From a virus, in the IMG/VR virus record IMGVR_UViG_3300025154_000076, positions 1 through 64,000 of that record: DNA of 64,000 nucleotides; one strand, given 5' to 3'. The position numbers and the translations under genes are program-made. Every line of letters begins with the position of its first letter. Position 1 is the stretch's first letter. Below are positions 1-64,000 of this stretch, one piece after another. Below the pieces are notes generated by a model, which was given only the letters and a program-made list of their open reading frames with translations, was not told where the DNA came from and searched no databases.

Positions 1-105
1 TGGTACGCAGATGCTTGGAGACTTCCAAAAGAGGAAAGAGCAAAATTAAGGTCAAAAACATTTGAGGGGATTGCGAAGGCTATGGCGATGCAGTGGGCTT
101 CCTAG
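1..105 (+). CDS. C-terminal fragment of an unknown cassette protein
   Basis: Frame 1 is open from the window edge and stops with TAG at 103-105, giving 34 residues that end in AKAMAMQWAS. The start lies outside the window and I do not recognise the family. Its stop codon sits 7 bases before the attC-like hairpin at 112-201. That is the arrangement expected of the gene of an integron cassette, whose ORF normally ends at or just before attC. Confidence 0.45.
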   Translation, partial: WYADAWRLPKEERAKLRSKTFEGIAKAMAMQWAS

Positions 106-111
106 TATTGT

Positions 112-201
112 GCCTAACGGTGGGCATAAGAAACGTGGCCTTGTAACCACTTTCGAAATGCGTACCAGCTCATCGGCCATGTTTTTTATGCCGTGTTATA
201 T
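112..201 (+). repeat. attC-like integron recombination site 1
   Basis: The site begins with GCCTAAC (112-118), which fits the R'' consensus RYYYAAC, and ends with GTTATAT (195-201), close to the R' consensus GTTRRRY. Between them, imperfect arms at 123-140 and 175-192 pair over 18 positions with two G-T wobbles around a 34-nt loop. Long imperfect arms with short conserved boxes at the tips are the hallmark of attC sites. It separates the fragment at 1-105 from the methyltransferase gene at 268. The identification rests on structure and position only. Confidence 0.65.
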
Positions 202-267
202 ACTGGCGGATTTATTAAGGCAAGCATTTGATTAATAGTACTGAACAAATTTTTAATATTTTTTAGC

Positions 268-1326
268 GTGGGCATTTTTTTTAAACATATTGGGCTTTTT
301 GAAGGGATTGGCGGTTTTAGTTTAGCCGCTGAATTAATGAATTGGGAAACTACTGCCTGGTGTGAAATAAATCCATTTTGCCAACGAATTTTAAAATATC
401 ATTTTCCTAAATCGATACCTCATGAAGATATTAGAAAAACAGACTTCACTATTTACAGAGGAGCAATTGACATCATTACAGGTGGATTCCCCTGCCAACC
501 ATTTAGCCAGTCCGGAGCGCAAAAAGGAGAAGACGATGAACGATATTTATTTCCAGAAATGTTTAGAGCAATTCGAGAGATTAAAGCCCCGTGGATTGTG
601 GCAGAAAATGTTTATGGAATTACTACACGTAAATTTAGAGAAGTGTTCGAGACTATTTGTTCATCGCTGGAAGCTGAAGGGTACGAAGTTCAACCGGTTA
701 TTATTCCAGCTTCAGCGGTCGGAGCTCCGCACGAACGAGACCGGGTTTGGTTTATTGCCTACAATTCAAACGCAGGGTTTGAAAATATGCGACAAAAATG
801 GGAAAACTCAGTTCATAGATTTGAACCTATTGCCAACTCCAACGGCTCACCAACAGAAAACGAAATACAAGCAAGGTGGAACGAGTTTAACGGCAAAACT
901 ATTACCAACTCCGACAAACTCAATGGTGACTTATCAGGACTTTATTCAAGCGGGATTTCACAGTTCGAAAAGGCCGGAATATTCGAAAATAATATTACCA
1001 ACACCAATGAGTTCAGATTGGAAGGGTTCAAAGCAAAAAAGGAAAGAAAACTCACAATTAACGGAAACTGTTGGAGCGAGTTCCCAACTCAATCCCCTAT
1101 TTGTAGCAGAAATGATGGGATTTCCTTTGGATTGGATGATATTACCTTTTCAAAATGGAGAAATGAAAGCATTAAAGGACTTGGAAACGCAATAGTTCCA
1201 CAAGTGGCAGTGCAGATATTTAAGGCAATTCAAACGGCTGCCTTAGCAGACGAAGCGCGCTGGCAAAAAATATTAAAACTTTGCCCACAAACTTCAATTA
1301 ATGGCACTGAAACCGCTTGTATATAA
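268..1326 (+). CDS. dcm: DNA (cytosine-5) methyltransferase
   Basis: This 352-aa protein transfers a methyl group from SAM to cytosine C5, probably protecting phage DNA from host restriction. Visible motifs are motif I (GLFEGIGGF, residues 9-17), the catalytic loop GGFPCQPFS with Cys76, ENV (113-115), HERDRVWF (155-162) and a C-terminal GLGNAIVPQVA. The central target-recognition region is low in complexity and rich in Asn and Ser, probably because a second ORF (422-1195) uses the same DNA. The start is GTG at 268: an in-frame TGA lies at 229-231 and there is no ATG between. The TAA stop lies inside the R'' box of the next attC-like site. Target sequence unknown. Confidence 0.9.
   Translation: MGIFFKHIGLFEGIGGFSLAAELMNWETTAWCEINPFCQRILKYHFPKSIPHEDIRKTDFTIYRGAIDIITGGFPCQPFSQSGAQKGEDDERYLFPEMFRAIREIKAPWIVAENVYGITTRKFREVFETICSSLEAEGYEVQPVIIPASAVGAPHERDRVWFIAYNSNAGFENMRQKWENSVHRFEPIANSNGSPTENEIQARWNEFNGKTITNSDKLNGDLSGLYSSGISQFEKAGIFENNITNTNEFRLEGFKAKKERKLTINGNCWSEFPTQSPICSRNDGISFGLDDITFSKWRNESIKGLGNAIVPQVAVQIFKAIQTAALADEARWQKILKLCPQTSINGTETACI
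422..1195 (+). CDS. Overlapping LLPTPT...MMGFP family protein in the +1 frame of the methyltransferase
   Basis: This 257-aa ORF lies wholly inside the methyltransferase gene in the +1 frame. It does not read like a chance shadow. It has a basic region (CLEQFERLKPRGLWQKMF), GYGLLPT-like repeats (GFGLLPTIQTQG, LLPTPTAH, LLPTPTNS, LPTPMSS) and a C-terminal LNPLFVAEMMGFPLDW...LPFQNGE block. From memory, proteins with exactly this layout are common beside cytosine methyltransferases in Bacteroidota phages and prophages. Each LPTPT repeat falls opposite an Asn/Ser-rich repeat (IANSNGS, ITNSDKL, ITNTNEF) of the methylase frame. ATG start at 422. Function unknown; a role in DNA modification is inferred from the pairing. 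Confidence 0.6.
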   Translation: MKILEKQTSLFTEEQLTSLQVDSPANHLASPERKKEKTMNDIYFQKCLEQFERLKPRGLWQKMFMELLHVNLEKCSRLFVHRWKLKGTKFNRLLFQLQRSELRTNETGFGLLPTIQTQGLKICDKNGKTQFIDLNLLPTPTAHQQKTKYKQGGTSLTAKLLPTPTNSMVTYQDFIQAGFHSSKRPEYSKIILPTPMSSDWKGSKQKRKENSQLTETVGASSQLNPLFVAEMMGFPLDWMILPFQNGEMKALKDLETQ

Positions 1327-1416
1327 CGTTTTGCGTATAAGAGATGTGGCACTTATACGAATGTTTAAATCAAGGCACAAAGCCCAATGTGCCATATCTT
1401 TTATACGCTGTTATGT
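1321..1416 (+). repeat. attC-like integron recombination site 2
   Basis: R''-like ATATAAC (1321-1327) and R'-like GTTATGT (1410-1416) bracket imperfect 19-nt arms at 1333-1351 and 1390-1408, which pair with two G-T wobbles around a 38-nt loop. Its size and layout match site 1 at 112-201, but the arm and loop sequences differ, as is usual for attC sites. The methyltransferase stop codon (1324-1326) lies inside R''. The two sites together define the 202-1416 segment as one gene cassette. Confidence 0.7.
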
Positions 1417-1457
1417 GCTGGGCGGTTTATCAGCACTAAATTTAATTTAAAAACAAA

Positions 1458-1673
1458 ATGATTATTACAGTAAAAATGAAAGACGGTGAAAGACAAAAGC
1501 CGATTGTAACTATTGACACAGAAACTTGCTTATATCCATACGCAATTATAGAAGCATTGGAATTAGCTTTAAGACTTGATGGCTATGATGAAAGTACAAT
1601 TAAGCAAGTTTTTAATCGCCAAAACGATGCAAAGTGTGAACCTGAACCGTCTGCTGATTTAGCACGGTCGTAG
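1458..1673 (+). CDS. Small cassette protein, unknown
   Basis: A 71-aa protein starting at ATG 1458, 41 bases after the attC-like site. Its N-terminus (MIITVKMKDGE) looks like a beta strand followed by a helical segment (AIIEALELALRLDGYDE). I recognise no family. The TAG stop is followed within 7 bases by another short hairpin (1679-1712), so the gene fits a one-ORF cassette. The downstream antisense ORFs in this stretch are shadows. Confidence 0.55.
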   Translation: MIITVKMKDGERQKPIVTIDTETCLYPYAIIEALELALRLDGYDESTIKQVFNRQNDAKCEPEPSADLARS

Positions 1674-1678
1674 CCTTG

Positions 1679-1712
1679 CACATAACGACTACGTGTATGT
1701 TGTCGTTGCGTG
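1679..1712 (+). repeat. Short attC-like hairpin, degenerate
   Basis: The arms at 1679-1689 and 1702-1712 pair at 9 of 11 positions around a 12-nt loop. The left arm contains ACATAAC, which fits an R'' box. The right box (GTTGCGT) departs from the R' consensus and the site is much shorter than the two upstream. It lies directly after a cassette-like ORF, as an attC would. It could be a decayed or minimal attC, or only a hairpin. Confidence 0.3.
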
Positions 1713-1749
1713 ATTGAAACAAAAATGTTAAATATAAAAATACAGTAAA

Positions 1750-1974
1750 ATGAAAAAACAAAACTTGGATAACCCACAGGAGCAGCAATGCAATATACAC
1801 GATGTTAGGCTTTCGTTGCCTGACATTAGGAACAAACTGTCTCCAATAAAAAACTTGATAGCAATGCTTGAAAATGGACTAATGAAAGGTACAATAGAAG
1901 TACACCCTTATATACAAAAGGAAATTGAGCAATGTAAAAAAAGCATTGCGTATTTGTCGGGCAATGAAGCCTAA
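1750..1974 (+). CDS. Small cassette-like protein, unknown
   Basis: A 74-aa protein from ATG 1750. It is mostly predicted helix with a lysine-rich start (MKKQNLDNPQEQ) and the segment IRNKLSPIKNLIAMLENGL. The block LPDIRNKLSPIKNLIAMLE loosely resembles the dimerisation helix of sensor kinases, but at this length no function can be assigned. It ends one base before the repeated element at 1976-2013. It is the last ORF before the phage genes proper. Confidence 0.5.
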   Translation: MKKQNLDNPQEQQCNIHDVRLSLPDIRNKLSPIKNLIAMLENGLMKGTIEVHPYIQKEIEQCKKSIAYLSGNEA

Positions 1975-1975
1975 C

Positions 1976-2013
1976 TCGTTTATAATGTCAATTCAAAAAA
2001 TTGAACCATATGC
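1976..2013 (+). repeat. 38-bp element, copy A (second copy at 55052-55089)
   Basis: The element reads TAACT, three variable bases, then TTATAATGTCA, two variable bases, TCAAAAAATTG, one variable base and ACCA. It matches the copy near 55052 at about 32 of 38 positions. Both copies start just after the stop codon of a small ORF. TAAC and the following GTTA-like bases can form a tiny hairpin. It may be a recombination scar, a promoter (it contains TATAAT) or a cassette end. I cannot tell which. Confidence 0.5.
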
Positions 2014-2243
2014 AACTAACTAAAAGAGAACAAGATATACTCAACAGAATAGAACAATTAATATTTAAAGGTGAGTTAACTAATGCCTTTTTAGTTCAAA
2101 ATATTGAACTAAGCGGAAGATATTTAAACCTTAAAACAAGATCAGATTATGCCAATGAAAATAACAAAAGCTACAATGGTGTAAAAAATTGTCGTAAAAA
2201 TATACGCTTGTTCAATGTAAATTTTATAATAGATAACGAATAA
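2010..2243 (+). CDS. Small protein, unknown
   Basis: A 77-aa protein. I start it at ATG 2010 (MQLTKREQDILNRIEQ) rather than the in-frame TTG at 2001, because the TTG lies inside the repeated element. The N-terminal LTKREQDILNRIEQL helix resembles the opening of some winged-helix or LuxR-type helices, but no full domain is visible. It precedes a run of short plus-strand genes that includes groES. Confidence 0.5.
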   Translation: MQLTKREQDILNRIEQLIFKGELTNAFLVQNIELSGRYLNLKTRSDYANENNKSYNGVKNCRKNIRLFNVNFIIDNE

Positions 2244-2253
2244 CCTAAAAATC

Positions 2254-2433
2254 ATGAAAGAATCACTCCAAAGAAGGGTTGCACAAAAGCAACAACAAAT
2301 AGCCATTGACATGAAAAAAGCAACTAAACATGCTGTACAAAACAATGTAGAAGGATTTATTAAATTTGCTCTACAAGTGAATGACTTAAACTATGAAAAA
2401 AAAGTATTGGAAGAAATTATTATTAATCTTTAA
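2254..2433 (+). CDS. Small helical protein, unknown
   Basis: A 59-aa ORF (MKESLQRRVAQKQQQIAID... to ...VLEEIIINL). It starts at ATG 2254, 10 bases after the previous stop, and ends 10 bases before the groES start. It is glutamine- and lysine-rich and entirely helical in appearance. The tight spacing on both sides supports it as a real gene in a small operon. No function recognised. Confidence 0.5.
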   Translation: MKESLQRRVAQKQQQIAIDMKKATKHAVQNNVEGFIKFALQVNDLNYEKKVLEEIIINL

Positions 2434-2443
2434 ATTTAAAATT

Positions 2444-2728
2444 ATGAATGAATATGTAGTATTGGACAATATCGCTGTTAGGGTGATAAAAAAAGAAGAA
2501 AAGAAAACACCAGGGGGAATTATCATCCCTGAAACAGTGAATGACAAAGACCCCATACGTGGGGAGGTGGTAATGGTAGGAAAAGGAAGGATGGGTGAAA
2601 AAATGCAGGTTAATGTAGGGGATATAATCCTTTTTAACAGGCATATTGGTACAAAAATTAAAACTGATGCAGGTGAAGAACTTATTATCATGCGACAATC
2701 AGAAATCACTTTTGGAATGAAAAAATAA
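2444..2728 (+). CDS. groES: GroES-type co-chaperonin
   Basis: A 94-aa protein, the usual length for a GroES subunit, forming the lid of the GroEL folding chamber. The start at ATG 2444 (MNEYVVLDNIAVRVIKKEEKKT) fits the family; an upstream in-frame ATG at 2393 overlaps the previous gene and adds 17 unrelated residues. Visible features are the mobile-loop region KKTPGGIIIPET (about residues 19-30), the RGEVVMVGKGRMG strand and the VGDIILFNRHIGTKI core. Phage co-chaperonins such as T4 gp31 replace host GroES to fold the capsid protein; that role here is inference. A second, tandem GroES-fold protein lies at 47514-48242. Confidence 0.88.
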   Translation: MNEYVVLDNIAVRVIKKEEKKTPGGIIIPETVNDKDPIRGEVVMVGKGRMGEKMQVNVGDIILFNRHIGTKIKTDAGEELIIMRQSEITFGMKK

Positions 2729-2742
2729 AAAATAATATTAAC

Positions 2743-2949
2743 ATGGACACAAGAGAACTATATCAGCTACTATCAAACAAAACTCTTATCGCTATTGAAA
2801 GAGATTTGGAAATAATTGAAATCTTTGCTGTGAATAAAGGGTCAAAAAAAGAGGTGAAAAAACAACTCAACTATTTGCGATCCGAAATAATTCGAGGTAC
2901 AAAAAAGGTATCTCTTATAGAAGAAACACTTCAAAAAATGGCACAATGA
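2743..2949 (+). CDS. Small helical protein, unknown
   Basis: A 68-aa protein (MDTRELYQLLSNKTLIAIERD...), charged and helical, starting 14 bases after groES. Its TGA stop overlaps the ATG of the next gene in an ATGA arrangement, which suggests translational coupling. Its coding sequence holds a one-mismatch copy of the dispersed AATAANGGGTT word near 2834. No family recognised. Confidence 0.55.
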   Translation: MDTRELYQLLSNKTLIAIERDLEIIEIFAVNKGSKKEVKKQLNYLRSEIIRGTKKVSLIEETLQKMAQ

Positions 2950-3182
2950 GTTATTTTTTTACTGAAAAATCAATTATGGAGGAAGGTACAACCATCCTTT
3001 ATGATAACACCACCTACAAAGAGATAGGAAGGATTAACCCATTATTGCATGATAATTTCACTGCAATAATTACTACAGGAAGAAAAAAGGGAAAACAATT
3101 TCATTCCCGGTTTAAATCCATTTGTGAAGGATGGATAGCATCTCATTTTTACCATAAAAAAAAGAAATCATATGCTTACTAA
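2946..3182 (+). CDS. Small basic protein, unknown
   Basis: A 78-aa protein whose start overlaps the previous gene's stop by 4 bases. The middle looks like a beta-rich fold (GTTILYDNTTYKEIGRI) and the C-terminus is basic (HFYHKKKKSYAY). It carries the first exact copy of the dispersed word (3036-3046). Its last 11 bases overlap the next small membrane gene. Function unknown. Confidence 0.55.
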   Translation: MSYFFTEKSIMEEGTTILYDNTTYKEIGRINPLLHDNFTAIITTGRKKGKQFHSRFKSICEGWIASHFYHKKKKSYAY

Positions 3183-3348
3183 TATTTTAATAACTATATT
3201 TTTGGTTTGGGCAGGACTAAGCGCAACCTTAGTAAACAGCAAAACATCATACATTAAATTGTGGACTGTATTTTTTCCGGTAGGACTATTGTTATTTTTT
3301 ATTGTGGCATTGGATGAAGGGTTGAAATTAATTAAGAAGATTTTTTAA
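3172..3348 (+). CDS. Small two-helix membrane protein
   Basis: A 58-aa ORF starting at ATG 3172 inside the end of the previous gene. It has two hydrophobic stretches, ILITIFLVWAGLSATL (about residues 5-20) and LWTVFFPVGLLLFFIVAL (about 30-47), ending in a basic tail (KLIKKIF). It is the last gene of the plus-strand block: its TAA stop at 3346-3348 overlaps a copy of the dispersed word, and a terminator follows. It could be a holin-like or superinfection-related protein. That is a guess from size and topology. Confidence 0.5.
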   Translation: MLTNILITIFLVWAGLSATLVNSKTSYIKLWTVFFPVGLLLFFIVALDEGLKLIKKIF

Positions 3349-3358
3349 CCCCTTATTC

Positions 3359-3408
3359 CCAAAACAAAAAACAGCTATCAGTTAATTGGTAGCTGTTTTT
3401 GTTTTAGG
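3359..3408. terminator. Bidirectional intrinsic terminator
   Basis: A 10-bp stem (3371-3380 with 3387-3396, one G-T wobble) has a 6-nt loop. It is flanked by an A-rich run on the left and a T-rich run on the right, so it can stop transcription in both directions. It lies between the converging plus-strand genes ending at 3348 and minus-strand genes ending at 3404. Confidence 0.8.
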
Positions 3409-3928
3409 TAAGTTCTAAAATTAGTTTTTCTCTCAAGCGGTATATTTCCATCCAATCACATTTCCCTCCAAGGTCTTTTATCTTATTAGCATAGTTAAGT
3501 CGCTTTTCTATTGTTCCTAAGTCCATGAGATTGTGTTCTTCGGGGGTGAGCAGGATTATGTTTTGTTTTACGAGCCTGTAGAGGGGATAACTTTTCTTAT
3601 TTAGTACATGAGCAAACAAATTTGGGAAATAAGGGGTTCCTGCATATTGGTCTAAAGATATTCCTGTCAAAAAAGATTTATGAACCCTTTCTTTCCATAT
3701 CTCATTGAACATTGCCAATTCTCCTGTAGGTTTTTTAATCTTTGTTTTAACCTTTCCTGTTTTAAGCCTAAAAACATTTGAACAATATTCACATAAACCG
3801 GATGAAAACAAATACCTTGGCCTACCACATCCATATCCCTCTGCCTTGCCGAACCCCTTACATATTTTTTCTTTGCGTTGGATCATATTTTTTGTATGTA
3901 GTGAATTAAATTTTGTTTTAATTTCCAT
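3404..3928 (-). CDS. Zinc-binding HNH-like nuclease, NinG-like
   Basis: I start this 174-aa protein at the ATG ending at 3928 (MEIKTKFNSL). The longer in-frame extension runs into the exonuclease gene and has no other support. The N-terminal half has a zinc-ribbon pattern, with CKGFGKAEGYGCGRP followed by GLCEYC. The C-terminal half (AHVLNKKSYPLYR...NIILLTPEEHNLMD) fits an HNH fold, with His, Asn and His at the expected points. Phage NinG/Rap proteins of this type act on branched recombination intermediates. Its place next to exonuclease, annealing and resolvase genes agrees. The exact family is inferred. Confidence 0.6.
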   Translation of the reverse strand: MEIKTKFNSLHTKNMIQRKEKICKGFGKAEGYGCGRPRYLFSSGLCEYCSNVFRLKTGKVKTKIKKPTGELAMFNEIWKERVHKSFLTGISLDQYAGTPYFPNLFAHVLNKKSYPLYRLVKQNIILLTPEEHNLMDLGTIEKRLNYANKIKDLGGKCDWMEIYRLREKLILELT

Positions 3929-3956
3929 TATTTTAAGTTTTAAATGTTTGACTACG

Positions 3957-5309
3957 TTAATATTCTTTTGGCAATTGCTCAATAATTTTCTTAATAAGAT
4001 CTTCATTAGGCTGAAAATCTTTCTTAATACTTACATTAGCTGCCCTGGTTTTAGATGTAGAACGAGGAAATTTATAGGTTACCTTTCCCATGTTATCTGG
4101 TAGTTCAAGTTCATCCCATCTGCCATCAGATGCTTTTTTTATGAACAGATTTAATATCTCTGTTCTTTTTTCATCCAACACCTTGATATAGTTTCTGAAT
4201 ATTTCATCTTGTTTGGCCAATACCAATTCATCAGGGGTTGCCAATATCTTATTTTCAGGAGTTTCTTTCTCCATGAATTTTTCAGATACATAAGCAGGAT
4301 AATTCACCTCTTTGTTTCCCAAAGGTTCACATTCATTTATCACCTGTTGCGCTCTTTCGGCTGTTTCGAAATCCATTATCTTTTCTGCTTCGTTTCTCAC
4401 CGCAATAGCTTGTCTTGCCCATCTCACTTTTTCCATGAACCCATTACCTTGCTTTAACATAAACTGGATAAAGGGTTCATTACGTTCAAATTTATTCACC
4501 TGGAAGATATTGGATCCTATTTTTACAGGTATTTCTGCATAGTCTGATTCTGATACAAGCATTTGAAGTTGGACTTGTGCTTGGTAACTTTTTGGTAAGA
4601 TAAAATTTCCTGAATTGTAGGATTTAAAAAATATATCACAAATAGTATAATCAGCTCCATAGTCTGTTCCATTATTTCTTGCTACATCGGTGGACATTGT
4701 TTTAGCCTCTACAGGGAACCCATTACTTTGTTCTCCTGTTATCAAATTAACACTTCCTTTTCTTGCCCAAAAATCCAATGAAACAAAGAAATTACGATAA
4801 TCCGGATTAACTAAATATCCTTTTACTTCATCTGCCCTTCTGAAAAGAATATCATTCTTTTGTTTTTCCCTATATGATTTGACCCATATCTCATAATCTT
4901 TAATATTAAATTGATCCACTATTTTTGAATATTCCAATACCGGATCATTTCTTAATGCAAGATCAAGTTTTTTTGATATTTCAATATATCCTTCAGGTGT
5001 ATTATCCCAACATTCCCAAAGTTCTTTTACATCATTCTCACCCCTTCTTCCAAAAAACATAGCTGCATTGTCATAACTCTTGTCAATTGCTTTTTCACCT
5101 ATCTTTTGGTCAAATTTCTGTAAGCAAACATCATATTTCCATGTAAGGTAAAGTATTGTGCCTATCTCTGATGCCCCTATACCTCCATCATAGGCTTTTT
5201 GTCCATAAGGAGCTGCCTGATCATCTGTTAGTCCTAAGGTTCTAAATAAGAACCAATCATCACTGTGTGTGGGGATGTTGTAGTTTAAAAGTTTTTTAAA
5301 TATGTCCAT
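3957..5309 (-). CDS. YqaJ-type viral recombinase/exonuclease
   Basis: A 450-aa member of the lambda-exonuclease/YqaJ branch of PD-(D/E)XK nucleases, which resect double-stranded DNA ends for single-strand annealing. Visible motifs are GIGASEIG (residues 43-50), FFGRRGENDVKELWECW (85-101), LDFWARKGSVNLITG followed by PVEAKT (the D...ExK active site), and a later YQAQVQLQML helix. The C-terminal third (GKVTYKFPRSTSKTRAAN) is a family-typical tail. It is separated by 7 bases from the 132-aa gene upstream, and the annealing protein gene follows that one upstream. The trio forms a typical phage recombination module. Confidence 0.82.
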   Translation of the reverse strand: MDIFKKLLNYNIPTHSDDWFLFRTLGLTDDQAAPYGQKAYDGGIGASEIGTILYLTWKYDVCLQKFDQKIGEKAIDKSYDNAAMFFGRRGENDVKELWECWDNTPEGYIEISKKLDLALRNDPVLEYSKIVDQFNIKDYEIWVKSYREKQKNDILFRRADEVKGYLVNPDYRNFFVSLDFWARKGSVNLITGEQSNGFPVEAKTMSTDVARNNGTDYGADYTICDIFFKSYNSGNFILPKSYQAQVQLQMLVSESDYAEIPVKIGSNIFQVNKFERNEPFIQFMLKQGNGFMEKVRWARQAIAVRNEAEKIMDFETAERAQQVINECEPLGNKEVNYPAYVSEKFMEKETPENKILATPDELVLAKQDEIFRNYIKVLDEKRTEILNLFIKKASDGRWDELELPDNMGKVTYKFPRSTSKTRAANVSIKKDFQPNEDLIKKIIEQLPKEY

Positions 5310-5316
5310 GTTTTTT

Positions 5317-5715
5317 TTAACCTTTTACTTGTTCCAATACATCACCAGGCTTTACCTCTTTTTCATGTAATTCTATTAACTTATCCATATTATAGAACCC
5401 ATTATCTTTGCATCGTTCCTTTTCTTCCATCACAAGATTATACCAATGAAGCCAATTAAGGTGTTTTACATCCCTTTCTACATATCTTTTAAAAGCAGAT
5501 AGGTCTGCATTGCGTTTAGCCTTGTAATCATAGGACATCTTACAAAATTGAACCCACTTTTCAGATAGTTTTTCAATCTCTATCTTAAAACCTATAGTAA
5601 ATTCAATCTTATCCCCATTAACGATTAAATAATTATATTTTAACCCTTCATATTGGCCAATCAAATTATTTAATCGTTTAGCAGATTTTTTTTCTAAAAT
5701 AATCTGATGGTTCAT
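5317..5715 (-). CDS. Conserved-looking small protein between exonuclease and annealing genes
   Basis: A 132-aa protein, mostly charged helices after a short beta-rich start (YNYLIVNGDKIEFTIGFKIEI). It overlaps the annealing-protein gene by 4 bases (ATGA) and ends 7 bases before the exonuclease gene. It is therefore probably co-translated with both and may help the recombination pair. No family recognised. Confidence 0.6.
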   Translation of the reverse strand: MNHQIILEKKSAKRLNNLIGQYEGLKYNYLIVNGDKIEFTIGFKIEIEKLSEKWVQFCKMSYDYKAKRNADLSAFKRYVERDVKHLNWLHWYNLVMEEKERCKDNGFYNMDKLIELHEKEVKPGDVLEQVKG

Positions 5716-7517
5716 TTTTCAAATCTTGTTATTTCAAGTTTTATCAGGGCAAGTTCTCCATCGTTACATTTGTAGGCGAAATCAGATAAATCAAGAAATT
5801 TGTTATATCTCTTTTTTATGATCTTAAATATCTGTTCATCGGTAACATCTGATCTTATATCCCTCAATGCCTTCAGTACATTAAAAGCATCTTCCTTTAA
5901 CCTGTTATCCGGGTTCACCTCCTCTTTTTTTTCTTTAACCACCTCTTTTGACACCTTATTCTGTCCTGTGATCACAACCTTTGTTCCGGTAACTAAGGAT
6001 TCTATTATGGATTCAAGAGGTACATCGTTATTCCATAATTTGACAAAGATAAATTGTATGTCATCCTTGCCTGATATGCCTATTACATCGGCTTGCATGA
6101 ACCCCTTATTCGAGTTAAACATCACATTTTTGCTTGTGAAATCAACACCTGAAGCTACCGGGAAACAAATACATTTTGATTTGCCATCTTTGGTGTTGGC
6201 TATATAAGCATCATCCACACTCTCCACTGTGGTTTGTTTTGTTTTGGATGTAGTGGGTTTATCTGGATTAATAATTACTCCTTCAGGAAAAGGATTCATG
6301 TCTTCTAATTCTTTATATCTTTCAGCAAAAACTTCTTTATTAAAAGTACCCTGATACGTTAATGCTTCACCTTCTTTTACCTCTAATGTCATTCCTTGTG
6401 GATATAATACAAATACATGCTTCTTATTTACAGGTGTTGCCAAAATAGATGCCAGTTCGTCTTTATCGAGCCATTTTATGTGATCAATAATAAGAATTTC
6501 TGTATCCCCCGATTTTGTTGTTCCCATAATTTCATCCCCTATATTTATATCATAGGTGAAATTTCTTTTTGCTGTAAACAGATAACAATCTTTCCCTTCC
6601 TTTGTCTGTTTAACCTCAGAATTGTAAAATAGGGTAATGTATTTATCGTAATTCACCTCATTACCATCTATCACCTCTATTGAACCATTATCATTAATTT
6701 TAAGACTATATTCAGAAGAAGTTCGCATATTCAGAACAATGGCTGAATTAGGAAATCTTTCATCCCATTTTTCATTTTTAATAAGATTGAAAACAGCTTC
6801 ATCCTTATTTTCACTTTCAAAAGCCTCAATTATTCTTTGTGCAAGGGCTAATGTTTTTGTAGGTTTAAAATCTTTTCCAATATCATCTTTTGAAAGATAA
6901 CCCTGTGCAAAGATATATTCCCATGCTTCACCTTCATTTTTAAGATTCATATCATCCAAAGAACGAGTTTCCTTTTTTGGCTGTAACTGACTTTCTTCCT
7001 TTTCCCTATTTACAATCTCATTTATTTTGTCATTTATTTTGTCATTTATTTCATCAATGGAGGTAATGGGTTTCATACCATCATTTTCTACCGAAGTTTT
7101 TCTTTTTTCAACCCTTGAACCCATTATTTCATCTGCCCCGGCAAGCACATCATCAATACCTACCCCTGCATGGGCTAAAGCCTTTGATATTGCCCTTGTT
7201 TGTGCTGTGGACAATGCTGTTTCTATTGTACCATATTCGGAGTCATCAAGAGCCTTAAAATAGCTTGCTTCATATACCTCTTTCGGATAAGGGGTTTCAC
7301 TTTCTTTTCTTAACCAATTAAATGTTACCCTAACAGATACAAGCCATCCTGGTATTGCTTTATCATTGTTATAAAGTGTTTCAAATTTTGTTTCTTTAAA
7401 ATAAACACTGTATGTGTTATCTTCCCGGATTGCTTTTAGTCTTTCTGATGCTGAAGCAACATGAATTGTTGCATTACCTTGTTTTATTTCTATTGTCTTT
7501 ACCTCATTTGATTTCAT
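5712..7517 (-). CDS. Putative single-strand annealing protein (Erf/Sak3-like)
   Basis: A 601-aa protein. The N-terminal ~140 residues carry the block TIETALSTAQTRAISKALAHAG, followed by DDVLAGADEI. This resembles the AxExAETRAxGRALaxaG...aSAeEv signature of phage annealing proteins of the Erf/Sak3 type. Such proteins pair complementary strands after the exonuclease has resected an end. The C-terminal part has acidic, Lys-rich linkers and beta-rich segments (KCICFPVASGVDF, KVVITGQNKV) that could bind other proteins. It is unusually long for the family. The ACACACA leader and ATG at 7515-7517 define the start. At least three copies of the dispersed word lie within it (6100, 7118, 7287). Confidence 0.6.
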   Translation of the reverse strand: MKSNEVKTIEIKQGNATIHVASASERLKAIREDNTYSVYFKETKFETLYNNDKAIPGWLVSVRVTFNWLRKESETPYPKEVYEASYFKALDDSEYGTIETALSTAQTRAISKALAHAGVGIDDVLAGADEIMGSRVEKRKTSVENDGMKPITSIDEINDKINDKINEIVNREKEESQLQPKKETRSLDDMNLKNEGEAWEYIFAQGYLSKDDIGKDFKPTKTLALAQRIIEAFESENKDEAVFNLIKNEKWDERFPNSAIVLNMRTSSEYSLKINDNGSIEVIDGNEVNYDKYITLFYNSEVKQTKEGKDCYLFTAKRNFTYDINIGDEIMGTTKSGDTEILIIDHIKWLDKDELASILATPVNKKHVFVLYPQGMTLEVKEGEALTYQGTFNKEVFAERYKELEDMNPFPEGVIINPDKPTTSKTKQTTVESVDDAYIANTKDGKSKCICFPVASGVDFTSKNVMFNSNKGFMQADVIGISGKDDIQFIFVKLWNNDVPLESIIESLVTGTKVVITGQNKVSKEVVKEKKEEVNPDNRLKEDAFNVLKALRDIRSDVTDEQIFKIIKKRYNKFLDLSDFAYKCNDGELALIKLEITRFEK

Positions 7518-7572
7518 GTGTGTGTTTTTTAATTATTAATTATTTTAAACCCCTTATTCATTCTCATTTTTT

Positions 7573-8019
7573 CTATTTCCATGCCTCACCTTTGTTTTCA
7601 AGGTTTTCATTCACTTTTTCTATTTTCCATTTTTTATTATTAATAGCAACAACTTTGTCATCTACTTCGACATAATATATAACCTCAAGATAATTGTTAA
7701 TAGAAAATCCCAATATTTTACCATTTGTTATATTTCTGGTAGATTTAATTGAACTTATTAGTATGCCAAGTGTAGGTTCTTGATTGTGCGCATTAATAAT
7801 AGTTCCTTTAGGAAAGAAGCCACTTGCAAAAGCTGATGAAACAAAAGAAATAATGTTTCTTTGATCATCTTTTAAACTTTCACAAGAACTATGCAAATTA
7901 ATTATATCAGTCTTAAAATCTTTTGTGATACCTTGTAAATCTCGTATAGTTGCTCTTAAATACTCAATTTCGTTAAAAAGAGAATTCATACCCTCTCTTA
8001 ATTTTCTTTTTGTTTCCAT
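7573..8019 (-). CDS. Coiled-coil paralogue 1
   Basis: A 148-aa protein, paralogous to the next gene upstream. Both begin METKRKLR and have an N-terminal coiled coil. Both end with a beta-rich block: NGKILGFSINNYLEVIYYVE...KWKIEKVNEN here, SGRILGHKITDDFELMYYVK...AWNIEVVNE in the other. I recognise no family. The leader contains a copy of the dispersed word (8050-8060) left by the end of the previous gene. The tandem copy suggests duplication within the early region. Confidence 0.6.
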   Translation of the reverse strand: METKRKLREGMNSLFNEIEYLRATIRDLQGITKDFKTDIINLHSSCESLKDDQRNIISFVSSAFASGFFPKGTIINAHNQEPTLGILISSIKSTRNITNGKILGFSINNYLEVIYYVEVDDKVVAINNKKWKIEKVNENLENKGEAWK

Positions 8020-8055
8020 TACTATTGTTTTTAATTATTAATTAGTTTAAACCCA

Positions 8056-8445
8056 TTATTCATTCACCACTTCTATATTCCAAGCACTACTATAAATAGT
8101 TTTGATTTCTTTTCCGTTTTTAACATAATACATCAACTCAAAATCATCTGTAATCTTATGACCCAATATTCTGCCACTACTTATTTTTTCTGTAACATAC
8201 AAACGTTGTGATCTTGCTTCTCCTATTGATCTTAATGTAATTAACGGTTTTTTCTCCGCATTTACAAAGGTTCCTTCCATTAAGATAGTTCCTAATAAAT
8301 GATTTTTAATAAAAAACTTAAAATTATTATTAGTTTCTTTTAAAATATTAAACCGAGAACCTAAATCTTGTATGTATTCGTTTAAATTTACAACTTCTCT
8401 TTCAAGTTTTTCTATACTAACTCTTAGTTTTCTTTTTGTTTCCAT
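8056..8445 (-). CDS. Coiled-coil paralogue 2
   Basis: A 129-aa protein with the same layout as 7573-8019: identical first eight residues, a helical N-terminal half, and a C-terminal beta block with the shared IL-G...YYV...W-IE-VNE pattern. Divergence is high between the shared blocks, so the duplication is not recent. Function unknown. It lies between the SSB-like gene and the annealing-protein gene, so a role in DNA metabolism is possible. Confidence 0.6.
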   Translation of the reverse strand: METKRKLRVSIEKLEREVVNLNEYIQDLGSRFNILKETNNNFKFFIKNHLLGTILMEGTFVNAEKKPLITLRSIGEARSQRLYVTEKISSGRILGHKITDDFELMYYVKNGKEIKTIYSSAWNIEVVNE

Positions 8446-8488
8446 GATTATTGTTTTTAAATTATTATTTTATTGAACCCCTTATTCC

Positions 8489-9361
8489 TTAAAATGGCAA
8501 ATCATCTGATTCTTCCGGCATATTAGGTCTTTCTTTTTTTTGTTCAGCAGATGGCTTTTTATCAAACTCACCTGAACTCAATGATTCAGCATATAAAGGA
8601 TTATTCTTTTCAAAATCTTTCACCTTTTCATCCACCTCATTTTGTTTTTCATTGATAATTTGTTCTTCTGTAACCCCTGTATTGTTCATATAGTTTTTCC
8701 ATGCCAAGAACATATCAATGTATTCTTCCACCTTAAATTGCTCTACCACCTGATCAGTAATTTCTTTTCCTGCATCAATATAAGCATAGGCAAGAGGTGA
8801 TCTGGCTATTTTTAATGCCTTATGAACCCTGTCTGAAAACCTGTTGTCGGTTTTATCATAAACCTCTGGATTAATAAGAATCATTTTATCCAACCAAACT
8901 TCATCTTTTATCCTTTTTGACTGATCTATGTCAGTTGCAAGAATTGTGGTAATTGACATTAACCCGGCTTTTGTTGCTACCCACAACACCCTTTTCATAG
9001 ATGGTTTTTTATCAATTTCCTGTACCATATGAGCAACCACCTGATCGCAATCTCCAAGAATCTCTATTTTACCTGAAGGGCTAAACATAGCTATCTTGTT
9101 CTGCTTATTAAGAAATTGAGTGGAATAATATGACCCACCATTTGTTCCATGATTATTGTCAAAGCATGTTAATTGCAATGTTCTCCCGATAAGAACACCT
9201 TCAATTGTCTTTTGAAAGTTTACCGTTTTTTCTCCATCGTAATATGTGAATATTGCAACATTGTCTTTGTATTTTACATCCACACGATAATCAGGGGTTA
9301 ATTTTGGATAATTTTCACCACCATGTTGACTATCTTTTAATTTTTCTTTCCATGTACTCAT
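8489..9361 (-). CDS. Putative single-stranded DNA-binding protein
   Basis: A 290-aa protein ending in an acidic tail with the terminal residues ESDDLPF. This matches the SSB C-terminal peptide (typically DDDIPF or DDLPF) that recruits replication and repair enzymes. The first ~120 residues are beta-rich (YRVDVKYKDNVAIFTYYDGEKTVNF, GVLIGRTLQLTCFD), which would suit an OB fold. A helical part and an acidic linker follow. It sits between the resolvase and the annealing genes. The DNA-binding role is inferred from tail and context. The helicase at 56501 ends with the same DLPF tail. Confidence 0.6.
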   Translation of the reverse strand: MSTWKEKLKDSQHGGENYPKLTPDYRVDVKYKDNVAIFTYYDGEKTVNFQKTIEGVLIGRTLQLTCFDNNHGTNGGSYYSTQFLNKQNKIAMFSPSGKIEILGDCDQVVAHMVQEIDKKPSMKRVLWVATKAGLMSITTILATDIDQSKRIKDEVWLDKMILINPEVYDKTDNRFSDRVHKALKIARSPLAYAYIDAGKEITDQVVEQFKVEEYIDMFLAWKNYMNNTGVTEEQIINEKQNEVDEKVKDFEKNNPLYAESLSSGEFDKKPSAEQKKERPNMPEESDDLPF

Positions 9362-9418
9362 TATTTTTAAGTTTTAAATTGTTTATATAATTGAAAATTT
9401 ATTTTGTAACCCTTTATT

Positions 9419-10003
9419 CTAATATATTGTTAATACTAATCCTCTTGATTTTTTATCTATTGACCATCCGTCTGGAATGGGTTCAATAAAATTAGTGTTA
9501 TCATCTTTAAGCCATCCATATTTTACCATTAAGTCCATAGGAAATTGTTGCATATTAGGGTAGTCAAAGGTTTGTTTGCTTAACCGGATGAAATGAAACC
9601 CTATTCTTAATGGAAATTCCTTACCCTCTCTTAATTGATCAAATAGTTTCTTTTGATATTTCCACCATTTGAATGATAATGCCTCATATTCCATACATGC
9701 CCTTGATTTAATTAGCATCCTTTTATTGCCATTGGTAATTATCCTTTTAGAATTCTTACTACTGGTTACTGAATAAGGAATGTATATTTTACCCTGCTGC
9801 TTGTATTCATTTATTTTGTACATGATGAAGGTTTCTTCCATTTGCATTGGTATCCTTCTTTTTACCCTTTTACCTTCTACCATCTTTTCAAATTCAGGAA
9901 GTTGTTTCTGTGTTTTAAACCCCTTACCGTCAAATGCTATTTTCCCTGTCTTTAGTGCTTCCCTAAATTCCTCCACACTATAACTTGTTTTTCCGTTGCT
10001 CAT
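9419..10003 (-). CDS. RusA-like Holliday junction resolvase
   Basis: A 194-aa protein. The C-terminal half reads RIGFHFIRLSKQTFDYPNM, then FPMDLMVKYGWLKDDNTNFI. This follows the RusA pattern: a beta strand, a D-x-DN-like turn, a helix with MDLM in place of DAL, then DD. RusA enzymes cut Holliday junctions with a cluster of aspartates. The N-terminal ~90 residues, with a basic segment (VKRRIPMQMEE) and a YIPYSVTSSKNSKR strand, include the part that precedes the core in phage relatives. The second Asp of the turn is a Tyr or Asn here, so activity is uncertain. Confidence 0.6.
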   Translation of the reverse strand: MSNGKTSYSVEEFREALKTGKIAFDGKGFKTQKQLPEFEKMVEGKRVKRRIPMQMEETFIMYKINEYKQQGKIYIPYSVTSSKNSKRIITNGNKRMLIKSRACMEYEALSFKWWKYQKKLFDQLREGKEFPLRIGFHFIRLSKQTFDYPNMQQFPMDLMVKYGWLKDDNTNFIEPIPDGWSIDKKSRGLVLTIY

Positions 10004-10020
10004 TAAATTTATCTTGTTTA

Positions 10021-10272
10021 TTATACATTAAATGTTCGTTTAACAAATCTCACTAAATTATCGTATTTACCTCTTTTATCGAGGTTAAAATCATAGTATC
10101 TTTTCTTTTCAGGGAATACATCCACCTGGTAATCATTCTTTGTCAACCTGAAATGCCATGCTTTAATAAAATTAAGGGATATATTACCCTTTTCACAAAT
10201 CTTCAACAAATCGAATTTATCTCTTTGCTGCTTTTCTTTTTTTTTCTTTAACTTATCGGAATCGGGAATCAT
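10021..10272 (-). CDS. Small basic protein, unknown
   Basis: An 83-aa protein with a lysine-rich N-terminus (KLKKKKEKQQRDKFD) and a compact alpha/beta C-terminus (WHFRLTKNDYQVDVFPEKKRYYDF). Such small basic proteins in early regions often bind nucleic acid. That is only a suggestion here. It starts 2 bases after the stop of the short gene at 10275-10427. Confidence 0.5.
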   Translation of the reverse strand: MIPDSDKLKKKKEKQQRDKFDLLKICEKGNISLNFIKAWHFRLTKNDYQVDVFPEKKRYYDFNLDKRGKYDNLVRFVKRTFNV

Positions 10273-10274
10273 AA

Positions 10275-10427
10275 TTAATTCATATGTATGGTAAAAACAT
10301 TATACTTATAATCCAATATTATAACCTGAACCACTGCCTTTACTCTGCCAACATATATAACATCATCAATCACCATCACTAATGTGGCAACCTCATTATA
10401 TTTTATTGGCTTTGTAAATGTTGTCAT
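10275..10427 (-). CDS. 50-aa protein, unknown
   Basis: A short ORF (MTTFTKPIKYNEVATLVMVIDDVIYVGRV...) whose ATG overlaps the upstream gene's TGA in an ATGA pair and whose TAA lies just before the next start. It fills the gap exactly, which is the main support for it. The residues look like a small beta barrel. No family recognised. Confidence 0.55.
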   Translation of the reverse strand: MTTFTKPIKYNEVATLVMVIDDVIYVGRVKAVVQVIILDYKYNVFTIHMN

Positions 10428-10780
10428 AATTCAAATTGGCTTAAATCATTTAATTGTAAATAGTCTACAATATCAATCTGTACATCTTTAATTTCAAATT
10501 GGTATATCTGTTTTGTACTTGCATCTACACATATCACTGTTGGTACTTCTAAAATATCCCTTTTTAATCCTTCTGAACCCATTATTTCCCTTGTTTGCTT
10601 TCCCCAACGAAGGAAATATGCAGGTTTATAGACAGGCTCGGTGGCTTCTAAGGCATTAATTTCTCTTGCCATTCGATCATGTTTTTCATAATTGGGTTCC
10701 CTTAATAAGGCCTCTCTCATTTTATCCAAACGAACCTCTTTCTCATTATAATAAATCATATTTATCTTGCCTATACTCAT
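10424..10780 (-). CDS. Early protein, unknown
   Basis: A 118-aa protein with a charged helical N-terminal half (KEVRLDKMREALLREPNYEKHDRMAREI) and a beta-rich C-terminal half ending in DYLQLNDLSQFEL. It overlaps its neighbours on both sides by ATGA, so it belongs to a tightly coupled early operon. It contains a dispersed-word copy read as the residues IMGS (10576-10586). Function unknown. Confidence 0.6.
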   Translation of the reverse strand: MSIGKINMIYYNEKEVRLDKMREALLREPNYEKHDRMAREINALEATEPVYKPAYFLRWGKQTREIMGSEGLKRDILEVPTVICVDASTKQIYQFEIKDVQIDIVDYLQLNDLSQFEL

Positions 10781-11193
10781 AGCTTATACCCTGCTTTGTT
10801 TTTCAATAAAGTTAAAGTTTTTTCTGTGAAATGAACAAATTTATGCCCTTGTCTTTTTCCTGATATGGAAATAAAGGGTTGCACAAAATCAATTTTATCT
10901 GCAAACTGATTAACACTTGCCAATGATTTCCATCCCATAAGGTCTGTAAATTGTCCTAATTCACATATATTATATGACATAAGGGATGCCACCTCTTTAT
11001 TGGTTAGCTTCAGTTCTCCCCTGTCAATCTTTTGTATTGATGTGAGAAGTTTCTTTGGCCGTTTAACTTTTGTTATTTCAAATACATCAGCATCCACCAA
11101 TTCTCCCTGGTCAACCTCTTTTTTAGGTTTTAACCCCTTATCCGGCTTTTCCTTTTTCTTCCCTTCCCAAAAGGTGTCTATTATATTATTCAT
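10777..11193 (-). CDS. Putative helix-turn-helix early protein
   Basis: A 138-aa protein. After a charged, Lys-rich N-terminal third, the segment LTNKEVASLMSYNICELGQFTDLMGWKSLASVNQFADKI reads like helices that could form an HTH, but the fit is weak. It overlaps the downstream gene by 4 bases and the DnaA-like gene upstream by 8 bases. Context suggests a replication or regulatory accessory role. Confidence 0.5.
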   Translation of the reverse strand: MNNIIDTFWEGKKKEKPDKGLKPKKEVDQGELVDADVFEITKVKRPKKLLTSIQKIDRGELKLTNKEVASLMSYNICELGQFTDLMGWKSLASVNQFADKIDFVQPFISISGKRQGHKFVHFTEKTLTLLKNKAGYKL

Positions 11194-11791
11194 CTGGTAA
11201 ATAGTTGTTTTTAAATTTATTATCTAAATATTCAATATACATTCTAAACTCCCTGTTCGTTTCTATTAAATTATTCACTGTTTTACAGGCATGTAACACT
11301 GTGGCATGGTCTTTATCTCCATATTGCTGTCCTACCTTCTCCAATGATGTCCTTTTTATTAATTTCATGGCAAAATACATAGCTATCTGCCTGCACTGAA
11401 CCACCTCTCTCTTTCTTGTCTTTATTAATATACTGTCCTCTTTAAGCTTAAAATATGATTCCACCTCTAATTTAATAATGTTGTAATTTATCTTCTCTAT
11501 CCGGTCTGTTTTAGTAAAGAGTAAAACATTATCCCCTTCTTTTATACCCATTATTTTGTCAAATAACTCGGCTTTGTCCAATAATGATAAGGCTTTTATT
11601 TCTGATTTATTATAGATAATCTTTTGCTTACCATGAAAAACTACAAATAAGGGGTTCGATGTCCATGCCTCCTTCATGCTGTTTAGAACACCCTTATAAA
11701 CCCCACCATTGTCCTCCGCTATTATCTTGTATTCCCTATTGAACCCTTGTACTCCCTTACTTTTACTTATTAAGCTTAGTATGTTCATCAC
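11186..11791 (-). CDS. Protein with a DnaA domain IV (origin-binding) C-terminus
   Basis: A 201-aa protein. Residues ~125-195 (REVVQCRQIAMYFAMKLI...SLEKVGQQYGDKDHATVLHACKTVN) match DnaA domain IV. The GDKDHATVLHA stretch (about 158-168) is the signature helix that reads DnaA boxes, written G-R-DHTTVLHA in cellular DnaA. There is no AAA+ ATPase, so this is not a full initiator. The N-terminal ~120 residues match nothing I know. It may bind origin sites as a phage initiator, or compete with host DnaA. Coupled by overlap to the downstream gene. Confidence 0.78.
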   Translation of the reverse strand: MMNILSLISKSKGVQGFNREYKIIAEDNGGVYKGVLNSMKEAWTSNPLFVVFHGKQKIIYNKSEIKALSLLDKAELFDKIMGIKEGDNVLLFTKTDRIEKINYNIIKLEVESYFKLKEDSILIKTRKREVVQCRQIAMYFAMKLIKRTSLEKVGQQYGDKDHATVLHACKTVNNLIETNREFRMYIEYLDNKFKNNYLPDE

Positions 11792-11808
11792 TCTTATGTA
11801 TTAGATAA

Positions 11809-12222
11809 TTAAAAAACAAGACACCAATATATCCCATGAACCATAATAATTTCTTTTACCCCTACATTTTTTCTTAAAAATGAATTTATGTTTTCATCTA
11901 ATTTTAGATTAGCAACTAAATCTGTTTCAATAACCACACCTTGTTTAGTGTAATTTTCTGGACACCTTAGTATTATCCAATTATGGGTTAGGTTGCATTT
12001 AAGATATAGTTTAAGGTGTTCGGCATAATTAGATTCTATAAATTCTAAAACCTCTTTTCCTGACACTGGCTTAATTTCTTTTGTAGGTAAAACTTCTGTT
12101 ATTGCTTTATTAATTGCTTTATAAAAATGTTTAAAATCCATAGTTGTTAGCCATCCATCTCTATTAACTGCATATTCAAACCATAGATTATCCGCTAATA
12201 CCCTTATTTCTTCTTCTTTCAT
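11809..12222 (-). CDS. Early protein, unknown
   Basis: A 137-aa protein. It begins with an acidic helix (MKEEEIRVLADNLWFEYAVNRDGW) and ends in a beta-hairpin-like block (VKEIIMVHGIYWCLVF). It starts two genes into the early minus-strand operon. A dispersed-word copy (12237-12246) lies 15 bases upstream of the start. No family recognised. Confidence 0.55.
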   Translation of the reverse strand: MKEEEIRVLADNLWFEYAVNRDGWLTTMDFKHFYKAINKAITEVLPTKEIKPVSGKEVLEFIESNYAEHLKLYLKCNLTHNWIILRCPENYTKQGVVIETDLVANLKLDENINSFLRKNVGVKEIIMVHGIYWCLVF

Positions 12223-12242
12223 GTTATTATTTTTTTAACCCA

Positions 12243-12443
12243 TTATCTAATACACCAACCATCAAATATTTGCCTTTCAAAATCATCTTTGGCAACTATT
12301 AATCCTTCTTTTCTTTTTAAACAACGCATCCAATGATATGATACTGATGCAATACCTCTTTCAACCCTTTCTCCACAATGATTACATATAAGATAATCAC
12401 CAAACACCTTATCTTTTTCAAAAATTGTTTTAAAATCTTCCAT
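12243..12443 (-). CDS. Small zinc-finger-like protein
   Basis: A 66-aa protein with the pattern CNHCGERVERGIASVSYHWMRC (written here only to show its Cys and His residues). It has two close cysteines, then a histidine and a cysteine about 15 residues on, which could hold one zinc ion. It ends close upstream of the next gene and starts 24 bases after the previous one. Small zinc-binding proteins are common in phage early operons; partner unknown. Confidence 0.55.
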   Translation of the reverse strand: MEDFKTIFEKDKVFGDYLICNHCGERVERGIASVSYHWMRCLKRKEGLIVAKDDFERQIFDGWCIR

Positions 12444-12466
12444 TTCATCGTTATTTAATAAATAAT

Positions 12467-12676
12467 TTAATCATCAATCCATTCTTCATACTCCCATAAT
12501 TCAGAATTATAGTTATCATTACGATTAAAAGAAAATACAGATTCCTCATATCTTAAAAACCGTTTTTTATATTTAACCCTTTCTAACCATCGTGTTTCAT
12601 CATCAATAGTTAATGGAAACCATAAAAATTTAGAAATAATCTTTTCATCTCCATAATTATGTCTTTTTATTCTCAT
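12467..12676 (-). CDS. Small protein, first gene of the early minus operon
   Basis: A 69-aa protein (MRIKRHNYGDEKIISKF...WEYEEWIDD) with a basic start and an acidic, Trp-rich end. It is the promoter-proximal gene of the early minus-strand run. It lies just downstream of the large terminator hairpin at 12684-12759 that closes the lysis/late transcripts. No family recognised. Confidence 0.55.
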   Translation of the reverse strand: MRIKRHNYGDEKIISKFLWFPLTIDDETRWLERVKYKKRFLRYEESVFSFNRNDNYNSELWEYEEWIDD

Positions 12677-12683
12677 GTTGCTT

Positions 12684-12759
12684 AAAATAAAAAGGCAAGA
12701 AACAGGATTATTTTCCCCAGGTTATAGCTCGGTCGGCTATATGTATCCTGCTTCTTGCC
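12684..12759 (-). terminator. Large intrinsic terminator or structured RNA
   Basis: Arms at 12694-12708 and 12745-12759 pair at 14 of 15 positions, a much longer stem than an ordinary terminator needs. The 36-nt interior holds its own hairpin (TATAGC at 12723-12728 with GCTATA at 12736-12741, 7-nt loop). On the minus strand the stem is followed at once by a U-rich tract (complement of 12684-12693). It separates the lysis genes from the early operon. Confidence 0.75.
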
Positions 12760-12835
12760 ATAGTTGAATAACATTTTTACTATTATTAGAGAGTGCTAAG
12801 ATATGAATAAATATTTATTTACAAAACTTTTTAGT

Positions 12836-12869
12836 CAAAAAAAATCCCCTCCATTAAATGAAAGGGATT
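12836..12869 (-). terminator. Intrinsic terminator after the spanin-like gene
   Basis: On the minus strand a stem formed by 12843-12848 and 12864-12869 is followed by a run of U (complement of 12836-12844). It begins 22 bases after the stop of the 12891 gene. Together with the larger hairpin at 12684-12759 it makes a double stop for late transcripts. The stretch 12760-12835 between them has no gene and no promoter I could identify. Confidence 0.7.
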
Positions 12870-12890
12870 CTTAACTAACATGGAAACAAA

Positions 12891-13565
12891 TTAACGAACT
12901 AATAAACCTACTATAAATCCGGTTAACCCCCAAAAAGAATTGCGTTCATAAACCTTCTTTGGTGGAGGTAAAATATATAAACTTTGTGCTGATGTCATAC
13001 TTGCATTTGGATCCGCTAAGGTAAAATCAACTACTAATGTTTTTGGCTTCATCAACCCCTGACGTTTCCAATATTGGTCTGAGGTAAAGGCTACCTGATA
13101 AGAATGGGTAAAACTAAGTGTGTTTTTATGAATAATTCCATTCATAGTTAAAAATGAATCATCATAATTAAATACCCTTGATTTAAGTGTATCACCACTT
13201 GATGTTATTGTTATAGTGTCATATAGAGTTACTGTATCACTTTTTATAACTGATAACTGTCCTTCTAAATGTGAAACAAGGTTTTTGTAACCCCTTATTT
13301 TCTTTTCGAGTTCCTTATTGTTTTCAAAAAGGTTATCTGCCTGGTCTTTTGCCTGTGATGCTGTAAGGGCATAAGAATCTCTTTCTGCTATTATTCGGCC
13401 CCTTTCGTCTGTTTGGTTTCTTATTACTTTGTTACTTACCTCTATAACGTTGTTTAAACCCCTTATTTCGCTCTTTAGCTTTGAACGGTAGTTTATACCA
13501 ACGAGGATAAGAAACATTGCCAGTGCTAAAAAAAACCATATCCTGATGTTTATTTTTACGTTCAT
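12891..13565 (-). CDS. Spanin-like membrane protein with coiled coil
   Basis: A 224-aa protein. It has an N-terminal membrane anchor (IWFFLALAMFLILVGI, about residues 9-24), a long coiled coil with heptad-like spacing (IRGLNNVIEVSNKVIRNQTDE onward), the segment DTVTLYDTITITSSGDTL, and a hydrophobic C-terminal end (FWGLTGFIVGLLV). This layout fits an inner-membrane spanin (Rz-like) of the kind seen at the end of lysis cassettes in Bacteroidota phages. It is the last gene after amidase and holin-like genes. No separate outer-membrane lipoprotein partner is visible. Confidence 0.55.
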   Translation of the reverse strand: MNVKINIRIWFFLALAMFLILVGINYRSKLKSEIRGLNNVIEVSNKVIRNQTDERGRIIAERDSYALTASQAKDQADNLFENNKELEKKIRGYKNLVSHLEGQLSVIKSDTVTLYDTITITSSGDTLKSRVFNYDDSFLTMNGIIHKNTLSFTHSYQVAFTSDQYWKRQGLMKPKTLVVDFTLADPNASMTSAQSLYILPPPKKVYERNSFWGLTGFIVGLLVR

Positions 13566-13568
13566 GAT

Positions 13569-14009
13569 CTATTCTTTATTTTTTCCAAACTCATAATTTA
13601 ACCCATCAATAAAAGATTGTGATAATCCTGCACAAAAAGACTTATTTACAGGGTCTAAGTCAGAATGCTGTTTTACATCTAATACACCAAACTTAGTGTA
13701 TAAGATAAGCAATAACTGTTTTACCTTATTTAACTGAACATCTGTAAATTTTCCTGAATTCCCAATAAGACAAACCCCTATACTTCCTTCATTAAACCCC
13801 TTTACATGTGCGCCATCTTCCAAAATATGCCTCCCTGTTTCTATTAATCCATCGTAAAACGAATCATAGGGATTAGTATCTATCTTCCCATTAAGAACAA
13901 CAAAATGATAACCTAATTCATTCCACCCCTTTGCTCTATGCCATGAACCTAATAATTCAGCATTGCCATAAGAACTATCCGAACAATGTAAAACAACTAA
14001 TTTTTCCAT
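13569..14009 (-). CDS. N-acetylmuramoyl-L-alanine amidase (endolysin)
   Basis: A 146-aa amidase_2/PGRP-fold enzyme that cuts the bond between muramic acid and the stem peptide to lyse the host. Zinc ligands are at the expected spacing: His8 (VVLHCSDS), His115 and Cys126 (HSDLDPVNKSFCAG). The GYHFVVLNG strand (33-41) carries the central His35, and GSIGVCLIGN matches the conserved core strand. There is no signal peptide, so export would rely on the holin-like neighbours. Length is close to T7 lysozyme. The leader holds a GTGTGTG repeat (ACACACA on the coding strand). Confidence 0.88.
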   Translation of the reverse strand: MEKLVVLHCSDSSYGNAELLGSWHRAKGWNELGYHFVVLNGKIDTNPYDSFYDGLIETGRHILEDGAHVKGFNEGSIGVCLIGNSGKFTDVQLNKVKQLLLILYTKFGVLDVKQHSDLDPVNKSFCAGLSQSFIDGLNYEFGKNKE

Positions 14010-14033
14010 AATATGTGTGTGTTAGTTAATAAT

Positions 14034-14264
14034 TCATGTTTTGGTTGTACCTCCAATAGTGGCAAGAAGGGTTATAAGTCCTGATAAAACACCACAAATA
14101 GCCACTATCCCTGTTACATCATAGTTTTTGTCATGTAACTGTCCATAGATATATACTAAACCCATTATTGTGGAAAGAATAATAACAACAATTGCTGTCA
14201 ATAATGAGATAGTCCTTTTGGAAGATGTATTTCCTTCTCTGTCTTGTAATAATTCACTTCCCAC
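14034..14264 (-). CDS. Putative holin
   Basis: A 76-aa protein with two strong membrane segments, LLTAIVVIILSTIMGLVYIY (about residues 21-40) and VTGIVAICGVLSGLITLLA (about 50-68), separated by a short polar turn. Size, topology and position directly before the amidase fit a class II holin. The start overlaps the preceding coiled-coil gene by 11 bases. Confidence 0.65.
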   Translation of the reverse strand: MGSELLQDREGNTSSKRTISLLTAIVVIILSTIMGLVYIYGQLHDKNYDVTGIVAICGVLSGLITLLATIGGTTKT

Positions 14265-14670
14265 TTCGTTGTGATATGTTAATTAAGTTTATAATAGTAT
14301 CATTTAACCGATCTATTTTACCTGACACCTCTATCCTTACATCTTCAATCTTACTACTTAGAGTATCTATACTTGAACTAACCCTTGATATTTGGGATTC
14401 AACAGCTTTAAACTGAATATCATTCTTCTCATTATGGTCTTTAAGCCTCATTTTTTCAGCATCCATAAGTTCTTTATTTTGTTTTAACATCAATTCGTGC
14501 ATCTTGAATTGTTCATCAACAAAAGATTTATCCGCTTTTTTATTAAACAATTCAGAAATATCTTTTTTCCTGTCTTTGTTCATAATGTAAAGATACGATA
14601 AAATAGATACAGCCATTAATATTGCTGATATAGCTACTGTTGCAGTAGGAAGGAATGGAATATTAAGCAT
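14254..14670 (-). CDS. Membrane-anchored coiled-coil protein
   Basis: A 138-aa protein with one N-terminal membrane helix (TVAISAILMAVSILSYLYIM, about residues 10-29) and then an unbroken charged coiled coil to the end (QISRVSSSIDTLSSKIEDV). It overlaps the holin-like gene. It could be a second lysis-timing or spanin-type protein, or an envelope-facing virion factor. The layout supports a lysis role but I cannot name the family. Confidence 0.5.
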   Translation of the reverse strand: MLNIPFLPTATVAISAILMAVSILSYLYIMNKDRKKDISELFNKKADKSFVDEQFKMHELMLKQNKELMDAEKMRLKDHNEKNDIQFKAVESQISRVSSSIDTLSSKIEDVRIEVSGKIDRLNDTIINLINISQRSGK

Positions 14671-14691
14671 AGTTTATTATTATTTTAGAAT

Positions 14692-14952
14692 TTACCCGGT
14701 ATAGTATGCATCCAGGAACACCTTTATTGCAGCAGCTAAAGCAGCAGCGGAGGCAGTAGAAGGGGTTGATACATCTGTATAATCAAAATCAATAATTTCA
14801 GGTGCTTTTATGTTATTACCTGTAGGACAAACAAGGTAAACCCTTGTACCCTTGTATCTTAATCTTAACCCTTCCTTTGGAATTATGTCCACATCTCCTG
14901 TAGCATGGGTTATGGTTAAGAAATTTGTTGAATCTGTTATTGTTTTTGCCAT
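14692..14952 (-). CDS. Small protein, possibly virion-associated
   Basis: An 86-aa protein, mainly beta in appearance (NFLTITHATGDVDIIPKEGLRLRYKG), with an Ala-rich helical end (ASAAALAAAIKVFLDAYY). It lies between the giant ejection protein and the lysis cassette, where small structural proteins are often found. No family recognised. Confidence 0.5.
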   Translation of the reverse strand: MAKTITDSTNFLTITHATGDVDIIPKEGLRLRYKGTRVYLVCPTGNNIKAPEIIDFDYTDVSTPSTASAAALAAAIKVFLDAYYTG

Positions 14953-14988
14953 AGTCTTTTTTATTTAAAAGTAATCAAAATTTTTAAA

Positions 14989-17900
14989 TTAAGGTATATA
15001 AATACTACTTGACTTTGTTTCAGGCTTATCATAATATAATTTATTATGATATTCCATCAAGTCCTTATCTTTCCATAGTTTTTTTAATTTATCAGCATAG
15101 TCATCTATTGCTTTTTTTATTTCTTCTTTTTTACCTTCATCTGTTTCATTTCTATAAGCAACCAATAATGCATTTAATTCCTTGTAATCATCATCTTTAC
15201 CTAATTTATATTTTTTAGCATTATCTACAACCCATTTAACATCCTTATTACCATAAGGAGAATCATAGGATTCTTTAGCTAAACCAGTTAATTCCCATCC
15301 TATTTTGTCTTTTGCAGTTTCACTTCCTATATTGCTCAATCTTATTCCAAAATCTCCAAAATAAGAAAATGTACCTTTAATAAAATAATCAACTTGTCTT
15401 GGATCAAAACTATCTTTTGATAATTTTTGTCCTAATTTACCTAACCTACTTGACTGTTCTGTTTTCCTTAATCTAACATCAATATCTTTTTCATATTCTG
15501 GAATAATATTTTGACCTCTAAATGCATCATAATTGCTTGTTAAGGATTTAACCGACCCACTATTTGTAGTTATTCCTGTCATATCAATAGGAGATAGTCC
15601 TTTGGTAATAAACTTAACATAATCAGAATCAAATTGATCTTCTAATTTATCATCCAATACCGCTGCATCAACAAACCTACCAATTAACGAAGCCATAAGA
15701 CCTACCTCAAAAGGTTTGGGAATGGTAAGCCAGTGAATCCTTTTCATTCCTAATTTATGAATTGGAATATTATAAAATAAATCCCTCCTATAATTTGGTA
15801 AATTTTTATATTCTTCAATAATATCATCATCCTGATTTCTTATTAATAATGTATTAGCTATTTGTGGTAACATGGCGTAAATTAAAAATTTAGCTGTAAA
15901 CTGACCTGGATGCTTATGCATTGTTTTAACCAACTTACTGAAACCCCTTATTTTAGCATTAGTGAATGGTAACATATCATTTAGAGCAACCACATAACCC
16001 CCTATAACCTTAAAATCTAATAAATCTCTTGCCTCAAACGCTGCTTTTAACTTAGCGTCATAATCACTATATCCCTTTTTTTTATAATGATCATAAACAT
16101 TATAAAATTCTTCTATTCTTGTTTTCTTTTCTGAATTACCAAGTAACTTATCATACATTTTAGCTAAATCTGATGGCTTAACAAATATTGTATTTTCAGT
16201 TTTAGCCTCTTTCATTGTTTTTTGAATCATGTCATAATAAGAACCTTTATTTCTTAAATGATAACCAAATTGTCCTCCACCAAAAAGTTCATAATCATTA
16301 TATCCTTTTGTTTTATTTCTAAAATTACTAAACTTAGGAAATAAACTACTTATTACTAACCTATTTTGAAAATCTCTAATTCTGTTTCGTACTTGAAATG
16401 TGGGAAATTTAGTAACAGAAGGTCTTAATATTTTAGCATACGCTGTAAATATTAAAGGTAAATCATGCGATATATCGTGTATCCCTATTAATGATTCATA
16501 TATATCAGGACTAAACCTCCAATATTCTTTTTCCCCTTTAACATATATAGGAATAGTATAAGAATCTTTACTTTTTACCCTAAATCCTATTTCAGCTAAA
16601 TCCATCACATCACCTTCCCTCATACCTCTTTGAATTGTAAGCATATCCCTAAAGGCCACCATTGCCTCATTTCTTTTTGCATCCTTCATTATTTCATAGG
16701 TAGAGTTAATTAAAGCAACATAAGGATCCACCATATCTCTCGAACTCCCCTTTAATCTATGAATAACTTCCTTAACATTACCAATAGAACTCGTTCCATC
16801 TGAAAAAAATGCATTTTCAAAAATATCACCACCTATTTCTGTTTGTTTTATTCTTGCAAAAGCAATGTATTCAGCATTTAATTCTTTAATTAAATCATAT
16901 TGTTCTTTTGAAATACGCCCTTTTTCAACTGCAAATAAAAGATTATCATTAGCAAAATCCTGATACCTTCTTTTTAATTCATCATATATTTCTTTTTTAT
17001 CGGGATTATTTTTAATTATTTGATCATATTCTTTTATAATATCCTTAGCAACTAAATAATCATTTCTTTTTTTACCCTTTACTCCTAAACTTATTCCTGA
17101 TACATCTAAATGAGTAAAATCATATAACTTTTTATCTTCAGGTTTAATATCATTGAATTTCATTTCTTCAATTAACTCACGTACAGTCATATTCCCATCT
17201 ACATCTGTTCGAAGTATTTTTGTTTCTTTTTTTAATAATTCAGGAAAATTCTTTAATACTTCTTCAGGAGGTAATTTACCTTGTTCAATATCTTCTAATA
17301 TTTTTCTTTTTGTTAATCTATCAACAAATTCAATAGTTCTATCTGCTATCATTCTATTAGTATTAATAGCAATATCCTTTTCAAATTCTTTTCCTTTTGC
17401 TGGTTCAAATAACCATGTCCTTGTCTTTGGCATTCCAGTTTTTTCATCTATCTTTCTTTTCATCTCACCATTTACCATCCCTTTCTCCATAACATTAAAA
17501 AAAACATCATCATGCCCCAATGTTAACCTTGATAATATTTCAAAATCTTTATGTGGTAAAACAGATTCAACCCCCTTCACTTTCATTGCTTTTCTAAACC
17601 CATCTTCTCCATGAAAATACTGATTATCAACACGTGTTAGAAATGATGCTTTACTTTTAAAAGGTTCTATTAAAAATTTTGGAAATATTTTTCTTGCTAA
17701 CGACCTTTTTTCTGGATTAGATGAATGAATAATAGAACTAACAGATGATATTTTAGTTGCACTTAATAAGCCCCTCATTTGATTACTAAAATTACCAATA
17801 ACATCTTTTGTTGACTTATCAACCTTACTATTATATAAATCATATATTAACGCACTTTCTTTTGCTGCTTCTGGGTTTAAAACAAATACACGCAACCATT

Positions 17901-20900
17901 CTGCAAATCCTTCTTGCTGTTTATATTTTAATTTTTCTGCTTTACTAACTCCCCTTGGAGGTCTTGACCCTCCTGCCCAAAATTTTGATAATTCTTTATT
18001 AAGGTTATTATCTACATTATCTAATAATTTATATACATCATCTAAATAATGACCTACTTCATGTGATATAACTTCAATATTATTAGCCTTTTTAATAGCT
18101 ATTAATGAACTTGAAGGACTATAATATCCTGCTACATTACGCTTCATAACAGAATATCGTATTTTCTTTTTCAATCCATTGGCTAAATCAGTTAATATAT
18201 TTCTAAGTTTCGGAACTTCTTGAAAATCTACATTATCTATCGGAGATGGTTCTGCCTCGTATTTTTTACCAGAAGATTCAACATCTGACAATAAGTCCCC
18301 TTTATTCCTCTCCTTCTTCAGCTTATTCAACTCCCCCCTTAATTTTTCAAGTTCAACAGGGTTGTTCTCATTATTTACCCTTTCTTGTAAATCATCTATT
18401 CTTTCTTCTGTAGTGAGTTCCTTCTTTTCTTTTGAACCCTTTACCTCCTCTTTTTTCTCTGTAATGGGTTCCTGCTTAACTTCCGGTACATTAGCATTCT
18501 CAGGAAATAAATCATTCCCTTCTTTTAACCCTTGTCTTGTCTTAATTCTTCCCTCTACTGCTTTTACAAAATCTTTTCCTTTTTCTGTTATTATATAATC
18601 ACCATATATTCCTGTTATATCATATTCTATGAACCCATTCTTTTCAAGTTTATCCTGCATGGTTTTACTTAATCCTTCTTCAAATGCATCAACAGGTTCT
18701 CCTTTACCATATTTATTATAAAGAAAACCGGCTTCCATTTCCTTCATACCCCTATTCTTTGACACCTCTTTTATAGCAGTTGTTTTGCTTACACTTACCT
18801 TTTTGTTAGGTGATAATTCCTTACCCTTAATAATGGGTTTCTCTATCTTTTTTGAACCCTTTACTTCCCCTTCTTTTCCTTGTATAACAGGCTTTTCTAT
18901 TTTTTCCTTATCTAATTCCTTATCTTTCTCTATCTTATTTTGACCCTCTATTTCCTTTTCCTGTGTAATGGGTTCAATAGTTTCTTTACCATATTCTTTA
19001 TTCCATTTTTCTACTATTTCTTTTGACCCCTTACTTTCCATTGCTTTATCAGAAAATTCTTGTAGTGTTCCATCTTTTTTTACAAGATTAACTTTACCAT
19101 CTATTACAGTATAATCTGATTCACCTGCCTTTATAGTTTTTAATTCTGAACCCTCTATTTCCTCTTTTTTCTCTGTAATGGGTTCAGCCTCTTTAATTTC
19201 TTCTTTGGGTTCTGTCTTAACTTCTTCTACCTTTTCTGATTCTTTGGGTTTAATATCTTTTCCCTCTCCTCTTTCGGTAATCTGGCTAACTTCAACCTCG
19301 TTTGCAAGTTTAACCTTTTCTGTGGAGAATTCTCCTCTTTCTGCTTGTTCATTGATTCTATTATTTAAGTTAGTAATTTCTTCACCTAATATTTTTTGCA
19401 TTGATTCTATCTGTTCTGTTGTATATTCTCGCTTAGTAGCATCTTTCATTGCTTCTAATTTTTTATATTCATTATATAATAAATCAGATGCTTCTTTTAA
19501 TCTTTCATTTACAACAGGTTCATTATTAGATATTTTATCTAATGTTTCCTCCACTGATTCAGATATATTAAGATCAGGTTCTTTCTCTAATTTCAATCTT
19601 TCCTGTACCTCTTTTATTTTTTCATCATATTCTAATCTTTCTTTCTGAACTTGCTCTTTAAATTCTTTTTTAACTTCTTCTCTAACTATTGGTTTTAATT
19701 CTTCTGGTTTATTTATTTTTTCACCTAATTCTACCTCTAACTCTTTTATTGACTTAATAATGGGTTCAACCTTTGCTTTTACTGTTTCCTCACCTAATGT
19801 TTCTTTTTGACTTTCAATATAATCTCTTTTTTCTTTTAGAATATTAATATCATCCTGTATTGCCCTTGTTTTTAGTAACCCCTTATCTGTATTATTTACA
19901 GTGTTGTTAATTTTGTTTTTCCAATTAGCCTTTTCTTTGTCGCTTAACCATCCACTTTCATCAATAGCTTTAATAAATTGTTCGGGATTTTTTGTTACCT
20001 CTTTAGCCATTGCATTTATCAAAATGGTATTGTCAATAACATTCTTAGCTAATACCATTTCATTTTTTACTTCTGCATCCTTTTCTGTTGCTATTTTCTC
20101 CCCTAAATCTATTGATTGTTTCCTTAATTTTTTAGGGTCAATATCCATTTGAGAAATAGCCTCCACCGCCTTATCTGATGATGTTAAAAAGGCTGTATAT
20201 GCTTTTTTATTCATAGACCTATTCATCACATCAATAGACCCACTAAGCATATCTTTTGCCCCAAATGCAACACCCATACCTGCTGCACTCAATACATTTT
20301 GAGATGTTATTTGTCCTGTTTCCTGATATTCTGTAATAGCTGCATCTGCACCAAATAAGACACCTGATGCAATAGAAGAAGTTGTTGGAGTTAATATAGG
20401 AGCAGCCTTTAATCCTTTAAATAAATCCCCTACCTGTCTTCCTGTCAAACCAAGTGCCTCATATTTTAATCCTTCCATATATCCCTTACCAAAACCCATT
20501 GCTTTTTCAGGAATTGTTTCACCATGAACTGATTCCTTCATCCCTAATAACACCGGAAATTTAGGAATATGATTAATACCATATTTAGCTAATTGTGCAA
20601 TTTTCATTTCAGGCATAATTGGTAATGCCATTAAGTCTGGTAATATATGCCCAACACCTCCTGCAAATGACCCAAAAGCATCATCAGGAGCATCCCAATC
20701 ACCACCTATATTTTCAACCATATCAGCAGCCTTGCCTAATGTTGTTTTCTCATCCCCTTCATGTATATGATCCCATATTTCCCTTACTGATTTTAACCCT
20801 GCCTGAACATCTTCATCATATTTTTTGTTTTTAGCCTTTTTTATTGCACCAGGTACAGAATAATCATCAACCGTTCTCATAAGTCCGGCAATACCACTCT

Positions 20901-21576
20901 GCACATTCTTAGCAAATGTCATTAAATATGAATTAGGAACACCACTACCAATCCCTTTTTCATATTTAATAGCTTCTTTTAATCTTTCATCCAATATTTC
21001 CCTTTCACCATCTCTTAATTTTCTTTCAATATTATCATTATCGCTAAATCCTATTACAGAACCCCTTATTCCCTTATAATTCAAATAATCTTTAATAGTG
21101 TTTATTTCAGGTTCTAATTCAGGCATAACAATATCATTCTGAACCCTTGTACTTGATTGAGGTTGAATTGATTCTTGTTCTAATTCAGGTAATTTTTGAA
21201 TAAATTCATCTCTTGCAGTTTGGTATTCACCAACTTTAGGAAAATCCATTTTTTGAAATGGATTAATAGGTAGTTTACTTGCTGATTGTGATTGTGATTG
21301 TTCCCCTTCCAATCCTTCTAATGAAGCTTGCGAAATGGGTTCTGAAACTTCTTCCTGAACACCAAGACCTGATCTTGCCATACCTCCATGACCAAATGGA
21401 GATACTTGAGAGGGTTGTTCGATTTGTTCTTTTTTTTTTAACCCTTGTTCGTATTGTGGATATTTTTTTAAAATAGCTTCTACAAGTTTATTATCATCAA
21501 TATCTTTATATACAGGATATTTTTCTTTTATTGCCTTTGCAAACTGTTCAACCGTATATTTATTGTCGTTATCCAT
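14989..21576 (-). CDS. Giant polyvalent ejection protein with zinc-peptidase motif
   Basis: A 2195-aa protein. It opens with a KYPVYKDIDDNKLVEAILKKYP-type segment (residues ~14-35; only key residues shown) seen at the start of some phage internal proteins. A Lys/Glu-rich, repetitive linker region spans about 560-1100. It carries a zincin motif, HEVGHYLD, near residue 1172. Further on, FPTFQVRNRIRDF (~1728) and LPFTNAKIRGF (~1870) resemble the LPD38 domain of large polyvalent proteins. Such proteins are packaged and injected with the DNA, where they act against host functions. The next two genes upstream look like further internal virion proteins. Ejection is inferred. Confidence 0.65.
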   Translation of the reverse strand: MDNDNKYTVEQFAKAIKEKYPVYKDIDDNKLVEAILKKYPQYEQGLKKKEQIEQPSQVSPFGHGGMARSGLGVQEEVSEPISQASLEGLEGEQSQSQSASKLPINPFQKMDFPKVGEYQTARDEFIQKLPELEQESIQPQSSTRVQNDIVMPELEPEINTIKDYLNYKGIRGSVIGFSDNDNIERKLRDGEREILDERLKEAIKYEKGIGSGVPNSYLMTFAKNVQSGIAGLMRTVDDYSVPGAIKKAKNKKYDEDVQAGLKSVREIWDHIHEGDEKTTLGKAADMVENIGGDWDAPDDAFGSFAGGVGHILPDLMALPIMPEMKIAQLAKYGINHIPKFPVLLGMKESVHGETIPEKAMGFGKGYMEGLKYEALGLTGRQVGDLFKGLKAAPILTPTTSSIASGVLFGADAAITEYQETGQITSQNVLSAAGMGVAFGAKDMLSGSIDVMNRSMNKKAYTAFLTSSDKAVEAISQMDIDPKKLRKQSIDLGEKIATEKDAEVKNEMVLAKNVIDNTILINAMAKEVTKNPEQFIKAIDESGWLSDKEKANWKNKINNTVNNTDKGLLKTRAIQDDINILKEKRDYIESQKETLGEETVKAKVEPIIKSIKELEVELGEKINKPEELKPIVREEVKKEFKEQVQKERLEYDEKIKEVQERLKLEKEPDLNISESVEETLDKISNNEPVVNERLKEASDLLYNEYKKLEAMKDATKREYTTEQIESMQKILGEEITNLNNRINEQAERGEFSTEKVKLANEVEVSQITERGEGKDIKPKESEKVEEVKTEPKEEIKEAEPITEKKEEIEGSELKTIKAGESDYTVIDGKVNLVKKDGTLQEFSDKAMESKGSKEIVEKWNKEYGKETIEPITQEKEIEGQNKIEKDKELDKEKIEKPVIQGKEGEVKGSKKIEKPIIKGKELSPNKKVSVSKTTAIKEVSKNRGMKEMEAGFLYNKYGKGEPVDAFEEGLSKTMQDKLEKNGFIEYDITGIYGDYIITEKGKDFVKAVEGRIKTRQGLKEGNDLFPENANVPEVKQEPITEKKEEVKGSKEKKELTTEERIDDLQERVNNENNPVELEKLRGELNKLKKERNKGDLLSDVESSGKKYEAEPSPIDNVDFQEVPKLRNILTDLANGLKKKIRYSVMKRNVAGYYSPSSSLIAIKKANNIEVISHEVGHYLDDVYKLLDNVDNNLNKELSKFWAGGSRPPRGVSKAEKLKYKQQEGFAEWLRVFVLNPEAAKESALIYDLYNSKVDKSTKDVIGNFSNQMRGLLSATKISSVSSIIHSSNPEKRSLARKIFPKFLIEPFKSKASFLTRVDNQYFHGEDGFRKAMKVKGVESVLPHKDFEILSRLTLGHDDVFFNVMEKGMVNGEMKRKIDEKTGMPKTRTWLFEPAKGKEFEKDIAINTNRMIADRTIEFVDRLTKRKILEDIEQGKLPPEEVLKNFPELLKKETKILRTDVDGNMTVRELIEEMKFNDIKPEDKKLYDFTHLDVSGISLGVKGKKRNDYLVAKDIIKEYDQIIKNNPDKKEIYDELKRRYQDFANDNLLFAVEKGRISKEQYDLIKELNAEYIAFARIKQTEIGGDIFENAFFSDGTSSIGNVKEVIHRLKGSSRDMVDPYVALINSTYEIMKDAKRNEAMVAFRDMLTIQRGMREGDVMDLAEIGFRVKSKDSYTIPIYVKGEKEYWRFSPDIYESLIGIHDISHDLPLIFTAYAKILRPSVTKFPTFQVRNRIRDFQNRLVISSLFPKFSNFRNKTKGYNDYELFGGGQFGYHLRNKGSYYDMIQKTMKEAKTENTIFVKPSDLAKMYDKLLGNSEKKTRIEEFYNVYDHYKKKGYSDYDAKLKAAFEARDLLDFKVIGGYVVALNDMLPFTNAKIRGFSKLVKTMHKHPGQFTAKFLIYAMLPQIANTLLIRNQDDDIIEEYKNLPNYRRDLFYNIPIHKLGMKRIHWLTIPKPFEVGLMASLIGRFVDAAVLDDKLEDQFDSDYVKFITKGLSPIDMTGITTNSGSVKSLTSNYDAFRGQNIIPEYEKDIDVRLRKTEQSSRLGKLGQKLSKDSFDPRQVDYFIKGTFSYFGDFGIRLSNIGSETAKDKIGWELTGLAKESYDSPYGNKDVKWVVDNAKKYKLGKDDDYKELNALLVAYRNETDEGKKEEIKKAIDDYADKLKKLWKDKDLMEYHNKLYYDKPETKSSSIYIP

Positions 21577-21582
21577 TATTGA

Positions 21583-23178
21583 TTATTTAATTAAATCTAA
21601 AACACCCATTGGATCTTCAGTATCTTCTTCACTTTCTTGCTGTTTAGTTTCCTTCTTTTTTTCATCCTCCCAGTAATACCCCTGATCAGGATTAGAATCA
21701 GGTGCAGTAATTTGTTTTAATTCAGATGCATTATTTTGATTATAAGGTATTAATACAGTTCTTGTTTTTTTCTTTGTTTCACCATCTACCTTAACTTCTA
21801 CTTCTGTTGTACCCATTATCCATTTGTTAGGCTTAGTTTTTGACTGATAAAATGTTTTTGGATTAGTAACCCCATCTTTTGTAGAATATTTACCATATAC
21901 CATATCAAATATTCTATTTAATTCCTTTTCTTCAATTTCAACAACGCCATCAACTTCTATTTTCTTTAAATTTTCAACATCAATTTTTTCATCAGAACCG
22001 AGTGCGGATAACATAATCATACCATCATAATCTGCATGATTAATATCCATATACTTACCACCCTTTTTAAGTTTATCTTGTTTTTTTGCCCTTATCTTAC
22101 CTAATGAAGCATTTTCTCCAATGGATATATCAACATCATTAGTACTTAAAACACTTACTTCTTTTGAATATGTACCCCTTCCCTGCTTTGATTGATAGTC
22201 AATATCACTTTCATCAATATTTTGTGTACTCTTTTTATATACCGATCTTTCAAACATTCCCTTTTTATCCTGAAACACCTTATCAACCATTTCCTGTTCA
22301 AATGTGTCTTTAATATCAGGATGCTGAACAACCTCTGATAAGTCTATTTCGTTTCGTAACCATGCATCTTTTAAACCCTTGTATTTTGGGTCATTATCTA
22401 TCAGATGCCTTGCTACAGCATAATGCATATTCGGATTAGCATTTAGTTGTGATTTAATGAATTTTTTAACCTCTACATCATTTAATGTTCCATCAAGCTT
22501 AGTAAACACCAAATCTGATTTTACAGATTTAGTTACCTCTTGTCCATTTTCCTCTGTTTCAACCTCTATCATTCGCTCTCCTTGTGTAAATGCATCAATA
22601 GATTTGGAAAGAAGGGGTTCATAATCAACAGGTTTAGGAACGATCAAGCCTTTTGGACTTTGCCATCCTTCTATAATATTTTCTTCTAAGGCTTCAAGTC
22701 TTGCTTTTGAAGCATCTACATCTATATTTTTATTTTTTGAGTTATCAAGAACTACATTAAATGCCTCACCCAATTCTTTTTCTTGTGCTTGTTTTTCTTT
22801 ATCCCATGCTTCAAACCCTGCTATTTGATTTTCTAAATCCAATCTATCCTTATATGTTAATACTCCAAATTTATCCTTCAATCTTTTTTTAGCATCAGAA
22901 TCAATAGCCTTCATTCTTTTTTCTGCTTCTTCGGTTATCTTATCACTCTTATACGTTTTACCATAAGGAATTTTCTTAAATAACTCTTGTTTATTTTTTT
23001 GGTTTTGTTCAATAATACCTGACACAGAATCCATTACACCCTGTATATTCTGTCCTGTTCTGTAACCCTTTTCTCTTTCTGTTTCAATAGGGTCAAATGA
23101 AGAAGGGGTAAAAGTAAATATAGGGTTATCCCCTGTATATCTTCTAAATGGTGTATTTTGTTGAAATCTTCTTGCCAT
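21583..23178 (-). CDS. Putative internal virion protein
   Basis: A 531-aa protein (MARRFQQNTPFRRYTGDN...), charged and mostly helical, with long coiled-coil-like stretches and an acidic C-terminus (ESEEDTEDPMGVLDLIK). It lies between the giant ejection protein (6-base gap) and the glycine-rich internal protein. In podovirus-like gene orders this is the place of internal core or ejection proteins. Assignment is by position and composition. Confidence 0.5.
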   Translation of the reverse strand: MARRFQQNTPFRRYTGDNPIFTFTPSSFDPIETEREKGYRTGQNIQGVMDSVSGIIEQNQKNKQELFKKIPYGKTYKSDKITEEAEKRMKAIDSDAKKRLKDKFGVLTYKDRLDLENQIAGFEAWDKEKQAQEKELGEAFNVVLDNSKNKNIDVDASKARLEALEENIIEGWQSPKGLIVPKPVDYEPLLSKSIDAFTQGERMIEVETEENGQEVTKSVKSDLVFTKLDGTLNDVEVKKFIKSQLNANPNMHYAVARHLIDNDPKYKGLKDAWLRNEIDLSEVVQHPDIKDTFEQEMVDKVFQDKKGMFERSVYKKSTQNIDESDIDYQSKQGRGTYSKEVSVLSTNDVDISIGENASLGKIRAKKQDKLKKGGKYMDINHADYDGMIMLSALGSDEKIDVENLKKIEVDGVVEIEEKELNRIFDMVYGKYSTKDGVTNPKTFYQSKTKPNKWIMGTTEVEVKVDGETKKKTRTVLIPYNQNNASELKQITAPDSNPDQGYYWEDEKKKETKQQESEEDTEDPMGVLDLIK

Positions 23179-23192
23179 TATCTTTGTTTTAA

Positions 23193-24035
23193 TTATTTTA
23201 CACCAGTAACTGCACTTGCGCCACCAGTAATTGCATTACCAACTAAATTAGTTCCAAAACCAATTAATTGAAACAACCTATCTTGTGCATTCATGGCTCT
23301 TTGATTTGCCACCCCTGCCTGATTGCCTCTTGATGTCCAATAATTAGCATCTCCCGAAAATTCTAAATTATCCGCCCTGTTCATTTTTTGTTCCCAAGGA
23401 GCAAGTTGATTTAGGTTCCATGCCTGATCTTCATATCCTGCCATTTCTCCATAAGCCCCTGCTAATACCATTTGGTTTTGTCTTTCTATTTGCGATCGTT
23501 GCATTTCATTGTCCTGTGCTATTCTTGCTGATTCAATAGATATATCCTGCATCCGGTTTCTGTTTTCAACACCCATATCTGCCAATGCACCTATATCAGC
23601 TCCTCCACCTCCACCCATTTCTTTTATGGCCCCTAACCTTGCTGCTGTATCTGAAGCAAGTCTTTGTTCATATTGTGCTTTGCCGGGCATCTCTCTTACA
23701 GTGGGGATGTTTCCTAATGATTGCATGATAGATAACACCTGGTTCATTGATTCAGGTATTTCATATTTAGGCATTTCACCTGCTTCTGTTCTTAATGCTT
23801 CACCCTCAGCTCTCTGTTCTTGTGCATAAGCCATCATATCTTCAAGATATTTATCCATAGAACTCCTTGCATCTCGCATTGGATCACCAATGTATTTATC
23901 ATATTGTCGACCTGCAAATCGTCCTAATGGGCCACCTAAAATAGCTCCCCATGATTCACCCGGATTTTCATCAAAAGCATTATTCCATTTATCTCGCCTT
24001 TCTTGCCTTCGTTCTATTCTATCTGCTTTGCTCAT
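23193..24035 (-). CDS. Putative DNA-transfer / internal core protein
   Basis: A 280-aa protein with a Gly-rich stretch (GGPLGRFAGRQYDKYIGDPM), long Gln/Glu helices (ARIAQDNEMQRSQIERQNQM) and a hydrophobic, Gly-rich C-terminus (LIGFGTNLVGNAITGGASAVTG) that could insert in a membrane. This composition resembles the smallest internal core protein of podoviruses (T7 gp14-like), which forms a channel during DNA entry. It is preceded by its own promoter and terminator-like hairpin (24065-24113). Confidence 0.5.
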   Translation of the reverse strand: MSKADRIERRQERRDKWNNAFDENPGESWGAILGGPLGRFAGRQYDKYIGDPMRDARSSMDKYLEDMMAYAQEQRAEGEALRTEAGEMPKYEIPESMNQVLSIMQSLGNIPTVREMPGKAQYEQRLASDTAARLGAIKEMGGGGGADIGALADMGVENRNRMQDISIESARIAQDNEMQRSQIERQNQMVLAGAYGEMAGYEDQAWNLNQLAPWEQKMNRADNLEFSGDANYWTSRGNQAGVANQRAMNAQDRLFQLIGFGTNLVGNAITGGASAVTGVK

Positions 24036-24056
24036 ATCGTTAGTTTTAAAATTATA

Positions 24057-24098
24057 TCATAAAAACAAGTTCTGCATACTTACAAATATACAGAACTT
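24057..24098 (-). terminator. Terminator-like hairpin between virion genes
   Basis: A perfect 9-bp stem (24065-24073 with 24090-24098) has a 16-nt loop. On the minus strand it is followed by a short U-rich stretch (complement of 24057-24064). It lies in the 107-base gap between the stabilisation-like gene and the internal core gene. Its loop contains the -7 box of a putative promoter, so transcription may stop and restart here. Confidence 0.55.
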
Positions 24099-24112
24099 GC
24101 GACACACACACA
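24082..24112 (-). promoter_or_regulatory. Bacteroidota-type promoter for the internal virion genes
   Basis: On the minus strand a TTG (complement of 24110-24112) is followed after 20 bases by TATATTTG (complement of 24082-24089). This matches the Bacteroidota consensus TTG-N17..23-TAnnTTTG. The first downstream gene is the internal core protein starting at 24035. The overlap with a terminator-like hairpin is unusual. Confidence 0.5.
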
Positions 24113-24142
24113 AGACATACTTTATACGTAACTTAACTTCTA

Positions 24143-27100
24143 TCATAGGCTATTCTTTTCAGAAAAATTACAATCAACAACTACTGAAAAAAGGTTCACC
24201 TCCTCCGTATTGGTATGTTGCATAGTTATCTCCATAACTTTTCCTCTTAATAACCTTCCATTTATTATTGCATCCTTACCTGTCTTACCGGGTGTGTTTG
24301 AATCTCTTAAAAAAGCAGCATGTATAACCCCTTCTTTGAATGTCATTACTTTGGGTTTTAATACCGATGACATGCCACTTGGGTACATCTTTGAAGATGG
24401 TATTGAAATACTGGTTATATCCCAATTGGTTGTATCATCTGTTTTATTATACACATTATTATCTGTATGCATTGAAATATTCATAAACAATTTATTCCTT
24501 AATGCCTCTGCATTTACCACATACTTTACACTCACATCTCTTTGTTCACCGAATAAATGATTATAGGTATCGTTTATTTCATGCCTCCATAATGTTCCTT
24601 CCATAAAGGAAAACATGGTTTGACCCATTGCTGCAATATGTTCTACCAGGGTATTATCTTCCTTGCTTAAATTCAAATAATGGGTACAACCATTTTTATC
24701 TTCATTAAAAACAACAGCATTTACCGTTGTTCCATCGATCATTACTAAAACATATTCATTAAAATCATCTATAAAGGTTGCAAATACACTTACTGTATTG
24801 GTTGATTCTCTTAATGTTTTACACTTCTCTTTAAACCATGTGTCCATGAAATAAGCTGATACAACCTGTTGCCCATTAGGAGAAGAACGGATTACTGACC
24901 CCTTATTTCGATCTAAGTAATACAAATGCCTGTTATGTTTAACTACAGACCTATAATCCTGACATCCATAGTCATCTTCAAGAGCATAAATGGTTCCTAA
25001 TACAGCATTGGATGAAACAACAAAATCACCTGAAGTAACGCTTGCTTCTGTCAACACCTTTCTGCCTATGTATGCTGAATTCTCTTTGTGTTCCTGTAAT
25101 ATTTTTAACACATCACCAACCTCTATCATGGCTGTAACTGCTCCAAATTTCTCTCCCAACACTACATAATCATCATAATCGAATGAATGTAAATAATTAA
25201 GTTCTGTATTATCAATATATCTGCCTCCGAACCTTACATGGCCATAGTATCTTTTTTGCCTTGCACTCGAATTAAAAGAGTTTAATCTGCCATAATCATA
25301 GTTTTCTGAACTATAAAAATCATTCATGTTATTCCTTGCTACAGGAAAGGCTAAATGACTATCATTTCTGTACCCAAAATAAGAATCACCACTATTCATT
25401 GTTCCACTTGCAGGAGTGGTTAAGTCAGATGATTGATTTGTTTCCCCTGAACCTGCCTTGTGATAAGCATTTGCTGTTCCTGCATTTGTTATCTCATAAG
25501 TTTTACCAATTGAGTTATAAACTTTTTCGTCTAAGTTACCAACAGGTGTATATATTTCTGCAATAAAATAATTTGCAGAATCATAGTCAAAAATCTTATT
25601 TATACCCTCTATAATAATTTCATAATACCCATTATCGTCATCTTCCCCTCCCGATATACCGCCTTCTAATAATTCAGCCAATGGAACCCAGTTTCCTGTT
25701 CCTGTTTTACTTCCTATGATTCTTATTTTATCCCCTGTATTTGCTGCATATTCTGATAATACAGAATTGTAATTGTTCTCATTAAACAATTGTACAAACT
25801 CATTTATCCTAATCCTTACATTGCCATTACTGTCAATTCTATAACTATCAAACTTATACCATTCAAAATCAGGTACATTATCATAAATTTTCCACCTCCA
25901 ATAATAAGCCCAAATAGGGGGTCTATGAGAAATAGTCCAATTAACTTTAATGTAATTATATAATGTACTTACCCCTAATTCAGAATAAGAAGGAATAACC
26001 ACTACACTATCTTTTGATATGTTAACATTGCCAAATCTACCTTGCTTGTCAGCATATTCAATTCCAAAATATTTTGTTCCGGTATGATAATGTTTATATA
26101 CAGGCATATTACGTACTGTGTATAGCCTTAAACTAATTCCTGATGTGGTTAACGTATAGGTACTTCCCCCTTGCGATCTGCTATACGCTAATATAGAAAC
26201 AAATAGATATTCATTAGATCCACTACCTTCTGTTAATACAATTGTAAACCTTGTTTCTTCTTGTTCAAAATAATCATTTAATACATCGCTTATTCTTTTA
26301 AATAACTTTCTTGGATAAAAATTATATATAAAAGTTGTGCCTGTAGCTGTACCTATGGCTATATTATTGACCAGAATAGTGGTAGAAGAATATATACTTG
26401 TAATATATGTACCTGATGGAAAATTAGCATTAGTAATAGTCATTCCTGAACTTAAAATTGATGTATCCGCTATTCCTCCTATTAAAGATGCTCCAGTTAG
26501 AACATTACCTGTAAAAGTGTCTGTTGCTAAATCATCAGCCAATACATCAAAAGAATAAGAATAAGTTTCATCAACCCATTCTCTTTCCCCAGAATCAGGG
26601 GTTCCATTTTTTAATACTAATTCAAATACTACCTTTTCCCCTTCACTTACTTCATTTGACCCATTCTTCTGTATTTTATAAAGAAAAAAACTTGATACAG
26701 CAGAAACATATGAAGAAGCAAAATCTATTGTAGCCTGTAATGAAGATAATGCACTTATACTTTGTGCTGCATAAGATAAACTAACATCAATATCTACATT
26801 ATCGAACCCTTGTACATAGTTTGCAAAAGCTATCCTTGTATTGGCAAATGCTTCTTGTGAATCAGCCAATAATGGTACATAATCAAAGGGCCTTGCTACA
26901 TCACTTTGATCTAATGCTGTTCCTGCCTTATCGTTATAAAATGGATATAATGAATTTAAGTCTGAATAAGCTAATAAATCAAAGGTAGTTCCGCTTGCTG
27001 TAGCTGCTGCATTACATACAATTATAGACCCGGAAAGAGTAGTACCAACTGTTACTGGTGTTGAAAAATTATCCCCACCAATATACATTCCTGCATCAAT

Positions 27101-28171
27101 TAACCCTATTATAGTTGAATCCACCCCTGTAATATTTACAGATCCTTCCGTTACCGTACCTGAAAATGTTCCTACTACCTTGTATTCACCATCAGAATCA
27201 TATTTCTCAATAGTATCATATAATAACCAATCTCCATTATTCCCTTCCCTAACCAATATATCAACCTTATGAACCAATGCATGACCCATACTTAGTTTTA
27301 GCACGATCATATTATTAACCAGATAATCCTCGTTAAACTGATTATTCACATAAATTTCATTCTCAGGGATAACTATTTTAGAGTATTCTGATAACACTGT
27401 CTTAGCATAATCATCATAAATATACCGGTACGCAAACTGAAACTGTTTTTTCCTTAGTAAATTGGATTTAAAGGTAGTATCTGATATATAATCGTATGTG
27501 GGTTCAAAATAAGGCGGATACTTAATAAAAGACAACAATTGTGCATCTATACTACTATAAGCATCTATTGTTCTTTCGTTTTCCCAATAGGTAGTTTCTG
27601 TATCAGGAGTTTTATTTGTTCCTGCCTGAATGCATTTATACCTTACACTTGAATAACTTACAAAATCCCCTATTTCATATGCAACAGAATTACTATAAGC
27701 TGTAAGACTATAATCTGATGCTTTTTTTATGTTTATACTTCGTATAGGATTATTATTATCTGTCCACACTAATTCATCACCTATTACATTTGCTCTTTTT
27801 ATAGGATAAGTTAAACTAAATGCAAGCAAGGCATCTTTTAAAATCAATTCAATAGTATTTGTATCAACCCATACTCTGTATATTGCATTACTGGAAGCAG
27901 TGGAATTGTATAAAAAATAAATAATAGCATTGTTTTCTATATCATCACATGAATTCATGACAATAGAATTGGCTGCAATAGTAGGGTTTGCTTCGTGGTA
28001 TATATCTGAATTAGCATCAGTGGTGGATAGGTTGCCTTTTAGATTAACTGCATTACCATACTTATTCCTTGCATTAAATAAAGACCTGTAATTTGATTTA
28101 TCAATAACCTCATTAGCTGAATCATTATCCATTACTCCATTAAAGAATTGTATGTGTTTTACTTGACCCAT
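24143..28171 (-). CDS. Large tail/neck stabilisation protein
   Basis: A 1342-aa, beta-rich protein. The N-terminus (HIQFFNGVMDNDSANEVIDKSNYRSLFNARN) and the segment VIGDELVWTDNNNPIRSIN resemble the start of P22 gp10-like and crAss-like stabilisation proteins, which join neck to tail; only key residues are cited. Residues ~161-197 contain a W/Y pattern like a small carbohydrate-binding domain (AYEIGDFVSYSSVRYKC). It is the longest gene after the ejection and fibre genes and follows three neck-like genes. Family assignment is from memory of gene order and N-terminal pattern. Confidence 0.6.
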   Translation of the reverse strand: MGQVKHIQFFNGVMDNDSANEVIDKSNYRSLFNARNKYGNAVNLKGNLSTTDANSDIYHEANPTIAANSIVMNSCDDIENNAIIYFLYNSTASSNAIYRVWVDTNTIELILKDALLAFSLTYPIKRANVIGDELVWTDNNNPIRSINIKKASDYSLTAYSNSVAYEIGDFVSYSSVRYKCIQAGTNKTPDTETTYWENERTIDAYSSIDAQLLSFIKYPPYFEPTYDYISDTTFKSNLLRKKQFQFAYRYIYDDYAKTVLSEYSKIVIPENEIYVNNQFNEDYLVNNMIVLKLSMGHALVHKVDILVREGNNGDWLLYDTIEKYDSDGEYKVVGTFSGTVTEGSVNITGVDSTIIGLIDAGMYIGGDNFSTPVTVGTTLSGSIIVCNAAATASGTTFDLLAYSDLNSLYPFYNDKAGTALDQSDVARPFDYVPLLADSQEAFANTRIAFANYVQGFDNVDIDVSLSYAAQSISALSSLQATIDFASSYVSAVSSFFLYKIQKNGSNEVSEGEKVVFELVLKNGTPDSGEREWVDETYSYSFDVLADDLATDTFTGNVLTGASLIGGIADTSILSSGMTITNANFPSGTYITSIYSSTTILVNNIAIGTATGTTFIYNFYPRKLFKRISDVLNDYFEQEETRFTIVLTEGSGSNEYLFVSILAYSRSQGGSTYTLTTSGISLRLYTVRNMPVYKHYHTGTKYFGIEYADKQGRFGNVNISKDSVVVIPSYSELGVSTLYNYIKVNWTISHRPPIWAYYWRWKIYDNVPDFEWYKFDSYRIDSNGNVRIRINEFVQLFNENNYNSVLSEYAANTGDKIRIIGSKTGTGNWVPLAELLEGGISGGEDDDNGYYEIIIEGINKIFDYDSANYFIAEIYTPVGNLDEKVYNSIGKTYEITNAGTANAYHKAGSGETNQSSDLTTPASGTMNSGDSYFGYRNDSHLAFPVARNNMNDFYSSENYDYGRLNSFNSSARQKRYYGHVRFGGRYIDNTELNYLHSFDYDDYVVLGEKFGAVTAMIEVGDVLKILQEHKENSAYIGRKVLTEASVTSGDFVVSSNAVLGTIYALEDDYGCQDYRSVVKHNRHLYYLDRNKGSVIRSSPNGQQVVSAYFMDTWFKEKCKTLRESTNTVSVFATFIDDFNEYVLVMIDGTTVNAVVFNEDKNGCTHYLNLSKEDNTLVEHIAAMGQTMFSFMEGTLWRHEINDTYNHLFGEQRDVSVKYVVNAEALRNKLFMNISMHTDNNVYNKTDDTTNWDITSISIPSSKMYPSGMSSVLKPKVMTFKEGVIHAAFLRDSNTPGKTGKDAIINGRLLRGKVMEITMQHTNTEEVNLFSVVVDCNFSEKNSL

Positions 28172-28227
28172 TATTTATTTTATTAACATTTTTTAATGTA
28201 TTATGAACAATGTTTTTATTTTTTACA

Positions 28228-28929
28228 TTACCCTCTCTTTACCCCTCTAAATGAGGTTTTCCACATCATATCATAAAATTCTTCTTCCGAAAATGCGTTT
28301 TCAAAATCCCTTAAATCTTTTGCAGATATAGCATACGTCTGATAATCAGATTGTTTCCTTGTAACTCGCCATACAACGAAATCTTTTATTGCTCTAACCC
28401 CTTGTATTGGAATAACGGATTCAGCCGACATATTAACTCCTGAGCTAATGTATTGTACTAATACCTCGCTTACATCATCTCCATTAATTACAAATCTTCG
28501 ATTAGCTTCATCAACAGTAAAATAATTTGTATTAACCCCTCCTCTTGTGCCTAAATTAGCAGATATATCTTTTTCTATGGTTGTATTCTCCCCCCTGGTT
28601 GTACTTAATGTATCCTGACCCTCTATTGTTCCTTCAGGTATGATAATCTTATTGTCCCTTGTGAAAGTCCATAATCTGCCATTAGAATTGATTCCTATGG
28701 CTAACCATTTAACTAAATCTGTTGGCCATGCAACCGTACCTAATGAATCAGATACATCAATCCATTCTTGCTTGAATTTATTGAAGTGGTATAAATTAAG
28801 TTCTCTCAACCCTCCTACAGCAATTTGTAGATACTTGTTTCTGAATTTCTTATGCTGTGCTGCACCCAATTCATTTATTAAATCGTTTACGACATAACTA
28901 AGATTAACGTATGCTGTGCTGTCTGCCAT
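28228..28929 (-). CDS. Putative neck/connector protein
   Basis: A 233-aa protein (MADSTAYVNLSYVVNDLINELG...) with an N-terminal helical bundle, a central beta region (GRLWTFTRDNKIIIPEG) and a helical end (DLRDFENAFSEEEFYDMMW). Length and layout resemble tail tubular A / P22 gp4-type neck proteins. It sits 2 bases from the next neck gene and 56 bases from the stabilisation gene. Confidence 0.5.
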   Translation of the reverse strand: MADSTAYVNLSYVVNDLINELGAAQHKKFRNKYLQIAVGGLRELNLYHFNKFKQEWIDVSDSLGTVAWPTDLVKWLAIGINSNGRLWTFTRDNKIIIPEGTIEGQDTLSTTRGENTTIEKDISANLGTRGGVNTNYFTVDEANRRFVINGDDVSEVLVQYISSGVNMSAESVIPIQGVRAIKDFVVWRVTRKQSDYQTYAISAKDLRDFENAFSEEEFYDMMWKTSFRGVKRG

Positions 28930-28931
28930 GA

Positions 28932-29528
28932 TTATGTTTGATTATCCTGATTATTGTCAATTAAAATGTCCTGTGGTTTACCTTCGAGAAATTCACCTAC
29001 CAATTGAATTAATGTTTGATCCATACCTCCCGGAATATATATTTCATCCGTATCATCATACTCATCAAAAGATACCACCATTACAAGTATTATCCCTGCT
29101 GCCTTATGAGCTGCGCTTAACTCCTCTAATTCTATTTTGGAACCCTTTATTATGTATGTAGTTCCTCTTTCTGTAATACTATCAAAATCAAGTCCGTTCA
29201 ATACAGACCGTTCTGATATAGATACCCTATGATATACATTTTCTGTATCCTGCTTTGGTCTTACATCTCTTATGTGTTCGTTATAAGGGAGCAACACCGA
29301 ACTTGCCGGAAGTAAGAAGTAAACTATGCTTGTATTTGTATCTGTAAGCAAATCGCCTGTTTCAATGAAATATTCTTTAGCACAAGCATCTAATTCATCA
29401 GGATTATCCCTATATGTTTGTTTCAATATTTGATTCCATGCTCTTGAAATATTGGCAGAGATAAGTTCAGGATGATGTTTATTGCCAAACCTTCTGTTTA
29501 ATAGTTCTATTAAAACTTCTTTTGTCAT
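28932..29528 (-). CDS. Putative neck / head-completion protein
   Basis: A 198-aa protein. Its start overlaps the next gene by 4 bases (ATGA). The N-terminal helix (LIELLNRRFGNKHHPELISANISRAWNQIL) resembles the opening of head-to-tail joining proteins; the middle is beta-rich and the end acidic. It is the second of three neck-like genes transcribed together. Confidence 0.45.
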   Translation of the reverse strand: MTKEVLIELLNRRFGNKHHPELISANISRAWNQILKQTYRDNPDELDACAKEYFIETGDLLTDTNTSIVYFLLPASSVLLPYNEHIRDVRPKQDTENVYHRVSISERSVLNGLDFDSITERGTTYIIKGSKIELEELSAAHKAAGIILVMVVSFDEYDDTDEIYIPGGMDQTLIQLVGEFLEGKPQDILIDNNQDNQT

Positions 29529-30394
29529 GATTCTTGCAATTTTTGGTTATAGTATGCCAATAATTCTTCTTTGGTAAGGTTAATACCCATCATCCTTAAA
29601 ATCTTATCTGCAATAATTAATTTGTCATCATCTCTCCAACCCATTTCTACCGTTGTTGAATCAACTACAGTTCCAGCACTTTCACCCAATGAACCTTCTT
29701 CTCCTGTAGTTAATAAATGAGAATAACTCTCGTTATATTCCCAATCATCATTAATAGAAGGTGGTGTGGTGATATTGCCATCTGTTTTTGCTGTGTAATA
29801 ATGGGTTCCATATTTTACAACATCTCCGGTATTATATGTTGTGCCGGAAGCCCATGTATCAATATCAGATGGATCGCTAAAATATATCTCCCTGTAATTT
29901 GCATCAATATAATAATCAAGATTAGGAGTTGTATGAGATTTTACATAGCTAAACTTTGCACTACCAATAGTCTTTGGTTCAAAATAAAAATAATCACCAA
30001 CTAATTTAACAATAGGATGTTTTACAGTAGGTTTCTCTATAACAGAAGCCATTCTTCTATTAAACTCTTTGTCTGTTACTAAATAAATTTCTCTATGATA
30101 ATTTACAGAACTTACTGTTTGTGTATAATACACTTGTCCACCATAAACATAATCAGCAGGAATATCAGCAATACCTGTACCTGATGCTATTGCTAATGCA
30201 GTATCAAATACTTTAAGATGTTTAATACTGTTTGTTACTTCAAGGTTAGCTTCGTATTTTTCTCTTAAATCTCTGTAAAATTCAAGATTACCTACCTGTA
30301 ACATAGTATTAAAATCTTCAATAGGTAGAGTAGCACCTGATTGATCTTTGTTACTTATGAACTCAATGTATTTTTTTACTTCTTCGTTAGTCAT
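29525..30394 (-). CDS. Neck-like protein with carbohydrate-binding-like insert
   Basis: A 289-aa protein with a helical N-terminal third and a helical C-terminus (LIIADKILRMMGINLTKEELL). Residues ~181-219 (WASGTTYNTGDVVKYGTHYY ... W) follow the small chitin/carbohydrate-binding pattern W..G..Y..GD.V.Y....Y.....W. The same kind of insert occurs in the 1342-aa protein. This would place a sugar-binding loop on the virion neck. Fold of the remainder unknown. Confidence 0.5.
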   Translation of the reverse strand: MTNEEVKKYIEFISNKDQSGATLPIEDFNTMLQVGNLEFYRDLREKYEANLEVTNSIKHLKVFDTALAIASGTGIADIPADYVYGGQVYYTQTVSSVNYHREIYLVTDKEFNRRMASVIEKPTVKHPIVKLVGDYFYFEPKTIGSAKFSYVKSHTTPNLDYYIDANYREIYFSDPSDIDTWASGTTYNTGDVVKYGTHYYTAKTDGNITTPPSINDDWEYNESYSHLLTTGEEGSLGESAGTVVDSTTVEMGWRDDDKLIIADKILRMMGINLTKEELLAYYNQKLQES

Positions 30395-30409
30395 TATTTT
30401 TTGAACCCC

Positions 30410-30826
30410 TTATTTTTTGTCAAAAATGATTATTGGTCTTAATAACTTAATTAACATTGGTGAAAAATTCAAAGTTACATCCGATGGGTGTTTTAAATTG
30501 TTTAACTCGGAATACTTAATCTTATCTGATTCCTTAATTTCAACCCCCGAAGGACTTTCTCCAAAACTTTCAAACCTTTTTACTCTTTCATCCATTTTTT
30601 CACCCTCTATCTTTTCTTTGGCAAGTTTTGTGTGTGCCTTGATAACAGGCTCAATAGCATCAGAAATACGCATTAGCTTTAAGGTAATGCTGCCATCCTT
30701 TGACTGGTCAAAATACTGCATTAGTCCGGTTAATGATACCCCACCATCACCTCTTGGTTGTGTTCCTAAAAATCCTGTGTTAAGTTCAAAGATTTCATTG
30801 TTTGTTAATGTTTCTTTTTCTTTCAT
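30410..30826 (-). CDS. Small virion-region protein, unknown
   Basis: A 138-aa, charged, helical protein (MKEKETLTNNEIFELNTGFLG...). It lies between the neck genes and the propeller protein. Its leader contains ACACACA and its 3' side a copy of the dispersed word (30404-30414). No family recognised. The 110-base gap on its 5' side (30827-30938) holds no gene I can support. Confidence 0.5.
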   Translation of the reverse strand: MKEKETLTNNEIFELNTGFLGTQPRGDGGVSLTGLMQYFDQSKDGSITLKLMRISDAIEPVIKAHTKLAKEKIEGEKMDERVKRFESFGESPSGVEIKESDKIKYSELNNLKHPSDVTLNFSPMLIKLLRPIIIFDKK

Positions 30827-30938
30827 TGTTTGTTTGTGTTTTATGTGTGTTATTTAATAAGTTAAAGATAGTGAATTTTCAACTATTTTTTGCTTAACTC
30901 TATTTTCAACCCTTGTACTTCCTTTTCTAATTATAGTA

Positions 30939-31862
30939 TTAATTAATTTTTATAACGTAGTAATTAATAGTAGCCCCTTCGTCAACAGACACATAAAAGT
31001 CAGAATCAAATTCTCCAATACCATTAAACATATAATCCGAATTTGCATAATATTCTTCAAAACCGGTTGCTGTTACTTTCATAACTTTATTAGGATTTGA
31101 AGGATTACTATATGTATTATCATATAGCATAATAAATAAATCAGACCCAAAAAATAACATATCTGAAATATCAAATCTTTGATCTGTGCCTGTAGCGTAA
31201 GTAACCCATGAACTACCAGATGTCCATCTATATACTACAGGATAATCTGAATCAGCAAATGAATGTCCGTAATAAATATACGTACCATCACTTGCCACTT
31301 GCCTTGAATTATTACCATCATTAACTATTTGAGTTGTATATGAATCAACACCGTTCCACTTAAATAATCCTCCATCATGTACACAATATAAGTATCCGTC
31401 ATGTACTACCAATTTAGCAATACTTCCGCTTCCTATGCTTGAAGATACTGATGTTAAGGTATCTACGCCATTCCACTGATAGAGAGTACCATCTTTTAAA
31501 CAAGTATAAAGACTTCCATCAAATAAAACTAAGCATTGTCCAGGGCCTGATGCTATAGTCCCCACCGTTTCCCATGCGTTAACATCATTCCATTTACATA
31601 AACATGTAGCTGAATTAGATGATATTATTGCATATAATCCCCCAAAAGCTGGTAATAACCCATTATTAAGTACCCTATATGTAGTTCCTATACTGGAAGT
31701 TTTAGCTACCCAACTATTTCCATTTAATTCATATAATATTCCATTATCTCCTGAACAATAAAACTTACTATTATATTCTGCAAATGATGTAATATATCTA
31801 TCTATTGATTCCGATATCCAATATGATTTTTGTCCATAATATGTATATAAATATCCAAGCAT
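30939..31862 (-). CDS. Propeller-like protein, putative receptor-binding tail protein
   Basis: A 307-aa protein made of repeats of about 45 residues with the pattern LY-WNG-W (GILYELNGNSW, TCLCKWNDVNAW, GTLYQWNGVDT, GGLFKWNGVDSY, VVYRWTSGSSW). This is typical of a beta-propeller with some seven blades. It immediately follows the long tail fibre, so it may form the fibre tip and bind the host surface. Start at 31862, 3 bases after the fibre stop. Propeller type inferred from repeats alone. Confidence 0.6.
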   Translation of the reverse strand: MLGYLYTYYGQKSYWISESIDRYITSFAEYNSKFYCSGDNGILYELNGNSWVAKTSSIGTTYRVLNNGLLPAFGGLYAIISSNSATCLCKWNDVNAWETVGTIASGPGQCLVLFDGSLYTCLKDGTLYQWNGVDTLTSVSSSIGSGSIAKLVVHDGYLYCVHDGGLFKWNGVDSYTTQIVNDGNNSRQVASDGTYIYYGHSFADSDYPVVYRWTSGSSWVTYATGTDQRFDISDMLFFGSDLFIMLYDNTYSNPSNPNKVMKVTATGFEEYYANSDYMFNGIGEFDSDFYVSVDEGATINYYVIKIN

Positions 31863-31865
31863 AAT

Positions 31866-34800
31866 CTAAGAATGTGAGCCTAAAGCACAATGTAATTTAC
31901 CATCATACATAATACCTGTTACAATATTAATAGAATTATATGATGTTAAAATTGTTTCATTAGAACCGTTAATAAAATTAAATTCATCTGCACTAAAAAT
32001 AACTGTATAAGAAGCTGCTGCTGCCTGTTTAATTATAATAGTACAAGCTGTTCCATTTTGCACATTGGTAAATACCCAATCAGTTATATTTTCTGTTAAT
32101 TGTAAAAACTGAACTTGTCCATTGTTCCAGTTTACTGAAACTATACCTGATGAACTACCAATACTTGAACTATATGGTGTAATTATTTGACCTCCTGTTA
32201 CGGTAAGATTTCCTGTAAAGGTATCTGTGGCATTGAGAAGATAAACCCCTGAATGTGTATGGTCGCCATAAGCTGCTGTGGTGTGGTCTGTACCAAAACC
32301 CGGGAAACCATCTTTATCAGAATTGGCTTCAATAGCTGCTATATGTGCTGCTGTGGCATATCCTGTTTGAGCATTTGTAGCTGCCCTGAAACTTATCTCT
32401 TGTGTACTTAAGCTTAAACCCCCTGTTGTGGCACTTGCATTAAGGGTTACTGCATTATGTATAGCTGCATAGGCTGCATTCCATTGGGTAGATGTTCCTG
32501 ATGTGGCTGTTATAACTCCGTTGACATCTAAAGATGTTACTGTTAAAGTAGAATCTACTGTTAAATTAGTAAATTGTCCATTACTCCAAGTTAACGCAGC
32601 ACTACCTACTACTCCTGTATTATCTGTTGTTGGATACAAATTATTAACTGTTAGATTATTCAATACTTTTACTGCTCCTGTAAAATAACTGTCAGCAGTT
32701 GAAGCGGAATATATCGCATAAGAGTTAGTAGTACCATAATCGAATCCAGTATCTATGTAAATACCATATAAATTAGTTACTGGTCCAGTTCCATCATTAT
32801 TAATCCTTAATCCATAAGCGGTAGTTATCGTAGCAACATTATTAGTTTGTACCAGTGCATTTATAGCAGCCATTTCATTAATAGTCTGAGAAGCATTTGT
32901 ACCTGTATGGCTTACACTAAAATCTCCTCCATACATAAGTACACTAACAGAATTAGTTCCTGACCCTTCTAAATTACAATACCCACCTATTCCGAAAACA
33001 GAAGCAACATCTCCAGAAGAACCATCTAAAGTAATATAACCGTATATATTTCTTGCTTGAGAAGTTTGGTGTGATATATTTAAGTCTGAACGTAATCCAG
33101 TATGCACATATGCACCAGCAATACTTGTATTTAGACTAAGATACATTAAATCATTACCTGTACCTGATGCTAGGTCTTTTACATAAAGAGTACTATTACT
33201 GTAATAAAATTCAGAGGTGGCGGTTAAAAGATTGATATCCCCCCACAAAGCTACTCTAGTACTAGCACCACTACCAGTAGTATAAACCCCTGAATGTGTA
33301 TGGTCGCCATAAGCTGCCGTGGTGTGGTCTGTACCAAAACCCGGGAAACCATCTTTATCAGAATTGGCTTCAATAGCTGCTATATGTGCTGCTGTGGCAT
33401 ATCCTGTTTGAGCATTTGTAGCTGCCCTGAAACTTATCTCTTGTGTACTTAAGCTTAAACCCCCTGTTGTGGCACTTGCATTAAGGGTTACTGCATTATG
33501 TATAGCTGCATAGGCTGCATTCCATTCAGTTTGTTTAGCTGTTGTAGGGATTGCATACCCTGCTGTAAATGTAACCGCTAAAGTACCTGATGAAGTAATA
33601 GGGTTTCCCGCTACCGTTAAACCAGTAGGTACACTCATATCAACACTTGTTACCGTACCTAAAGTTGTTGAATAGCCATAACTTACTATTTGGTTATCAA
33701 TGGCTGCCGAAGTCATTAATGAAGTGTCGTCATCAACAAAAGTTGTATTTACTGATAATATGCCCGAACTACCAGTTATAATTGAATATGTTCCTGCACC
33801 ATCGGTTTTCATCAATCCTGCTGTTGCAAAATCACCATCCACCAATACATCAGCATGAGAAGTTTCATAGGTGTCAACCCCTGATTCAAAGTCTGAAACA
33901 TCAGCATGAGTTATGGCTGCCCAAGCAGGGTTATTGCTTGTACCTGAATTTTTTAGATAATAGTTTGTTCCTGTTGACTTTGCTAACCTTGTAGGTGTAT
34001 TTGCTGCACTCGCATAAATTATATCTCCCTGAGTAGTTAAAACACTTTGTAAACTTGCTCCCCAACCTAGTGCTGTAGCTACACTATTCATAATTAACCC
34101 TTGATATGATGTACCTTTAGCAAGCCTTGTAGGTGTATTTGCTGCACTCGCATAAATTATATCTCCCTGAGTAGTTAAAACACTTTGTAAACTTGCTCCC
34201 CAACCTAGTGCTGTAGCTACACTATTCATAATTAACCCTTGATATGATGTACCTTTAGCAAGCCTTGTAGGTGTATTTGCTGCACTCGCATAAATTATAT
34301 CTCCCTGAGTAGTTAAAACACTTTGTAAACTTGCTCCCCAACCTAGTGCTGTAGCTACACTATTCATAATTAACCCTTGATATGATGTACCTTTAGCAAG
34401 CCTTGTAGGTGTATTTGCTGCACTCGCATAAATTATATCTCCCTGAGTAGTTAAAACACTTTGTAAACTTGCTCCCCAACCTAGTGCTGTAGCTACACTA
34501 TTCATAATTAACCCTTGATATCCTGTACCTTTAGCAAGCCTTGTCCATGTATCTGTACCATTGGCATAAATAATATCTCCTGCTACTCCTGATATGGCTG
34601 CAAGCGAAGTTAAGGTTGCGTCTAAGGGTTGAGCATAATCAACTATTGCTCCCGAAGTAGAGATATTAGTATCGGAATCCGTTACACTTGTTTCTATGTT
34701 ATTTACCGTTGCCCCTGATGCTAAACTTATTCCTCCATCAATATTTACATTTGTTCCATCCCAAAGTAATTTAGCACTTGTTTCTGCTCTTACATCAGTA

Positions 34801-35708
34801 GAATCCCAGAAAAGTAATGCTGTATTAACAGGTGTATCTTCTCTTGTGGCTACCAATTGTAAATTAGCTATTGAAGGTGATGTTTCATCTGTTGCTTGTC
34901 CAATAGCGAACCCATCTCTTACCTCATCAAATACAAATAAATAATCATCTGATGTACCTCTGTCAACCCTTATACCTGCTGTTCCTGCTGTTACCCCTGC
35001 TCCTGTTTCGCCATAATTCAACATCATGACATTATCTTCTACTAATACAGTTTCTACATTTTGAGTTACGGTAGTGCCATTAATAGTTAAATCACCACCA
35101 ATAACTACATTTTGCACCCATGTAAGGGTATCTTCTGCCTCATTTAACTCCCAATAGTTTACATTTCCTAAATTTATACCCATTAATACTGATGTACCTC
35201 CATTCCATCCTGATATTGGGTCATCTTCTGTGTAATAAAGGGTTTCATCAAATGTTATTCTTGTAATATTATTTAATAGGTTTGCATCATTATCAAGTAG
35301 TGAAACCCCTCTATTTGTCCATTGTACATATTTTTCAGCACTATTTACATTATCCCTTGCCTTTTCACTTAGCCTGTATAAATATACAGGGGAAATAATG
35401 GGTGCATCATCATAGGATTCATATACATACGCTATTCTATCTTCATAAGGTGCTGTTGATATTGTATGTTCATGTATATCATAAACCCTTACTTCATTTG
35501 TTGTTGCATTTATTATTTCTTTTATCTCATAAATATTTCCTACATAATCAACAATATATCCACCAACAGATAATGTATCAACCCCCATATTTTCAGGTTC
35601 ACCAAGTTCTTTTGGCATAACCTTACAAACATAATTATATGCTGTTGCATGAGTAGCAACATCCCTGATTATTGTAGTCCATGAAACGGAAGGTCTATAA
35701 CTTGACAT
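31866..35708 (-). CDS. Long tail fibre with perfect internal repeats
   Basis: A 1280-aa protein. The N-terminal part probably attaches to the tail. The middle holds four essentially identical 46-residue repeats, and further on there are two copies of a longer block ending in GDHTHSGVY. The GDHTHSG motif is frequent in phage fibres, where HxH units bind metal in a trimeric stalk. Composition is Ala, Thr, Ser and Gly-rich with little charge. The repeats are nearly perfect at DNA level (see 33991-34542), so they are recent or kept uniform. Repeat number may vary between isolates. Confidence 0.75.
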   Translation of the reverse strand: MSSYRPSVSWTTIIRDVATHATAYNYVCKVMPKELGEPENMGVDTLSVGGYIVDYVGNIYEIKEIINATTNEVRVYDIHEHTISTAPYEDRIAYVYESYDDAPIISPVYLYRLSEKARDNVNSAEKYVQWTNRGVSLLDNDANLLNNITRITFDETLYYTEDDPISGWNGGTSVLMGINLGNVNYWELNEAEDTLTWVQNVVIGGDLTINGTTVTQNVETVLVEDNVMMLNYGETGAGVTAGTAGIRVDRGTSDDYLFVFDEVRDGFAIGQATDETSPSIANLQLVATREDTPVNTALLFWDSTDVRAETSAKLLWDGTNVNIDGGISLASGATVNNIETSVTDSDTNISTSGAIVDYAQPLDATLTSLAAISGVAGDIIYANGTDTWTRLAKGTGYQGLIMNSVATALGWGASLQSVLTTQGDIIYASAANTPTRLAKGTSYQGLIMNSVATALGWGASLQSVLTTQGDIIYASAANTPTRLAKGTSYQGLIMNSVATALGWGASLQSVLTTQGDIIYASAANTPTRLAKGTSYQGLIMNSVATALGWGASLQSVLTTQGDIIYASAANTPTRLAKSTGTNYYLKNSGTSNNPAWAAITHADVSDFESGVDTYETSHADVLVDGDFATAGLMKTDGAGTYSIITGSSGILSVNTTFVDDDTSLMTSAAIDNQIVSYGYSTTLGTVTSVDMSVPTGLTVAGNPITSSGTLAVTFTAGYAIPTTAKQTEWNAAYAAIHNAVTLNASATTGGLSLSTQEISFRAATNAQTGYATAAHIAAIEANSDKDGFPGFGTDHTTAAYGDHTHSGVYTTGSGASTRVALWGDINLLTATSEFYYSNSTLYVKDLASGTGNDLMYLSLNTSIAGAYVHTGLRSDLNISHQTSQARNIYGYITLDGSSGDVASVFGIGGYCNLEGSGTNSVSVLMYGGDFSVSHTGTNASQTINEMAAINALVQTNNVATITTAYGLRINNDGTGPVTNLYGIYIDTGFDYGTTNSYAIYSASTADSYFTGAVKVLNNLTVNNLYPTTDNTGVVGSAALTWSNGQFTNLTVDSTLTVTSLDVNGVITATSGTSTQWNAAYAAIHNAVTLNASATTGGLSLSTQEISFRAATNAQTGYATAAHIAAIEANSDKDGFPGFGTDHTTAAYGDHTHSGVYLLNATDTFTGNLTVTGGQIITPYSSSIGSSSGIVSVNWNNGQVQFLQLTENITDWVFTNVQNGTACTIIIKQAAAASYTVIFSADEFNFINGSNETILTSYNSINIVTGIMYDGKLHCALGSHS
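32241..32485 (-). repeat. 245-bp duplicated segment of the fibre gene, copy A
   Basis: This segment and copy B at 33282-33526 are identical apart from one base (near 32277 and 33318). They code for the block from NAVTLNAS to DHTHSGV. They are about 1040 bp apart in the same gene. A duplication so exact inside one gene implies recent copying or gene conversion, and would allow deletion of the intervening fibre segment by recombination. Confidence 0.85.
33282..33526 (-). repeat. 245-bp duplicated segment of the fibre gene, copy B
   Basis: This is the second copy of the segment at 32241-32485. The two copies flank a variable part of the fibre that includes GTGNDLMYLSLNTSIAG and SLDVNGVITATSGT, suggesting a modular fibre in which the part between the repeats can be swapped. 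Confidence 0.85.
33991..34542 (-). repeat. Four tandem 138-bp repeats in the fibre gene
   Basis: The period is exactly 138 bp (unit starts at 33991, 34129, 34267 and 34405, with partial repeat beyond 34543). It encodes 46 residues including GWGASLQSVLTTQGDIIYAS. By eye the units are the same base for base. The flanking partial units are diverged, which is what slippage or unequal exchange within an older array would give. Confidence 0.9.
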
Positions 35709-35720
35709 ATCTTATAAAAT

Positions 35721-38057
35721 TTACGCTGATGTTGTTGTTGTTGTCGTTGTACTTGTAGTGGTGGTTGTAGTAGTGGTTGTAGTTACCTCGGTATAAAGGC
35801 CTGAAAATGTCATTACTATTTCCAAGGCATACACATCTGTACATAATGCTGTTAATTCAATAGCATTCAAATCACTTGAATCATACCATGTAGAATATGC
35901 TTGTGTACCTTTTAATGCCTGATACACATTTCCATTACCAAAATTACCATAAGCCTTAACTACCACACTTGCACAATGCTTTCCTAAATCATGCTGAATA
36001 GTTAAATCTGTGGCATTGGAACCCAATCCAAAGCCATAATTAATGGTTGCTGAATCATCTACTGTCCAACCATATTCCTGTGTAAATGATCGGGTAACAA
36101 CAGAACCACTTCCGGCTGTTGCCGAAACAACATAAACAGTTGAATTTGCACCTATGGAGCTACTTATCTTACTTGCACTCCATAATTCCGTTGCACTTGT
36201 TCCACTATCATTAATAATTCTGTGTTGCGCAACGCTATAATTATCTAAACTGTCATGGTCTATTTCAGCCTCAACTACAGATACTACGCTTGTAGTTATA
36301 TCAATCCCATTACCTTCTGTTAAAGCATCTAATTTAGCATCAAAGGTTTGAAAATCAGTAGAGGTTAAATATCCTGATTGGGTTGCTGATGCTTCTTGTG
36401 TAACAATAGTATGTTGTGCTGCTGTTAAATGATAATATTCACTTGTAGTTCCACCCTGCAAATTATCTAAATTTCCATGTACTATATCAGCCTCTATCTG
36501 TGCTGTTAACACAATATTTGCTATACTTTCAATCCCTGTTGCTGTGAACCTGGCAATCTCTCCTGATGTTCCACCACTTGCATCATTTACCAATAGAGCA
36601 TTTGTATTGGCAATACCAAAAGTCAATGAATCTTGTTTGCCATCCAATTGATCTTGTATAAGAGAAGTAACTCCATCACAATAATTCAATTCAGCATAAG
36701 AAGCTGTTAGATTATTTATAAAAGTATATGCTGTATTCCAATTTGTTTCCTCTGTAGTAGTGGGTATAACATATCCTGATGTTAAACTAAATTCTCCTGT
36801 TCCATCATTATAAGTAAGTCCTAATGCTGTTGATTCCAGACTTATCAGTTTAATATAATCAGTTAATGCTGTTGCCACATAAGAAACAACATAGGCCTTA
36901 TCTACTAAACTTCTGTCGGTATATGTTCCAGACAAATCACTTCCATAATTTACAATTGCACTAAATGTTCCCCCTAATGCAGCAGAAACATAATCAGAAA
37001 GACTTCCTACAACACTCAATACCCCTGAATTATTTTCAATAGTAGTACCATCAACCAAATCAGCTAAATAGCTTGCTGTGCCGGCTGATGTCATTTTTAC
37101 CTTTTCGTCTGTATTGGTGAAAGAAAATTGATTTTCAAATGGCACAATTTCCTCCACCTCAGGATCATCTCCTTCTAATATGGCATAAACTCTTAATGCT
37201 GAATCATAAGCATCTGCTAATTCCTGATAGTCCAGACTTAATATGTAATGAATTAATGATGTGCTTAGTTTCATTATGTTTTCTTCCAGTTCTAACACAT
37301 TATACCCACTAACCCCTTTTTGTGTATAATATGTAGTTGTATAGGCATACAATAAATCCCTGAGAGCATCCATGTCTATATTATATGCTGTATCGGTGTC
37401 TGTTAATGTTTCAACAGAATATATTTGCAACCCATCTGCCATAGTATATAATATGGTGGAGGTAAGTTCTGCTTCGTATTCACCGGAATAAATATTAGCT
37501 GCATAAGATACAGTAGGGTTTGAACCCATACTTGTTACTGTATTGCTCCCTTCTGCCATTCCTGACCCTGTAGGTGGTGTTATAGTTAGAACCCTTGATA
37601 TTGTGGTTGCATAAGCAGATGAAGCATAAGTAGTACTTTCAATACATGAAAAAGTGGAATTATATCCATCAATGGTAAACGTTACCGCAAGAGTGGGTTC
37701 AGTAAAACTATAAGTATAAGAAACTGATTTTGTATATGTCTGAATAGCATTTACTCCATCTATTACTTGTACTGTATATTCAAAGGTATATGTTCCTGCT
37801 ACTACATAAACTCCATCCAAGGGTAAAACAAAGTCTTTATACATTGTTCCACTTGACCCTACTATATCTGATGAAGCTCCATAACTTGTATTATTATACA
37901 TCACCACACTGTTTGCAGCAGTAAGTTTTATATTGCCATATACATAACTTACATTTATCCCTTCACCTGAATAATCTGTGTTATCCGTAAATCTTACATA
38001 TTTTGCTGCTACATTAAGATAAAATCTTGGTGTAAAGCTTAAATCAGAATTTTCCAT
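35721..38057 (-). CDS. Tail fibre protein with poly-Thr C-terminus
   Basis: A 778-aa, beta-rich, Thr/Ser/Ala-rich protein. Its middle shares fibre-like strings with the next gene (SLISLESTALGLTYNDGTGE, TTTEETNWNTAYTFINN). The last ~20 residues are almost only Thr with a few Ser, ending SA. The same kind of tail ends the virion protein at 51705-52235. Poly-Thr/Ser tails are natural targets for O-linked sugars, and glycosyltransferases are encoded in the same late region. The promoter-like TAAATTTG lies 13 bases upstream of the start. Confidence 0.65.
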   Translation of the reverse strand: MENSDLSFTPRFYLNVAAKYVRFTDNTDYSGEGINVSYVYGNIKLTAANSVVMYNNTSYGASSDIVGSSGTMYKDFVLPLDGVYVVAGTYTFEYTVQVIDGVNAIQTYTKSVSYTYSFTEPTLAVTFTIDGYNSTFSCIESTTYASSAYATTISRVLTITPPTGSGMAEGSNTVTSMGSNPTVSYAANIYSGEYEAELTSTILYTMADGLQIYSVETLTDTDTAYNIDMDALRDLLYAYTTTYYTQKGVSGYNVLELEENIMKLSTSLIHYILSLDYQELADAYDSALRVYAILEGDDPEVEEIVPFENQFSFTNTDEKVKMTSAGTASYLADLVDGTTIENNSGVLSVVGSLSDYVSAALGGTFSAIVNYGSDLSGTYTDRSLVDKAYVVSYVATALTDYIKLISLESTALGLTYNDGTGEFSLTSGYVIPTTTEETNWNTAYTFINNLTASYAELNYCDGVTSLIQDQLDGKQDSLTFGIANTNALLVNDASGGTSGEIARFTATGIESIANIVLTAQIEADIVHGNLDNLQGGTTSEYYHLTAAQHTIVTQEASATQSGYLTSTDFQTFDAKLDALTEGNGIDITTSVVSVVEAEIDHDSLDNYSVAQHRIINDSGTSATELWSASKISSSIGANSTVYVVSATAGSGSVVTRSFTQEYGWTVDDSATINYGFGLGSNATDLTIQHDLGKHCASVVVKAYGNFGNGNVYQALKGTQAYSTWYDSSDLNAIELTALCTDVYALEIVMTFSGLYTEVTTTTTTTTTTSTTTTTTTSA

Positions 38058-38069
38058 TTGTTTTTATTT

Positions 38070-38077
38070 CAAATTTA
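38070..38077 (-). promoter_or_regulatory. Putative late promoter -7 box before the fibre gene
   Basis: On the minus strand TAAATTTG fits TAnnTTTG. The stretch GTTAAATTTGAAATAAAAAC around it also occurs before the portal gene (44572-44579), with the same distance to the start codon. No clear -33 TTG is seen at the right spacing, so the call rests on the shared 20-base context. Confidence 0.4.
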
Positions 38078-38087
38078 ACGAAAATAA

Positions 38088-38121
38088 ATGAAAAAAGGCT
38101 ATGCTCGTAAGCACAGCCTTT
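38088..38121 (-). terminator. Intrinsic terminator after the 315-aa gene
   Basis: The stem at 38094-38105 with 38110-38121 (12 bp, one A-C mismatch, 4-nt loop) is followed on the minus strand by a U-rich run (complement of 38081-38096). It separates the capsid-side genes from the fibre genes and lies next to the putative fibre promoter. Confidence 0.8.
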
Positions 38122-38147
38122 CCAGAGTGGATGAATAGAAAAAAGGG

Positions 38148-39095
38148 TTATTTTTGTAATACTTTTTCTCTTTCGACAACTTTTTCAGCCATTAAATCTA
38201 ATATATCCCTGTGATCTGCAAGAAAATCCCTTAATTCAGGGTATTTATCTTCAGAATTAATCACAATACATATATCATTTCCAAATTTCCCTTCCTCCGG
38301 CATCCATCTCCATTTATTCTTTTCTGCATCAAAAGCAATTACCATTTCTGATTCAGCAATATTTATAGCTGCCAATATTTGAATATCTTCACCCATTTCT
38401 ACCCGGTCAAGAAACTCATTATATCCTTCTCCCTTACCACCTGATTTCTTCTCGGCAGTTACTACCTTTTTCTTTAATTCTCTCCTTATGATAGATAAAT
38501 CAAGGTTTTTAACCCCTCTCACTCCATAACTTGCAGCAATCTGACGAACATCTTTTTCTTTCAAATATTGATTGGTAAAAATAACCTGCATTACATTGGT
38601 TTCAAGCAAGTCATATTCAACTTCTTTCTTAGCTTCTAATATTTCGCTTCGTACAATGAATTCATCATTATATCTGTCTGCCATGATGAATATCAGGAAA
38701 AACAATAAATCCAATTGACTTTCATTAACATAAGCATCTTTGCCTAATACATAATGCGATGGATTGGGATTCATATTCTTTTCTTTATCCCTTTTTATTG
38801 CATTAGCAGAATAAATCCAATCACCACTTAAACTTTGATTTTTAGAAGTAATTGTTTTTACACAACGATACCTTTTTGGAGCTGGCCATTCGGCTACTTT
38901 AGAATAAGCGTTTACACTTCTGAATTTCGGATGAAACTGAAAATGTATGGGCCATTTAACTTTTTTAGGATCCGCACTGCCATTAGAAATTTCTTTATAA
39001 AAATCTTCAATAACACCAAAAGCCTCTTTTTCTAAGGCACTCATAGAAACTTTCTTTTTGTTGAGGTCTACTCTTTCTTCGTTTAAGTATAACAT
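38148..39095 (-). CDS. Virion-region protein, unknown
   Basis: A 315-aa protein located directly after the major capsid gene. It has an aromatic-rich N-terminal region (KWPIHFQFHPKFRSVNAYSKVAEW), a helical middle (LLETNVMQVIFTNQYLKEKDVRQIAASYGV) that could hold an HTH, and an acidic end. The position suggests a structural or assembly role. I do not recognise it. The leader carries the ACACACA element. Confidence 0.5.
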   Translation of the reverse strand: MLYLNEERVDLNKKKVSMSALEKEAFGVIEDFYKEISNGSADPKKVKWPIHFQFHPKFRSVNAYSKVAEWPAPKRYRCVKTITSKNQSLSGDWIYSANAIKRDKEKNMNPNPSHYVLGKDAYVNESQLDLLFFLIFIMADRYNDEFIVRSEILEAKKEVEYDLLETNVMQVIFTNQYLKEKDVRQIAASYGVRGVKNLDLSIIRRELKKKVVTAEKKSGGKGEGYNEFLDRVEMGEDIQILAAINIAESEMVIAFDAEKNKWRWMPEEGKFGNDICIVINSEDKYPELRDFLADHRDILDLMAEKVVEREKVLQK

Positions 39096-39109
39096 AGTTT
39101 GTGTGTGTT

Positions 39110-39152
39110 AAAAAAGATAAAGGGTTCCATATTCAGAAACCCCTTATCTTTT
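39110..39152 (-). terminator. Hairpin made of two inverted copies of the dispersed word
   Basis: The arms 39112-39126 and 39138-39152 pair over 14 of 15 positions. Each arm contains one copy of the word (39117-39126 and 39138-39147). Position (after the capsid gene stop) and A/T-rich flanks fit a minus-strand terminator. It is one of three places where the word forms an inverted pair. Confidence 0.7.
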
Positions 39153-39158
39153 GGTTAA

Positions 39159-40613
39159 TTATGCATTTTTTATGATATATGATTGATTCATTTTTAATGC
39201 TTGTAGTCCTACATGATCTCTCCAATAGGTTCTTGTAACATCATGTTCACCAGTATAAGGCATATGATTTCCGGCTGCCCCTACTGTCCATAATTCTCTC
39301 TTACGAGAATAACCATTCATGGCTCGGTATCTCATGGAAATATTTGGTAACGAAATTTTCTTTCCGTTCACATCTTTTGCCTGAACAGTAGAAACAGGAA
39401 AACCAAATCCCCATTTATTGATTGAATAACCGGCTGCGCCATAAGTCTGTGGATTACTGAATGAATCTACATTTTGGAATACATGCTTAAAGCCTGAACG
39501 CTCAATACATGAAAAACCAAGTTGCAGACCCAATTCTTTTGTTCCTTTTTGACCCAAATAATCATAGATAAGTTTATCTCCTGCGCTTGCAGCAGTAACA
39601 ACATCTAATCCTAAATTGTCAATTTGACGTTTGAATTTATGTCCACCCATCCATAAGATTGTAGTGGAATTAATTCCCTGAGAACGGAAATGATCTTCTG
39701 CCTGATCTAAATCATCAAGGATAAAGTTTTCATCAGCATAAGTACCAGAACCACCAAGACTTGAATTCCATGAATACAACCCCTGTGAGTTCTTAATGTG
39801 GTTTCCAACACCTTCGCTATCGGTAGTTCCATTTGTATTGGTTGTGGTAACAATCAATGCAGCCGGAGCAACTTCACCAAACATAATCAAACCTTCCTGA
39901 TAAATATCAAGTCGTCTTTCTGCTCTTGCTAATTCCGGGCTATAAAGATTAAGAATTTTTCCACCATTTTCATACTTCTTAAACCAAGCCTCGTTAACCA
40001 ATTGAGTTCCCTCTGCTTTGGTTGATTCAGCTAAAATTTGAGCACAAAAAGTTCTTTTTTCATAACCCTGAGAAACAGCTTTAGGTTGCCCTGTTCCTGC
40101 TCCTTTAGAATGGGTGATTATTGACATTTCAACACCACTCGCAATTTGGTGAGGTGTAGATACATCAACAGCTATTGTTGAATTTAATGGATAAGCATAC
40201 AATGTAATTGTAGACCCACTTTCGGTAATCTTATTAATACGAGCATTATAAACATTGCTGCCTTCAGGTACTAATAAGTGAAAACCTACTCTTGGGTAAT
40301 AATTGTCATTACTATCCAAATCATCGGCATCAAGAACAAATTTCCAACACTTCAATGATCCATCATCAGTACCATAACTCGATGCCTCGGCAAGAGTAAC
40401 AGTTCGGTGAAACATACCTTCTTCAAATACAGACCATTCATCCTGTGATACAGGAAGGAAGCGATCCATTGCTTTCAAAATATCAACAGCCATAATACCT
40501 TCGTTAAATTTTTGGATAAGCTCCAATGCATTTTGTGGCTGTAAAAAATCAAATGTGCTAAGATAGTTAACTTCGGTTAACCCATCCTGCCTCGGTAAAT
40601 AATTATTTGACAT
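39159..40613 (-). CDS. Major capsid protein
   Basis: A 484-aa protein likely to form the icosahedral shell. Length, position after the scaffold-like gene and the mixed alpha/beta sequence fit an HK97-fold capsid protein of crAss-like type. Recognisable segments are LIQKFNEGIMAVDILKAMDRF near the start, the long helix LARAERRLDIYQEGLIMFGE (about residues 230-250) and YWRDHVGLQALKMNQS at the C-terminus. The phage GroES proteins may help fold it. The fold is inferred from order and length, not proved by the sequence. Confidence 0.7.
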   Translation of the reverse strand: MSNNYLPRQDGLTEVNYLSTFDFLQPQNALELIQKFNEGIMAVDILKAMDRFLPVSQDEWSVFEEGMFHRTVTLAEASSYGTDDGSLKCWKFVLDADDLDSNDNYYPRVGFHLLVPEGSNVYNARINKITESGSTITLYAYPLNSTIAVDVSTPHQIASGVEMSIITHSKGAGTGQPKAVSQGYEKRTFCAQILAESTKAEGTQLVNEAWFKKYENGGKILNLYSPELARAERRLDIYQEGLIMFGEVAPAALIVTTTNTNGTTDSEGVGNHIKNSQGLYSWNSSLGGSGTYADENFILDDLDQAEDHFRSQGINSTTILWMGGHKFKRQIDNLGLDVVTAASAGDKLIYDYLGQKGTKELGLQLGFSCIERSGFKHVFQNVDSFSNPQTYGAAGYSINKWGFGFPVSTVQAKDVNGKKISLPNISMRYRAMNGYSRKRELWTVGAAGNHMPYTGEHDVTRTYWRDHVGLQALKMNQSYIIKNA

Positions 40614-40685
40614 AACAATTTCGTTTTTAAGTTATTTAATGTGATTAATCCCTTTCTATTCATCACATTAAAAAAACAAGACTAC

Positions 40686-42113
40686 TTAACGCCTTATCCC
40701 ATGATAAGCCATCACTTTCTTTTCTTCTTCCTCATTCTGTTTTTTGTAGTCCGGCATCAACCCCTTATCTTCCGAAACAATATTTTTCTTAGTTAACTTT
40801 GTCCCAGTCCTTTGGGCATACTCATCATCAACTTTTCTTTTTGTTTCTTCAATAAGGTGTTTCCTTATCTCTTTTTTGTAAAGATGTTCAAAACTTCGAT
40901 AAATAAAGTCATCAATAAACTTCAAATGTTCATCATTAGTGGGGTCAATCTTGTATTTACGAACATAATCCTTAATGTTCTTTTCTATTTCGCTTCGTTG
41001 CGAATTAGATACTTCCATTTCAACCAATGGTTCAGATTCACCTTCTTCTGCATCAACATACTTAGTGAAATTAGTGATTTTACCCTTTATTTTATCATCC
41101 CATGTACTCAATCTTGTAGCCTCCGCTATCCTCGCTTGACTATCCGATTGCTCACGTTCCTTTTGAAAATCAGGTAAATTTGTTTTGTCTTTCATCTCCT
41201 TAAACTTTTTAATTATAGGAGATACTTCACGCTTTAATTCAAGCTTATTCATTTCAATTTCATCCGCTATCTCTGCCTGTATTCCCTGACTATTAAAATC
41301 TTCATCATCCATGTCCTTATATTTACTATCAGAACGAAAATGAGAAGGTGTTAATTTGTGTTTTTTCTCGAAGTATCTGCGAACTAACCTTGGGTCATCC
41401 TTGGGATTTTCCGCTAAATGATCTTCTACAAGCAAATTTAATGGATTTACATTTTCAGGGTCAAAATTCTTAATTCGTAAAAATTCATCAAGACCCTTTC
41501 CTGTCTGCTTTCTGAAATGATAAGCACGTACAAATTCTTCATCTTCAAGAAAAGGATTGCTGTTTTCATTGGCTTTTTTAATTAATGCCTGGTTATCCTT
41601 TTCTAAACTTTGTACTTTTTGAGTTAATCCCTTTAATTCCTGAGTAGCTTGATCAAGGCTATCATAGTTAGTACCAAACACCCTGTTTAGTATGCCTAAC
41701 TCTTTTTCAGGTTCTAACTCAACTTTTCCAGATGGAGAATCTGTATGTTTTAATAATTCTGTATATTCTTTCTGAGCATCTTCATCTGTAGTTGAAATTT
41801 CAGGAACATCTTTTTTACCCTTATATTTTTCAACTTCTTTTAAAAACTCATCTTTTGATGTAAATTTTTGTTCACCTATTTTGTATTCTGGAACCCCTTC
41901 TTTTGATGCTTCACTTTCATCCGGCTTTTTAATTTCTAATCCTTCAAATGCTGATCTTTCAGCAGTAGGGTCTGTAAATTCATGCCTTTCATCTACCCTA
42001 TCATGCTTTGCAGGATCATAATCTTCATCTGCCCTTAACATGCCTGGCTCGTTCATCATTATTCCTCCAACGTTTATTGGAGCATCTGTATTTCTAAAAA
42101 TAGGTCTTTCCAT
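40686..42113 (-). CDS. Putative scaffolding protein
   Basis: A 475-aa, highly charged, helical protein with long acidic stretches (EDYDPAKHDRVDERHEF, KKPDESEASKEG) and a coiled coil around LNRVFGTNYDSLDQATQELK. It sits between portal and capsid genes, the usual place for a scaffold. It ends with a basic/acidic tail (KKQNEEEEKKVMAYHGIRR). No protease domain is visible. Confidence 0.65.
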   Translation of the reverse strand: MERPIFRNTDAPINVGGIMMNEPGMLRADEDYDPAKHDRVDERHEFTDPTAERSAFEGLEIKKPDESEASKEGVPEYKIGEQKFTSKDEFLKEVEKYKGKKDVPEISTTDEDAQKEYTELLKHTDSPSGKVELEPEKELGILNRVFGTNYDSLDQATQELKGLTQKVQSLEKDNQALIKKANENSNPFLEDEEFVRAYHFRKQTGKGLDEFLRIKNFDPENVNPLNLLVEDHLAENPKDDPRLVRRYFEKKHKLTPSHFRSDSKYKDMDDEDFNSQGIQAEIADEIEMNKLELKREVSPIIKKFKEMKDKTNLPDFQKEREQSDSQARIAEATRLSTWDDKIKGKITNFTKYVDAEEGESEPLVEMEVSNSQRSEIEKNIKDYVRKYKIDPTNDEHLKFIDDFIYRSFEHLYKKEIRKHLIEETKRKVDDEYAQRTGTKLTKKNIVSEDKGLMPDYKKQNEEEEKKVMAYHGIRR

Positions 42114-42143
42114 AATTAAAATTTTTTGTGTGTGTATGTACTA

Positions 42144-42151
42144 CAAATATA
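42144..42151 (-). promoter_or_regulatory. Putative -7 box before the scaffold gene
   Basis: On the minus strand TATATTTG fits TAnnTTTG, 30 bases upstream of the scaffold start, with the ACACACA leader between. No -33 TTG is visible at the expected distance, so this is a partial match. Confidence 0.35.
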
Positions 42152-42157
42152 TAAAAA

Positions 42158-44560
42158 TTAATTTACATTAGATGTTTCTCTTTGCAGCCTCGATTCAAGG
42201 GCAATCCTTTCTCCTTGTTCTGCACGTAATAACAATGATTCTACCGTTGCTATCCTTTTTTCAAATTCACTCTCGGCTGGCATAGTAATAGTGGCTTCAA
42301 ACATTTTTTCTGCTCTTATTTCCTGAATCTTATTCTTAGATTTATTATTATCTATCTCAATAGCCAACATTGCTTCATTTTGCTTTATCTGTTTAGATAT
42401 TTCAAATGCTTGTATATCACTCTTTCTTTTTTCTTCTCCCTGTGCTTGAACCCTTTCTATTTCCATTTGGTGATTCAATTGCCTTTCCTTGTTTTCAAGG
42501 AATGAAATCATAACCCTTACACTCTTTAAAGGAACATTACTTGCTGTCATTTCTTTAAGTAACAAGCCATGTGATGCCCGAATAAGGGGTACACCATTCT
42601 TTCCTGACTGCATGGCAACAGTAATATAGTTATCTAACTCTGCCTTTTGTTTTTCTGTAGGAGCAGCCTCTACCTTAATTGCATAATTAGTCCTTACAAT
42701 CTTTTCACTTATCTGTAATGTTTTTAAGGTATGTTTACCCAATACAGGATAATATGCTTCATAAGCTTCCGGAAAATTCTTTAATAGTATTTGAGAACGA
42801 ATACATCCACTTAATGCTATTAACTCTTTTAAATTCATATATGCCTTATATAAAGGTCTTATTGCATTATTAGTGGCATGTAAGGCTAATTCTGAACCCC
42901 TTACGGAGGCATTAGGATCTGGGGTGCTTGCATCTGCAACCTGATTTATTCCTGTTATATCACGAAGCATTTCTATTCTAAACTTAATATCATTAAGTAG
43001 TTCAACCCCTAATTCTCCCAAACCACCTCTTAATTCTTCCATTGGCTTACCTAAGTTATTTCCAAAACCGGATAATCCCATAGGTGTTACCTTAAATAAT
43101 AAATCTCCTTTAGTCCTTCGTATTTCTAAAATTGTCATAGGACTTAATTTATTACCCCCTATTTTCAGGTTTGAAATAGAATCAATATTTATAGCAAGAC
43201 CCGGAGGTGCTGCATTGGCTTTAGCATTCTGTAATTTCAACATATCAAGCTGTATCTCATTCAATATTGGGATACAACTTTGAACCATTGATTGACCCGG
43301 CATTTTAACCATCTTTAATGACAATCGAACTTCACCATTTTCTCTTGGTTGCCCGGATTTAATACCATACTCAAAACAATGTTCTGTACCTATAATCAAA
43401 TGGCCATAATAAACATTATTTATTTGTGTTTTTCTTGTTTTTCTTTTTTCTGAATCCTTTTCTTTACCCCATTCTTTACCTTTTTGGGCATAAACCCTTT
43501 CTTGCCCATAACTACTTTTTACCAATGTATCATAGAATGTATCTGTGGATATGGTTTCAAAAACAAGAACTTTAATTTTGTGATTATCATAAGGTGTTGG
43601 GTTATCCGAAGATAGTCTATTTACTGATGTAGTATAGTTTTTTGACCCTGTATATCCGTTTTCTGTTGCCATTGCATACAAATCATCTTCCTCAAATCCT
43701 TTCTGTCTTAATTCAGCAATTGAATAATTCTCAATGTATCCCCAAAATTCTGCGTTTTTATATAATGGACTACTATCTCTTTGTATAATTACACTTGCAG
43801 GGTCAACATATTTTATTCTTGTTTTGTTTATTTGGGTATCTAATTCATCCCTTACAGCAGCATAATTTATTTTAATTAAATCACCATATATTAAATCCTT
43901 TATTTCCTTATCCCAATCCGATATATCAAAATTATGCTGAATCATAAATTCCATTGCTAATTCCTGATTGAGTTTAAAACCTCCCATGCTTTCAAATAAA
44001 TTCAATTCCTGCGTATCTTCTGGAACATAGGATTGTTTATCGTATGCCATGCCCCTTCTCTCATATGCTCTTTGCTTAAATGCCTGGGTATAATTCTCTT
44101 TGTATAATTCCCATTTTGCATCTTCCTTTTCCATAGAACTTATCTTATCTAAAGCTGTTGCTCCAATAACGTGTTCCATAGTGCTAAAAACACCCAATAA
44201 TATTCTTACATATTTAGGCATAATAGGTACAATAGACCAGTCAATATTCATTAACCCCTGACGCTTCTCTTCTTTTGTAAACCCTGAATCATATTGTGTG
44301 GATTGAGTAGTGGTTTCATTATTGATATTTACATCAAAATGAGGTTTATATTGATCGGAATCTTGCATACCATCGCCATAAGCCCTTTGAATAGCAAATA
44401 TATCTCGCATAGCATAAGGAGTATCTGCATTTTTCTCTCCATAGTCCATAATATATTTACCATAGCTGACAAACCAATCCTTATCATTCCTTTTTACATC
44501 AGGATTTATGTCATCAGAAGGTCTTTCTATATCTTTAAAATCTGTATTTTTTAGTTCCAT
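42158..44560 (-). CDS. Portal protein
   Basis: An 800-aa protein, the expected size for a large podovirus or crAss-like portal forming the DNA entry ring. Portal-like features are a long helical stem region (LGELGVELLNDIKFRIEMLRDITGINQVADAST is the core area; only key residues cited), ELALHATNNAIRPLY, and a C-terminal charged coiled coil (QMEIERVQAQGEEKRKSD). It follows terminase and precedes scaffold. The start at 44560 lies 12 bases from a promoter-like TAAATTTG. Confidence 0.75.
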   Translation of the reverse strand: MELKNTDFKDIERPSDDINPDVKRNDKDWFVSYGKYIMDYGEKNADTPYAMRDIFAIQRAYGDGMQDSDQYKPHFDVNINNETTTQSTQYDSGFTKEEKRQGLMNIDWSIVPIMPKYVRILLGVFSTMEHVIGATALDKISSMEKEDAKWELYKENYTQAFKQRAYERRGMAYDKQSYVPEDTQELNLFESMGGFKLNQELAMEFMIQHNFDISDWDKEIKDLIYGDLIKINYAAVRDELDTQINKTRIKYVDPASVIIQRDSSPLYKNAEFWGYIENYSIAELRQKGFEEDDLYAMATENGYTGSKNYTTSVNRLSSDNPTPYDNHKIKVLVFETISTDTFYDTLVKSSYGQERVYAQKGKEWGKEKDSEKRKTRKTQINNVYYGHLIIGTEHCFEYGIKSGQPRENGEVRLSLKMVKMPGQSMVQSCIPILNEIQLDMLKLQNAKANAAPPGLAINIDSISNLKIGGNKLSPMTILEIRRTKGDLLFKVTPMGLSGFGNNLGKPMEELRGGLGELGVELLNDIKFRIEMLRDITGINQVADASTPDPNASVRGSELALHATNNAIRPLYKAYMNLKELIALSGCIRSQILLKNFPEAYEAYYPVLGKHTLKTLQISEKIVRTNYAIKVEAAPTEKQKAELDNYITVAMQSGKNGVPLIRASHGLLLKEMTASNVPLKSVRVMISFLENKERQLNHQMEIERVQAQGEEKRKSDIQAFEISKQIKQNEAMLAIEIDNNKSKNKIQEIRAEKMFEATITMPAESEFEKRIATVESLLLRAEQGERIALESRLQRETSNVN

Positions 44561-44571
44561 TGTTTTTATTT

Positions 44572-44579
44572 CAAATTTA
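44572..44579 (-). promoter_or_regulatory. Putative late promoter -7 box before the portal gene
   Basis: On the minus strand TAAATTTG, embedded in GTTAAATTTGAAATAAAAAC, also found before the fibre gene (38070-38077). The two copies share context and spacing to the start codon, which suggests a common late-gene control element. A -33 box is not evident. Confidence 0.4.
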
Positions 44580-44588
44580 ACTAAAATT

Positions 44589-46856
44589 TTAATATTTATA
44601 CACCTTCACGAATTCACTTAAATCCACCTCGTCATTATTGGCATGTTGGAGTATTTCCTTATACTTTGATTTAGAACCTTCTAATGCTAATGCTACTGCT
44701 GTAAAACGGTCATAATGGGTTAAGTCAAATAAACCCCTTATCTGCAAGCAATCATCAATAAATTCAATATGATTTAATGTTGTTCCCCTTTGCTGAATGT
44801 AATCTCTCACATTCCTAAACAACTTTTGTTTTGATTCATCTGATTTTGTATCATAGCCATAAAAAGGTGTCAACTCCTCAAACCCTGATTTATTTATCTT
44901 TATCTGCCTCATTAGATAACCATGATAATTCCATTGTCGGAACCATTCCTCTATTACCGGAACGTTTCTTTCAGGATTCATTATGCCTCCCCAATAGATA
45001 GATGCTTTAAGAGCTTCCTCTGCAAAATCTTTTGTTTCAGGTGGTCTTTTTTGATAGGTGGCAACAAGTTTAAATGTATCCCATTCTTTTATGTCTTTCT
45101 TATCATCAAGAGAAGGGTCATAATCCCTTACTACAGACAATCCTCCATCAGAACCTTTTTTATTTGATTTAGTCCGACTAAAAGTAAAAGCATCACCACC
45201 TAATGTATATTGCGGATCAGCAGGATAATAAACCCCTTCATTTCTGTATCTCTTATTACGAACCCTTTCTAATGGTTTTTCTGATATTATCCAATCAGCA
45301 TCACTTCTTTCAGCACAAGAAACAAAAACTACATCATTTCCGAAAATCCCATTCTGCCATTCTAAAAAACCAAAAATACAAGGGTCATAATCAAATTCAA
45401 GTTCACCCCTTCTAACTTCAAGTATCTCTCGATTGAAATTTATTTCATCAGCGGAAGGGGTAAAACATTCCCTATATGTTAATGGTAATTTCCTTACATA
45501 TCCTGCAAGTCCATCAAAATCTTTAGCCTTTCTGTATTTTGCCCTGTTAGCCATTATGTCATCCAGTGAACCCTCTGTTATCATTTTCCCATCTACTCCC
45601 TTTATAGGTTTTTCTGGTGTATGCATTACAGATGCTCCATATTCATCAATAAAACCACCCCTTCCATCAGCAGCACTCATAAACACATTAACTAAACCCG
45701 ATAAGGTTGACCCATTCTTTCGATCTCCCCAATGTGATTGTTCACATAGTTTAGTATATTGTTTCATTGCTTCAGCAGTAGTTTCTTCAACTGTTGTAGT
45801 GTAAATCATCCATCCATTAATATTACCTCCATCATTTAAACATTCCTTCAATGTCTGATGCCTGGCATGAACATCTTCTAATTTTGTTTTACCCGATTCA
45901 TCCACATTCAATATGTTTATCCTTCTCTTATCATAGTAACTCTTTCCGGCAGTAGTGGCAAAATCTGATACTGAATTAAGTCCTAACCTATCATCCATAA
46001 ATGTTCCCTTTCCTCCGATATGTATTGCACCAGGCTTTAATGTTAGCCTTGTTTTTACATCAGTGGATCCTTCATGCATGGGTTTAAAAAAAAATGGTAG
46101 ATTATTAAACGGATATACAAGGTGTTTAGTAAACATTTCTTCTCCGTTATTTGAATCCATTCCTTGTATTCCACCTTCCCAATTCATGTGAGAAGTAATT
46201 AGGTTACAATGTATAGATAATGCCCTTGATGACTTACCTGCTCTACGAGCATCCATATTATTAGTACCATGTAGAACCCTTTTACCCCGATCAATCCCTA
46301 ATTCATCTTCAGTAAGGTTAAATAGATATTCCTGAACAACAAACCACCTTCTATCTCTATCCCTATAATCAGGTAGTTTACCTGTAAGCAATAAATAATA
46401 ATTCAGGTAATACCAATGCCACCCACAAATAAATGTAGGCTTGCCTTTTATAAAAAACCATTTACCATTAAACCTATGATACCATTGTGTTTTTATCCAA
46501 TTAATTTCATCCTTAAATTCTGCTTTGTTTGCTTCAAGATATGCCCATATTTCCTCCACAGTCATAAATACCTCCATCGGTTTTGTTGTCTTTCTTCGCT
46601 TTTCACGAAGTAACATATCCGGGAGTTTTTTTAGCTTATCAGGTATTTGTTCGTATTGGAATTTCTGATCTTTAGGTTTTTGGTTAAACCCTTCTATCAG
46701 GTGTATATCTGGGCAAGAAGGAAGTTTAACCCTTATCTCTTGTAAATCCCTGTCATTACTATTTACAACAACCCATGTATCTTCCGGTTCATAGCTTTTA
46801 AGAATATTAACATGAACTGTGGGATATTTCTTTTTTAGTTGTTGTAGATTCAGCAT
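44589..46856 (-). CDS. terL: Terminase large subunit
   Basis: A 755-aa DNA-packaging motor. The ATPase half has a Walker A-like RRAGKSS (residues 204-210) and a Walker B-like INILNVDE (313-320) followed by a TTTVEE coupling motif. The nuclease half has LGGDAFTF (first catalytic Asp) and a C-terminal THYDRFTAVALAL with a late Asp. A deviant Walker A with Arg-Arg-Ala is seen in large Bacteroidota phage terminases. It overlaps the upstream 224-aa gene by one base (TAATG), and the portal gene follows. Confidence 0.85.
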   Translation of the reverse strand: MLNLQQLKKKYPTVHVNILKSYEPEDTWVVVNSNDRDLQEIRVKLPSCPDIHLIEGFNQKPKDQKFQYEQIPDKLKKLPDMLLREKRRKTTKPMEVFMTVEEIWAYLEANKAEFKDEINWIKTQWYHRFNGKWFFIKGKPTFICGWHWYYLNYYLLLTGKLPDYRDRDRRWFVVQEYLFNLTEDELGIDRGKRVLHGTNNMDARRAGKSSRALSIHCNLITSHMNWEGGIQGMDSNNGEEMFTKHLVYPFNNLPFFFKPMHEGSTDVKTRLTLKPGAIHIGGKGTFMDDRLGLNSVSDFATTAGKSYYDKRRINILNVDESGKTKLEDVHARHQTLKECLNDGGNINGWMIYTTTVEETTAEAMKQYTKLCEQSHWGDRKNGSTLSGLVNVFMSAADGRGGFIDEYGASVMHTPEKPIKGVDGKMITEGSLDDIMANRAKYRKAKDFDGLAGYVRKLPLTYRECFTPSADEINFNREILEVRRGELEFDYDPCIFGFLEWQNGIFGNDVVFVSCAERSDADWIISEKPLERVRNKRYRNEGVYYPADPQYTLGGDAFTFSRTKSNKKGSDGGLSVVRDYDPSLDDKKDIKEWDTFKLVATYQKRPPETKDFAEEALKASIYWGGIMNPERNVPVIEEWFRQWNYHGYLMRQIKINKSGFEELTPFYGYDTKSDESKQKLFRNVRDYIQQRGTTLNHIEFIDDCLQIRGLFDLTHYDRFTAVALALEGSKSKYKEILQHANNDEVDLSEFVKVYKY

Positions 46857-47530
46857 TAAATATAGTTTCTTAGTTTATACGGATTTATATCAACAGAGTT
46901 CTTTCCTTCCATAATCCTTAATGCTACCAATTCGGGTGTGAGTTCAAGCCTTTCCTCGTCAATGAGTAAATATATTGTTCTGCTAAGTTCTTGTGTGTCA
47001 TCTGCTGTAAATATTTCCTTAACTAATGTAGACATCTTTTTTTCAAGCGAATCAATTGCGTTTATCTGTTTTGAATCATAATCGCCACCTAAAAAACTAA
47101 CCATCATGTTTTCATAAGCCTCTGATAACCCTACTAATTTTGTGTATTTAATGGAATTAAACAACATACAAAAACGAATGATCATTCGGTTAACCTGTTC
47201 GTTTTTACCCTTTATCATAAACATTATTTTAGGATCAACCTCTTTTCTTTCGTTTACACTAAACCCGGATAACTTAACTGCATATGCCTTTCTTTCAAGT
47301 AGGTTAATTTCCAATAAAGGAGAGTTTATATCGTACATATAGCATATGTATCTTATTGTCTGGTCTTTCTCTATATCAGTGAACCCATCTATTTTGTCTT
47401 TGAATTCATTATAGTCCTTAAGCCTTCTGAACCCCTTATCGTCAAGACAAAAGTTTCTTTCGCTAATAGTATGTACAGGGAACATCATATTAGCAAAATC
47501 GGTATCCTTAAAGTTATAATCCGAAATCAT
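46856..47530 (-). CDS. Gene before terL, possible small terminase or assembly factor
   Basis: A 224-aa helical protein (MISDYNFKDTDFANMMFPVH...). It overlaps terL by one base and the tandem GroES gene by 17 bases. Its place directly before terL is where a small terminase subunit is expected, but I see no HTH for DNA recognition. The segment IMFMIKGKNEQVNRMIIRFCML is hydrophobic and helical. The function remains open. Confidence 0.5.
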   Translation of the reverse strand: MISDYNFKDTDFANMMFPVHTISERNFCLDDKGFRRLKDYNEFKDKIDGFTDIEKDQTIRYICYMYDINSPLLEINLLERKAYAVKLSGFSVNERKEVDPKIMFMIKGKNEQVNRMIIRFCMLFNSIKYTKLVGLSEAYENMMVSFLGGDYDSKQINAIDSLEKKMSTLVKEIFTADDTQELSRTIYLLIDEERLELTPELVALRIMEGKNSVDINPYKLRNYI

Positions 47531-48242
47531 ACACGTAAATTATATCCGCACGTTGAACAAAATAATATTTCTTATCCCCATCAAATTGACTGTGAAATGA
47601 GTTTTCAAGCAAATAAGGGGTTCGCTTTTTACTAACACATATTCTTTGCCCTACAAATAGTTCATCCTCAAAATCCTGTTTAACCCCATATTTATAATTT
47701 TTGTTTCGGGATCCTACTGCTTTTACTGTCCATGATTCTATTTCTGCATTTTCCCTATTTATTTCAGGTATAAACACATTATCGTATTGATTAAAATCAT
47801 CCCTGTTTGGCTCTACAAGAATATATCCGTTTAAACAGATTATTTCATCTCCTCTTTTTGCCACTACAAATTCTTCATACCGCAGCACATAATAAATCTC
47901 CCCCTCACAATTTATTTCAATTAAGTCTGTATGTTCATTACCTATAACCGCCAATGACTTAACCCAAACAATATCACCTGGTTTAATTTCAAGTGTGGTT
48001 TCCCATGATGTAGATACCTTGGAATTAACGTTTTCAGAATAGATTAACTTTCTTGGTGTTTTTATTATTTCAACTACCCTTCTTGAATGGGTATCTTCAT
48101 CCCATGATACATCAATATCAATAGTGATATTAGTATTTGCCAACCTTTTTTTTGATGTGTCAATAATGGGTTTCACAATAACCATGTTATTTACCAATAC
48201 TATTTCATCAAATTGTTCCCTTGTTAATTTTATTTTTTCCAT
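47514..48242 (-). CDS. Tandem GroES-fold protein
   Basis: A 242-aa protein with two GroES-like barrels. The first has NNMVIVKPI, then EIKPGDIVWVKS and VLRYEEFVVAK. The second has LNGYILVEP, an acidic loop at the mobile-loop position (DDFNQYDNVFIPE), SWTVKAVGS, then FVGQRICVSK and FVQRADIIYVYD. This double barrel is about twice the length of GroES, as in plant chloroplast Cpn20. It probably helps GroEL fold the capsid or another late protein. It lies between the sugar-enzyme genes and the packaging genes. Confidence 0.65.
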   Translation of the reverse strand: MEKIKLTREQFDEIVLVNNMVIVKPIIDTSKKRLANTNITIDIDVSWDEDTHSRRVVEIIKTPRKLIYSENVNSKVSTSWETTLEIKPGDIVWVKSLAVIGNEHTDLIEINCEGEIYYVLRYEEFVVAKRGDEIICLNGYILVEPNRDDFNQYDNVFIPEINRENAEIESWTVKAVGSRNKNYKYGVKQDFEDELFVGQRICVSKKRTPYLLENSFHSQFDGDKKYYFVQRADIIYVYDFGL

Positions 48243-48253
48243 GTCTGTTTATT

Positions 48254-49183
48254 TTAAAATAAGTATTTACTTAAATTTTTCTCTGTGTCCTTTAGTTCCT
48301 GATAATATAAATATGAAGCACTTTCTTCTGATACCATCATTTGTTTAAAGAATGGTGATACCTGAAATGCAGGTTTACAAAAGGCCTTATTATCTACTTT
48401 ATTAACCCCTGTATTGTGAAGTATTTTAACCTGTGATAATCTCTCACTATTATCAGTGGCCATACAAAAGTCAAGTTCCTTATCCACTTTCATTTTGAAC
48501 CCATATTTCCAAGGAACCCATAACATTGCCCACATTTCTGCTGTCCATGCCTGTATTGGATATTCCTGATCTTTTGGATGATATTTATCTTTAGTGTTTA
48601 TCATGTGAACATATAACTGAGTTGAAACCCTTTCTATTTCATCCCATAGTTCATAAGTGCCATTTTTAACTATCCATTGCGCCCCACCTGCTGCATCATC
48701 ATTAGCCTCAACCAATAATGGGTCAATACCTACTATTTCACACATCTCAATAAATAGTTGTTCCCCTTTACTTTTAATGTATTTAGAGTTTAGGTATGAC
48801 CTTGCATCTGACAAATACCATACATTATCCTTATCAAATTGATTGAGGTTTATTTTCTCTTTAAATATCACATCCGGGTCTGTATAGAAAAAGGTATCTG
48901 ACCCAATATCCGAGTTGTTCTTAATAAATTCTTTCACAAGAAAGGGTTTCAAACTAACATGGTAACGGTTATCTATCCTTGTATCTCTTATTACATGGAA
49001 TTTACATTTAAAATCATCTTTATGTTCTAATAACTTAAGAATGTATTCACTAACCTTATCAACTCTTTGTCCGATCAAATAATGGGTTTCTGCTTCATAA
49101 CCCATTCTTCTGAAATTATTTATTTGTACAAGTGTTTGCCATGCATAAAAAGCATTATCCGGTAATGTAATTAGAAATTTCAT
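48254..49183 (-). CDS. Glycosyltransferase with DxD motif
   Basis: A 309-aa GT-A-like enzyme. It starts with MKFLITLPDNAFYAWQTLVQ, has the metal/nucleotide-sugar site FFYTDPDVIF (DxD) in the first third, and GGAQWIVKNGTYELW and WTAEMWAMLWVPW further on, as in glycosyltransferases that use UDP- or GDP-sugars. It overlaps the next gene by 4 bases. The donor sugar and acceptor are unknown. The position in the late operon points to modification of virion protein rather than DNA. Confidence 0.65.
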   Translation of the reverse strand: MKFLITLPDNAFYAWQTLVQINNFRRMGYEAETHYLIGQRVDKVSEYILKLLEHKDDFKCKFHVIRDTRIDNRYHVSLKPFLVKEFIKNNSDIGSDTFFYTDPDVIFKEKINLNQFDKDNVWYLSDARSYLNSKYIKSKGEQLFIEMCEIVGIDPLLVEANDDAAGGAQWIVKNGTYELWDEIERVSTQLYVHMINTKDKYHPKDQEYPIQAWTAEMWAMLWVPWKYGFKMKVDKELDFCMATDNSERLSQVKILHNTGVNKVDNKAFCKPAFQVSPFFKQMMVSEESASYLYYQELKDTEKNLSKYLF

Positions 49184-50313
49184 ATCACTCTTTTTAATAT
49201 TGTTAACCCATTATTGTTTGTAAAAATCTTATCAACAACCCAATGTTTATTTTCTTCCATAAATTCATCTATTGCCTTTTTTAACCCAAATCCACCACCA
49301 CCTGAATTATGCCATCCATAGGTTTGTGTGTCATGCATGATAATATATTTTCTTGCCTTGTTACCATGAAGTGTAAGTTCGGCTTTCAACTGCCTGTACA
49401 CATGCCATGTATCAATAAACAAAAGGTCTGTTTCCTCTATTTCAATGTCCAGTGTACTTGCCTGAATAAACTTAAAATCAATAATGGGTTTCACAATATC
49501 ATACACCTGGTTAATATTACTGCCATATTCTTTAGGGTCTGTTTTATCTATTGAAATCATTTTTTTAGGATACCCTGCTAATAATCCCCATGTTGAATTT
49601 ATTTTCCATACTCCTAATTCTGTTATATGGTTACATTCTAAGGCATATTGTCTAAGTGTATAAATATGTTCGTTAATATCTCCTTTTGTATTACAGCGAT
49701 TGACATATTTTTCCTCAATCTCTTTTTTGGGAATAATATATTTGTGGTCAATATTTTTTAAATACCCTCGCTGAATATCTATCTGGTGTTTGTAATTAAT
49801 ATTTTCTTTAACAATATCTGTTTTAGTATCAACCCCTGTATATTTACCTATTAATGAATCAAAACAAAAGAATACCAATTTAGAGCAACCCATGTATCCT
49901 GCCAATTTAATACATGATAATGCAGAAAAATCAGTGGGTTTCAATCCTAATTCAATATTATCAAACACATATCTTGGTTTGTAGGTGTCAAAACATTTTT
50001 CTGATTCATGTTTATGTACCAATAATGTTGCAGGATAAGGGTTCACTGTTCTTAGGTTGCAATTATTACAATCGGGATAAACACAATCAACCTCTATTAA
50101 TTGATTAGCAACAATTGATTTATGATACCCATCCTTTTGCATAGAATAAACATCATTATCCAAATTCAATTCGTTTACCTTATTTATTGCATAGTTAATG
50201 GCTATTACAACCCCTTCTTTAAAATGTTCTTTTTTAAGTTCTCTTATGCTTTCTCCCCTGCCTACTATATAGCAAGTTTGACCCTTGTATTTGTTTTTTA
50301 AATCTTTCATCAA
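49180..50313 (-). CDS. DUF115-like domain fused to a SAM methyltransferase
   Basis: A 377-aa two-domain protein. The N-terminal half begins with CYIVGRGESIRELK and AINYAINKV, as in DUF115/MptE-like proteins that are often linked to glycan or flagellin modification. A cysteine cluster (CVYPDCNNCNLR) follows. The C-terminal half has ITELGVWKINSTWGLLAG (SAM site), LLFIDTWHVYRQLKAEL and IIMHDTQTYG, as in sugar O-methyltransferases of the Methyltransf_24 group. It overlaps genes on both sides by 4 bases. Confidence 0.6.
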   Translation of the reverse strand: MMKDLKNKYKGQTCYIVGRGESIRELKKEHFKEGVVIAINYAINKVNELNLDNDVYSMQKDGYHKSIVANQLIEVDCVYPDCNNCNLRTVNPYPATLLVHKHESEKCFDTYKPRYVFDNIELGLKPTDFSALSCIKLAGYMGCSKLVFFCFDSLIGKYTGVDTKTDIVKENINYKHQIDIQRGYLKNIDHKYIIPKKEIEEKYVNRCNTKGDINEHIYTLRQYALECNHITELGVWKINSTWGLLAGYPKKMISIDKTDPKEYGSNINQVYDIVKPIIDFKFIQASTLDIEIEETDLLFIDTWHVYRQLKAELTLHGNKARKYIIMHDTQTYGWHNSGGGGFGLKKAIDEFMEENKHWVVDKIFTNNNGLTILKRVI

Positions 50314-50882
50314 TTATGTACGAATAAACAATGATTTATTTTAAGTTGTTGTTCTTCCGGGAATGTTTTCTTAAATGCTTCTATAAAATATCCATCGGCT
50401 GCATATTTTGTCCCTAATGGAATTTGTTTAGCTAAGTCTATTCTTGTGGCAAATGAACCCATGTCTATTCTGCCAATACAAGGTACACTATCAAAAAAAC
50501 AATACCCTCCATGAGAATGAACCATTTTCCAATAAATTAATCCAGGGTTATTATTGTTCTTTGCATGTGTTATAATCCAGTCCACACATACAGGAACATA
50601 ATAATTGTCATCTCCGGTCATTATCACATAATCAGCATCACTCATTTGTTTTCCGTATTCTCTTGGTGTATGCCCCCAATCATTATATTGCTTTCCCATG
50701 TATGAGAAATAAATACGATAATCATTAAATGATTTTACTATTTGTTCTGCCTTATTTTCATTTACATCATCAATAACCACATGAGCTTTCCAATTAGGAT
50801 TGTTTTGGTTTATCAATGAATATAACATGGTGAATAATGGGTTCACCCTATTGAATGTAGGAATAATAAATTCTATTGTCAT
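50310..50882 (-). CDS. GT2-family glycosyltransferase (short)
   Basis: A 190-aa protein with a typical GT2 start (MTIEFIIPTFNRVNPLFTML), a nucleotide-binding strand (HVVIDDVNENKAEQI) and a metal site YVIMTGDDNYYVP. It ends soon after the GT-A core, so it lacks the long C-terminal parts of processive enzymes and should add single sugars. It overlaps the next glycosyltransferase by 4 bases. Confidence 0.7.
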   Translation of the reverse strand: MTIEFIIPTFNRVNPLFTMLYSLINQNNPNWKAHVVIDDVNENKAEQIVKSFNDYRIYFSYMGKQYNDWGHTPREYGKQMSDADYVIMTGDDNYYVPVCVDWIITHAKNNNNPGLIYWKMVHSHGGYCFFDSVPCIGRIDMGSFATRIDLAKQIPLGTKYAADGYFIEAFKKTFPEEQQLKINHCLFVHN

Positions 50883-51631
50883 TTTTTTGCAATATAATCT
50901 TTAAGCATCTTTTCATAGTTATAATTCCAATGAGGTAATAACCCTATATCTCCAGTAGGGATTTTACCCTGTAACCTAAGATGTTCAATATGTCTTTTAT
51001 GACGTTCCACAACCTGATCCTGTTCTGGTCTACCTTGATCTGATCCTAATCCTGACATGTGATACGATACACCCCAATTATAAAAATAACTAACATCTTT
51101 ATTTTCAGGTGATGCTTTTGCTACCTTACCACCTGCTGCATGTATTTTTGAAATAAATCTTGAATCATATCCTGCATTATAGTGGTCGTGTTTACCCACT
51201 TTCTCCCAAATTTCTTTTGTATAAACTATTCCTGCATTGCCAATAGAATGTATGGCTTTAATTTCTTTACTAACCATAGCGACAGAATTTTGCCAATGCA
51301 AAAGGTCATATCCGGGAAAATATTTATTAATGTTATCGGAATGATTTGGAAGGAAAATATCATCGTCATCTGCGATCGCTATTGTGTTATATTTACAATT
51401 CTCTACTGTAAAATTTTCTTTTTGGCCAATAGTCTTAAATGTTTCTTTCAGATTTATAATGCGAATTTTAGGATGATCGAAATATAATGTCTGTTTTTCA
51501 TAATCATTGACAATAAGCATTTCACTTTCTCCTTCATATTCTTGCCTAAGAAATGATTCTATTGCTTCTTCTAATAAGTTAACTCTACCATAGGTAATAG
51601 TTTTATAAGAAATTGATATTGGATTTTCCAT
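50879..51631 (-). CDS. GT2-family glycosyltransferase
   Basis: A 250-aa protein: SISYKTITYGRVNLLEEAIES, then EMLIVNDYEKQT, then IAIADDDDIFLPNH with the DxD site. Later GNAGIVYTKEIWEKVG and GYDSRFISKIHAAGG match the acceptor half of GT2 enzymes. It is the second gene of the late operon, directly after the poly-Thr virion protein and the motif-pair hairpin. The close link suggests that protein as acceptor. Confidence 0.72.
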   Translation of the reverse strand: MENPISISYKTITYGRVNLLEEAIESFLRQEYEGESEMLIVNDYEKQTLYFDHPKIRIINLKETFKTIGQKENFTVENCKYNTIAIADDDDIFLPNHSDNINKYFPGYDLLHWQNSVAMVSKEIKAIHSIGNAGIVYTKEIWEKVGKHDHYNAGYDSRFISKIHAAGGKVAKASPENKDVSYFYNWGVSYHMSGLGSDQGRPEQDQVVERHKRHIEHLRLQGKIPTGDIGLLPHWNYNYEKMLKDYIAKK

Positions 51632-51645
51632 TATTGTGTGTGTCT

Positions 51646-51692
51646 AAAAAAATAAAATAAAAGAATAAGGGGTTCTGTGTGAAACCCCTTAT
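51646..51692 (-). terminator. Hairpin of inverted dispersed words after the first late gene
   Basis: Copies at 51664-51674 and 51683-51692 face each other and pair almost perfectly around an 8-nt loop. On the minus strand a U-rich tract follows (complement of 51646-51662). It would end or weaken transcription between the poly-Thr virion gene and the glycosyltransferases, giving more of the former. Confidence 0.75.
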
Positions 51693-51704
51693 CCGAGTTG
51701 TTTA

Positions 51705-52235
51705 CTAAGCACCTGCCGTTGTTGTTGTGGTGGTGGTTGAAGTTGTTGTTGTTGTAGTGGTGGTTGTAGATGTAGTAGTTACATCACCAGACAATACCGT
51801 TAACTCTAACAACGAATGATTAACCTTATACCTTCTTTTCACTGACTTAATACCAGGTCTTTCGTCATATTCAACATATGATTTCAGTGCATTGTCAGGG
51901 TCAGCCCAGGCAATGATAAAATTATCCTGTTGAACAACCAATGTTTTCACATAAGCTTTACCCTTTCTTTCCAAAAGGTTCATTGACATAACCTCTCCTT
52001 TGTCGGTATTTGACATATATCCGCTTGCCCCTGCTACCGCAGCATAGGTATCATCGAGCAGATAACTATCTACATGGTTTAAATCCCTATACCAGATAAG
52101 GCAGTCGGCCCCTGATGCTTGGGTTTCACATGAGATGATCCTTCCTGAATTTAAAACCCTTGTTTCCGAACCATCGCCAAAGGTCTTTCCATTCTTTTCT
52201 TTAACTGTTGCTTGAAATAAATTTTGTGCAGCCAT
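51705..52235 (-). CDS. Virion surface-like protein with poly-Thr tail
   Basis: A 176-aa protein, the first gene of the late operon. The first ~148 residues look like a compact beta domain (GRIISCETQASGADCLIWYRDL, VVQQDNFIIAWADP; key parts only). The last ~27 residues are nearly all Thr with two Ser, ending AGA. The position, strong promoter and terminator suggest an abundant protein, perhaps a capsid decoration. The tail resembles that of the fibre at 35721. Mucin-like tails of this kind are good candidates for O-glycosylation by the next genes. Confidence 0.55.
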   Translation of the reverse strand: MAAQNLFQATVKEKNGKTFGDGSETRVLNSGRIISCETQASGADCLIWYRDLNHVDSYLLDDTYAAVAGASGYMSNTDKGEVMSMNLLERKGKAYVKTLVVQQDNFIIAWADPDNALKSYVEYDERPGIKSVKRRYKVNHSLLELTVLSGDVTTTSTTTTTTTTTSTTTTTTTAGA

Positions 52236-52262
52236 CTTTAATTACTTTAAATTAATACTATT

Positions 52263-52270
52263 CAAATATA
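52263..52270 (-). promoter_or_regulatory. Putative late-operon promoter
   Basis: On the minus strand TATATTTG (complement of 52263-52270) fits the Bacteroidota -7 box TAnnTTTG, 27 bases before the start codon at 52235. The -33 region has no perfect TTG at the usual spacing; the nearest is only 12 bases away. A copy of the dispersed word (52293-52303) lies in the -33 area, so a phage activator could bind there. Confidence 0.45.
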
Positions 52271-52359
52271 ACATTAATTTTTCAATGTTTGAAACCCCTT
52301 ATTTTCCCATTCTTTTTTGTATATTGCACCTGAATTTCTCGACTAATTTTTTTATGTTA

Positions 52360-52396
52360 AATCCCTGCCATAAACTTTTGGTGGGGATTTTTTTTG
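52360..52396 (+). terminator. Intrinsic terminator in the control region
   Basis: The stem 52360-52370 with 52379-52389 (9 of 11 positions) is followed by a T run at 52388-52395, on the plus strand. No plus-strand gene ends before it, so it may stop transcription that enters this region, or act in a short leader RNA. Confidence 0.55.
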
Positions 52397-52423
52397 TTAT
52401 TTGTTTTTTTTGACTTATTTTTG
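52393..52423 (+). promoter_or_regulatory. Promoter for the plus-strand replication operon
   Basis: TTTG (52393-52396) and TATTTTTG (52416-52423), 19 bases apart, match the Bacteroidota consensus TTTG-N19..21-TAnnTTTG closely. Transcription would start near 52430, run through an inverted repeat and a second terminator (52521-52558), and reach the regulator gene at 52579. Confidence 0.6.
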
Positions 52424-52426
52424 AAG

Positions 52427-52511
52427 CAAATAATTATTTGAGCAATGCATAAATCACAAAACATAAATCACACATTAAAGACACGTTCTTTGTCATTTGC
52501 TCAAATAATTA
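52427..52511. repeat. Inverted repeat in the control region, operator-like
   Basis: A 15-bp sequence at 52431-52445 is repeated exactly in inverse orientation at 52497-52511. The left copy also lies in a perfect 14-bp palindrome (52427-52440). Between the arms, ATAAATCACA recurs as a direct repeat. The position just downstream of the promoter suggests a repressor operator, perhaps for the wHTH protein encoded next. Confidence 0.6.
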
Positions 52512-52520
52512 AAGAACTAC

Positions 52521-52558
52521 AACCCCTTGAACATACAACTAATGTTCAGGGGTTTTTT
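52521..52558 (+). terminator. Leader terminator / attenuator before the regulator gene
   Basis: A near-perfect 13-bp stem (52521-52534 with 52542-52554, 7-nt loop) is followed by a T run. It lies between the promoter and the start codon at 52579, so it would cut most transcripts short unless antitermination occurs. Confidence 0.75.
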
Positions 52559-52578
52559 GTTTTCACAAATAGTTGTCT

Positions 52579-53385
52579 ATGAAAGAGATACCAAACATAG
52601 CAACATTAAGAATAGATGTTAAAGAATTTAACAGGCATGATAGCACCAAAAGAAATGCTATAATCTACTACTACTACCTAATGTCCTTATATCGGAAATC
52701 AATAATCTACAACTGGTCATACAAAAGGCTTTCCGAAATAACAGGTTTACACCGGACAACCATAAGCGGATACATAAAATTTTTAAAACGATATAATTTT
52801 ATAGAACAACAAGGCAATCATCTTGTGCTTAAAATAAGGCGAGATGAATATGCTAAAACTAAAGTAAAGAAAGGATTATCATGGAAGGAATTTAAAGAAC
52901 TATTTAGTATTAAGCTGTTAAAGATTAATATACAACAGCAAGAGTTTATTATTAGAATGAAAAGAATTTATCAAAAGAAAAATTCATTTGTAAGTCGAAA
53001 AGAATACAAAGCATTCTTGAAATTTTACAAAAAAAATAAAAAGAAAATTAAATTAGAAGATAAATCGAATTCTGTAATAACTCATTCAACACGATCATTA
53101 GCAAAATTGTTTAAACTCTCCGCTTCAACAGTAGGTGTATTATTAAAACAATGGAAAAAAGCAAAAAAAATAGATTATAAAGAAGAATTATCATTAATTA
53201 AAGAAAATTGTTCTTATGATGAATATAGATTAATGTTAAGTTCATTTAATAAGAATCAACTTTCTTTCTTTCCTGTATATAATGATTATTCTATATTCTT
53301 ACATAAGGGTATATCTATTTCCTTGCTTAACACATATGGAGAGAATATAAGTATGTACAAAAAACCGACACGACATGTAAAATGA
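52579..53385 (+). CDS. Two-winged-helix DNA-binding protein, regulator or initiator
   Basis: A 268-aa protein. I use ATG 52579; an in-frame TTG at 52573 is possible. The first helix-turn-helix is SYKRLSEITGLHRTTISGYIKFLKRY (about residues 47-72) with a wing after it. A second, STRSLAKLFKLSASTVGVLLKQWKK, lies near residue 180. Two winged helices in one chain are usual for replication initiators and for some phage regulators. It heads the plus-strand replication operon behind an operator-like repeat and an attenuator. It has no copy of the dispersed word. Confidence 0.6.
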   Translation: MKEIPNIATLRIDVKEFNRHDSTKRNAIIYYYYLMSLYRKSIIYNWSYKRLSEITGLHRTTISGYIKFLKRYNFIEQQGNHLVLKIRRDEYAKTKVKKGLSWKEFKELFSIKLLKINIQQQEFIIRMKRIYQKKNSFVSRKEYKAFLKFYKKNKKKIKLEDKSNSVITHSTRSLAKLFKLSASTVGVLLKQWKKAKKIDYKEELSLIKENCSYDEYRLMLSSFNKNQLSFFPVYNDYSIFLHKGISISLLNTYGENISMYKKPTRHVK

Positions 53386-53927
53386 ACAATCAGGATAATT
53401 TTTTAAGAATTTTCACTGACGGATCTTGTTTAACAAATCCGGGCAGAGGAGGATGGGCATTTGTTGTTCTGACAAAAGACTATGATCTCCTGGATAATGG
53501 GTCAGGAAATGTTTATTACACTACCAATAACCGTATGGAATTAACAGCAGTGATTAAGGGTATTCAATTTTGTATCCACAATTATCCTGAATACAAAAGA
53601 TATATTATTTATTCCGACAGCACCTACGTTGTGGATGGCATTGAGGGGTGGATGAAAGGATGGGCTGAGAAAAAATGGAATGGTGTTAAAAACACAGATT
53701 TGTGGAAACAGGTACACAGGCTCAAATTTGTGGATAACCTAAACATCAGGGCAAAACATGTAAGAGGGCATAGTGGTAATATACACAATGAGATGGCTGA
53801 TGAATTAGCCGGAATAGCAGCAAGAAGGGAAATGCCTAATCTTCCAAGACTAACCCCTTTAGAGGAGAGAATGGCAATGGATGAAAGTAGGAATTTGGAT
53901 ATGGAATTCATGAGAAGATTGTTATGA
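53382..53927 (+). CDS. rnhA: Ribonuclease HI
   Basis: A 181-aa enzyme that removes RNA from RNA-DNA hybrids, for example primers or origin transcripts. The four catalytic acids are present: Asp13 (IFTDGSCLTNPG), Glu53 (NNRMELTAV), Asp79 (IYSDSTYVV) and Asp140 (NEMADELAG), with His130 in VRGHSGN. The basic loop WMKGWAEKKW is also typical. About 30 extra residues at the C-terminus have no clear role. Start overlaps the regulator's stop (ATGA). Confidence 0.93.
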   Translation: MNNQDNFLRIFTDGSCLTNPGRGGWAFVVLTKDYDLLDNGSGNVYYTTNNRMELTAVIKGIQFCIHNYPEYKRYIIYSDSTYVVDGIEGWMKGWAEKKWNGVKNTDLWKQVHRLKFVDNLNIRAKHVRGHSGNIHNEMADELAGIAARREMPNLPRLTPLEERMAMDESRNLDMEFMRRLL

Positions 53928-53956
53928 TTTAACCCTTTCTTTTCGTATTTTTAAAG

Positions 53957-54208
53957 ATGAATAACCTTAATCTTTTTACTATGTTTATCACTAATAATTG
54001 GATTGAAGAACACTATCCACTAATCGAGGAATCCCTCCTTACAGCACTCAAACAAAACCCTGACATTCCCACAGACAAGATTTCTTTTCGCAAAAACGTA
54101 AAGACAGCTCGATTTGTCTATAATGAGGGGGTTGAACATGAGGATGAAAAGACCCTTTTAATTTTTAGTCTTGACAAATATCCTGTAAGGCTTGTGGATT
54201 CTAATTGA
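53957..54208 (+). CDS. Small protein, unknown
   Basis: An 83-aa alpha/beta protein (MNNLNLFTMFITNNWIEEHYPLIEESL...), 29 bases after rnhA. The end TLLIFSLDKYPVRLVDSN looks like two strands. No family recognised. A strong terminator follows, so it closes the regulator-rnhA operon. Confidence 0.5.
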   Translation: MNNLNLFTMFITNNWIEEHYPLIEESLLTALKQNPDIPTDKISFRKNVKTARFVYNEGVEHEDEKTLLIFSLDKYPVRLVDSN

Positions 54209-54221
54209 CACAGCTATAAAG

Positions 54222-54318
54222 CGGAATGTTGAAAATGTAGTTTTTCATAGCATTGGTTAATAACAATGTGATTTTTGTTAATAAATAGATTTTCACCTCA
54301 ACATTCCGTTTTTTTTTT
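54222..54318 (+). terminator. Terminator with long structured loop
   Basis: The arms 54222-54232 and 54298-54308 pair perfectly over 11 bp and are followed by a run of 10 T. The loop of 65 nt is long for a terminator and holds weaker internal repeats around TTAATAACAA. It may be a small RNA as well as a terminator. The rest of the gap to 54401 is very AT-rich with no gene. Confidence 0.65.
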
Positions 54319-54401
54319 TAACTTTTTTGATAAAACATTTGGAAATTAATAATTTTTACCATTACTTAGCATCTTTAAATATTAATTAATCAATTTAAAC
54401 T

Positions 54402-54587
54402 ATGGCAAAAAAGAAAGATAAGTTAGCAGAGGGCAGGTCAACATCATTTGATCCAGACCTGTTAATAAAGATTGAGCAACAGGCTAAAGAAGAAGGAAGG
54501 ACATTTAGTGGGATGGTAAACTTTATGGCATTAAAATATTTGAAAGATATATTTTCGGAAAAACAAAATCAAAATAAAGGGATGTAA
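54402..54587 (+). CDS. Ribbon-helix-helix-like small DNA-binding protein
   Basis: A 61-aa protein with a basic tail, then [36 protein letters not shown]. This is a strand, a helix, a turn with Gly-Arg-Thr and a second helix, as in Arc/CopG-type repressors. These bind DNA as dimers through the strand. It lies alone between a terminator and the next gene, suggesting its own promoter in the AT-rich stretch upstream. Confidence 0.6.
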
Positions 54588-54613
54588 AAATTAAGGATAA
54601 AACGAAAAATAAA

Positions 54614-55042
54614 ATGGAAACAGGAATTGAACAACTTTTAGGCAAGACATTAACTGCCGTAGTAAAAAACAAAGACAATGATGAAATCATTTTCACTGTT
54701 GATGATGGAACTGAATACAAAATGTATCATAGCCAAGATTGTTGCGAAAGTGTATTAATAGATGATATCAATGGTGACTTAAATGATTTAGTGGGTAGCC
54801 CTATTTTGGTTGCAGAAGAAAATAGTTCAAGTGAACATACGCCTGAACAATTAGCTGAAAAGGAAAAAGAAAAGCAAGAGAAAGGCGATGACTATGATAA
54901 TTATGAAGAAAGTTTCACTTGGACATTCTACAAATTAGCAACCATAAAAGGATACGTTGACATTCGTTGGTACGGTTCATCAAACGGCTATTATTCGGAG
55001 GGTGTAGATTTCATAAAAATTGGTTCGGAGAACGATTGGTAG
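54614..55042 (+). CDS. DUF7448-like protein
   Basis: A 142-aa protein. The order [16 protein letters not shown], then [23 protein letters not shown], then [14 protein letters not shown], then [32 protein letters not shown] fits the small phage/plasmid family DUF7448 as I remember it; its function is unknown. The acidic linker ([18 protein letters not shown]) is an insertion. The ORF is followed within 10 bases by copy B of the 38-bp element, as the small ORF at 1750 is by copy A. Confidence 0.6.
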
Positions 55043-55051
55043 CTATTGACT

Positions 55052-55089
55052 GTAACTATGTTATAATGTCAGGTCAAAAAATTGCACCA
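55052..55089 (+). repeat. 38-bp element, copy B
   Basis: This is the partner of 1976-2013: TAACT, three variable bases, TTATAATGTCA, two variable, TCAAAAAATTG, one variable, ACCA. It lies 10 bases after the 54614 gene. Just before it TTGAC can pair with GTCAA inside it. It is 53 kb from copy A in the same orientation. Confidence 0.5.
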
Positions 55090-55102
55090 AAAATTAATTC
55101 AA

Positions 55103-55126
55103 AATAAAGGGTTATAACCCATTATT
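55103..55126. repeat. Palindrome of two dispersed words
   Basis: Two copies of the dispersed word face each other with only two bases between (55103-55113 and 55116-55126), forming an almost perfect 24-bp palindrome. There is no T run on the plus side, so it may bind a dimeric protein rather than act as a terminator. Confidence 0.7.
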
Positions 55127-55145
55127 CACATTAAAAACACATACC

Positions 55146-55352
55146 ATGAAAAACAAAATGAAAACAAAACAAGAACTTGGAAAAATATCATATTTTCTAA
55201 GAGGTGTAAGAAAACAAAGTGGTGGCCAGTCAGGAACAAGAAAATCCATAAGAAGGGTTTCCGGTATTCAGAGTTCACTTCCTTCATCCACTAAAATTGG
55301 TGGAGGTGATGCATACAGAATAAGAAATATCAGAATGACACAAAATAAATAA
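55146..55352 (+). CDS. Small basic protein, unknown
   Basis: A 68-aa protein rich in Arg, Lys, Ser and Gly (FLRGVRKQSGGQSGTRKSIRRVSG). It is strongly basic and probably disordered, which would suit nucleic-acid binding. It starts 19 bases after the motif palindrome and stops just before the tRNA-like structure at 55356. No family recognised. Confidence 0.45.
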   Translation: MKNKMKTKQELGKISYFLRGVRKQSGGQSGTRKSIRRVSGIQSSLPSSTKIGGGDAYRIRNIRMTQNK

Positions 55353-55355
55353 CAA

Positions 55356-55448
55356 CAAGTGTGGGCATGACTACAAATAAACAAAAGCTGGTTGGTTCCA
55401 AATTTCGGAGCAATTCGGAGGTCTTGGTTCGATTCTCGCCCACACTTG
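55356..55448 (+). ncRNA. tRNA-like structure or decayed tRNA
   Basis: An exact 11-bp closing stem (55356-55366 with 55438-55448) encloses a part containing GGTTCGATTCT, which matches the T-loop consensus TTCRANY. A possible 5-bp anticodon stem (GTTCC with GGAGC) has a 7-nt loop, but position 33 is A instead of T. The T stem pairs poorly and no normal D-arm is seen. I therefore do not call a functional tRNA. It could be a relic, a tRNA-mimicking RNA or a cassette-end structure. Confidence 0.35.
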
Positions 55449-55492
55449 TATCTTCTCAAAATAAAGGGTTCGATTTATTAACAATTAAATAT

Positions 55493-56023
55493 ATGAAAAC
55501 TATGAAACTATTAGCAGACATCCTTGATGAACTAACACCTAATGAATTTTTTATCCTTGTCTTTGTGGCAAGAGAAGCAACAAATGGTATAACCTATTTT
55601 TCAATGAGTGAAGCACAGAAAGTTTCAAAAATTGATGATGTAGAAGAAATAAAAAGATGTATTGATAGGCTTATTGAACTTGAGTTTGTTGAATTCAGAG
55701 ATGTGGAGGGTCAATACATTAAAATTAAAGTGATCAATAAAAAAATTAAACCTTCCAATTTAAGGCATAAACCCTTTATTCCCCCAACGTTTGAGGAGAT
55801 AAAAGCATACCTTGAAATGGTTAAGGTGAGAAATGGGTATGATATTCCACCGGAAAGGGTTTATGAATACTATGGTGATAGTAATTGGATAGACAGCCAG
55901 GGTAATCCTGTAAAAAATTGGAAAGCCAAAATATTGAACAATTGGCTTAAGCCACAGTATAAGGTTAATACCAAAAATAATAATGCTAAAGATAACACCT
56001 ACAAACAGTGGGGCAAAGCCTAA
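55493..56023 (+). CDS. Helicase-loader / replication accessory protein
   Basis: A 176-aa protein. I start it at ATG 55493 (MKTMKLLADILDELTPNEFF); the longer ORF from 55361 runs through the tRNA-like structure and is unlikely. The N-terminal part is winged-helix-like. The C-terminal part FIPPTFEEIKAYLEM, then WIDSQGNPVKNWKAKILNNW, matches the tail of phage replication proteins that load DnaB (P..eEv.aY...W.d..G.pvkNWKa.l..W). DnaB itself is encoded two genes on, which supports this role. Confidence 0.7.
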   Translation: MKTMKLLADILDELTPNEFFILVFVAREATNGITYFSMSEAQKVSKIDDVEEIKRCIDRLIELEFVEFRDVEGQYIKIKVINKKIKPSNLRHKPFIPPTFEEIKAYLEMVKVRNGYDIPPERVYEYYGDSNWIDSQGNPVKNWKAKILNNWLKPQYKVNTKNNNAKDNTYKQWGKA

Positions 56024-56053
56024 ATAAAGGGTTCAAACTAAAATTTTACAACC

Positions 56054-56194
56054 ATGTTTAAATTAGCTAAAATACTTAATTACATATCCGAAAACAGGGA
56101 TTGTGTTTACATTTTAATATTTGCCTTATTGGCTGTAATAGCTATTATTGCTGTTGTTTTTTATTCTATAAGTTATGGTACAAACCCCTTATAA
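56054..56194 (+). CDS. 46-aa single-pass membrane protein
   Basis: A short ORF from ATG 56054. It has a polar N-terminus with one Cys (YISENRDCVY), one membrane helix (ILIFALLAVIAIIAVVFYSI) and a short tail. Its end overlaps the start of the zinc-ribbon gene by 20 bases. The helix is convincing; the role is unknown. Confidence 0.45.
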   Translation: MFKLAKILNYISENRDCVYILIFALLAVIAIIAVVFYSISYGTNPL

Positions 56195-56504
56195 ATGGAA
56201 TAAATACATAGCCAATAAGGGCAAATGTGATTTCTGTGGGGTAAAGAGGGATTATTATAACTGCCGGATAACAACAGATGGGTTTCTTGCTTGTCGCACC
56301 TGTTATAATAATAAAGGGTCAAAAACAGTGGAGGAGTTCAGGGAATATATAAGGGGTTGCATCCGCAAACTTAAAAACAGGAGGATGCCACCGGAATACA
56401 GGATAGCCTCACGCTATGGAGCTGCAACACATAACCATTATTTTCTATTCTCTTTTGAAAGAAAACTAAAAAAAGCAAAAGAAAAACTCAGGAACAAAAA
56501 ATGA
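56175..56504 (+). CDS. Zinc-ribbon protein
   Basis: A 109-aa protein with two CxxC pairs (CDFCG and CRTC, about 25 residues apart) holding one zinc, and a basic C-terminal half (ERKLKKAKEKLRNKK). It overlaps dnaB by 4 bases, so it may work with the helicase, perhaps as a primase-like or DNA-binding partner. No primase motifs are visible. Confidence 0.6.
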   Translation: MVQTPYKWNKYIANKGKCDFCGVKRDYYNCRITTDGFLACRTCYNNKGSKTVEEFREYIRGCIRKLKNRRMPPEYRIASRYGAATHNHYFLFSFERKLKKAKEKLRNKK

Positions 56505-57967
56505 AACAGGATTTACTCTCTATATTGGATTATGACAAGATACCTCCACAGGATATTGCAATGGAAGAAGCAGTGATTGGTGGGATATTAATAGAATCAT
56601 TAGCATTTGATTTAGTGGTAGATATTTTAACCCCTGATTCATTTTATAAAGAAACCCATAAATTCATATATCAGACTATATTCAACCTCAACAAAAAAAA
56701 CAAAGAGATTGATATTCTAACGGTAAAAGATGAACTTCAAAATAATGGGTTATTAGAAAAGATTGGTGGGGCATACTACCTAACTACCTTAACACAAAGA
56801 ACATCATCTATTGCCTCCATACAGGAATGGGCATTAAGGATAAAAGAAAAATACATACGAAGATTATTAATACAAAAATCAACAGAAACAAGAGATTCAG
56901 CCTATGACGAAAGCAAGGACTTAGAACACACACTTGACATGCTTAATATTACGATTGATACTGTTAATAAAGAAACAACAATCGGAACAGGATTAACCCA
57001 TATATCCAGCATAGCTGTTAAAGCAAGCGAAGATTTAAACCATAAGATTGAAAAAGCCAATAGAGGAGAGGTTCTTGGTGTACCTACCGGACTTACAAAG
57101 CTTGATAGTATGACATTAGGGTGGTTGCCAGGGCTTCTTATTATCATTGCAGCCAGGCCTTCATTGGGTAAAACAGCCTTTATGATTAAATTCGCTAAGA
57201 TAGCAGCTAAAAATGGGTATAAAGTGTTAATCTTCTCTATTGAGATGAATGAAATAAGTTTGGTTCATAGGCTGATTCTTTCTGAAACCACTGTTGACCA
57301 TGAAAAATACAGATCAGGAAAAGGCATAACTGAAGATGAAATGATGCAAATAAAGGGTTCATCAAAAATCATTGCGGATCTGCCTATTTACATTGATGAT
57401 AATCCCTATGCCACAGTATCATATATGCGAAGCCATGCAAGAATAAGAAAGAAAGCAGGGGAATGTGATATGATCATGGTTGACTATTTACAAATTGTAA
57501 CCCCACAAAAAGAAAAAGGCAGATCAAGGGATGAAGAAGTGGGAACCATTACCTCAGGGTTAAAAGCCATTGCCAAAGAACTTAAAGTTCCGGTTATTGC
57601 CCTTGCTCAATTAGGAAGAAAAGTGGAGGACATGAAAGACAATAGACCCAAGCTTTCCACATTAAGAGAATCAGGAAACATAGAGGCTGATGCTGATATG
57701 GTATTGGGAATACACCGACCAAATTATTATGGTGATTTATTTATTGATGAATATGTAGGAGGTAGATCAATAAGTGTATCTGCAATAAATAGGGGACATC
57801 TTATTGTACTTAAACATAGGGATGGGCCTGTGGGATATATCCCATTTTATTATTCCGATAATTTAGCAGTGATAGAAGATGCGGATTATAAAGAAAGGGT
57901 TGCAGTAGATTATGACCCTGATACATATATTAAACCAGTGGGAGATGATGAAGATCTTCCTTTTTAA
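56501..57967 (+). CDS. dnaB: Replicative DNA helicase DnaB
   Basis: A 488-aa helicase that unwinds DNA at the phage fork. The N-terminal domain PPQDIAMEEAVIGGIL is typical. The RecA-like part has Walker A AARPSLGKTAF (217-227), then FSIEMNE, Walker B MIMVDYLQIV and the sensor region VIALAQL...LRESGNIEADAD. The C-terminus is unusual: the last residues VGDDEDLPF match an SSB-type tail, as in the SSB-like protein at 8489. It overlaps the upstream zinc-ribbon gene. Confidence 0.93.
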   Translation: MKQDLLSILDYDKIPPQDIAMEEAVIGGILIESLAFDLVVDILTPDSFYKETHKFIYQTIFNLNKKNKEIDILTVKDELQNNGLLEKIGGAYYLTTLTQRTSSIASIQEWALRIKEKYIRRLLIQKSTETRDSAYDESKDLEHTLDMLNITIDTVNKETTIGTGLTHISSIAVKASEDLNHKIEKANRGEVLGVPTGLTKLDSMTLGWLPGLLIIIAARPSLGKTAFMIKFAKIAAKNGYKVLIFSIEMNEISLVHRLILSETTVDHEKYRSGKGITEDEMMQIKGSSKIIADLPIYIDDNPYATVSYMRSHARIRKKAGECDMIMVDYLQIVTPQKEKGRSRDEEVGTITSGLKAIAKELKVPVIALAQLGRKVEDMKDNRPKLSTLRESGNIEADADMVLGIHRPNYYGDLFIDEYVGGRSISVSAINRGHLIVLKHRDGPVGYIPFYYSDNLAVIEDADYKERVAVDYDPDTYIKPVGDDEDLPF

Positions 57968-57982
57968 ACCCATTATTCAAAC

Positions 57983-58357
57983 ATGATAAATTTTTTACTA
58001 CATAAAGAAAACGCTAAATTCCTAAAGTTCCTGTATGATTGTCCAAAGGATAAATGGTTAACAATAAATAAGGGGTCATACAAACAATGGGATGAAATAA
58101 TTGTTAAGATAATGAATAATGGGTTCTTTAGATTTGAGTGGATTTTTAATTTATCCCCGGAGCAGATGGTGATGATTGCAAAATTCTTCGAGATACCCCT
58201 TCCTGAATGGCATAAGGCAATACATAATGGGAAAATACATAAAGACAAGATGTTTGATGATGACAAAAAAAGACACCTGTATTTAACTATCAAAAAATTC
58301 ATCTTTAAATTTTCTAAGGATAATACACAATTTATAAAAGAATCAGTTAAATTTTAA
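57983..58357 (+). CDS. Small protein downstream of dnaB, unknown
   Basis: A 124-aa helical, Lys- and Phe-rich protein (MINFLLHKENAKFLKFLYDC...). It has two copies or near-copies of the dispersed word inside (58067, 58115) and one just before its start (57967-57977). No family recognised. Position suggests co-transcription with dnaB. Confidence 0.55.
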   Translation: MINFLLHKENAKFLKFLYDCPKDKWLTINKGSYKQWDEIIVKIMNNGFFRFEWIFNLSPEQMVMIAKFFEIPLPEWHKAIHNGKIHKDKMFDDDKKRHLYLTIKKFIFKFSKDNTQFIKESVKF

Positions 58358-58361
58358 AAAC

Positions 58362-58940
58362 ATGGAACAAAAAATCAAACCTGAAGAATTTTTTCTTTAC
58401 AAAGGAAAGACCTATGTAGCCAGGATGGTTACAGACACAAAGGTGGTGGGTGTATTAAGACGATCATCAGAAACAAAAACAGGGTTTATGGAATGTGATA
58501 TTTCAGAAATAGAACGCCCTGTGCAGGTGATATGCAAAATGCTTGCGGTACCTTCAAAGCCAAAGAAAGGAGATATAATCAGGGTATGGGCTAAAGGTTC
58601 TGATATACCCACTATCTCCCGAATGGTAATGCCAATAGAGAATAAGGGGTTTCTCGAAAATCATAAGGTAGAGAGATTGTTGCCTTTCTTTTTCGGATTG
58701 GAACACCGGGAAATACTCGAAGGAAGTTATTTTAGCTTATCACAATTTGCATTATCAGAATCAATGCACAAATGGCTACTTGGAAAACCAACACCTGAAG
58801 GAGCAAAACATCTTAAAGATAATTACATAGTAGAGGTAGAATTTACTAAAGGAATGGTAGTGGTGCATAATGTGGAAGGGGAATCCATTCCTGTGATTAA
58901 AACTAATATCACCGACGGGGAAAATGAATGGTATGTGTAA
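58362..58940 (+). CDS. Protein of unknown function, end of replication operon
   Basis: A 192-aa alpha/beta protein: FLYKGKTYVARMVTDTKVVGVLRR, then PKKGDIIRVWAKGSD, and a C-terminal KGMVVVHNVEGESIPVI. The beta-rich ends look like small barrels. It is 4 bases after the previous gene. The IS element begins about 150 bases downstream. No family recognised. Confidence 0.55.
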   Translation: MEQKIKPEEFFLYKGKTYVARMVTDTKVVGVLRRSSETKTGFMECDISEIERPVQVICKMLAVPSKPKKGDIIRVWAKGSDIPTISRMVMPIENKGFLENHKVERLLPFFFGLEHREILEGSYFSLSQFALSESMHKWLLGKPTPEGAKHLKDNYIVEVEFTKGMVVVHNVEGESIPVIKTNITDGENEWYV

Positions 58941-58996
58941 CGTTTAGTATATGAAAAAAATTTATTTAACAACAAGGGCATATCTCATTCAGTAGA

Positions 58997-59098
58997 ATGG
59001 TTGAAATGCTAAATGAGGAGGCAAAACGTGAAATAACAGCAGAAGAAGCTGGATTATTTTCAAGACCTGAATGTGTTTGTGAACTACCCACACACTAA
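58997..59098 (+). pseudogene. Gene start cut by the IS element
   Basis: An ORF of 33 codons (MVEMLNEEAKREITAEEAGLF ... CVCEL) runs straight into the left end of the IS and stops there in the CCCACACA stem. The Glu/Ala-rich start reads like the beginning of a real helical protein. No continuation is found on the other side of the IS, so the rest may be lost, or the ORF may be fortuitous. Confidence 0.35.
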
Positions 59099-59131
59099 AA
59101 AGATGTGTGGGCTTCCTGCACAACGCATAGC

Positions 59132-60250
59132 CTAATGGCTTACGTTAGCGTACAAAGGGTTGTCCCTAACCCCAAAATTCTTTATATTATATGCAGCATT
59201 CAAATCCCTATCTATTGAATTATTACACTTATCACAATTGTAAGTTCTATCTGAAAGTTTTAAATCTTTCTTGTGATTTCCACAATTAGAACATACTTTA
59301 CTGCTTGGTTCAAATCTGCCAATTACAACAAGATTTTTACCTTGCCATTCAGTTTTATATTCAAGCATTGTTCTTAATTGTCGCCAACCCATTTCAGATA
59401 TGGCTTTAGCTAAATTATGGTTCTTAACCATATTACTAACTGCTAAATCTTCTAATACAATTGTGTTATACGTGTTTACTAATTCAGTAGATATTTTATG
59501 CAAGTAATCAGTCCTTTGGTTACGGATTTTTTCTTGCAATAATGCTACTTTTAATTTTTGTTTTTCTCTATTTATTGAACCTTTCTGTTTTCTTGCAAAG
59601 CTTCTCTGTTCAACTCTTAATCTTCTTTGTTGCGATTTGAAAAAGTTTTTATTTTCATACACCACACCATCAGAAGTAATTGCTAAATCTTTAATCCCAA
59701 AATCAATACCAACAGATGTTTCGGATTTAATTGGTTTTTGCTTTGGTTTTTCTATTTGTGTATCAACCAATATTGATACAAAGTATTTACCAGTAACAGT
59801 TTTGCTTAATGTAACTCTTTTTGGTAATCCTTTGAACAATCTATGATAATCAATAGCAACCTCTTTTAATTTAGGTAATTTTAAAATGTTGTTATCAAAA
59901 TCAACCTCAAAACCTTGTGGAAATGTAACTGACTGCTTAGAGTATCTATTCTTGTATTTAGGAAACTGACCTTTGCCTTTAAAAAAGTTTTGATATGCTG
60001 TATCTAAATTGATAATACTATGTTGTAGTATTTGACTTGGACATTCTTTAATGTAATCAAATTCCTTTCTTAATTCTGGAAGTTGTTTAATTAAATCATA
60101 TTTAGATATTGATGTTTTATTTGAAGCATACGCAACAGTCTTGGTCTCTAAACCAAGATTATATACCAATCTATTTACACCAAAATACCTTTGTAATTGG
60201 TTTTTTTGGTCATCCGTTGGGAATATTCTGTATTTGTATCCTTTAAGCAT
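59132..60250 (-). CDS. tnpB: TnpB RNA-guided nuclease
   Basis: A 372-aa protein, ancestor-type relative of Cas12. All RuvC parts are intact: Asp183 in GIDFGIKDLA, Glu267 in IVLEDLAV, a zinc finger with Cys320, Cys323, Cys339 and Cys342, and a final Asp in IDRDLNAAYNI. It cuts DNA matching a guide copied from the flank of the transposon, favouring retention of the element. The guide RNA would run from the 3' end of tnpB through the left hairpin and into the phage sequence below about 59087. Confidence 0.92.
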   Translation of the reverse strand: MLKGYKYRIFPTDDQKNQLQRYFGVNRLVYNLGLETKTVAYASNKTSISKYDLIKQLPELRKEFDYIKECPSQILQHSIINLDTAYQNFFKGKGQFPKYKNRYSKQSVTFPQGFEVDFDNNILKLPKLKEVAIDYHRLFKGLPKRVTLSKTVTGKYFVSILVDTQIEKPKQKPIKSETSVGIDFGIKDLAITSDGVVYENKNFFKSQQRRLRVEQRSFARKQKGSINREKQKLKVALLQEKIRNQRTDYLHKISTELVNTYNTIVLEDLAVSNMVKNHNLAKAISEMGWRQLRTMLEYKTEWQGKNLVVIGRFEPSSKVCSNCGNHKKDLKLSDRTYNCDKCNNSIDRDLNAAYNIKNFGVRDNPLYANVSH

Positions 60251-60396
60251 ATATTATTAAATAGTCTAAACTTTTGTAAAAGTACAACATTTTTATCTAA
60301 ATTACAAGTTTTGGTTAAATTTATTTTATTTGATACCGTATTTTGTTTAAATCATTCCGTCTTTGGTTGTAAATAATTTAAACAAAATACTACATT

Positions 60397-60801
60397 ATGC
60401 AATCAAATTACATTTCTACAAATCATTCAAAACACTATTTAAAATGTCATCTAATTCTCGTTACTAAGTATCGTAAAAATATGTTAGTTGGTCAATTAAA
60501 TGATGATTTAAAAGATATATTCAGTTCCATAGCAGATAACTCAGATTTTGAAATAGAAGTTATGGAGTCTGATGTAAACCATATTCATTTCTTAATTAGG
60601 TACATACCTCGCCTATCTATATCCCAAATGGTTCGTAGGCTTAAACAAGAATCTACTCGTCAGTTATGGTTATTGCATCATACTACTTTACGTCAGTATT
60701 ATTGGTATCGTAAAATACTTTGGAGTGATGGGTTCTTCGTTTGTTCAATAGGTGAAGCAAGTCCAGATACTATCCGTCAATATATTTTAAGCCAAGGTTA
60801 A
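60397..60801 (+). CDS. tnpA: IS200/IS605 transposase TnpA (Y1 HUH)
   Basis: A 134-aa single-strand transposase. The HUH motif is HIHFLI (about residues 62-67), with the catalytic Tyr in the C-terminal helix (TIRQYILSQG). The start ISTNHSKHYLKCHLILVTKYRKN matches the family. It is apparently intact, so the element may still move. The 146-base gap to tnpB holds both start regions and no other gene. Confidence 0.92.
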   Translation: MQSNYISTNHSKHYLKCHLILVTKYRKNMLVGQLNDDLKDIFSSIADNSDFEIEVMESDVNHIHFLIRYIPRLSISQMVRRLKQESTRQLWLLHHTTLRQYYWYRKILWSDGFFVCSIGEASPDTIRQYILSQG

Positions 60802-60816
60802 TCATACCTTTGTCGC

Positions 60817-61026
60817 TTACATCCCATCCACGCTAAAAAGCGATGAATGGGTTTTACGCTCCTTTTTATCAATAGGTATGATAATAACAGCAGCAGGAAC
60901 TAAGCATCCCAGAGAAAGCCTGCTTCCATTTTCATTATAGTGTTCACAATCCATACATTCAACATCTTTTGTCATTGTAGCTGTATTCAAATGATCACAC
61001 TCCGCATTAATATAATCACATCTCAT
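60817..61026 (-). CDS. Cys-rich small protein, C-terminus supplied by the IS end
   Basis: A 69-aa protein with Cys pairs that could bind zinc (MRCDYINAECDHLN, VECMDCEHYNENG). The last ~15 residues (KERKTHSSLFSVDGM) are encoded by the right hairpin of the IS element, so the insertion has probably replaced the natural end of the gene. Function unknown. Confidence 0.5.
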   Translation of the reverse strand: MRCDYINAECDHLNTATMTKDVECMDCEHYNENGSRLSLGCLVPAAVIIIPIDKKERKTHSSLFSVDGM

Positions 61027-61074
61027 AATTTATTATTTTAAGATTTAATAACTTCATTTCATCAGAATAATGGG

Positions 61075-61365
61075 TTACAGATAAAAGCTTTCAAACATTA
61101 TTACTACAAATGACCTTACATATTCAAATAATTCTTTTTTTCCTTCCGGCATTTCCTTTCCTGGTTCACAACTCATAAAATATATCAGGGCTGCATCGGT
61201 GTGCAGGGCAGAGGCTATATCTGTTAATGTAGTATATGTAGGATTAAATCTACCATTTTCTATTTGGTTCATAGATGTTGTACTCAATCCACACATCTTG
61301 GCCAGTTCTTTTTGTGATAACCCTTTATTCTTTCTTAGTTTTGTTATTGTAGCTCCTATATTCAT
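61075..61365 (-). CDS. XRE-family helix-turn-helix regulator
   Basis: A 96-aa protein. IGATITKLRKNKGLSQKELAKMCGLSTTSMNQIENGRFNPTYTTLTDIASAL is a clear Cro/C1-type HTH (key parts: LSQKELA, STTSMNQIE, NPTYTTL). The C-terminal ~40 residues may serve dimerisation. It could repress phage promoters or respond to the host state. The gene has dispersed words at both ends (61066 and 61319). Confidence 0.85.
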   Translation of the reverse strand: MNIGATITKLRKNKGLSQKELAKMCGLSTTSMNQIENGRFNPTYTTLTDIASALHTDAALIYFMSCEPGKEMPEGKKELFEYVRSFVVIMFESFYL

Positions 61366-61410
61366 AACTTTATAATTTAAAAATTTAAGACAAACTTAAT
61401 AAAAATTACA

Positions 61411-61944
61411 TTAATTCCCGATCGGCGCATACATTTTGTATCTTATCGTGTAACCATTAATCATATTTCCTTTTTTTATGGCCCGATATACCTTCATCCT
61501 ACTTACCCCAAAGTGCTTCAATAGGTCATTTATACTACTAAAATAAAGGGTTTCAGAAGAATTAAAGGCTTCCATCTTTCGCATTGTACCCTTATCATTA
61601 ACCAAAGCAGCTATATCTTCAGGCATCTTCAGATCATAAAAGGTTTTTTCATCAATAGTGTTGAATTTACAAAATGTCTTTTTTACATATTCAAGGTTTT
61701 CAACGCAATTATTCATCCTATTGCAATCTATATGACTTATAGCATACCCATCAGGCATTGGTTCCAGAAAGTGAGAAGAAACCAAAACATGGGCATAATA
61801 ATGGGTTCCTTCTATAAAATACCTAACATAACTATACCTCCCCACAATAATGGGTTTCAAATATCTCTTTAATACATAAGAATAAACCAACCCCATATCT
61901 GTTATTCCATATCTATTACCCATTCCTATCATATACACTATCAT
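61411..61944 (-). CDS. HNH homing-type endonuclease
   Basis: A 177-aa protein. GYAISHIDCNRMNNCVENLEYV is the HNH_3 core (His, Asn, Asn, Asn-Leu). The C-terminal SSINDLLKHFGVSRMKVYRAI, then NGYTIRY, resembles the NUMOD1-type DNA-binding helix-turn-helix. Such free-standing homing nucleases spread between related phages by cutting alleles that lack them. Three dispersed words lie inside, so the gene is at home in this genome or has been here a long time. Confidence 0.8.
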   Translation of the reverse strand: MIVYMIGMGNRYGITDMGLVYSYVLKRYLKPIIVGRYSYVRYFIEGTHYYAHVLVSSHFLEPMPDGYAISHIDCNRMNNCVENLEYVKKTFCKFNTIDEKTFYDLKMPEDIAALVNDKGTMRKMEAFNSSETLYFSSINDLLKHFGVSRMKVYRAIKKGNMINGYTIRYKMYAPIGN

Positions 61945-61956
61945 AACTACATCTAT

Positions 61957-62049
61957 TTAATTAAAACCTATTAATACACTCAATACAAATCCATCCTCTG
62001 TTATTCGATATTTTCCATCTGTCCCTCTTATTATTATTCCTTTATTCAT
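61957..62049 (-). CDS. Possible 30-aa leader peptide
   Basis: A very short ORF (MNKGIIIRGTDGKYRITEDGF...) ends 12 bases before the HNH gene start. Its sequence looks like a small strand-turn-strand unit (GKYRITEDGFVLSVL). It may be a leader peptide, a fragment of a larger gene or chance. I report it because it reads like a protein. Confidence 0.3.
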   Translation of the reverse strand: MNKGIIIRGTDGKYRITEDGFVLSVLIGFN

Positions 62050-62577
62050 AATTAATCACATTTTAATTATACAAATATATGCAATTAATACAATATATCC
62101 AAACTTATTTATGTTTCACTTATATTATACCCATATTATTAGATGTACAAAAATAAAATATAAAATAAAAATGGGATTTTGTGGATGTAGTCGATATATA
62201 TAGGGTACACACCAGATGTGGCGCAAAATGCGGATTTGCGGGGGTGTGGGGGTGTTTTCGGAATCGCATAAAACAAACGAAATGCAGTGCTAATAATATA
62301 TATATGATCTTGCCTATTGCGTGGAAAGCATATATTGTTATATATTGTATGAATCATAATCTTAATTATTGGGCTTATTCCGTTTCCCTAACTGCCTGAT
62401 AATCACTCGTGCAAGACAAATGAGAGTATAAGAATGCAGAAAGCGAATGTAAATAGGGCAATTGTGGACAGGTTGGCAGGTGTTCAGGTTGTGTCCTGAT
62501 GGTTGTGTAATTAGTAGAAAAATTGGCATCCAGGGCGCAAGATAGGACACAAAAAAAGTAATAATTACCCTTAATTC
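62050..62577. other. Divergent intergenic region, richer in GC, no gene; possible origin or control region
   Basis: About 530 bases separate the minus-strand HNH operon from the plus-strand gene at 62654. ORFs here are short and unlike proteins. The middle (62150-62560) is richer in G and C than its surroundings and includes a G-rich stretch near 62240. It has an exact 9-bp inverted repeat (62489-62497 with 62544-62552) and TGTGGATGT / TGTGGACAG words at about two mismatches or more from a DnaA box. Several CAGGT and GTTGTG repeats lie at 62460-62515. Confidence 0.45.
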
Positions 62578-62578
62578 A

Positions 62579-62606
62579 TTGAATTTACGTATATTTATTA
62601 AATTTG
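62579..62606 (+). promoter_or_regulatory. Promoter for the 113-aa gene
   Basis: TTG (62579-62581) and TAAATTTG (62599-62606), 17 bases apart, fit the Bacteroidota consensus. The leader to the start at 62654 is about 40 bases and A-rich, without Shine-Dalgarno sequence. Confidence 0.5.
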
Positions 62607-62653
62607 AATCACAATTTTAAATTGAAAAAAATTAAATAAGCAATAAAACAACA

Positions 62654-62995
62654 ATGTCAACAAGAAAACATAAGCAGCATAGCTATATAATAGATACAAT
62701 ACTAAGGAGCTATAATATAAGTAATACAATAGGTCTTAAGTATAATGAGATAATACTCTTAGTTTCATTATTTTATAGAACCCTTTATTTTGATTGTACT
62801 TTTAAAAGTACAGTTGAAAACATAACTATAATAACAAACATAAGATATAATACTGTCAGTATGCTATTAAATGACTTAATCAAATCTAAATATGTAATTA
62901 AAATCGGATTAATATATAATATTAGCGATAAAGGTAAACATCTCATAAAAAACTATCTGGCTGTAGTAGAATCTACTAACTTATATTTAAAATAA
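62654..62995 (+). CDS. Winged-helix-like regulator
   Basis: A 113-aa protein with helices, then a STVENITIITNIRYNTVSMLLNDLIKSKYVIKIG block and a short wing (LIYNISDKGKHLI). This is the order of MarR/PadR-like transcription factors. Codon use is extremely AT-rich. One dispersed word (62779) lies in the gene and one (63001) directly after it. Targets unknown. Confidence 0.55.
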   Translation: MSTRKHKQHSYIIDTILRSYNISNTIGLKYNEIILLVSLFYRTLYFDCTFKSTVENITIITNIRYNTVSMLLNDLIKSKYVIKIGLIYNISDKGKHLIKNYLAVVESTNLYLK

Positions 62996-63284
62996 TCCGA
63001 AACCCCTTATTTCCATATTTTCCTCATCCTTCGCAAAAATCCGACAAGTCGCACAACCGGGTCAATATAAAAGCTGATCTATATCATGCTGTTGTATGTT
63101 CTATAACAGGTATTAAGTTGATGGAACCCATTATTTTGATTTTTCATGAATTTTTATTCATTTGTAATTATTTGAATATCAATAGATAAAGTATTTTTTA
63201 ACAAAATAAATGTTAAAATATTTGCAGAATGATTGTAATGGGTATAGATTTACATAACAAATTCATTCACTAAAAAAATTAGCA
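62996..63284. other. Intergenic region with two dispersed words
   Basis: There is no credible gene in this stretch. It holds two copies of the dispersed word (63001-63011 and 63125-63135), a small inverted repeat (ATGAAT/ATTCAT near 63147-63162) and an AT-rich stretch before the next start. No full promoter consensus was found. Confidence 0.5.
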
Positions 63285-64000
63285 ATGAAAAAAATAGAAA
63301 TTATGAACTTATTCGCTGAAAATGAGGTGAAAAGTACAAATGTAAAGAGTTTTATTAATAAAAATAAAGCTTTAAAATTGAATTACGAAATATGTCTTAA
63401 ATGGCTAAAAATAAAAGAAAGCAAGGAAAGTGAATTTTTATCAAAAAAACAACAAACAAGACAAGCAAAACAATTCGGGTTTTCAGTTAAGAAATATATT
63501 GTATTAAAAGAAAAATCAGAGCGTTTATTAAATGATTTTTTCACAGGGCATTCAATGGGATGTTATAGAACCCTTTCCCTAATAGGAAATAGAACACCTT
63601 TTGCAACAAATAATATTCTTAGTATTTATTCTAAGAGTTACAAATTTAAGCCGAGTTATGGTGAAATAAATATAATTTTAACTAAAAAAGAACTTGAAAA
63701 TATTGAAAACATTGCCGGAGTTTGGACAATAAAAGGTAAACATCATGCTGCTAAATGGTTGGAATCACGTGGGAATAAACAAAGTTATAGTGTTAATTTT
63801 GTTTCCGGTTATTTATTTGCAGATATTCATGGGAAAACGTTAAAAGAAGCAAAGGACTTATTTGGCAAAAGATTAGTACAATTAAAAAGAGAAAAATTAT
63901 CAAATGCGAAATTTGTAGGGTATAAACATTTAAAAGAAGCTGGGGCATGTGATCCAGGAATTAATTCATTTATTGAAAAACATAAACTAAATAAAGAGTA
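63285..64000 (+). CDS. Large unknown protein, incomplete at window end
   Basis: Open from ATG 63285 to the window edge (238 codons visible). The protein is Lys-rich and helical at first (MKKIEIMNLFAENEVKSTNVK), with later parts NIAGVWTIKGKHHAAKWLES and FADIHGKTLKEAKDLFGKRL. I do not recognise it. The first ~60 codons are extremely AT-rich. A C-terminal continuation outside the window is needed to judge it. Confidence 0.55.
   Translation, partial: MKKIEIMNLFAENEVKSTNVKSFINKNKALKLNYEICLKWLKIKESKESEFLSKKQQTRQAKQFGFSVKKYIVLKEKSERLLNDFFTGHSMGCYRTLSLIGNRTPFATNNILSIYSKSYKFKPSYGEINIILTKKELENIENIAGVWTIKGKHHAAKWLESRGNKQSYSVNFVSGYLFADIHGKTLKEAKDLFGKRLVQLKREKLSNAKFVGYKHLKEAGACDPGINSFIEKHKLNKE

Follow-up and report, generated by a model that had tools for sequence, protein, structure and literature searches.

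The stretch of DNA analysed here (the window) runs from base 1 to base 64,000 of an IMG/VR virus record of 72,079 bp. The two ends of the record overlap each other, and the genome is therefore circular or circularly permuted. It belongs to a tailed phage, with genes for terminase, portal and RecE-like exonuclease, together with genes for a DnaB-type helicase, TnpB, a RusA-like resolvase and a C5 methylase, and a crAss-type muzzle domain was detected with a score near the Pfam cut-off. Relatives of the terminase were mostly from Flavobacterium and Cellulophaga phages, at less than 30% identity, and the genome matches of TnpB were all distant (Calidithermus, Glycomyces, Dactylosporangium and Acidithiobacillus). 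Dispersed over this genome is a gapped word with one free base (N), ATAANGGGTT, which a preliminary description of the DNA had reported in at least 60 exact core copies on the two strands. A second contig, IMGVR 3300025009_000255, was identical to the record over the 22,265 bp compared, so that the words on it are not assembly noise, with the proviso that the two may come from the same sample. All statistics below refer to a single genome and a hand-picked gene set.

The window contained the word in 65 exact copies, 29 on the plus and 36 on the minus strand; 50 of the 65 had the form AATAANGGGTT. The whole 72,079-bp record contained 74 (30 plus, 44 minus). Order-3 Markov simulations yielded a mean of 3.5 copies and a maximum of 8, making the over-representation stronger than had been claimed, and the same pattern read backwards occurred three times in the record. 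The word ranked first in frequency among the 4-N-5 words of the genome. In scans of contiguous and gapped words of 8–11 letters it stood far above all other words here, and the top-scoring words of all the other phages examined fell short of it. The free base was T in 30, G in 29 and A in 15 of the 74 copies; C was indeed never found, as first noted, although with about three C expected the significance of this is weak.

Coding sequences held 48 of the 74 exact copies (65%), divided equally between sense and antisense (24 each). Synonymous-codon shuffling, done per gene with protein and codon use preserved, predicted 4.1 and 2.7, respectively. One of the three sense frames is barred to the perfect word, which there contains a TAA stop; the two stop-free frames were used by 11 and 13 copies, as the preliminary description had it, and its two examples (NKG at 6100, IRG at 13457) were both correct. 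In the stop frame, where there was no exact copy, AGAANGGGTT, with GAA replacing TAA, was present in 12 copies, where 1.4 were expected and none of 1000 shuffles gave more than 5; in the other frames it was rare. Just 5 of 68 one-mismatch variants lay in gaps, alongside 26 exact copies. Because of the AGAANGGGTT excess in the stop frame and the nearly complete exactness of the gap copies, we conclude that where the perfect word is barred, a near-perfect one arises instead. The shuffle control, the frame analysis and the stop-frame excess confirm that the word is selected at the DNA level within genes, and the earlier view that the pressure is on DNA and not on protein was right. An artefact of protein or composition, for which one could cite the AT-rich genome and the variants added by repetitive coding at 18.3–19.2 kb and 34 kb, is refuted by the Markov and synonymous-shuffle controls, the frames and the gaps, and its probability is negligible.

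The information in the site extends over 17 bp and is asymmetric; the consensus of the ~17-bp site is RAATAADGGGTTHMANM. A 17-bp weight matrix at a threshold of at least 12 bits retrieved 143 sites against 11.8 expected, and 137 sites (about 12 expected) in the final run. In position-wise counts, flanking position −1 was A or G in 71 of 74 exact copies, G was scarce at +10 and +11, and +11 and +14 were mainly A or C. Five single changes were clearly in excess, by 6- to 12-fold (A0G, T1G, A2C, G6T and T9C), and T9A was mildly so (2.8-fold). Repetitive coding regions raise the numbers of variant copies at 18.3–19.2 kb and at 34 kb, where a 138-bp tandem repeat contributes four A2C copies (34,096–34,519). 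Most tolerated changes leave unaltered the keto or amino group exposed to the major groove, a chemistry that suggests direct readout of the site by a protein.

The preliminary description had called the word genome-wide and present in most functional blocks, on both strands, in genes and in gaps. This held for strands, genes and gaps and for the resident backbone, with two qualifications: gaps are enriched, and three stretches are free of the exact word. Gaps make up 9.7% of the genome yet carry 26 of the 74 exact copies. Exact words in gaps had nearly the same density in the structural region (4.8 per kb) and in the other word-bearing region (4.9 per kb); those in CDS stood at 0.41 and 1.23 per kb, respectively. 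The equal gap densities suggest that location is irrelevant and that coding constraint sets the remaining density. The word-free stretches are 21,070–29,140, the IS605 region (58.65–61.06 kb) and the cassette-like DNA running from 68.14 kb of the record through 2.39 kb of the window. The absence from the 6.3 kb of cassette-like DNA has a Poisson P of 6 × 10−6 for all sites and 0.0015 for exact words. With neither the IS605 region nor the cassette-like DNA containing it, the word belongs to the resident backbone (Table 1).

Table 1. Exact copies of the word, inverted pairs, word-free regions and candidate reader proteins, in window coordinates.
Feature	Position	Strand	Remarks
Exact word ATAATGGGTT	3036..3045	-	In gene, antisense
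Exact word	3347..3356	-	Gap
Exact word	3629..3638	+	
Exact word	4468..4477	+	
Exact word	5396..5405	-	
Exact word	6100..6109	-	Codons AAT-AAG-GGG-TT, NKG frame
Exact word	7118..7127	-	
Exact word	7287..7296	+	
Exact word	7548..7557	-	Gap, start codon 30 nt downstream
Exact word	8050..8059	-	Gap edge, start codon 30 nt downstream
Exact word	8476..8485	-	Gap, start codon 30 nt downstream
Exact word	9408..9417	-	Gap
Exact word	10576..10585	-	
Exact word	10871..10880	+	
Exact word	11132..11141	-	
Exact word	11647..11656	+	
Exact word	12237..12246	-	Gap edge
Exact word	13289..13298	-	
Exact word	13457..13466	-	Codons ATA-AGG-GGT, IRG frame
Exact word	14159..14168	-	
Exact word	15942..15951	-	
Exact word	18830..18839	+	
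Exact word	19757..19766	+	
Exact word	19877..19886	-	
Exact word	21060..21069	-	
Exact word	29141..29150	-	
Exact word	29798..29807	+	
Exact word	30404..30413	-	Gap edge
Exact word	31657..31666	-	
Exact word	35235..35244	+	
Exact word	40759..40768	-	
Exact word	47430..47439	-	
Exact word	47613..47622	+	
Exact word	48163..48172	+	
Exact word	49079..49088	+	
Exact word	49205..49214	-	
Exact word	49481..49490	+	
Exact word	50834..50843	+	
Exact word	52293..52302	-	In divergent region 52236-52572
Exact word	55461..55470	+	
Exact word	55770..55779	-	
Exact word	56024..56033	+	Gap
Exact word	56183..56192	-	
Exact word	56349..56358	+	
Exact word	56742..56751	+	
Exact word	57350..57359	+	
Exact word	57967..57976	-	Gap edge
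Exact word	58116..58125	+	
Exact word	58642..58651	+	
Exact word	61067..61076	+	Gap edge
Exact word	61319..61328	-	
Exact word	61543..61552	+	
Exact word	61798..61807	+	
Exact word	61847..61856	+	
Exact word	62779..62788	-	
Exact word	63001..63010	-	Gap
Exact word	63125..63134	-	Gap
Inverted pair	39117..39147 (+39117, -39138)		Gap 11; intergenic; predicted intrinsic terminator hairpin, z -6.35
Inverted pair	44712..44741 (+44712, -44732)		Gap 10; within terminase gene; hairpin not predicted
Inverted pair	51665..51692 (+51665, -51683)		Gap 8; intergenic; predicted terminator hairpin, T-rich tail, z -6.34
Inverted pair	55104..55125 (+55104, -55116)		Gap 2; intergenic; z -2.69
Word-free part of integron-like cassette island	1..2392		Continues from 68,142 of the record
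Word-free IS605 region (TnpB, TnpA)	58652..61066		
Candidate reader, 201 aa, not favoured	11186..11791	-	DnaA domain IV, PF08299, residues 106-172
Candidate reader, 270-aa orphan	52573..53385	+	Weak HTH matches, residues 33-86 and 171-196, below Pfam cut-offs
Candidate reader, ribbon-helix-helix protein (RHH_5)	54402..54587	+	Putative role
Candidate reader, XRE/Cro-type HTH regulator	61075..61365	-	Putative role
Candidate reader, small protein	62654..62995	+	Weak winged-HTH match; putative role

A recombination or drive element, in which word-bearing DNA would be preferentially copied or donated among phages and so spread to every place that permits it, would account for this location-blind accumulation, bounded by coding constraint and missing from new DNA, and the phage has genes for a RecE-like exonuclease and a RusA-like resolvase. 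No sister genomes differing in the presence of the word at one place were found, however, and the near-perfect sites in the forbidden frame are explained at least equally well by a need for binding. We consider this explanation quite unlikely.

Strand was not linked to the direction of transcription, as 37 of the 74 copies lay on the gene's own strand. Across the genome the strand preference of the word switched weakly near 47.6 and 62 kb (permutation P = 0.036 for exact words and 0.011 for all sites), and we place no reliance on the weak replication polarity that this might reflect. Five word pairs lay within 25 bp of each other, and all were inverted with GGGTT inward (P = 0.00075). Terminator hairpins were predicted for two of the five (39,117 and 51,665; z about −6.3), the second of which was independently recovered by a terminator scan. 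Thus, inverted word pairs are re-used as predicted terminators.

These hairpins, the gap enrichment and three copies placed exactly 30 nt upstream of start codons (7548, 8050 and 8476) would suit a polar transcription signal, be it a stoperator-like repressor site, a promoter element or a terminator. Set against this, strand was unrelated to the gene, 48 of 74 copies were intragenic and half of these antisense, and the word was neither placed nor oriented by gene starts; stoperators, by contrast, are found for the most part in short gaps, in a single orientation. A plain transcription signal, one of the roles first proposed, does not agree with the strand count or the 65% share inside genes, and we regard a polar signal of any of the three kinds as very improbable.

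A search in related phages, suggested in the preliminary description, found the word above chance in 0 of 80 terminase relatives and in 0–2 copies in each of 17 whole related records. Across the set of ~120 loci, made up of relatives and comparisons, the word was private to this phage. When IMG/VR was scanned for inverted word pairs, another contig of the same phage was recovered but no second phage of this type. Apart from that contig, high counts came only from sequences of 44–52% GC, for the most part large phage contigs, where TATAAATAAGGGGTTAC precedes genes; this is a different phenomenon.

We considered whether the phage might have accumulated a host signal, either a recombination site of the Chi type or an uptake sequence, for protection or recombination. 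The word occurs roughly once per kb, on either strand, with ~65% of copies in genes against 90% coding, has inverted pairs that serve as predicted terminators and is absent from recently gained DNA; in this it is much like the uptake sequences of Haemophilus and Neisseria, and the weak strand switch also fits a host signal. Yet the phage relatives lack the word, and two Bacteroidales chromosomal pieces of ~100 kb each, which may not be the host's, contained 0 and 1 copies, the chance level. Known Chi sites are 7–8 bp long, whereas the site here is ~17 bp. A host signal thus appears unlikely; if it were one, the word may expose an unrecorded Chi or uptake sequence of the host lineage.

The word's observed properties are over-representation, DNA-level selection, specific tolerated substitutions, strand-blindness and absence from recently gained DNA, and some protein very probably reads it. 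That this reader is the phage's own protein has about an even chance. One candidate was the protein at 11186–11791, in which DnaA domain IV is certain (PF08299, E = 2 × 10−21; 1J1V, E = 1 × 10−12); the word would then be a re-specified DnaA box. The DnaA box TTATNCACA, of 4-N-4 shape, is likewise asymmetric with a free middle base, resembling ATAANGGGT. We dropped this reader as first choice because 74 DnaA_C phage loci were not richer in dispersed words than 43 controls (median best scores 10.2 and 9.3, respectively). The word does not match TTATNCACA, canonical DnaA boxes were not enriched in the genome (8 against 5.6 expected), and the recognition helix of the protein resembles that of Bacteroidota DnaA. 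The T-to-G tolerance in the AT half of the site also seems ill-suited to reading in the minor groove. No close relatives of the DnaA_C protein were found in IMG/VR. Two palindromes, GTGTCGTTAACGACAC in MW202828 (14 copies, at 43.7–55.2 kb only) and GTGTCTTYRAAGACAC in G030 (~13 copies), were discarded as support for a DnaA reader, being dimer-type operators. A re-specified DnaA box is accordingly a decidedly improbable explanation.

Our guess at the best remaining candidate is the orphan with two possible HTH regions at 52573–53385, which we put first because two DNA-binding domains in one monomer, the arrangement of an L5-type repressor, would suit a site that is long and asymmetric. Structure models computed from single sequences, for two candidates, were uninformative (pLDDT 37–38). 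Among the scanned subset of phage proteins, which includes an XRE-type regulator and the two-HTH orphan, no homologue of the L5 repressor or of P1 C1 was named.

Among the roles first proposed, a chromosome-organising or otherwise genome-wide putative binding protein fits best. The word may well be the core of the site for such a protein, most likely phage-encoded, a reading we hold to be evenly poised between right and wrong. A sequence-specific protein would then bind the ~17-bp asymmetric site across the resident genome, probably as a monomer or two-domain protein, and would need many sites rather than particular promoters. Sites would be retained wherever coding permits and in the nearest allowed form elsewhere. 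The protein may coat, organise or silence resident phage DNA, like the dispersed-operator proteins P1 C1 and the L5 repressor. More tentatively, the sites could form a genome-wide self-tag, marking the resident chromosome so that a phage protein can organise, protect, package or preferentially recombine it. We found no phage self-tag system of this kind described in the literature on comparable dispersed sites, and consider the proposal possible if somewhat doubtful. Should the reader be a phage protein, the word would offer a route to testing how a phage distinguishes its own DNA from that of its host.

By phage location, the nearest known systems are P1 C1 operators, stoperators and SPBRE, all with fewer copies as far as published. 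P1 C1 operators are also asymmetric 17-bp sites spread over a phage genome (PMC8546580), but there are 22 of them, compared with 74 exact and ~137 total sites here, two thirds of the exact ones intragenic. The stoperators of cluster A phages (L5, Bxb1) are 13-bp sites, asymmetric, present in many copies and phage-specific in sequence, and they are read by a monomeric protein that has two DNA-binding domains (PMC9283540, PMC6550527); they occupy short gaps in predominantly one orientation, and the word here does neither. The SPBRE of SPbeta is likewise a repeated element specific to its phage, and the master repressor MrpR reads it (PMC10516654), but it is a 15-bp intergenic motif, unlike the mostly intragenic word. 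DnaA boxes share the asymmetry and the free middle base, and this phage encodes a DnaA domain IV, but the co-occurrence test did not support an association.

By behaviour, the nearest known thing is the bacterial uptake sequence, a likeness that the preliminary description had drawn from density and that extends to the share inside genes, the use of both strands and the inverted pairs as predicted terminators. Neisseria DUS and Haemophilus USS likewise occur about once per kb on both strands, with ~65% in genes, and are selected as DNA (in Haemophilus, 65% lie in ORFs in a genome that is 86% coding); their tight inverted pairs act as terminators, where ours are predicted hairpins (PMC2346458, PMC2397512). 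They differ in that the word here is in a phage and private to it, and it is not known to involve any uptake machinery. Known dispersed phage operators number in the tens and lie mostly in gaps, whereas here selection shapes codon choice genome-wide. If its reader is a phage protein, the word would be a phage counterpart of uptake sequences or of the sites of nucleoid proteins.

Internal duplications of two kinds were found in the 1280-aa ORF, tandem with a 138-bp period and dispersed. The IS605-type element does not contain the word. Coordinates of these and the other features are collected in the table.

Features of the record (L001, locus read for the rest of the record beyond the window)
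Feature	Coordinates	Content
Putative cassette-like array	record 67.8-72.08 kb (L001:7777-12079) and window 1-2000	genes on a single strand
Clearest attC-like hairpin	L001:10652-10795	z -3.05
C5-methylase segment	window 116-1323	
GroES-like co-chaperonin (phage)	window 2393-2728	
1280-aa ORF	window 31866-35708	
Tandem duplication in ORF	window 33979-34580	138-bp period
Dispersed duplication in ORF	window 32241-32485/33282-33526	
IS605-type element	window 59132-60801	TnpB and IS200-like TnpA

Repeated elements of other kinds were seen in the comparison phages. In the early block of MW202828 (43749-55158), GTGTCGTTAACGACAC, a palindrome of 16 bp, occurs 14 times, with many of the copies immediately 5' of genes, and G030 has approximately 13 copies of GTGTCTTYRAAGACAC or near variants; the two probably serve as operators for dimeric regulators that are related to each other. 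TATAAATAAGGGGTTAC-like elements are numerous in L004, L005, G062 and G048, contigs with a GC content of 44-52%, some of which are very large. Several of these elements stand immediately 5' of genes, and they may represent a phage promoter family. In three sister phages (G022, G023 and G027), which all have a DnaA-domain protein, TTGCGCCCG is mildly over-represented. Separately, chromosomal genes occur in OY725985.1 and NZ_OY725752.1, two records labelled as plasmids: each has dnaA, and the latter also has genes for ribosomal proteins. Both records look like pieces of chromosome.

Across the record ends, the genes all lie on one strand and several are followed by TAACG...GTTA hairpins resembling integron attC sites. 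Hairpins other than the clearest are weaker or unsupported. This cassette-like array encodes D12 and C5 methylases and a YopX protein. The record's left end carries the C5-methylase segment and the overlapping right end (record 71839-72079) lacks it, with junctions at TAACG, as if it were one cassette carried by part of the population. No integrase was seen. Phages with integrons are already known (PMC9892861).
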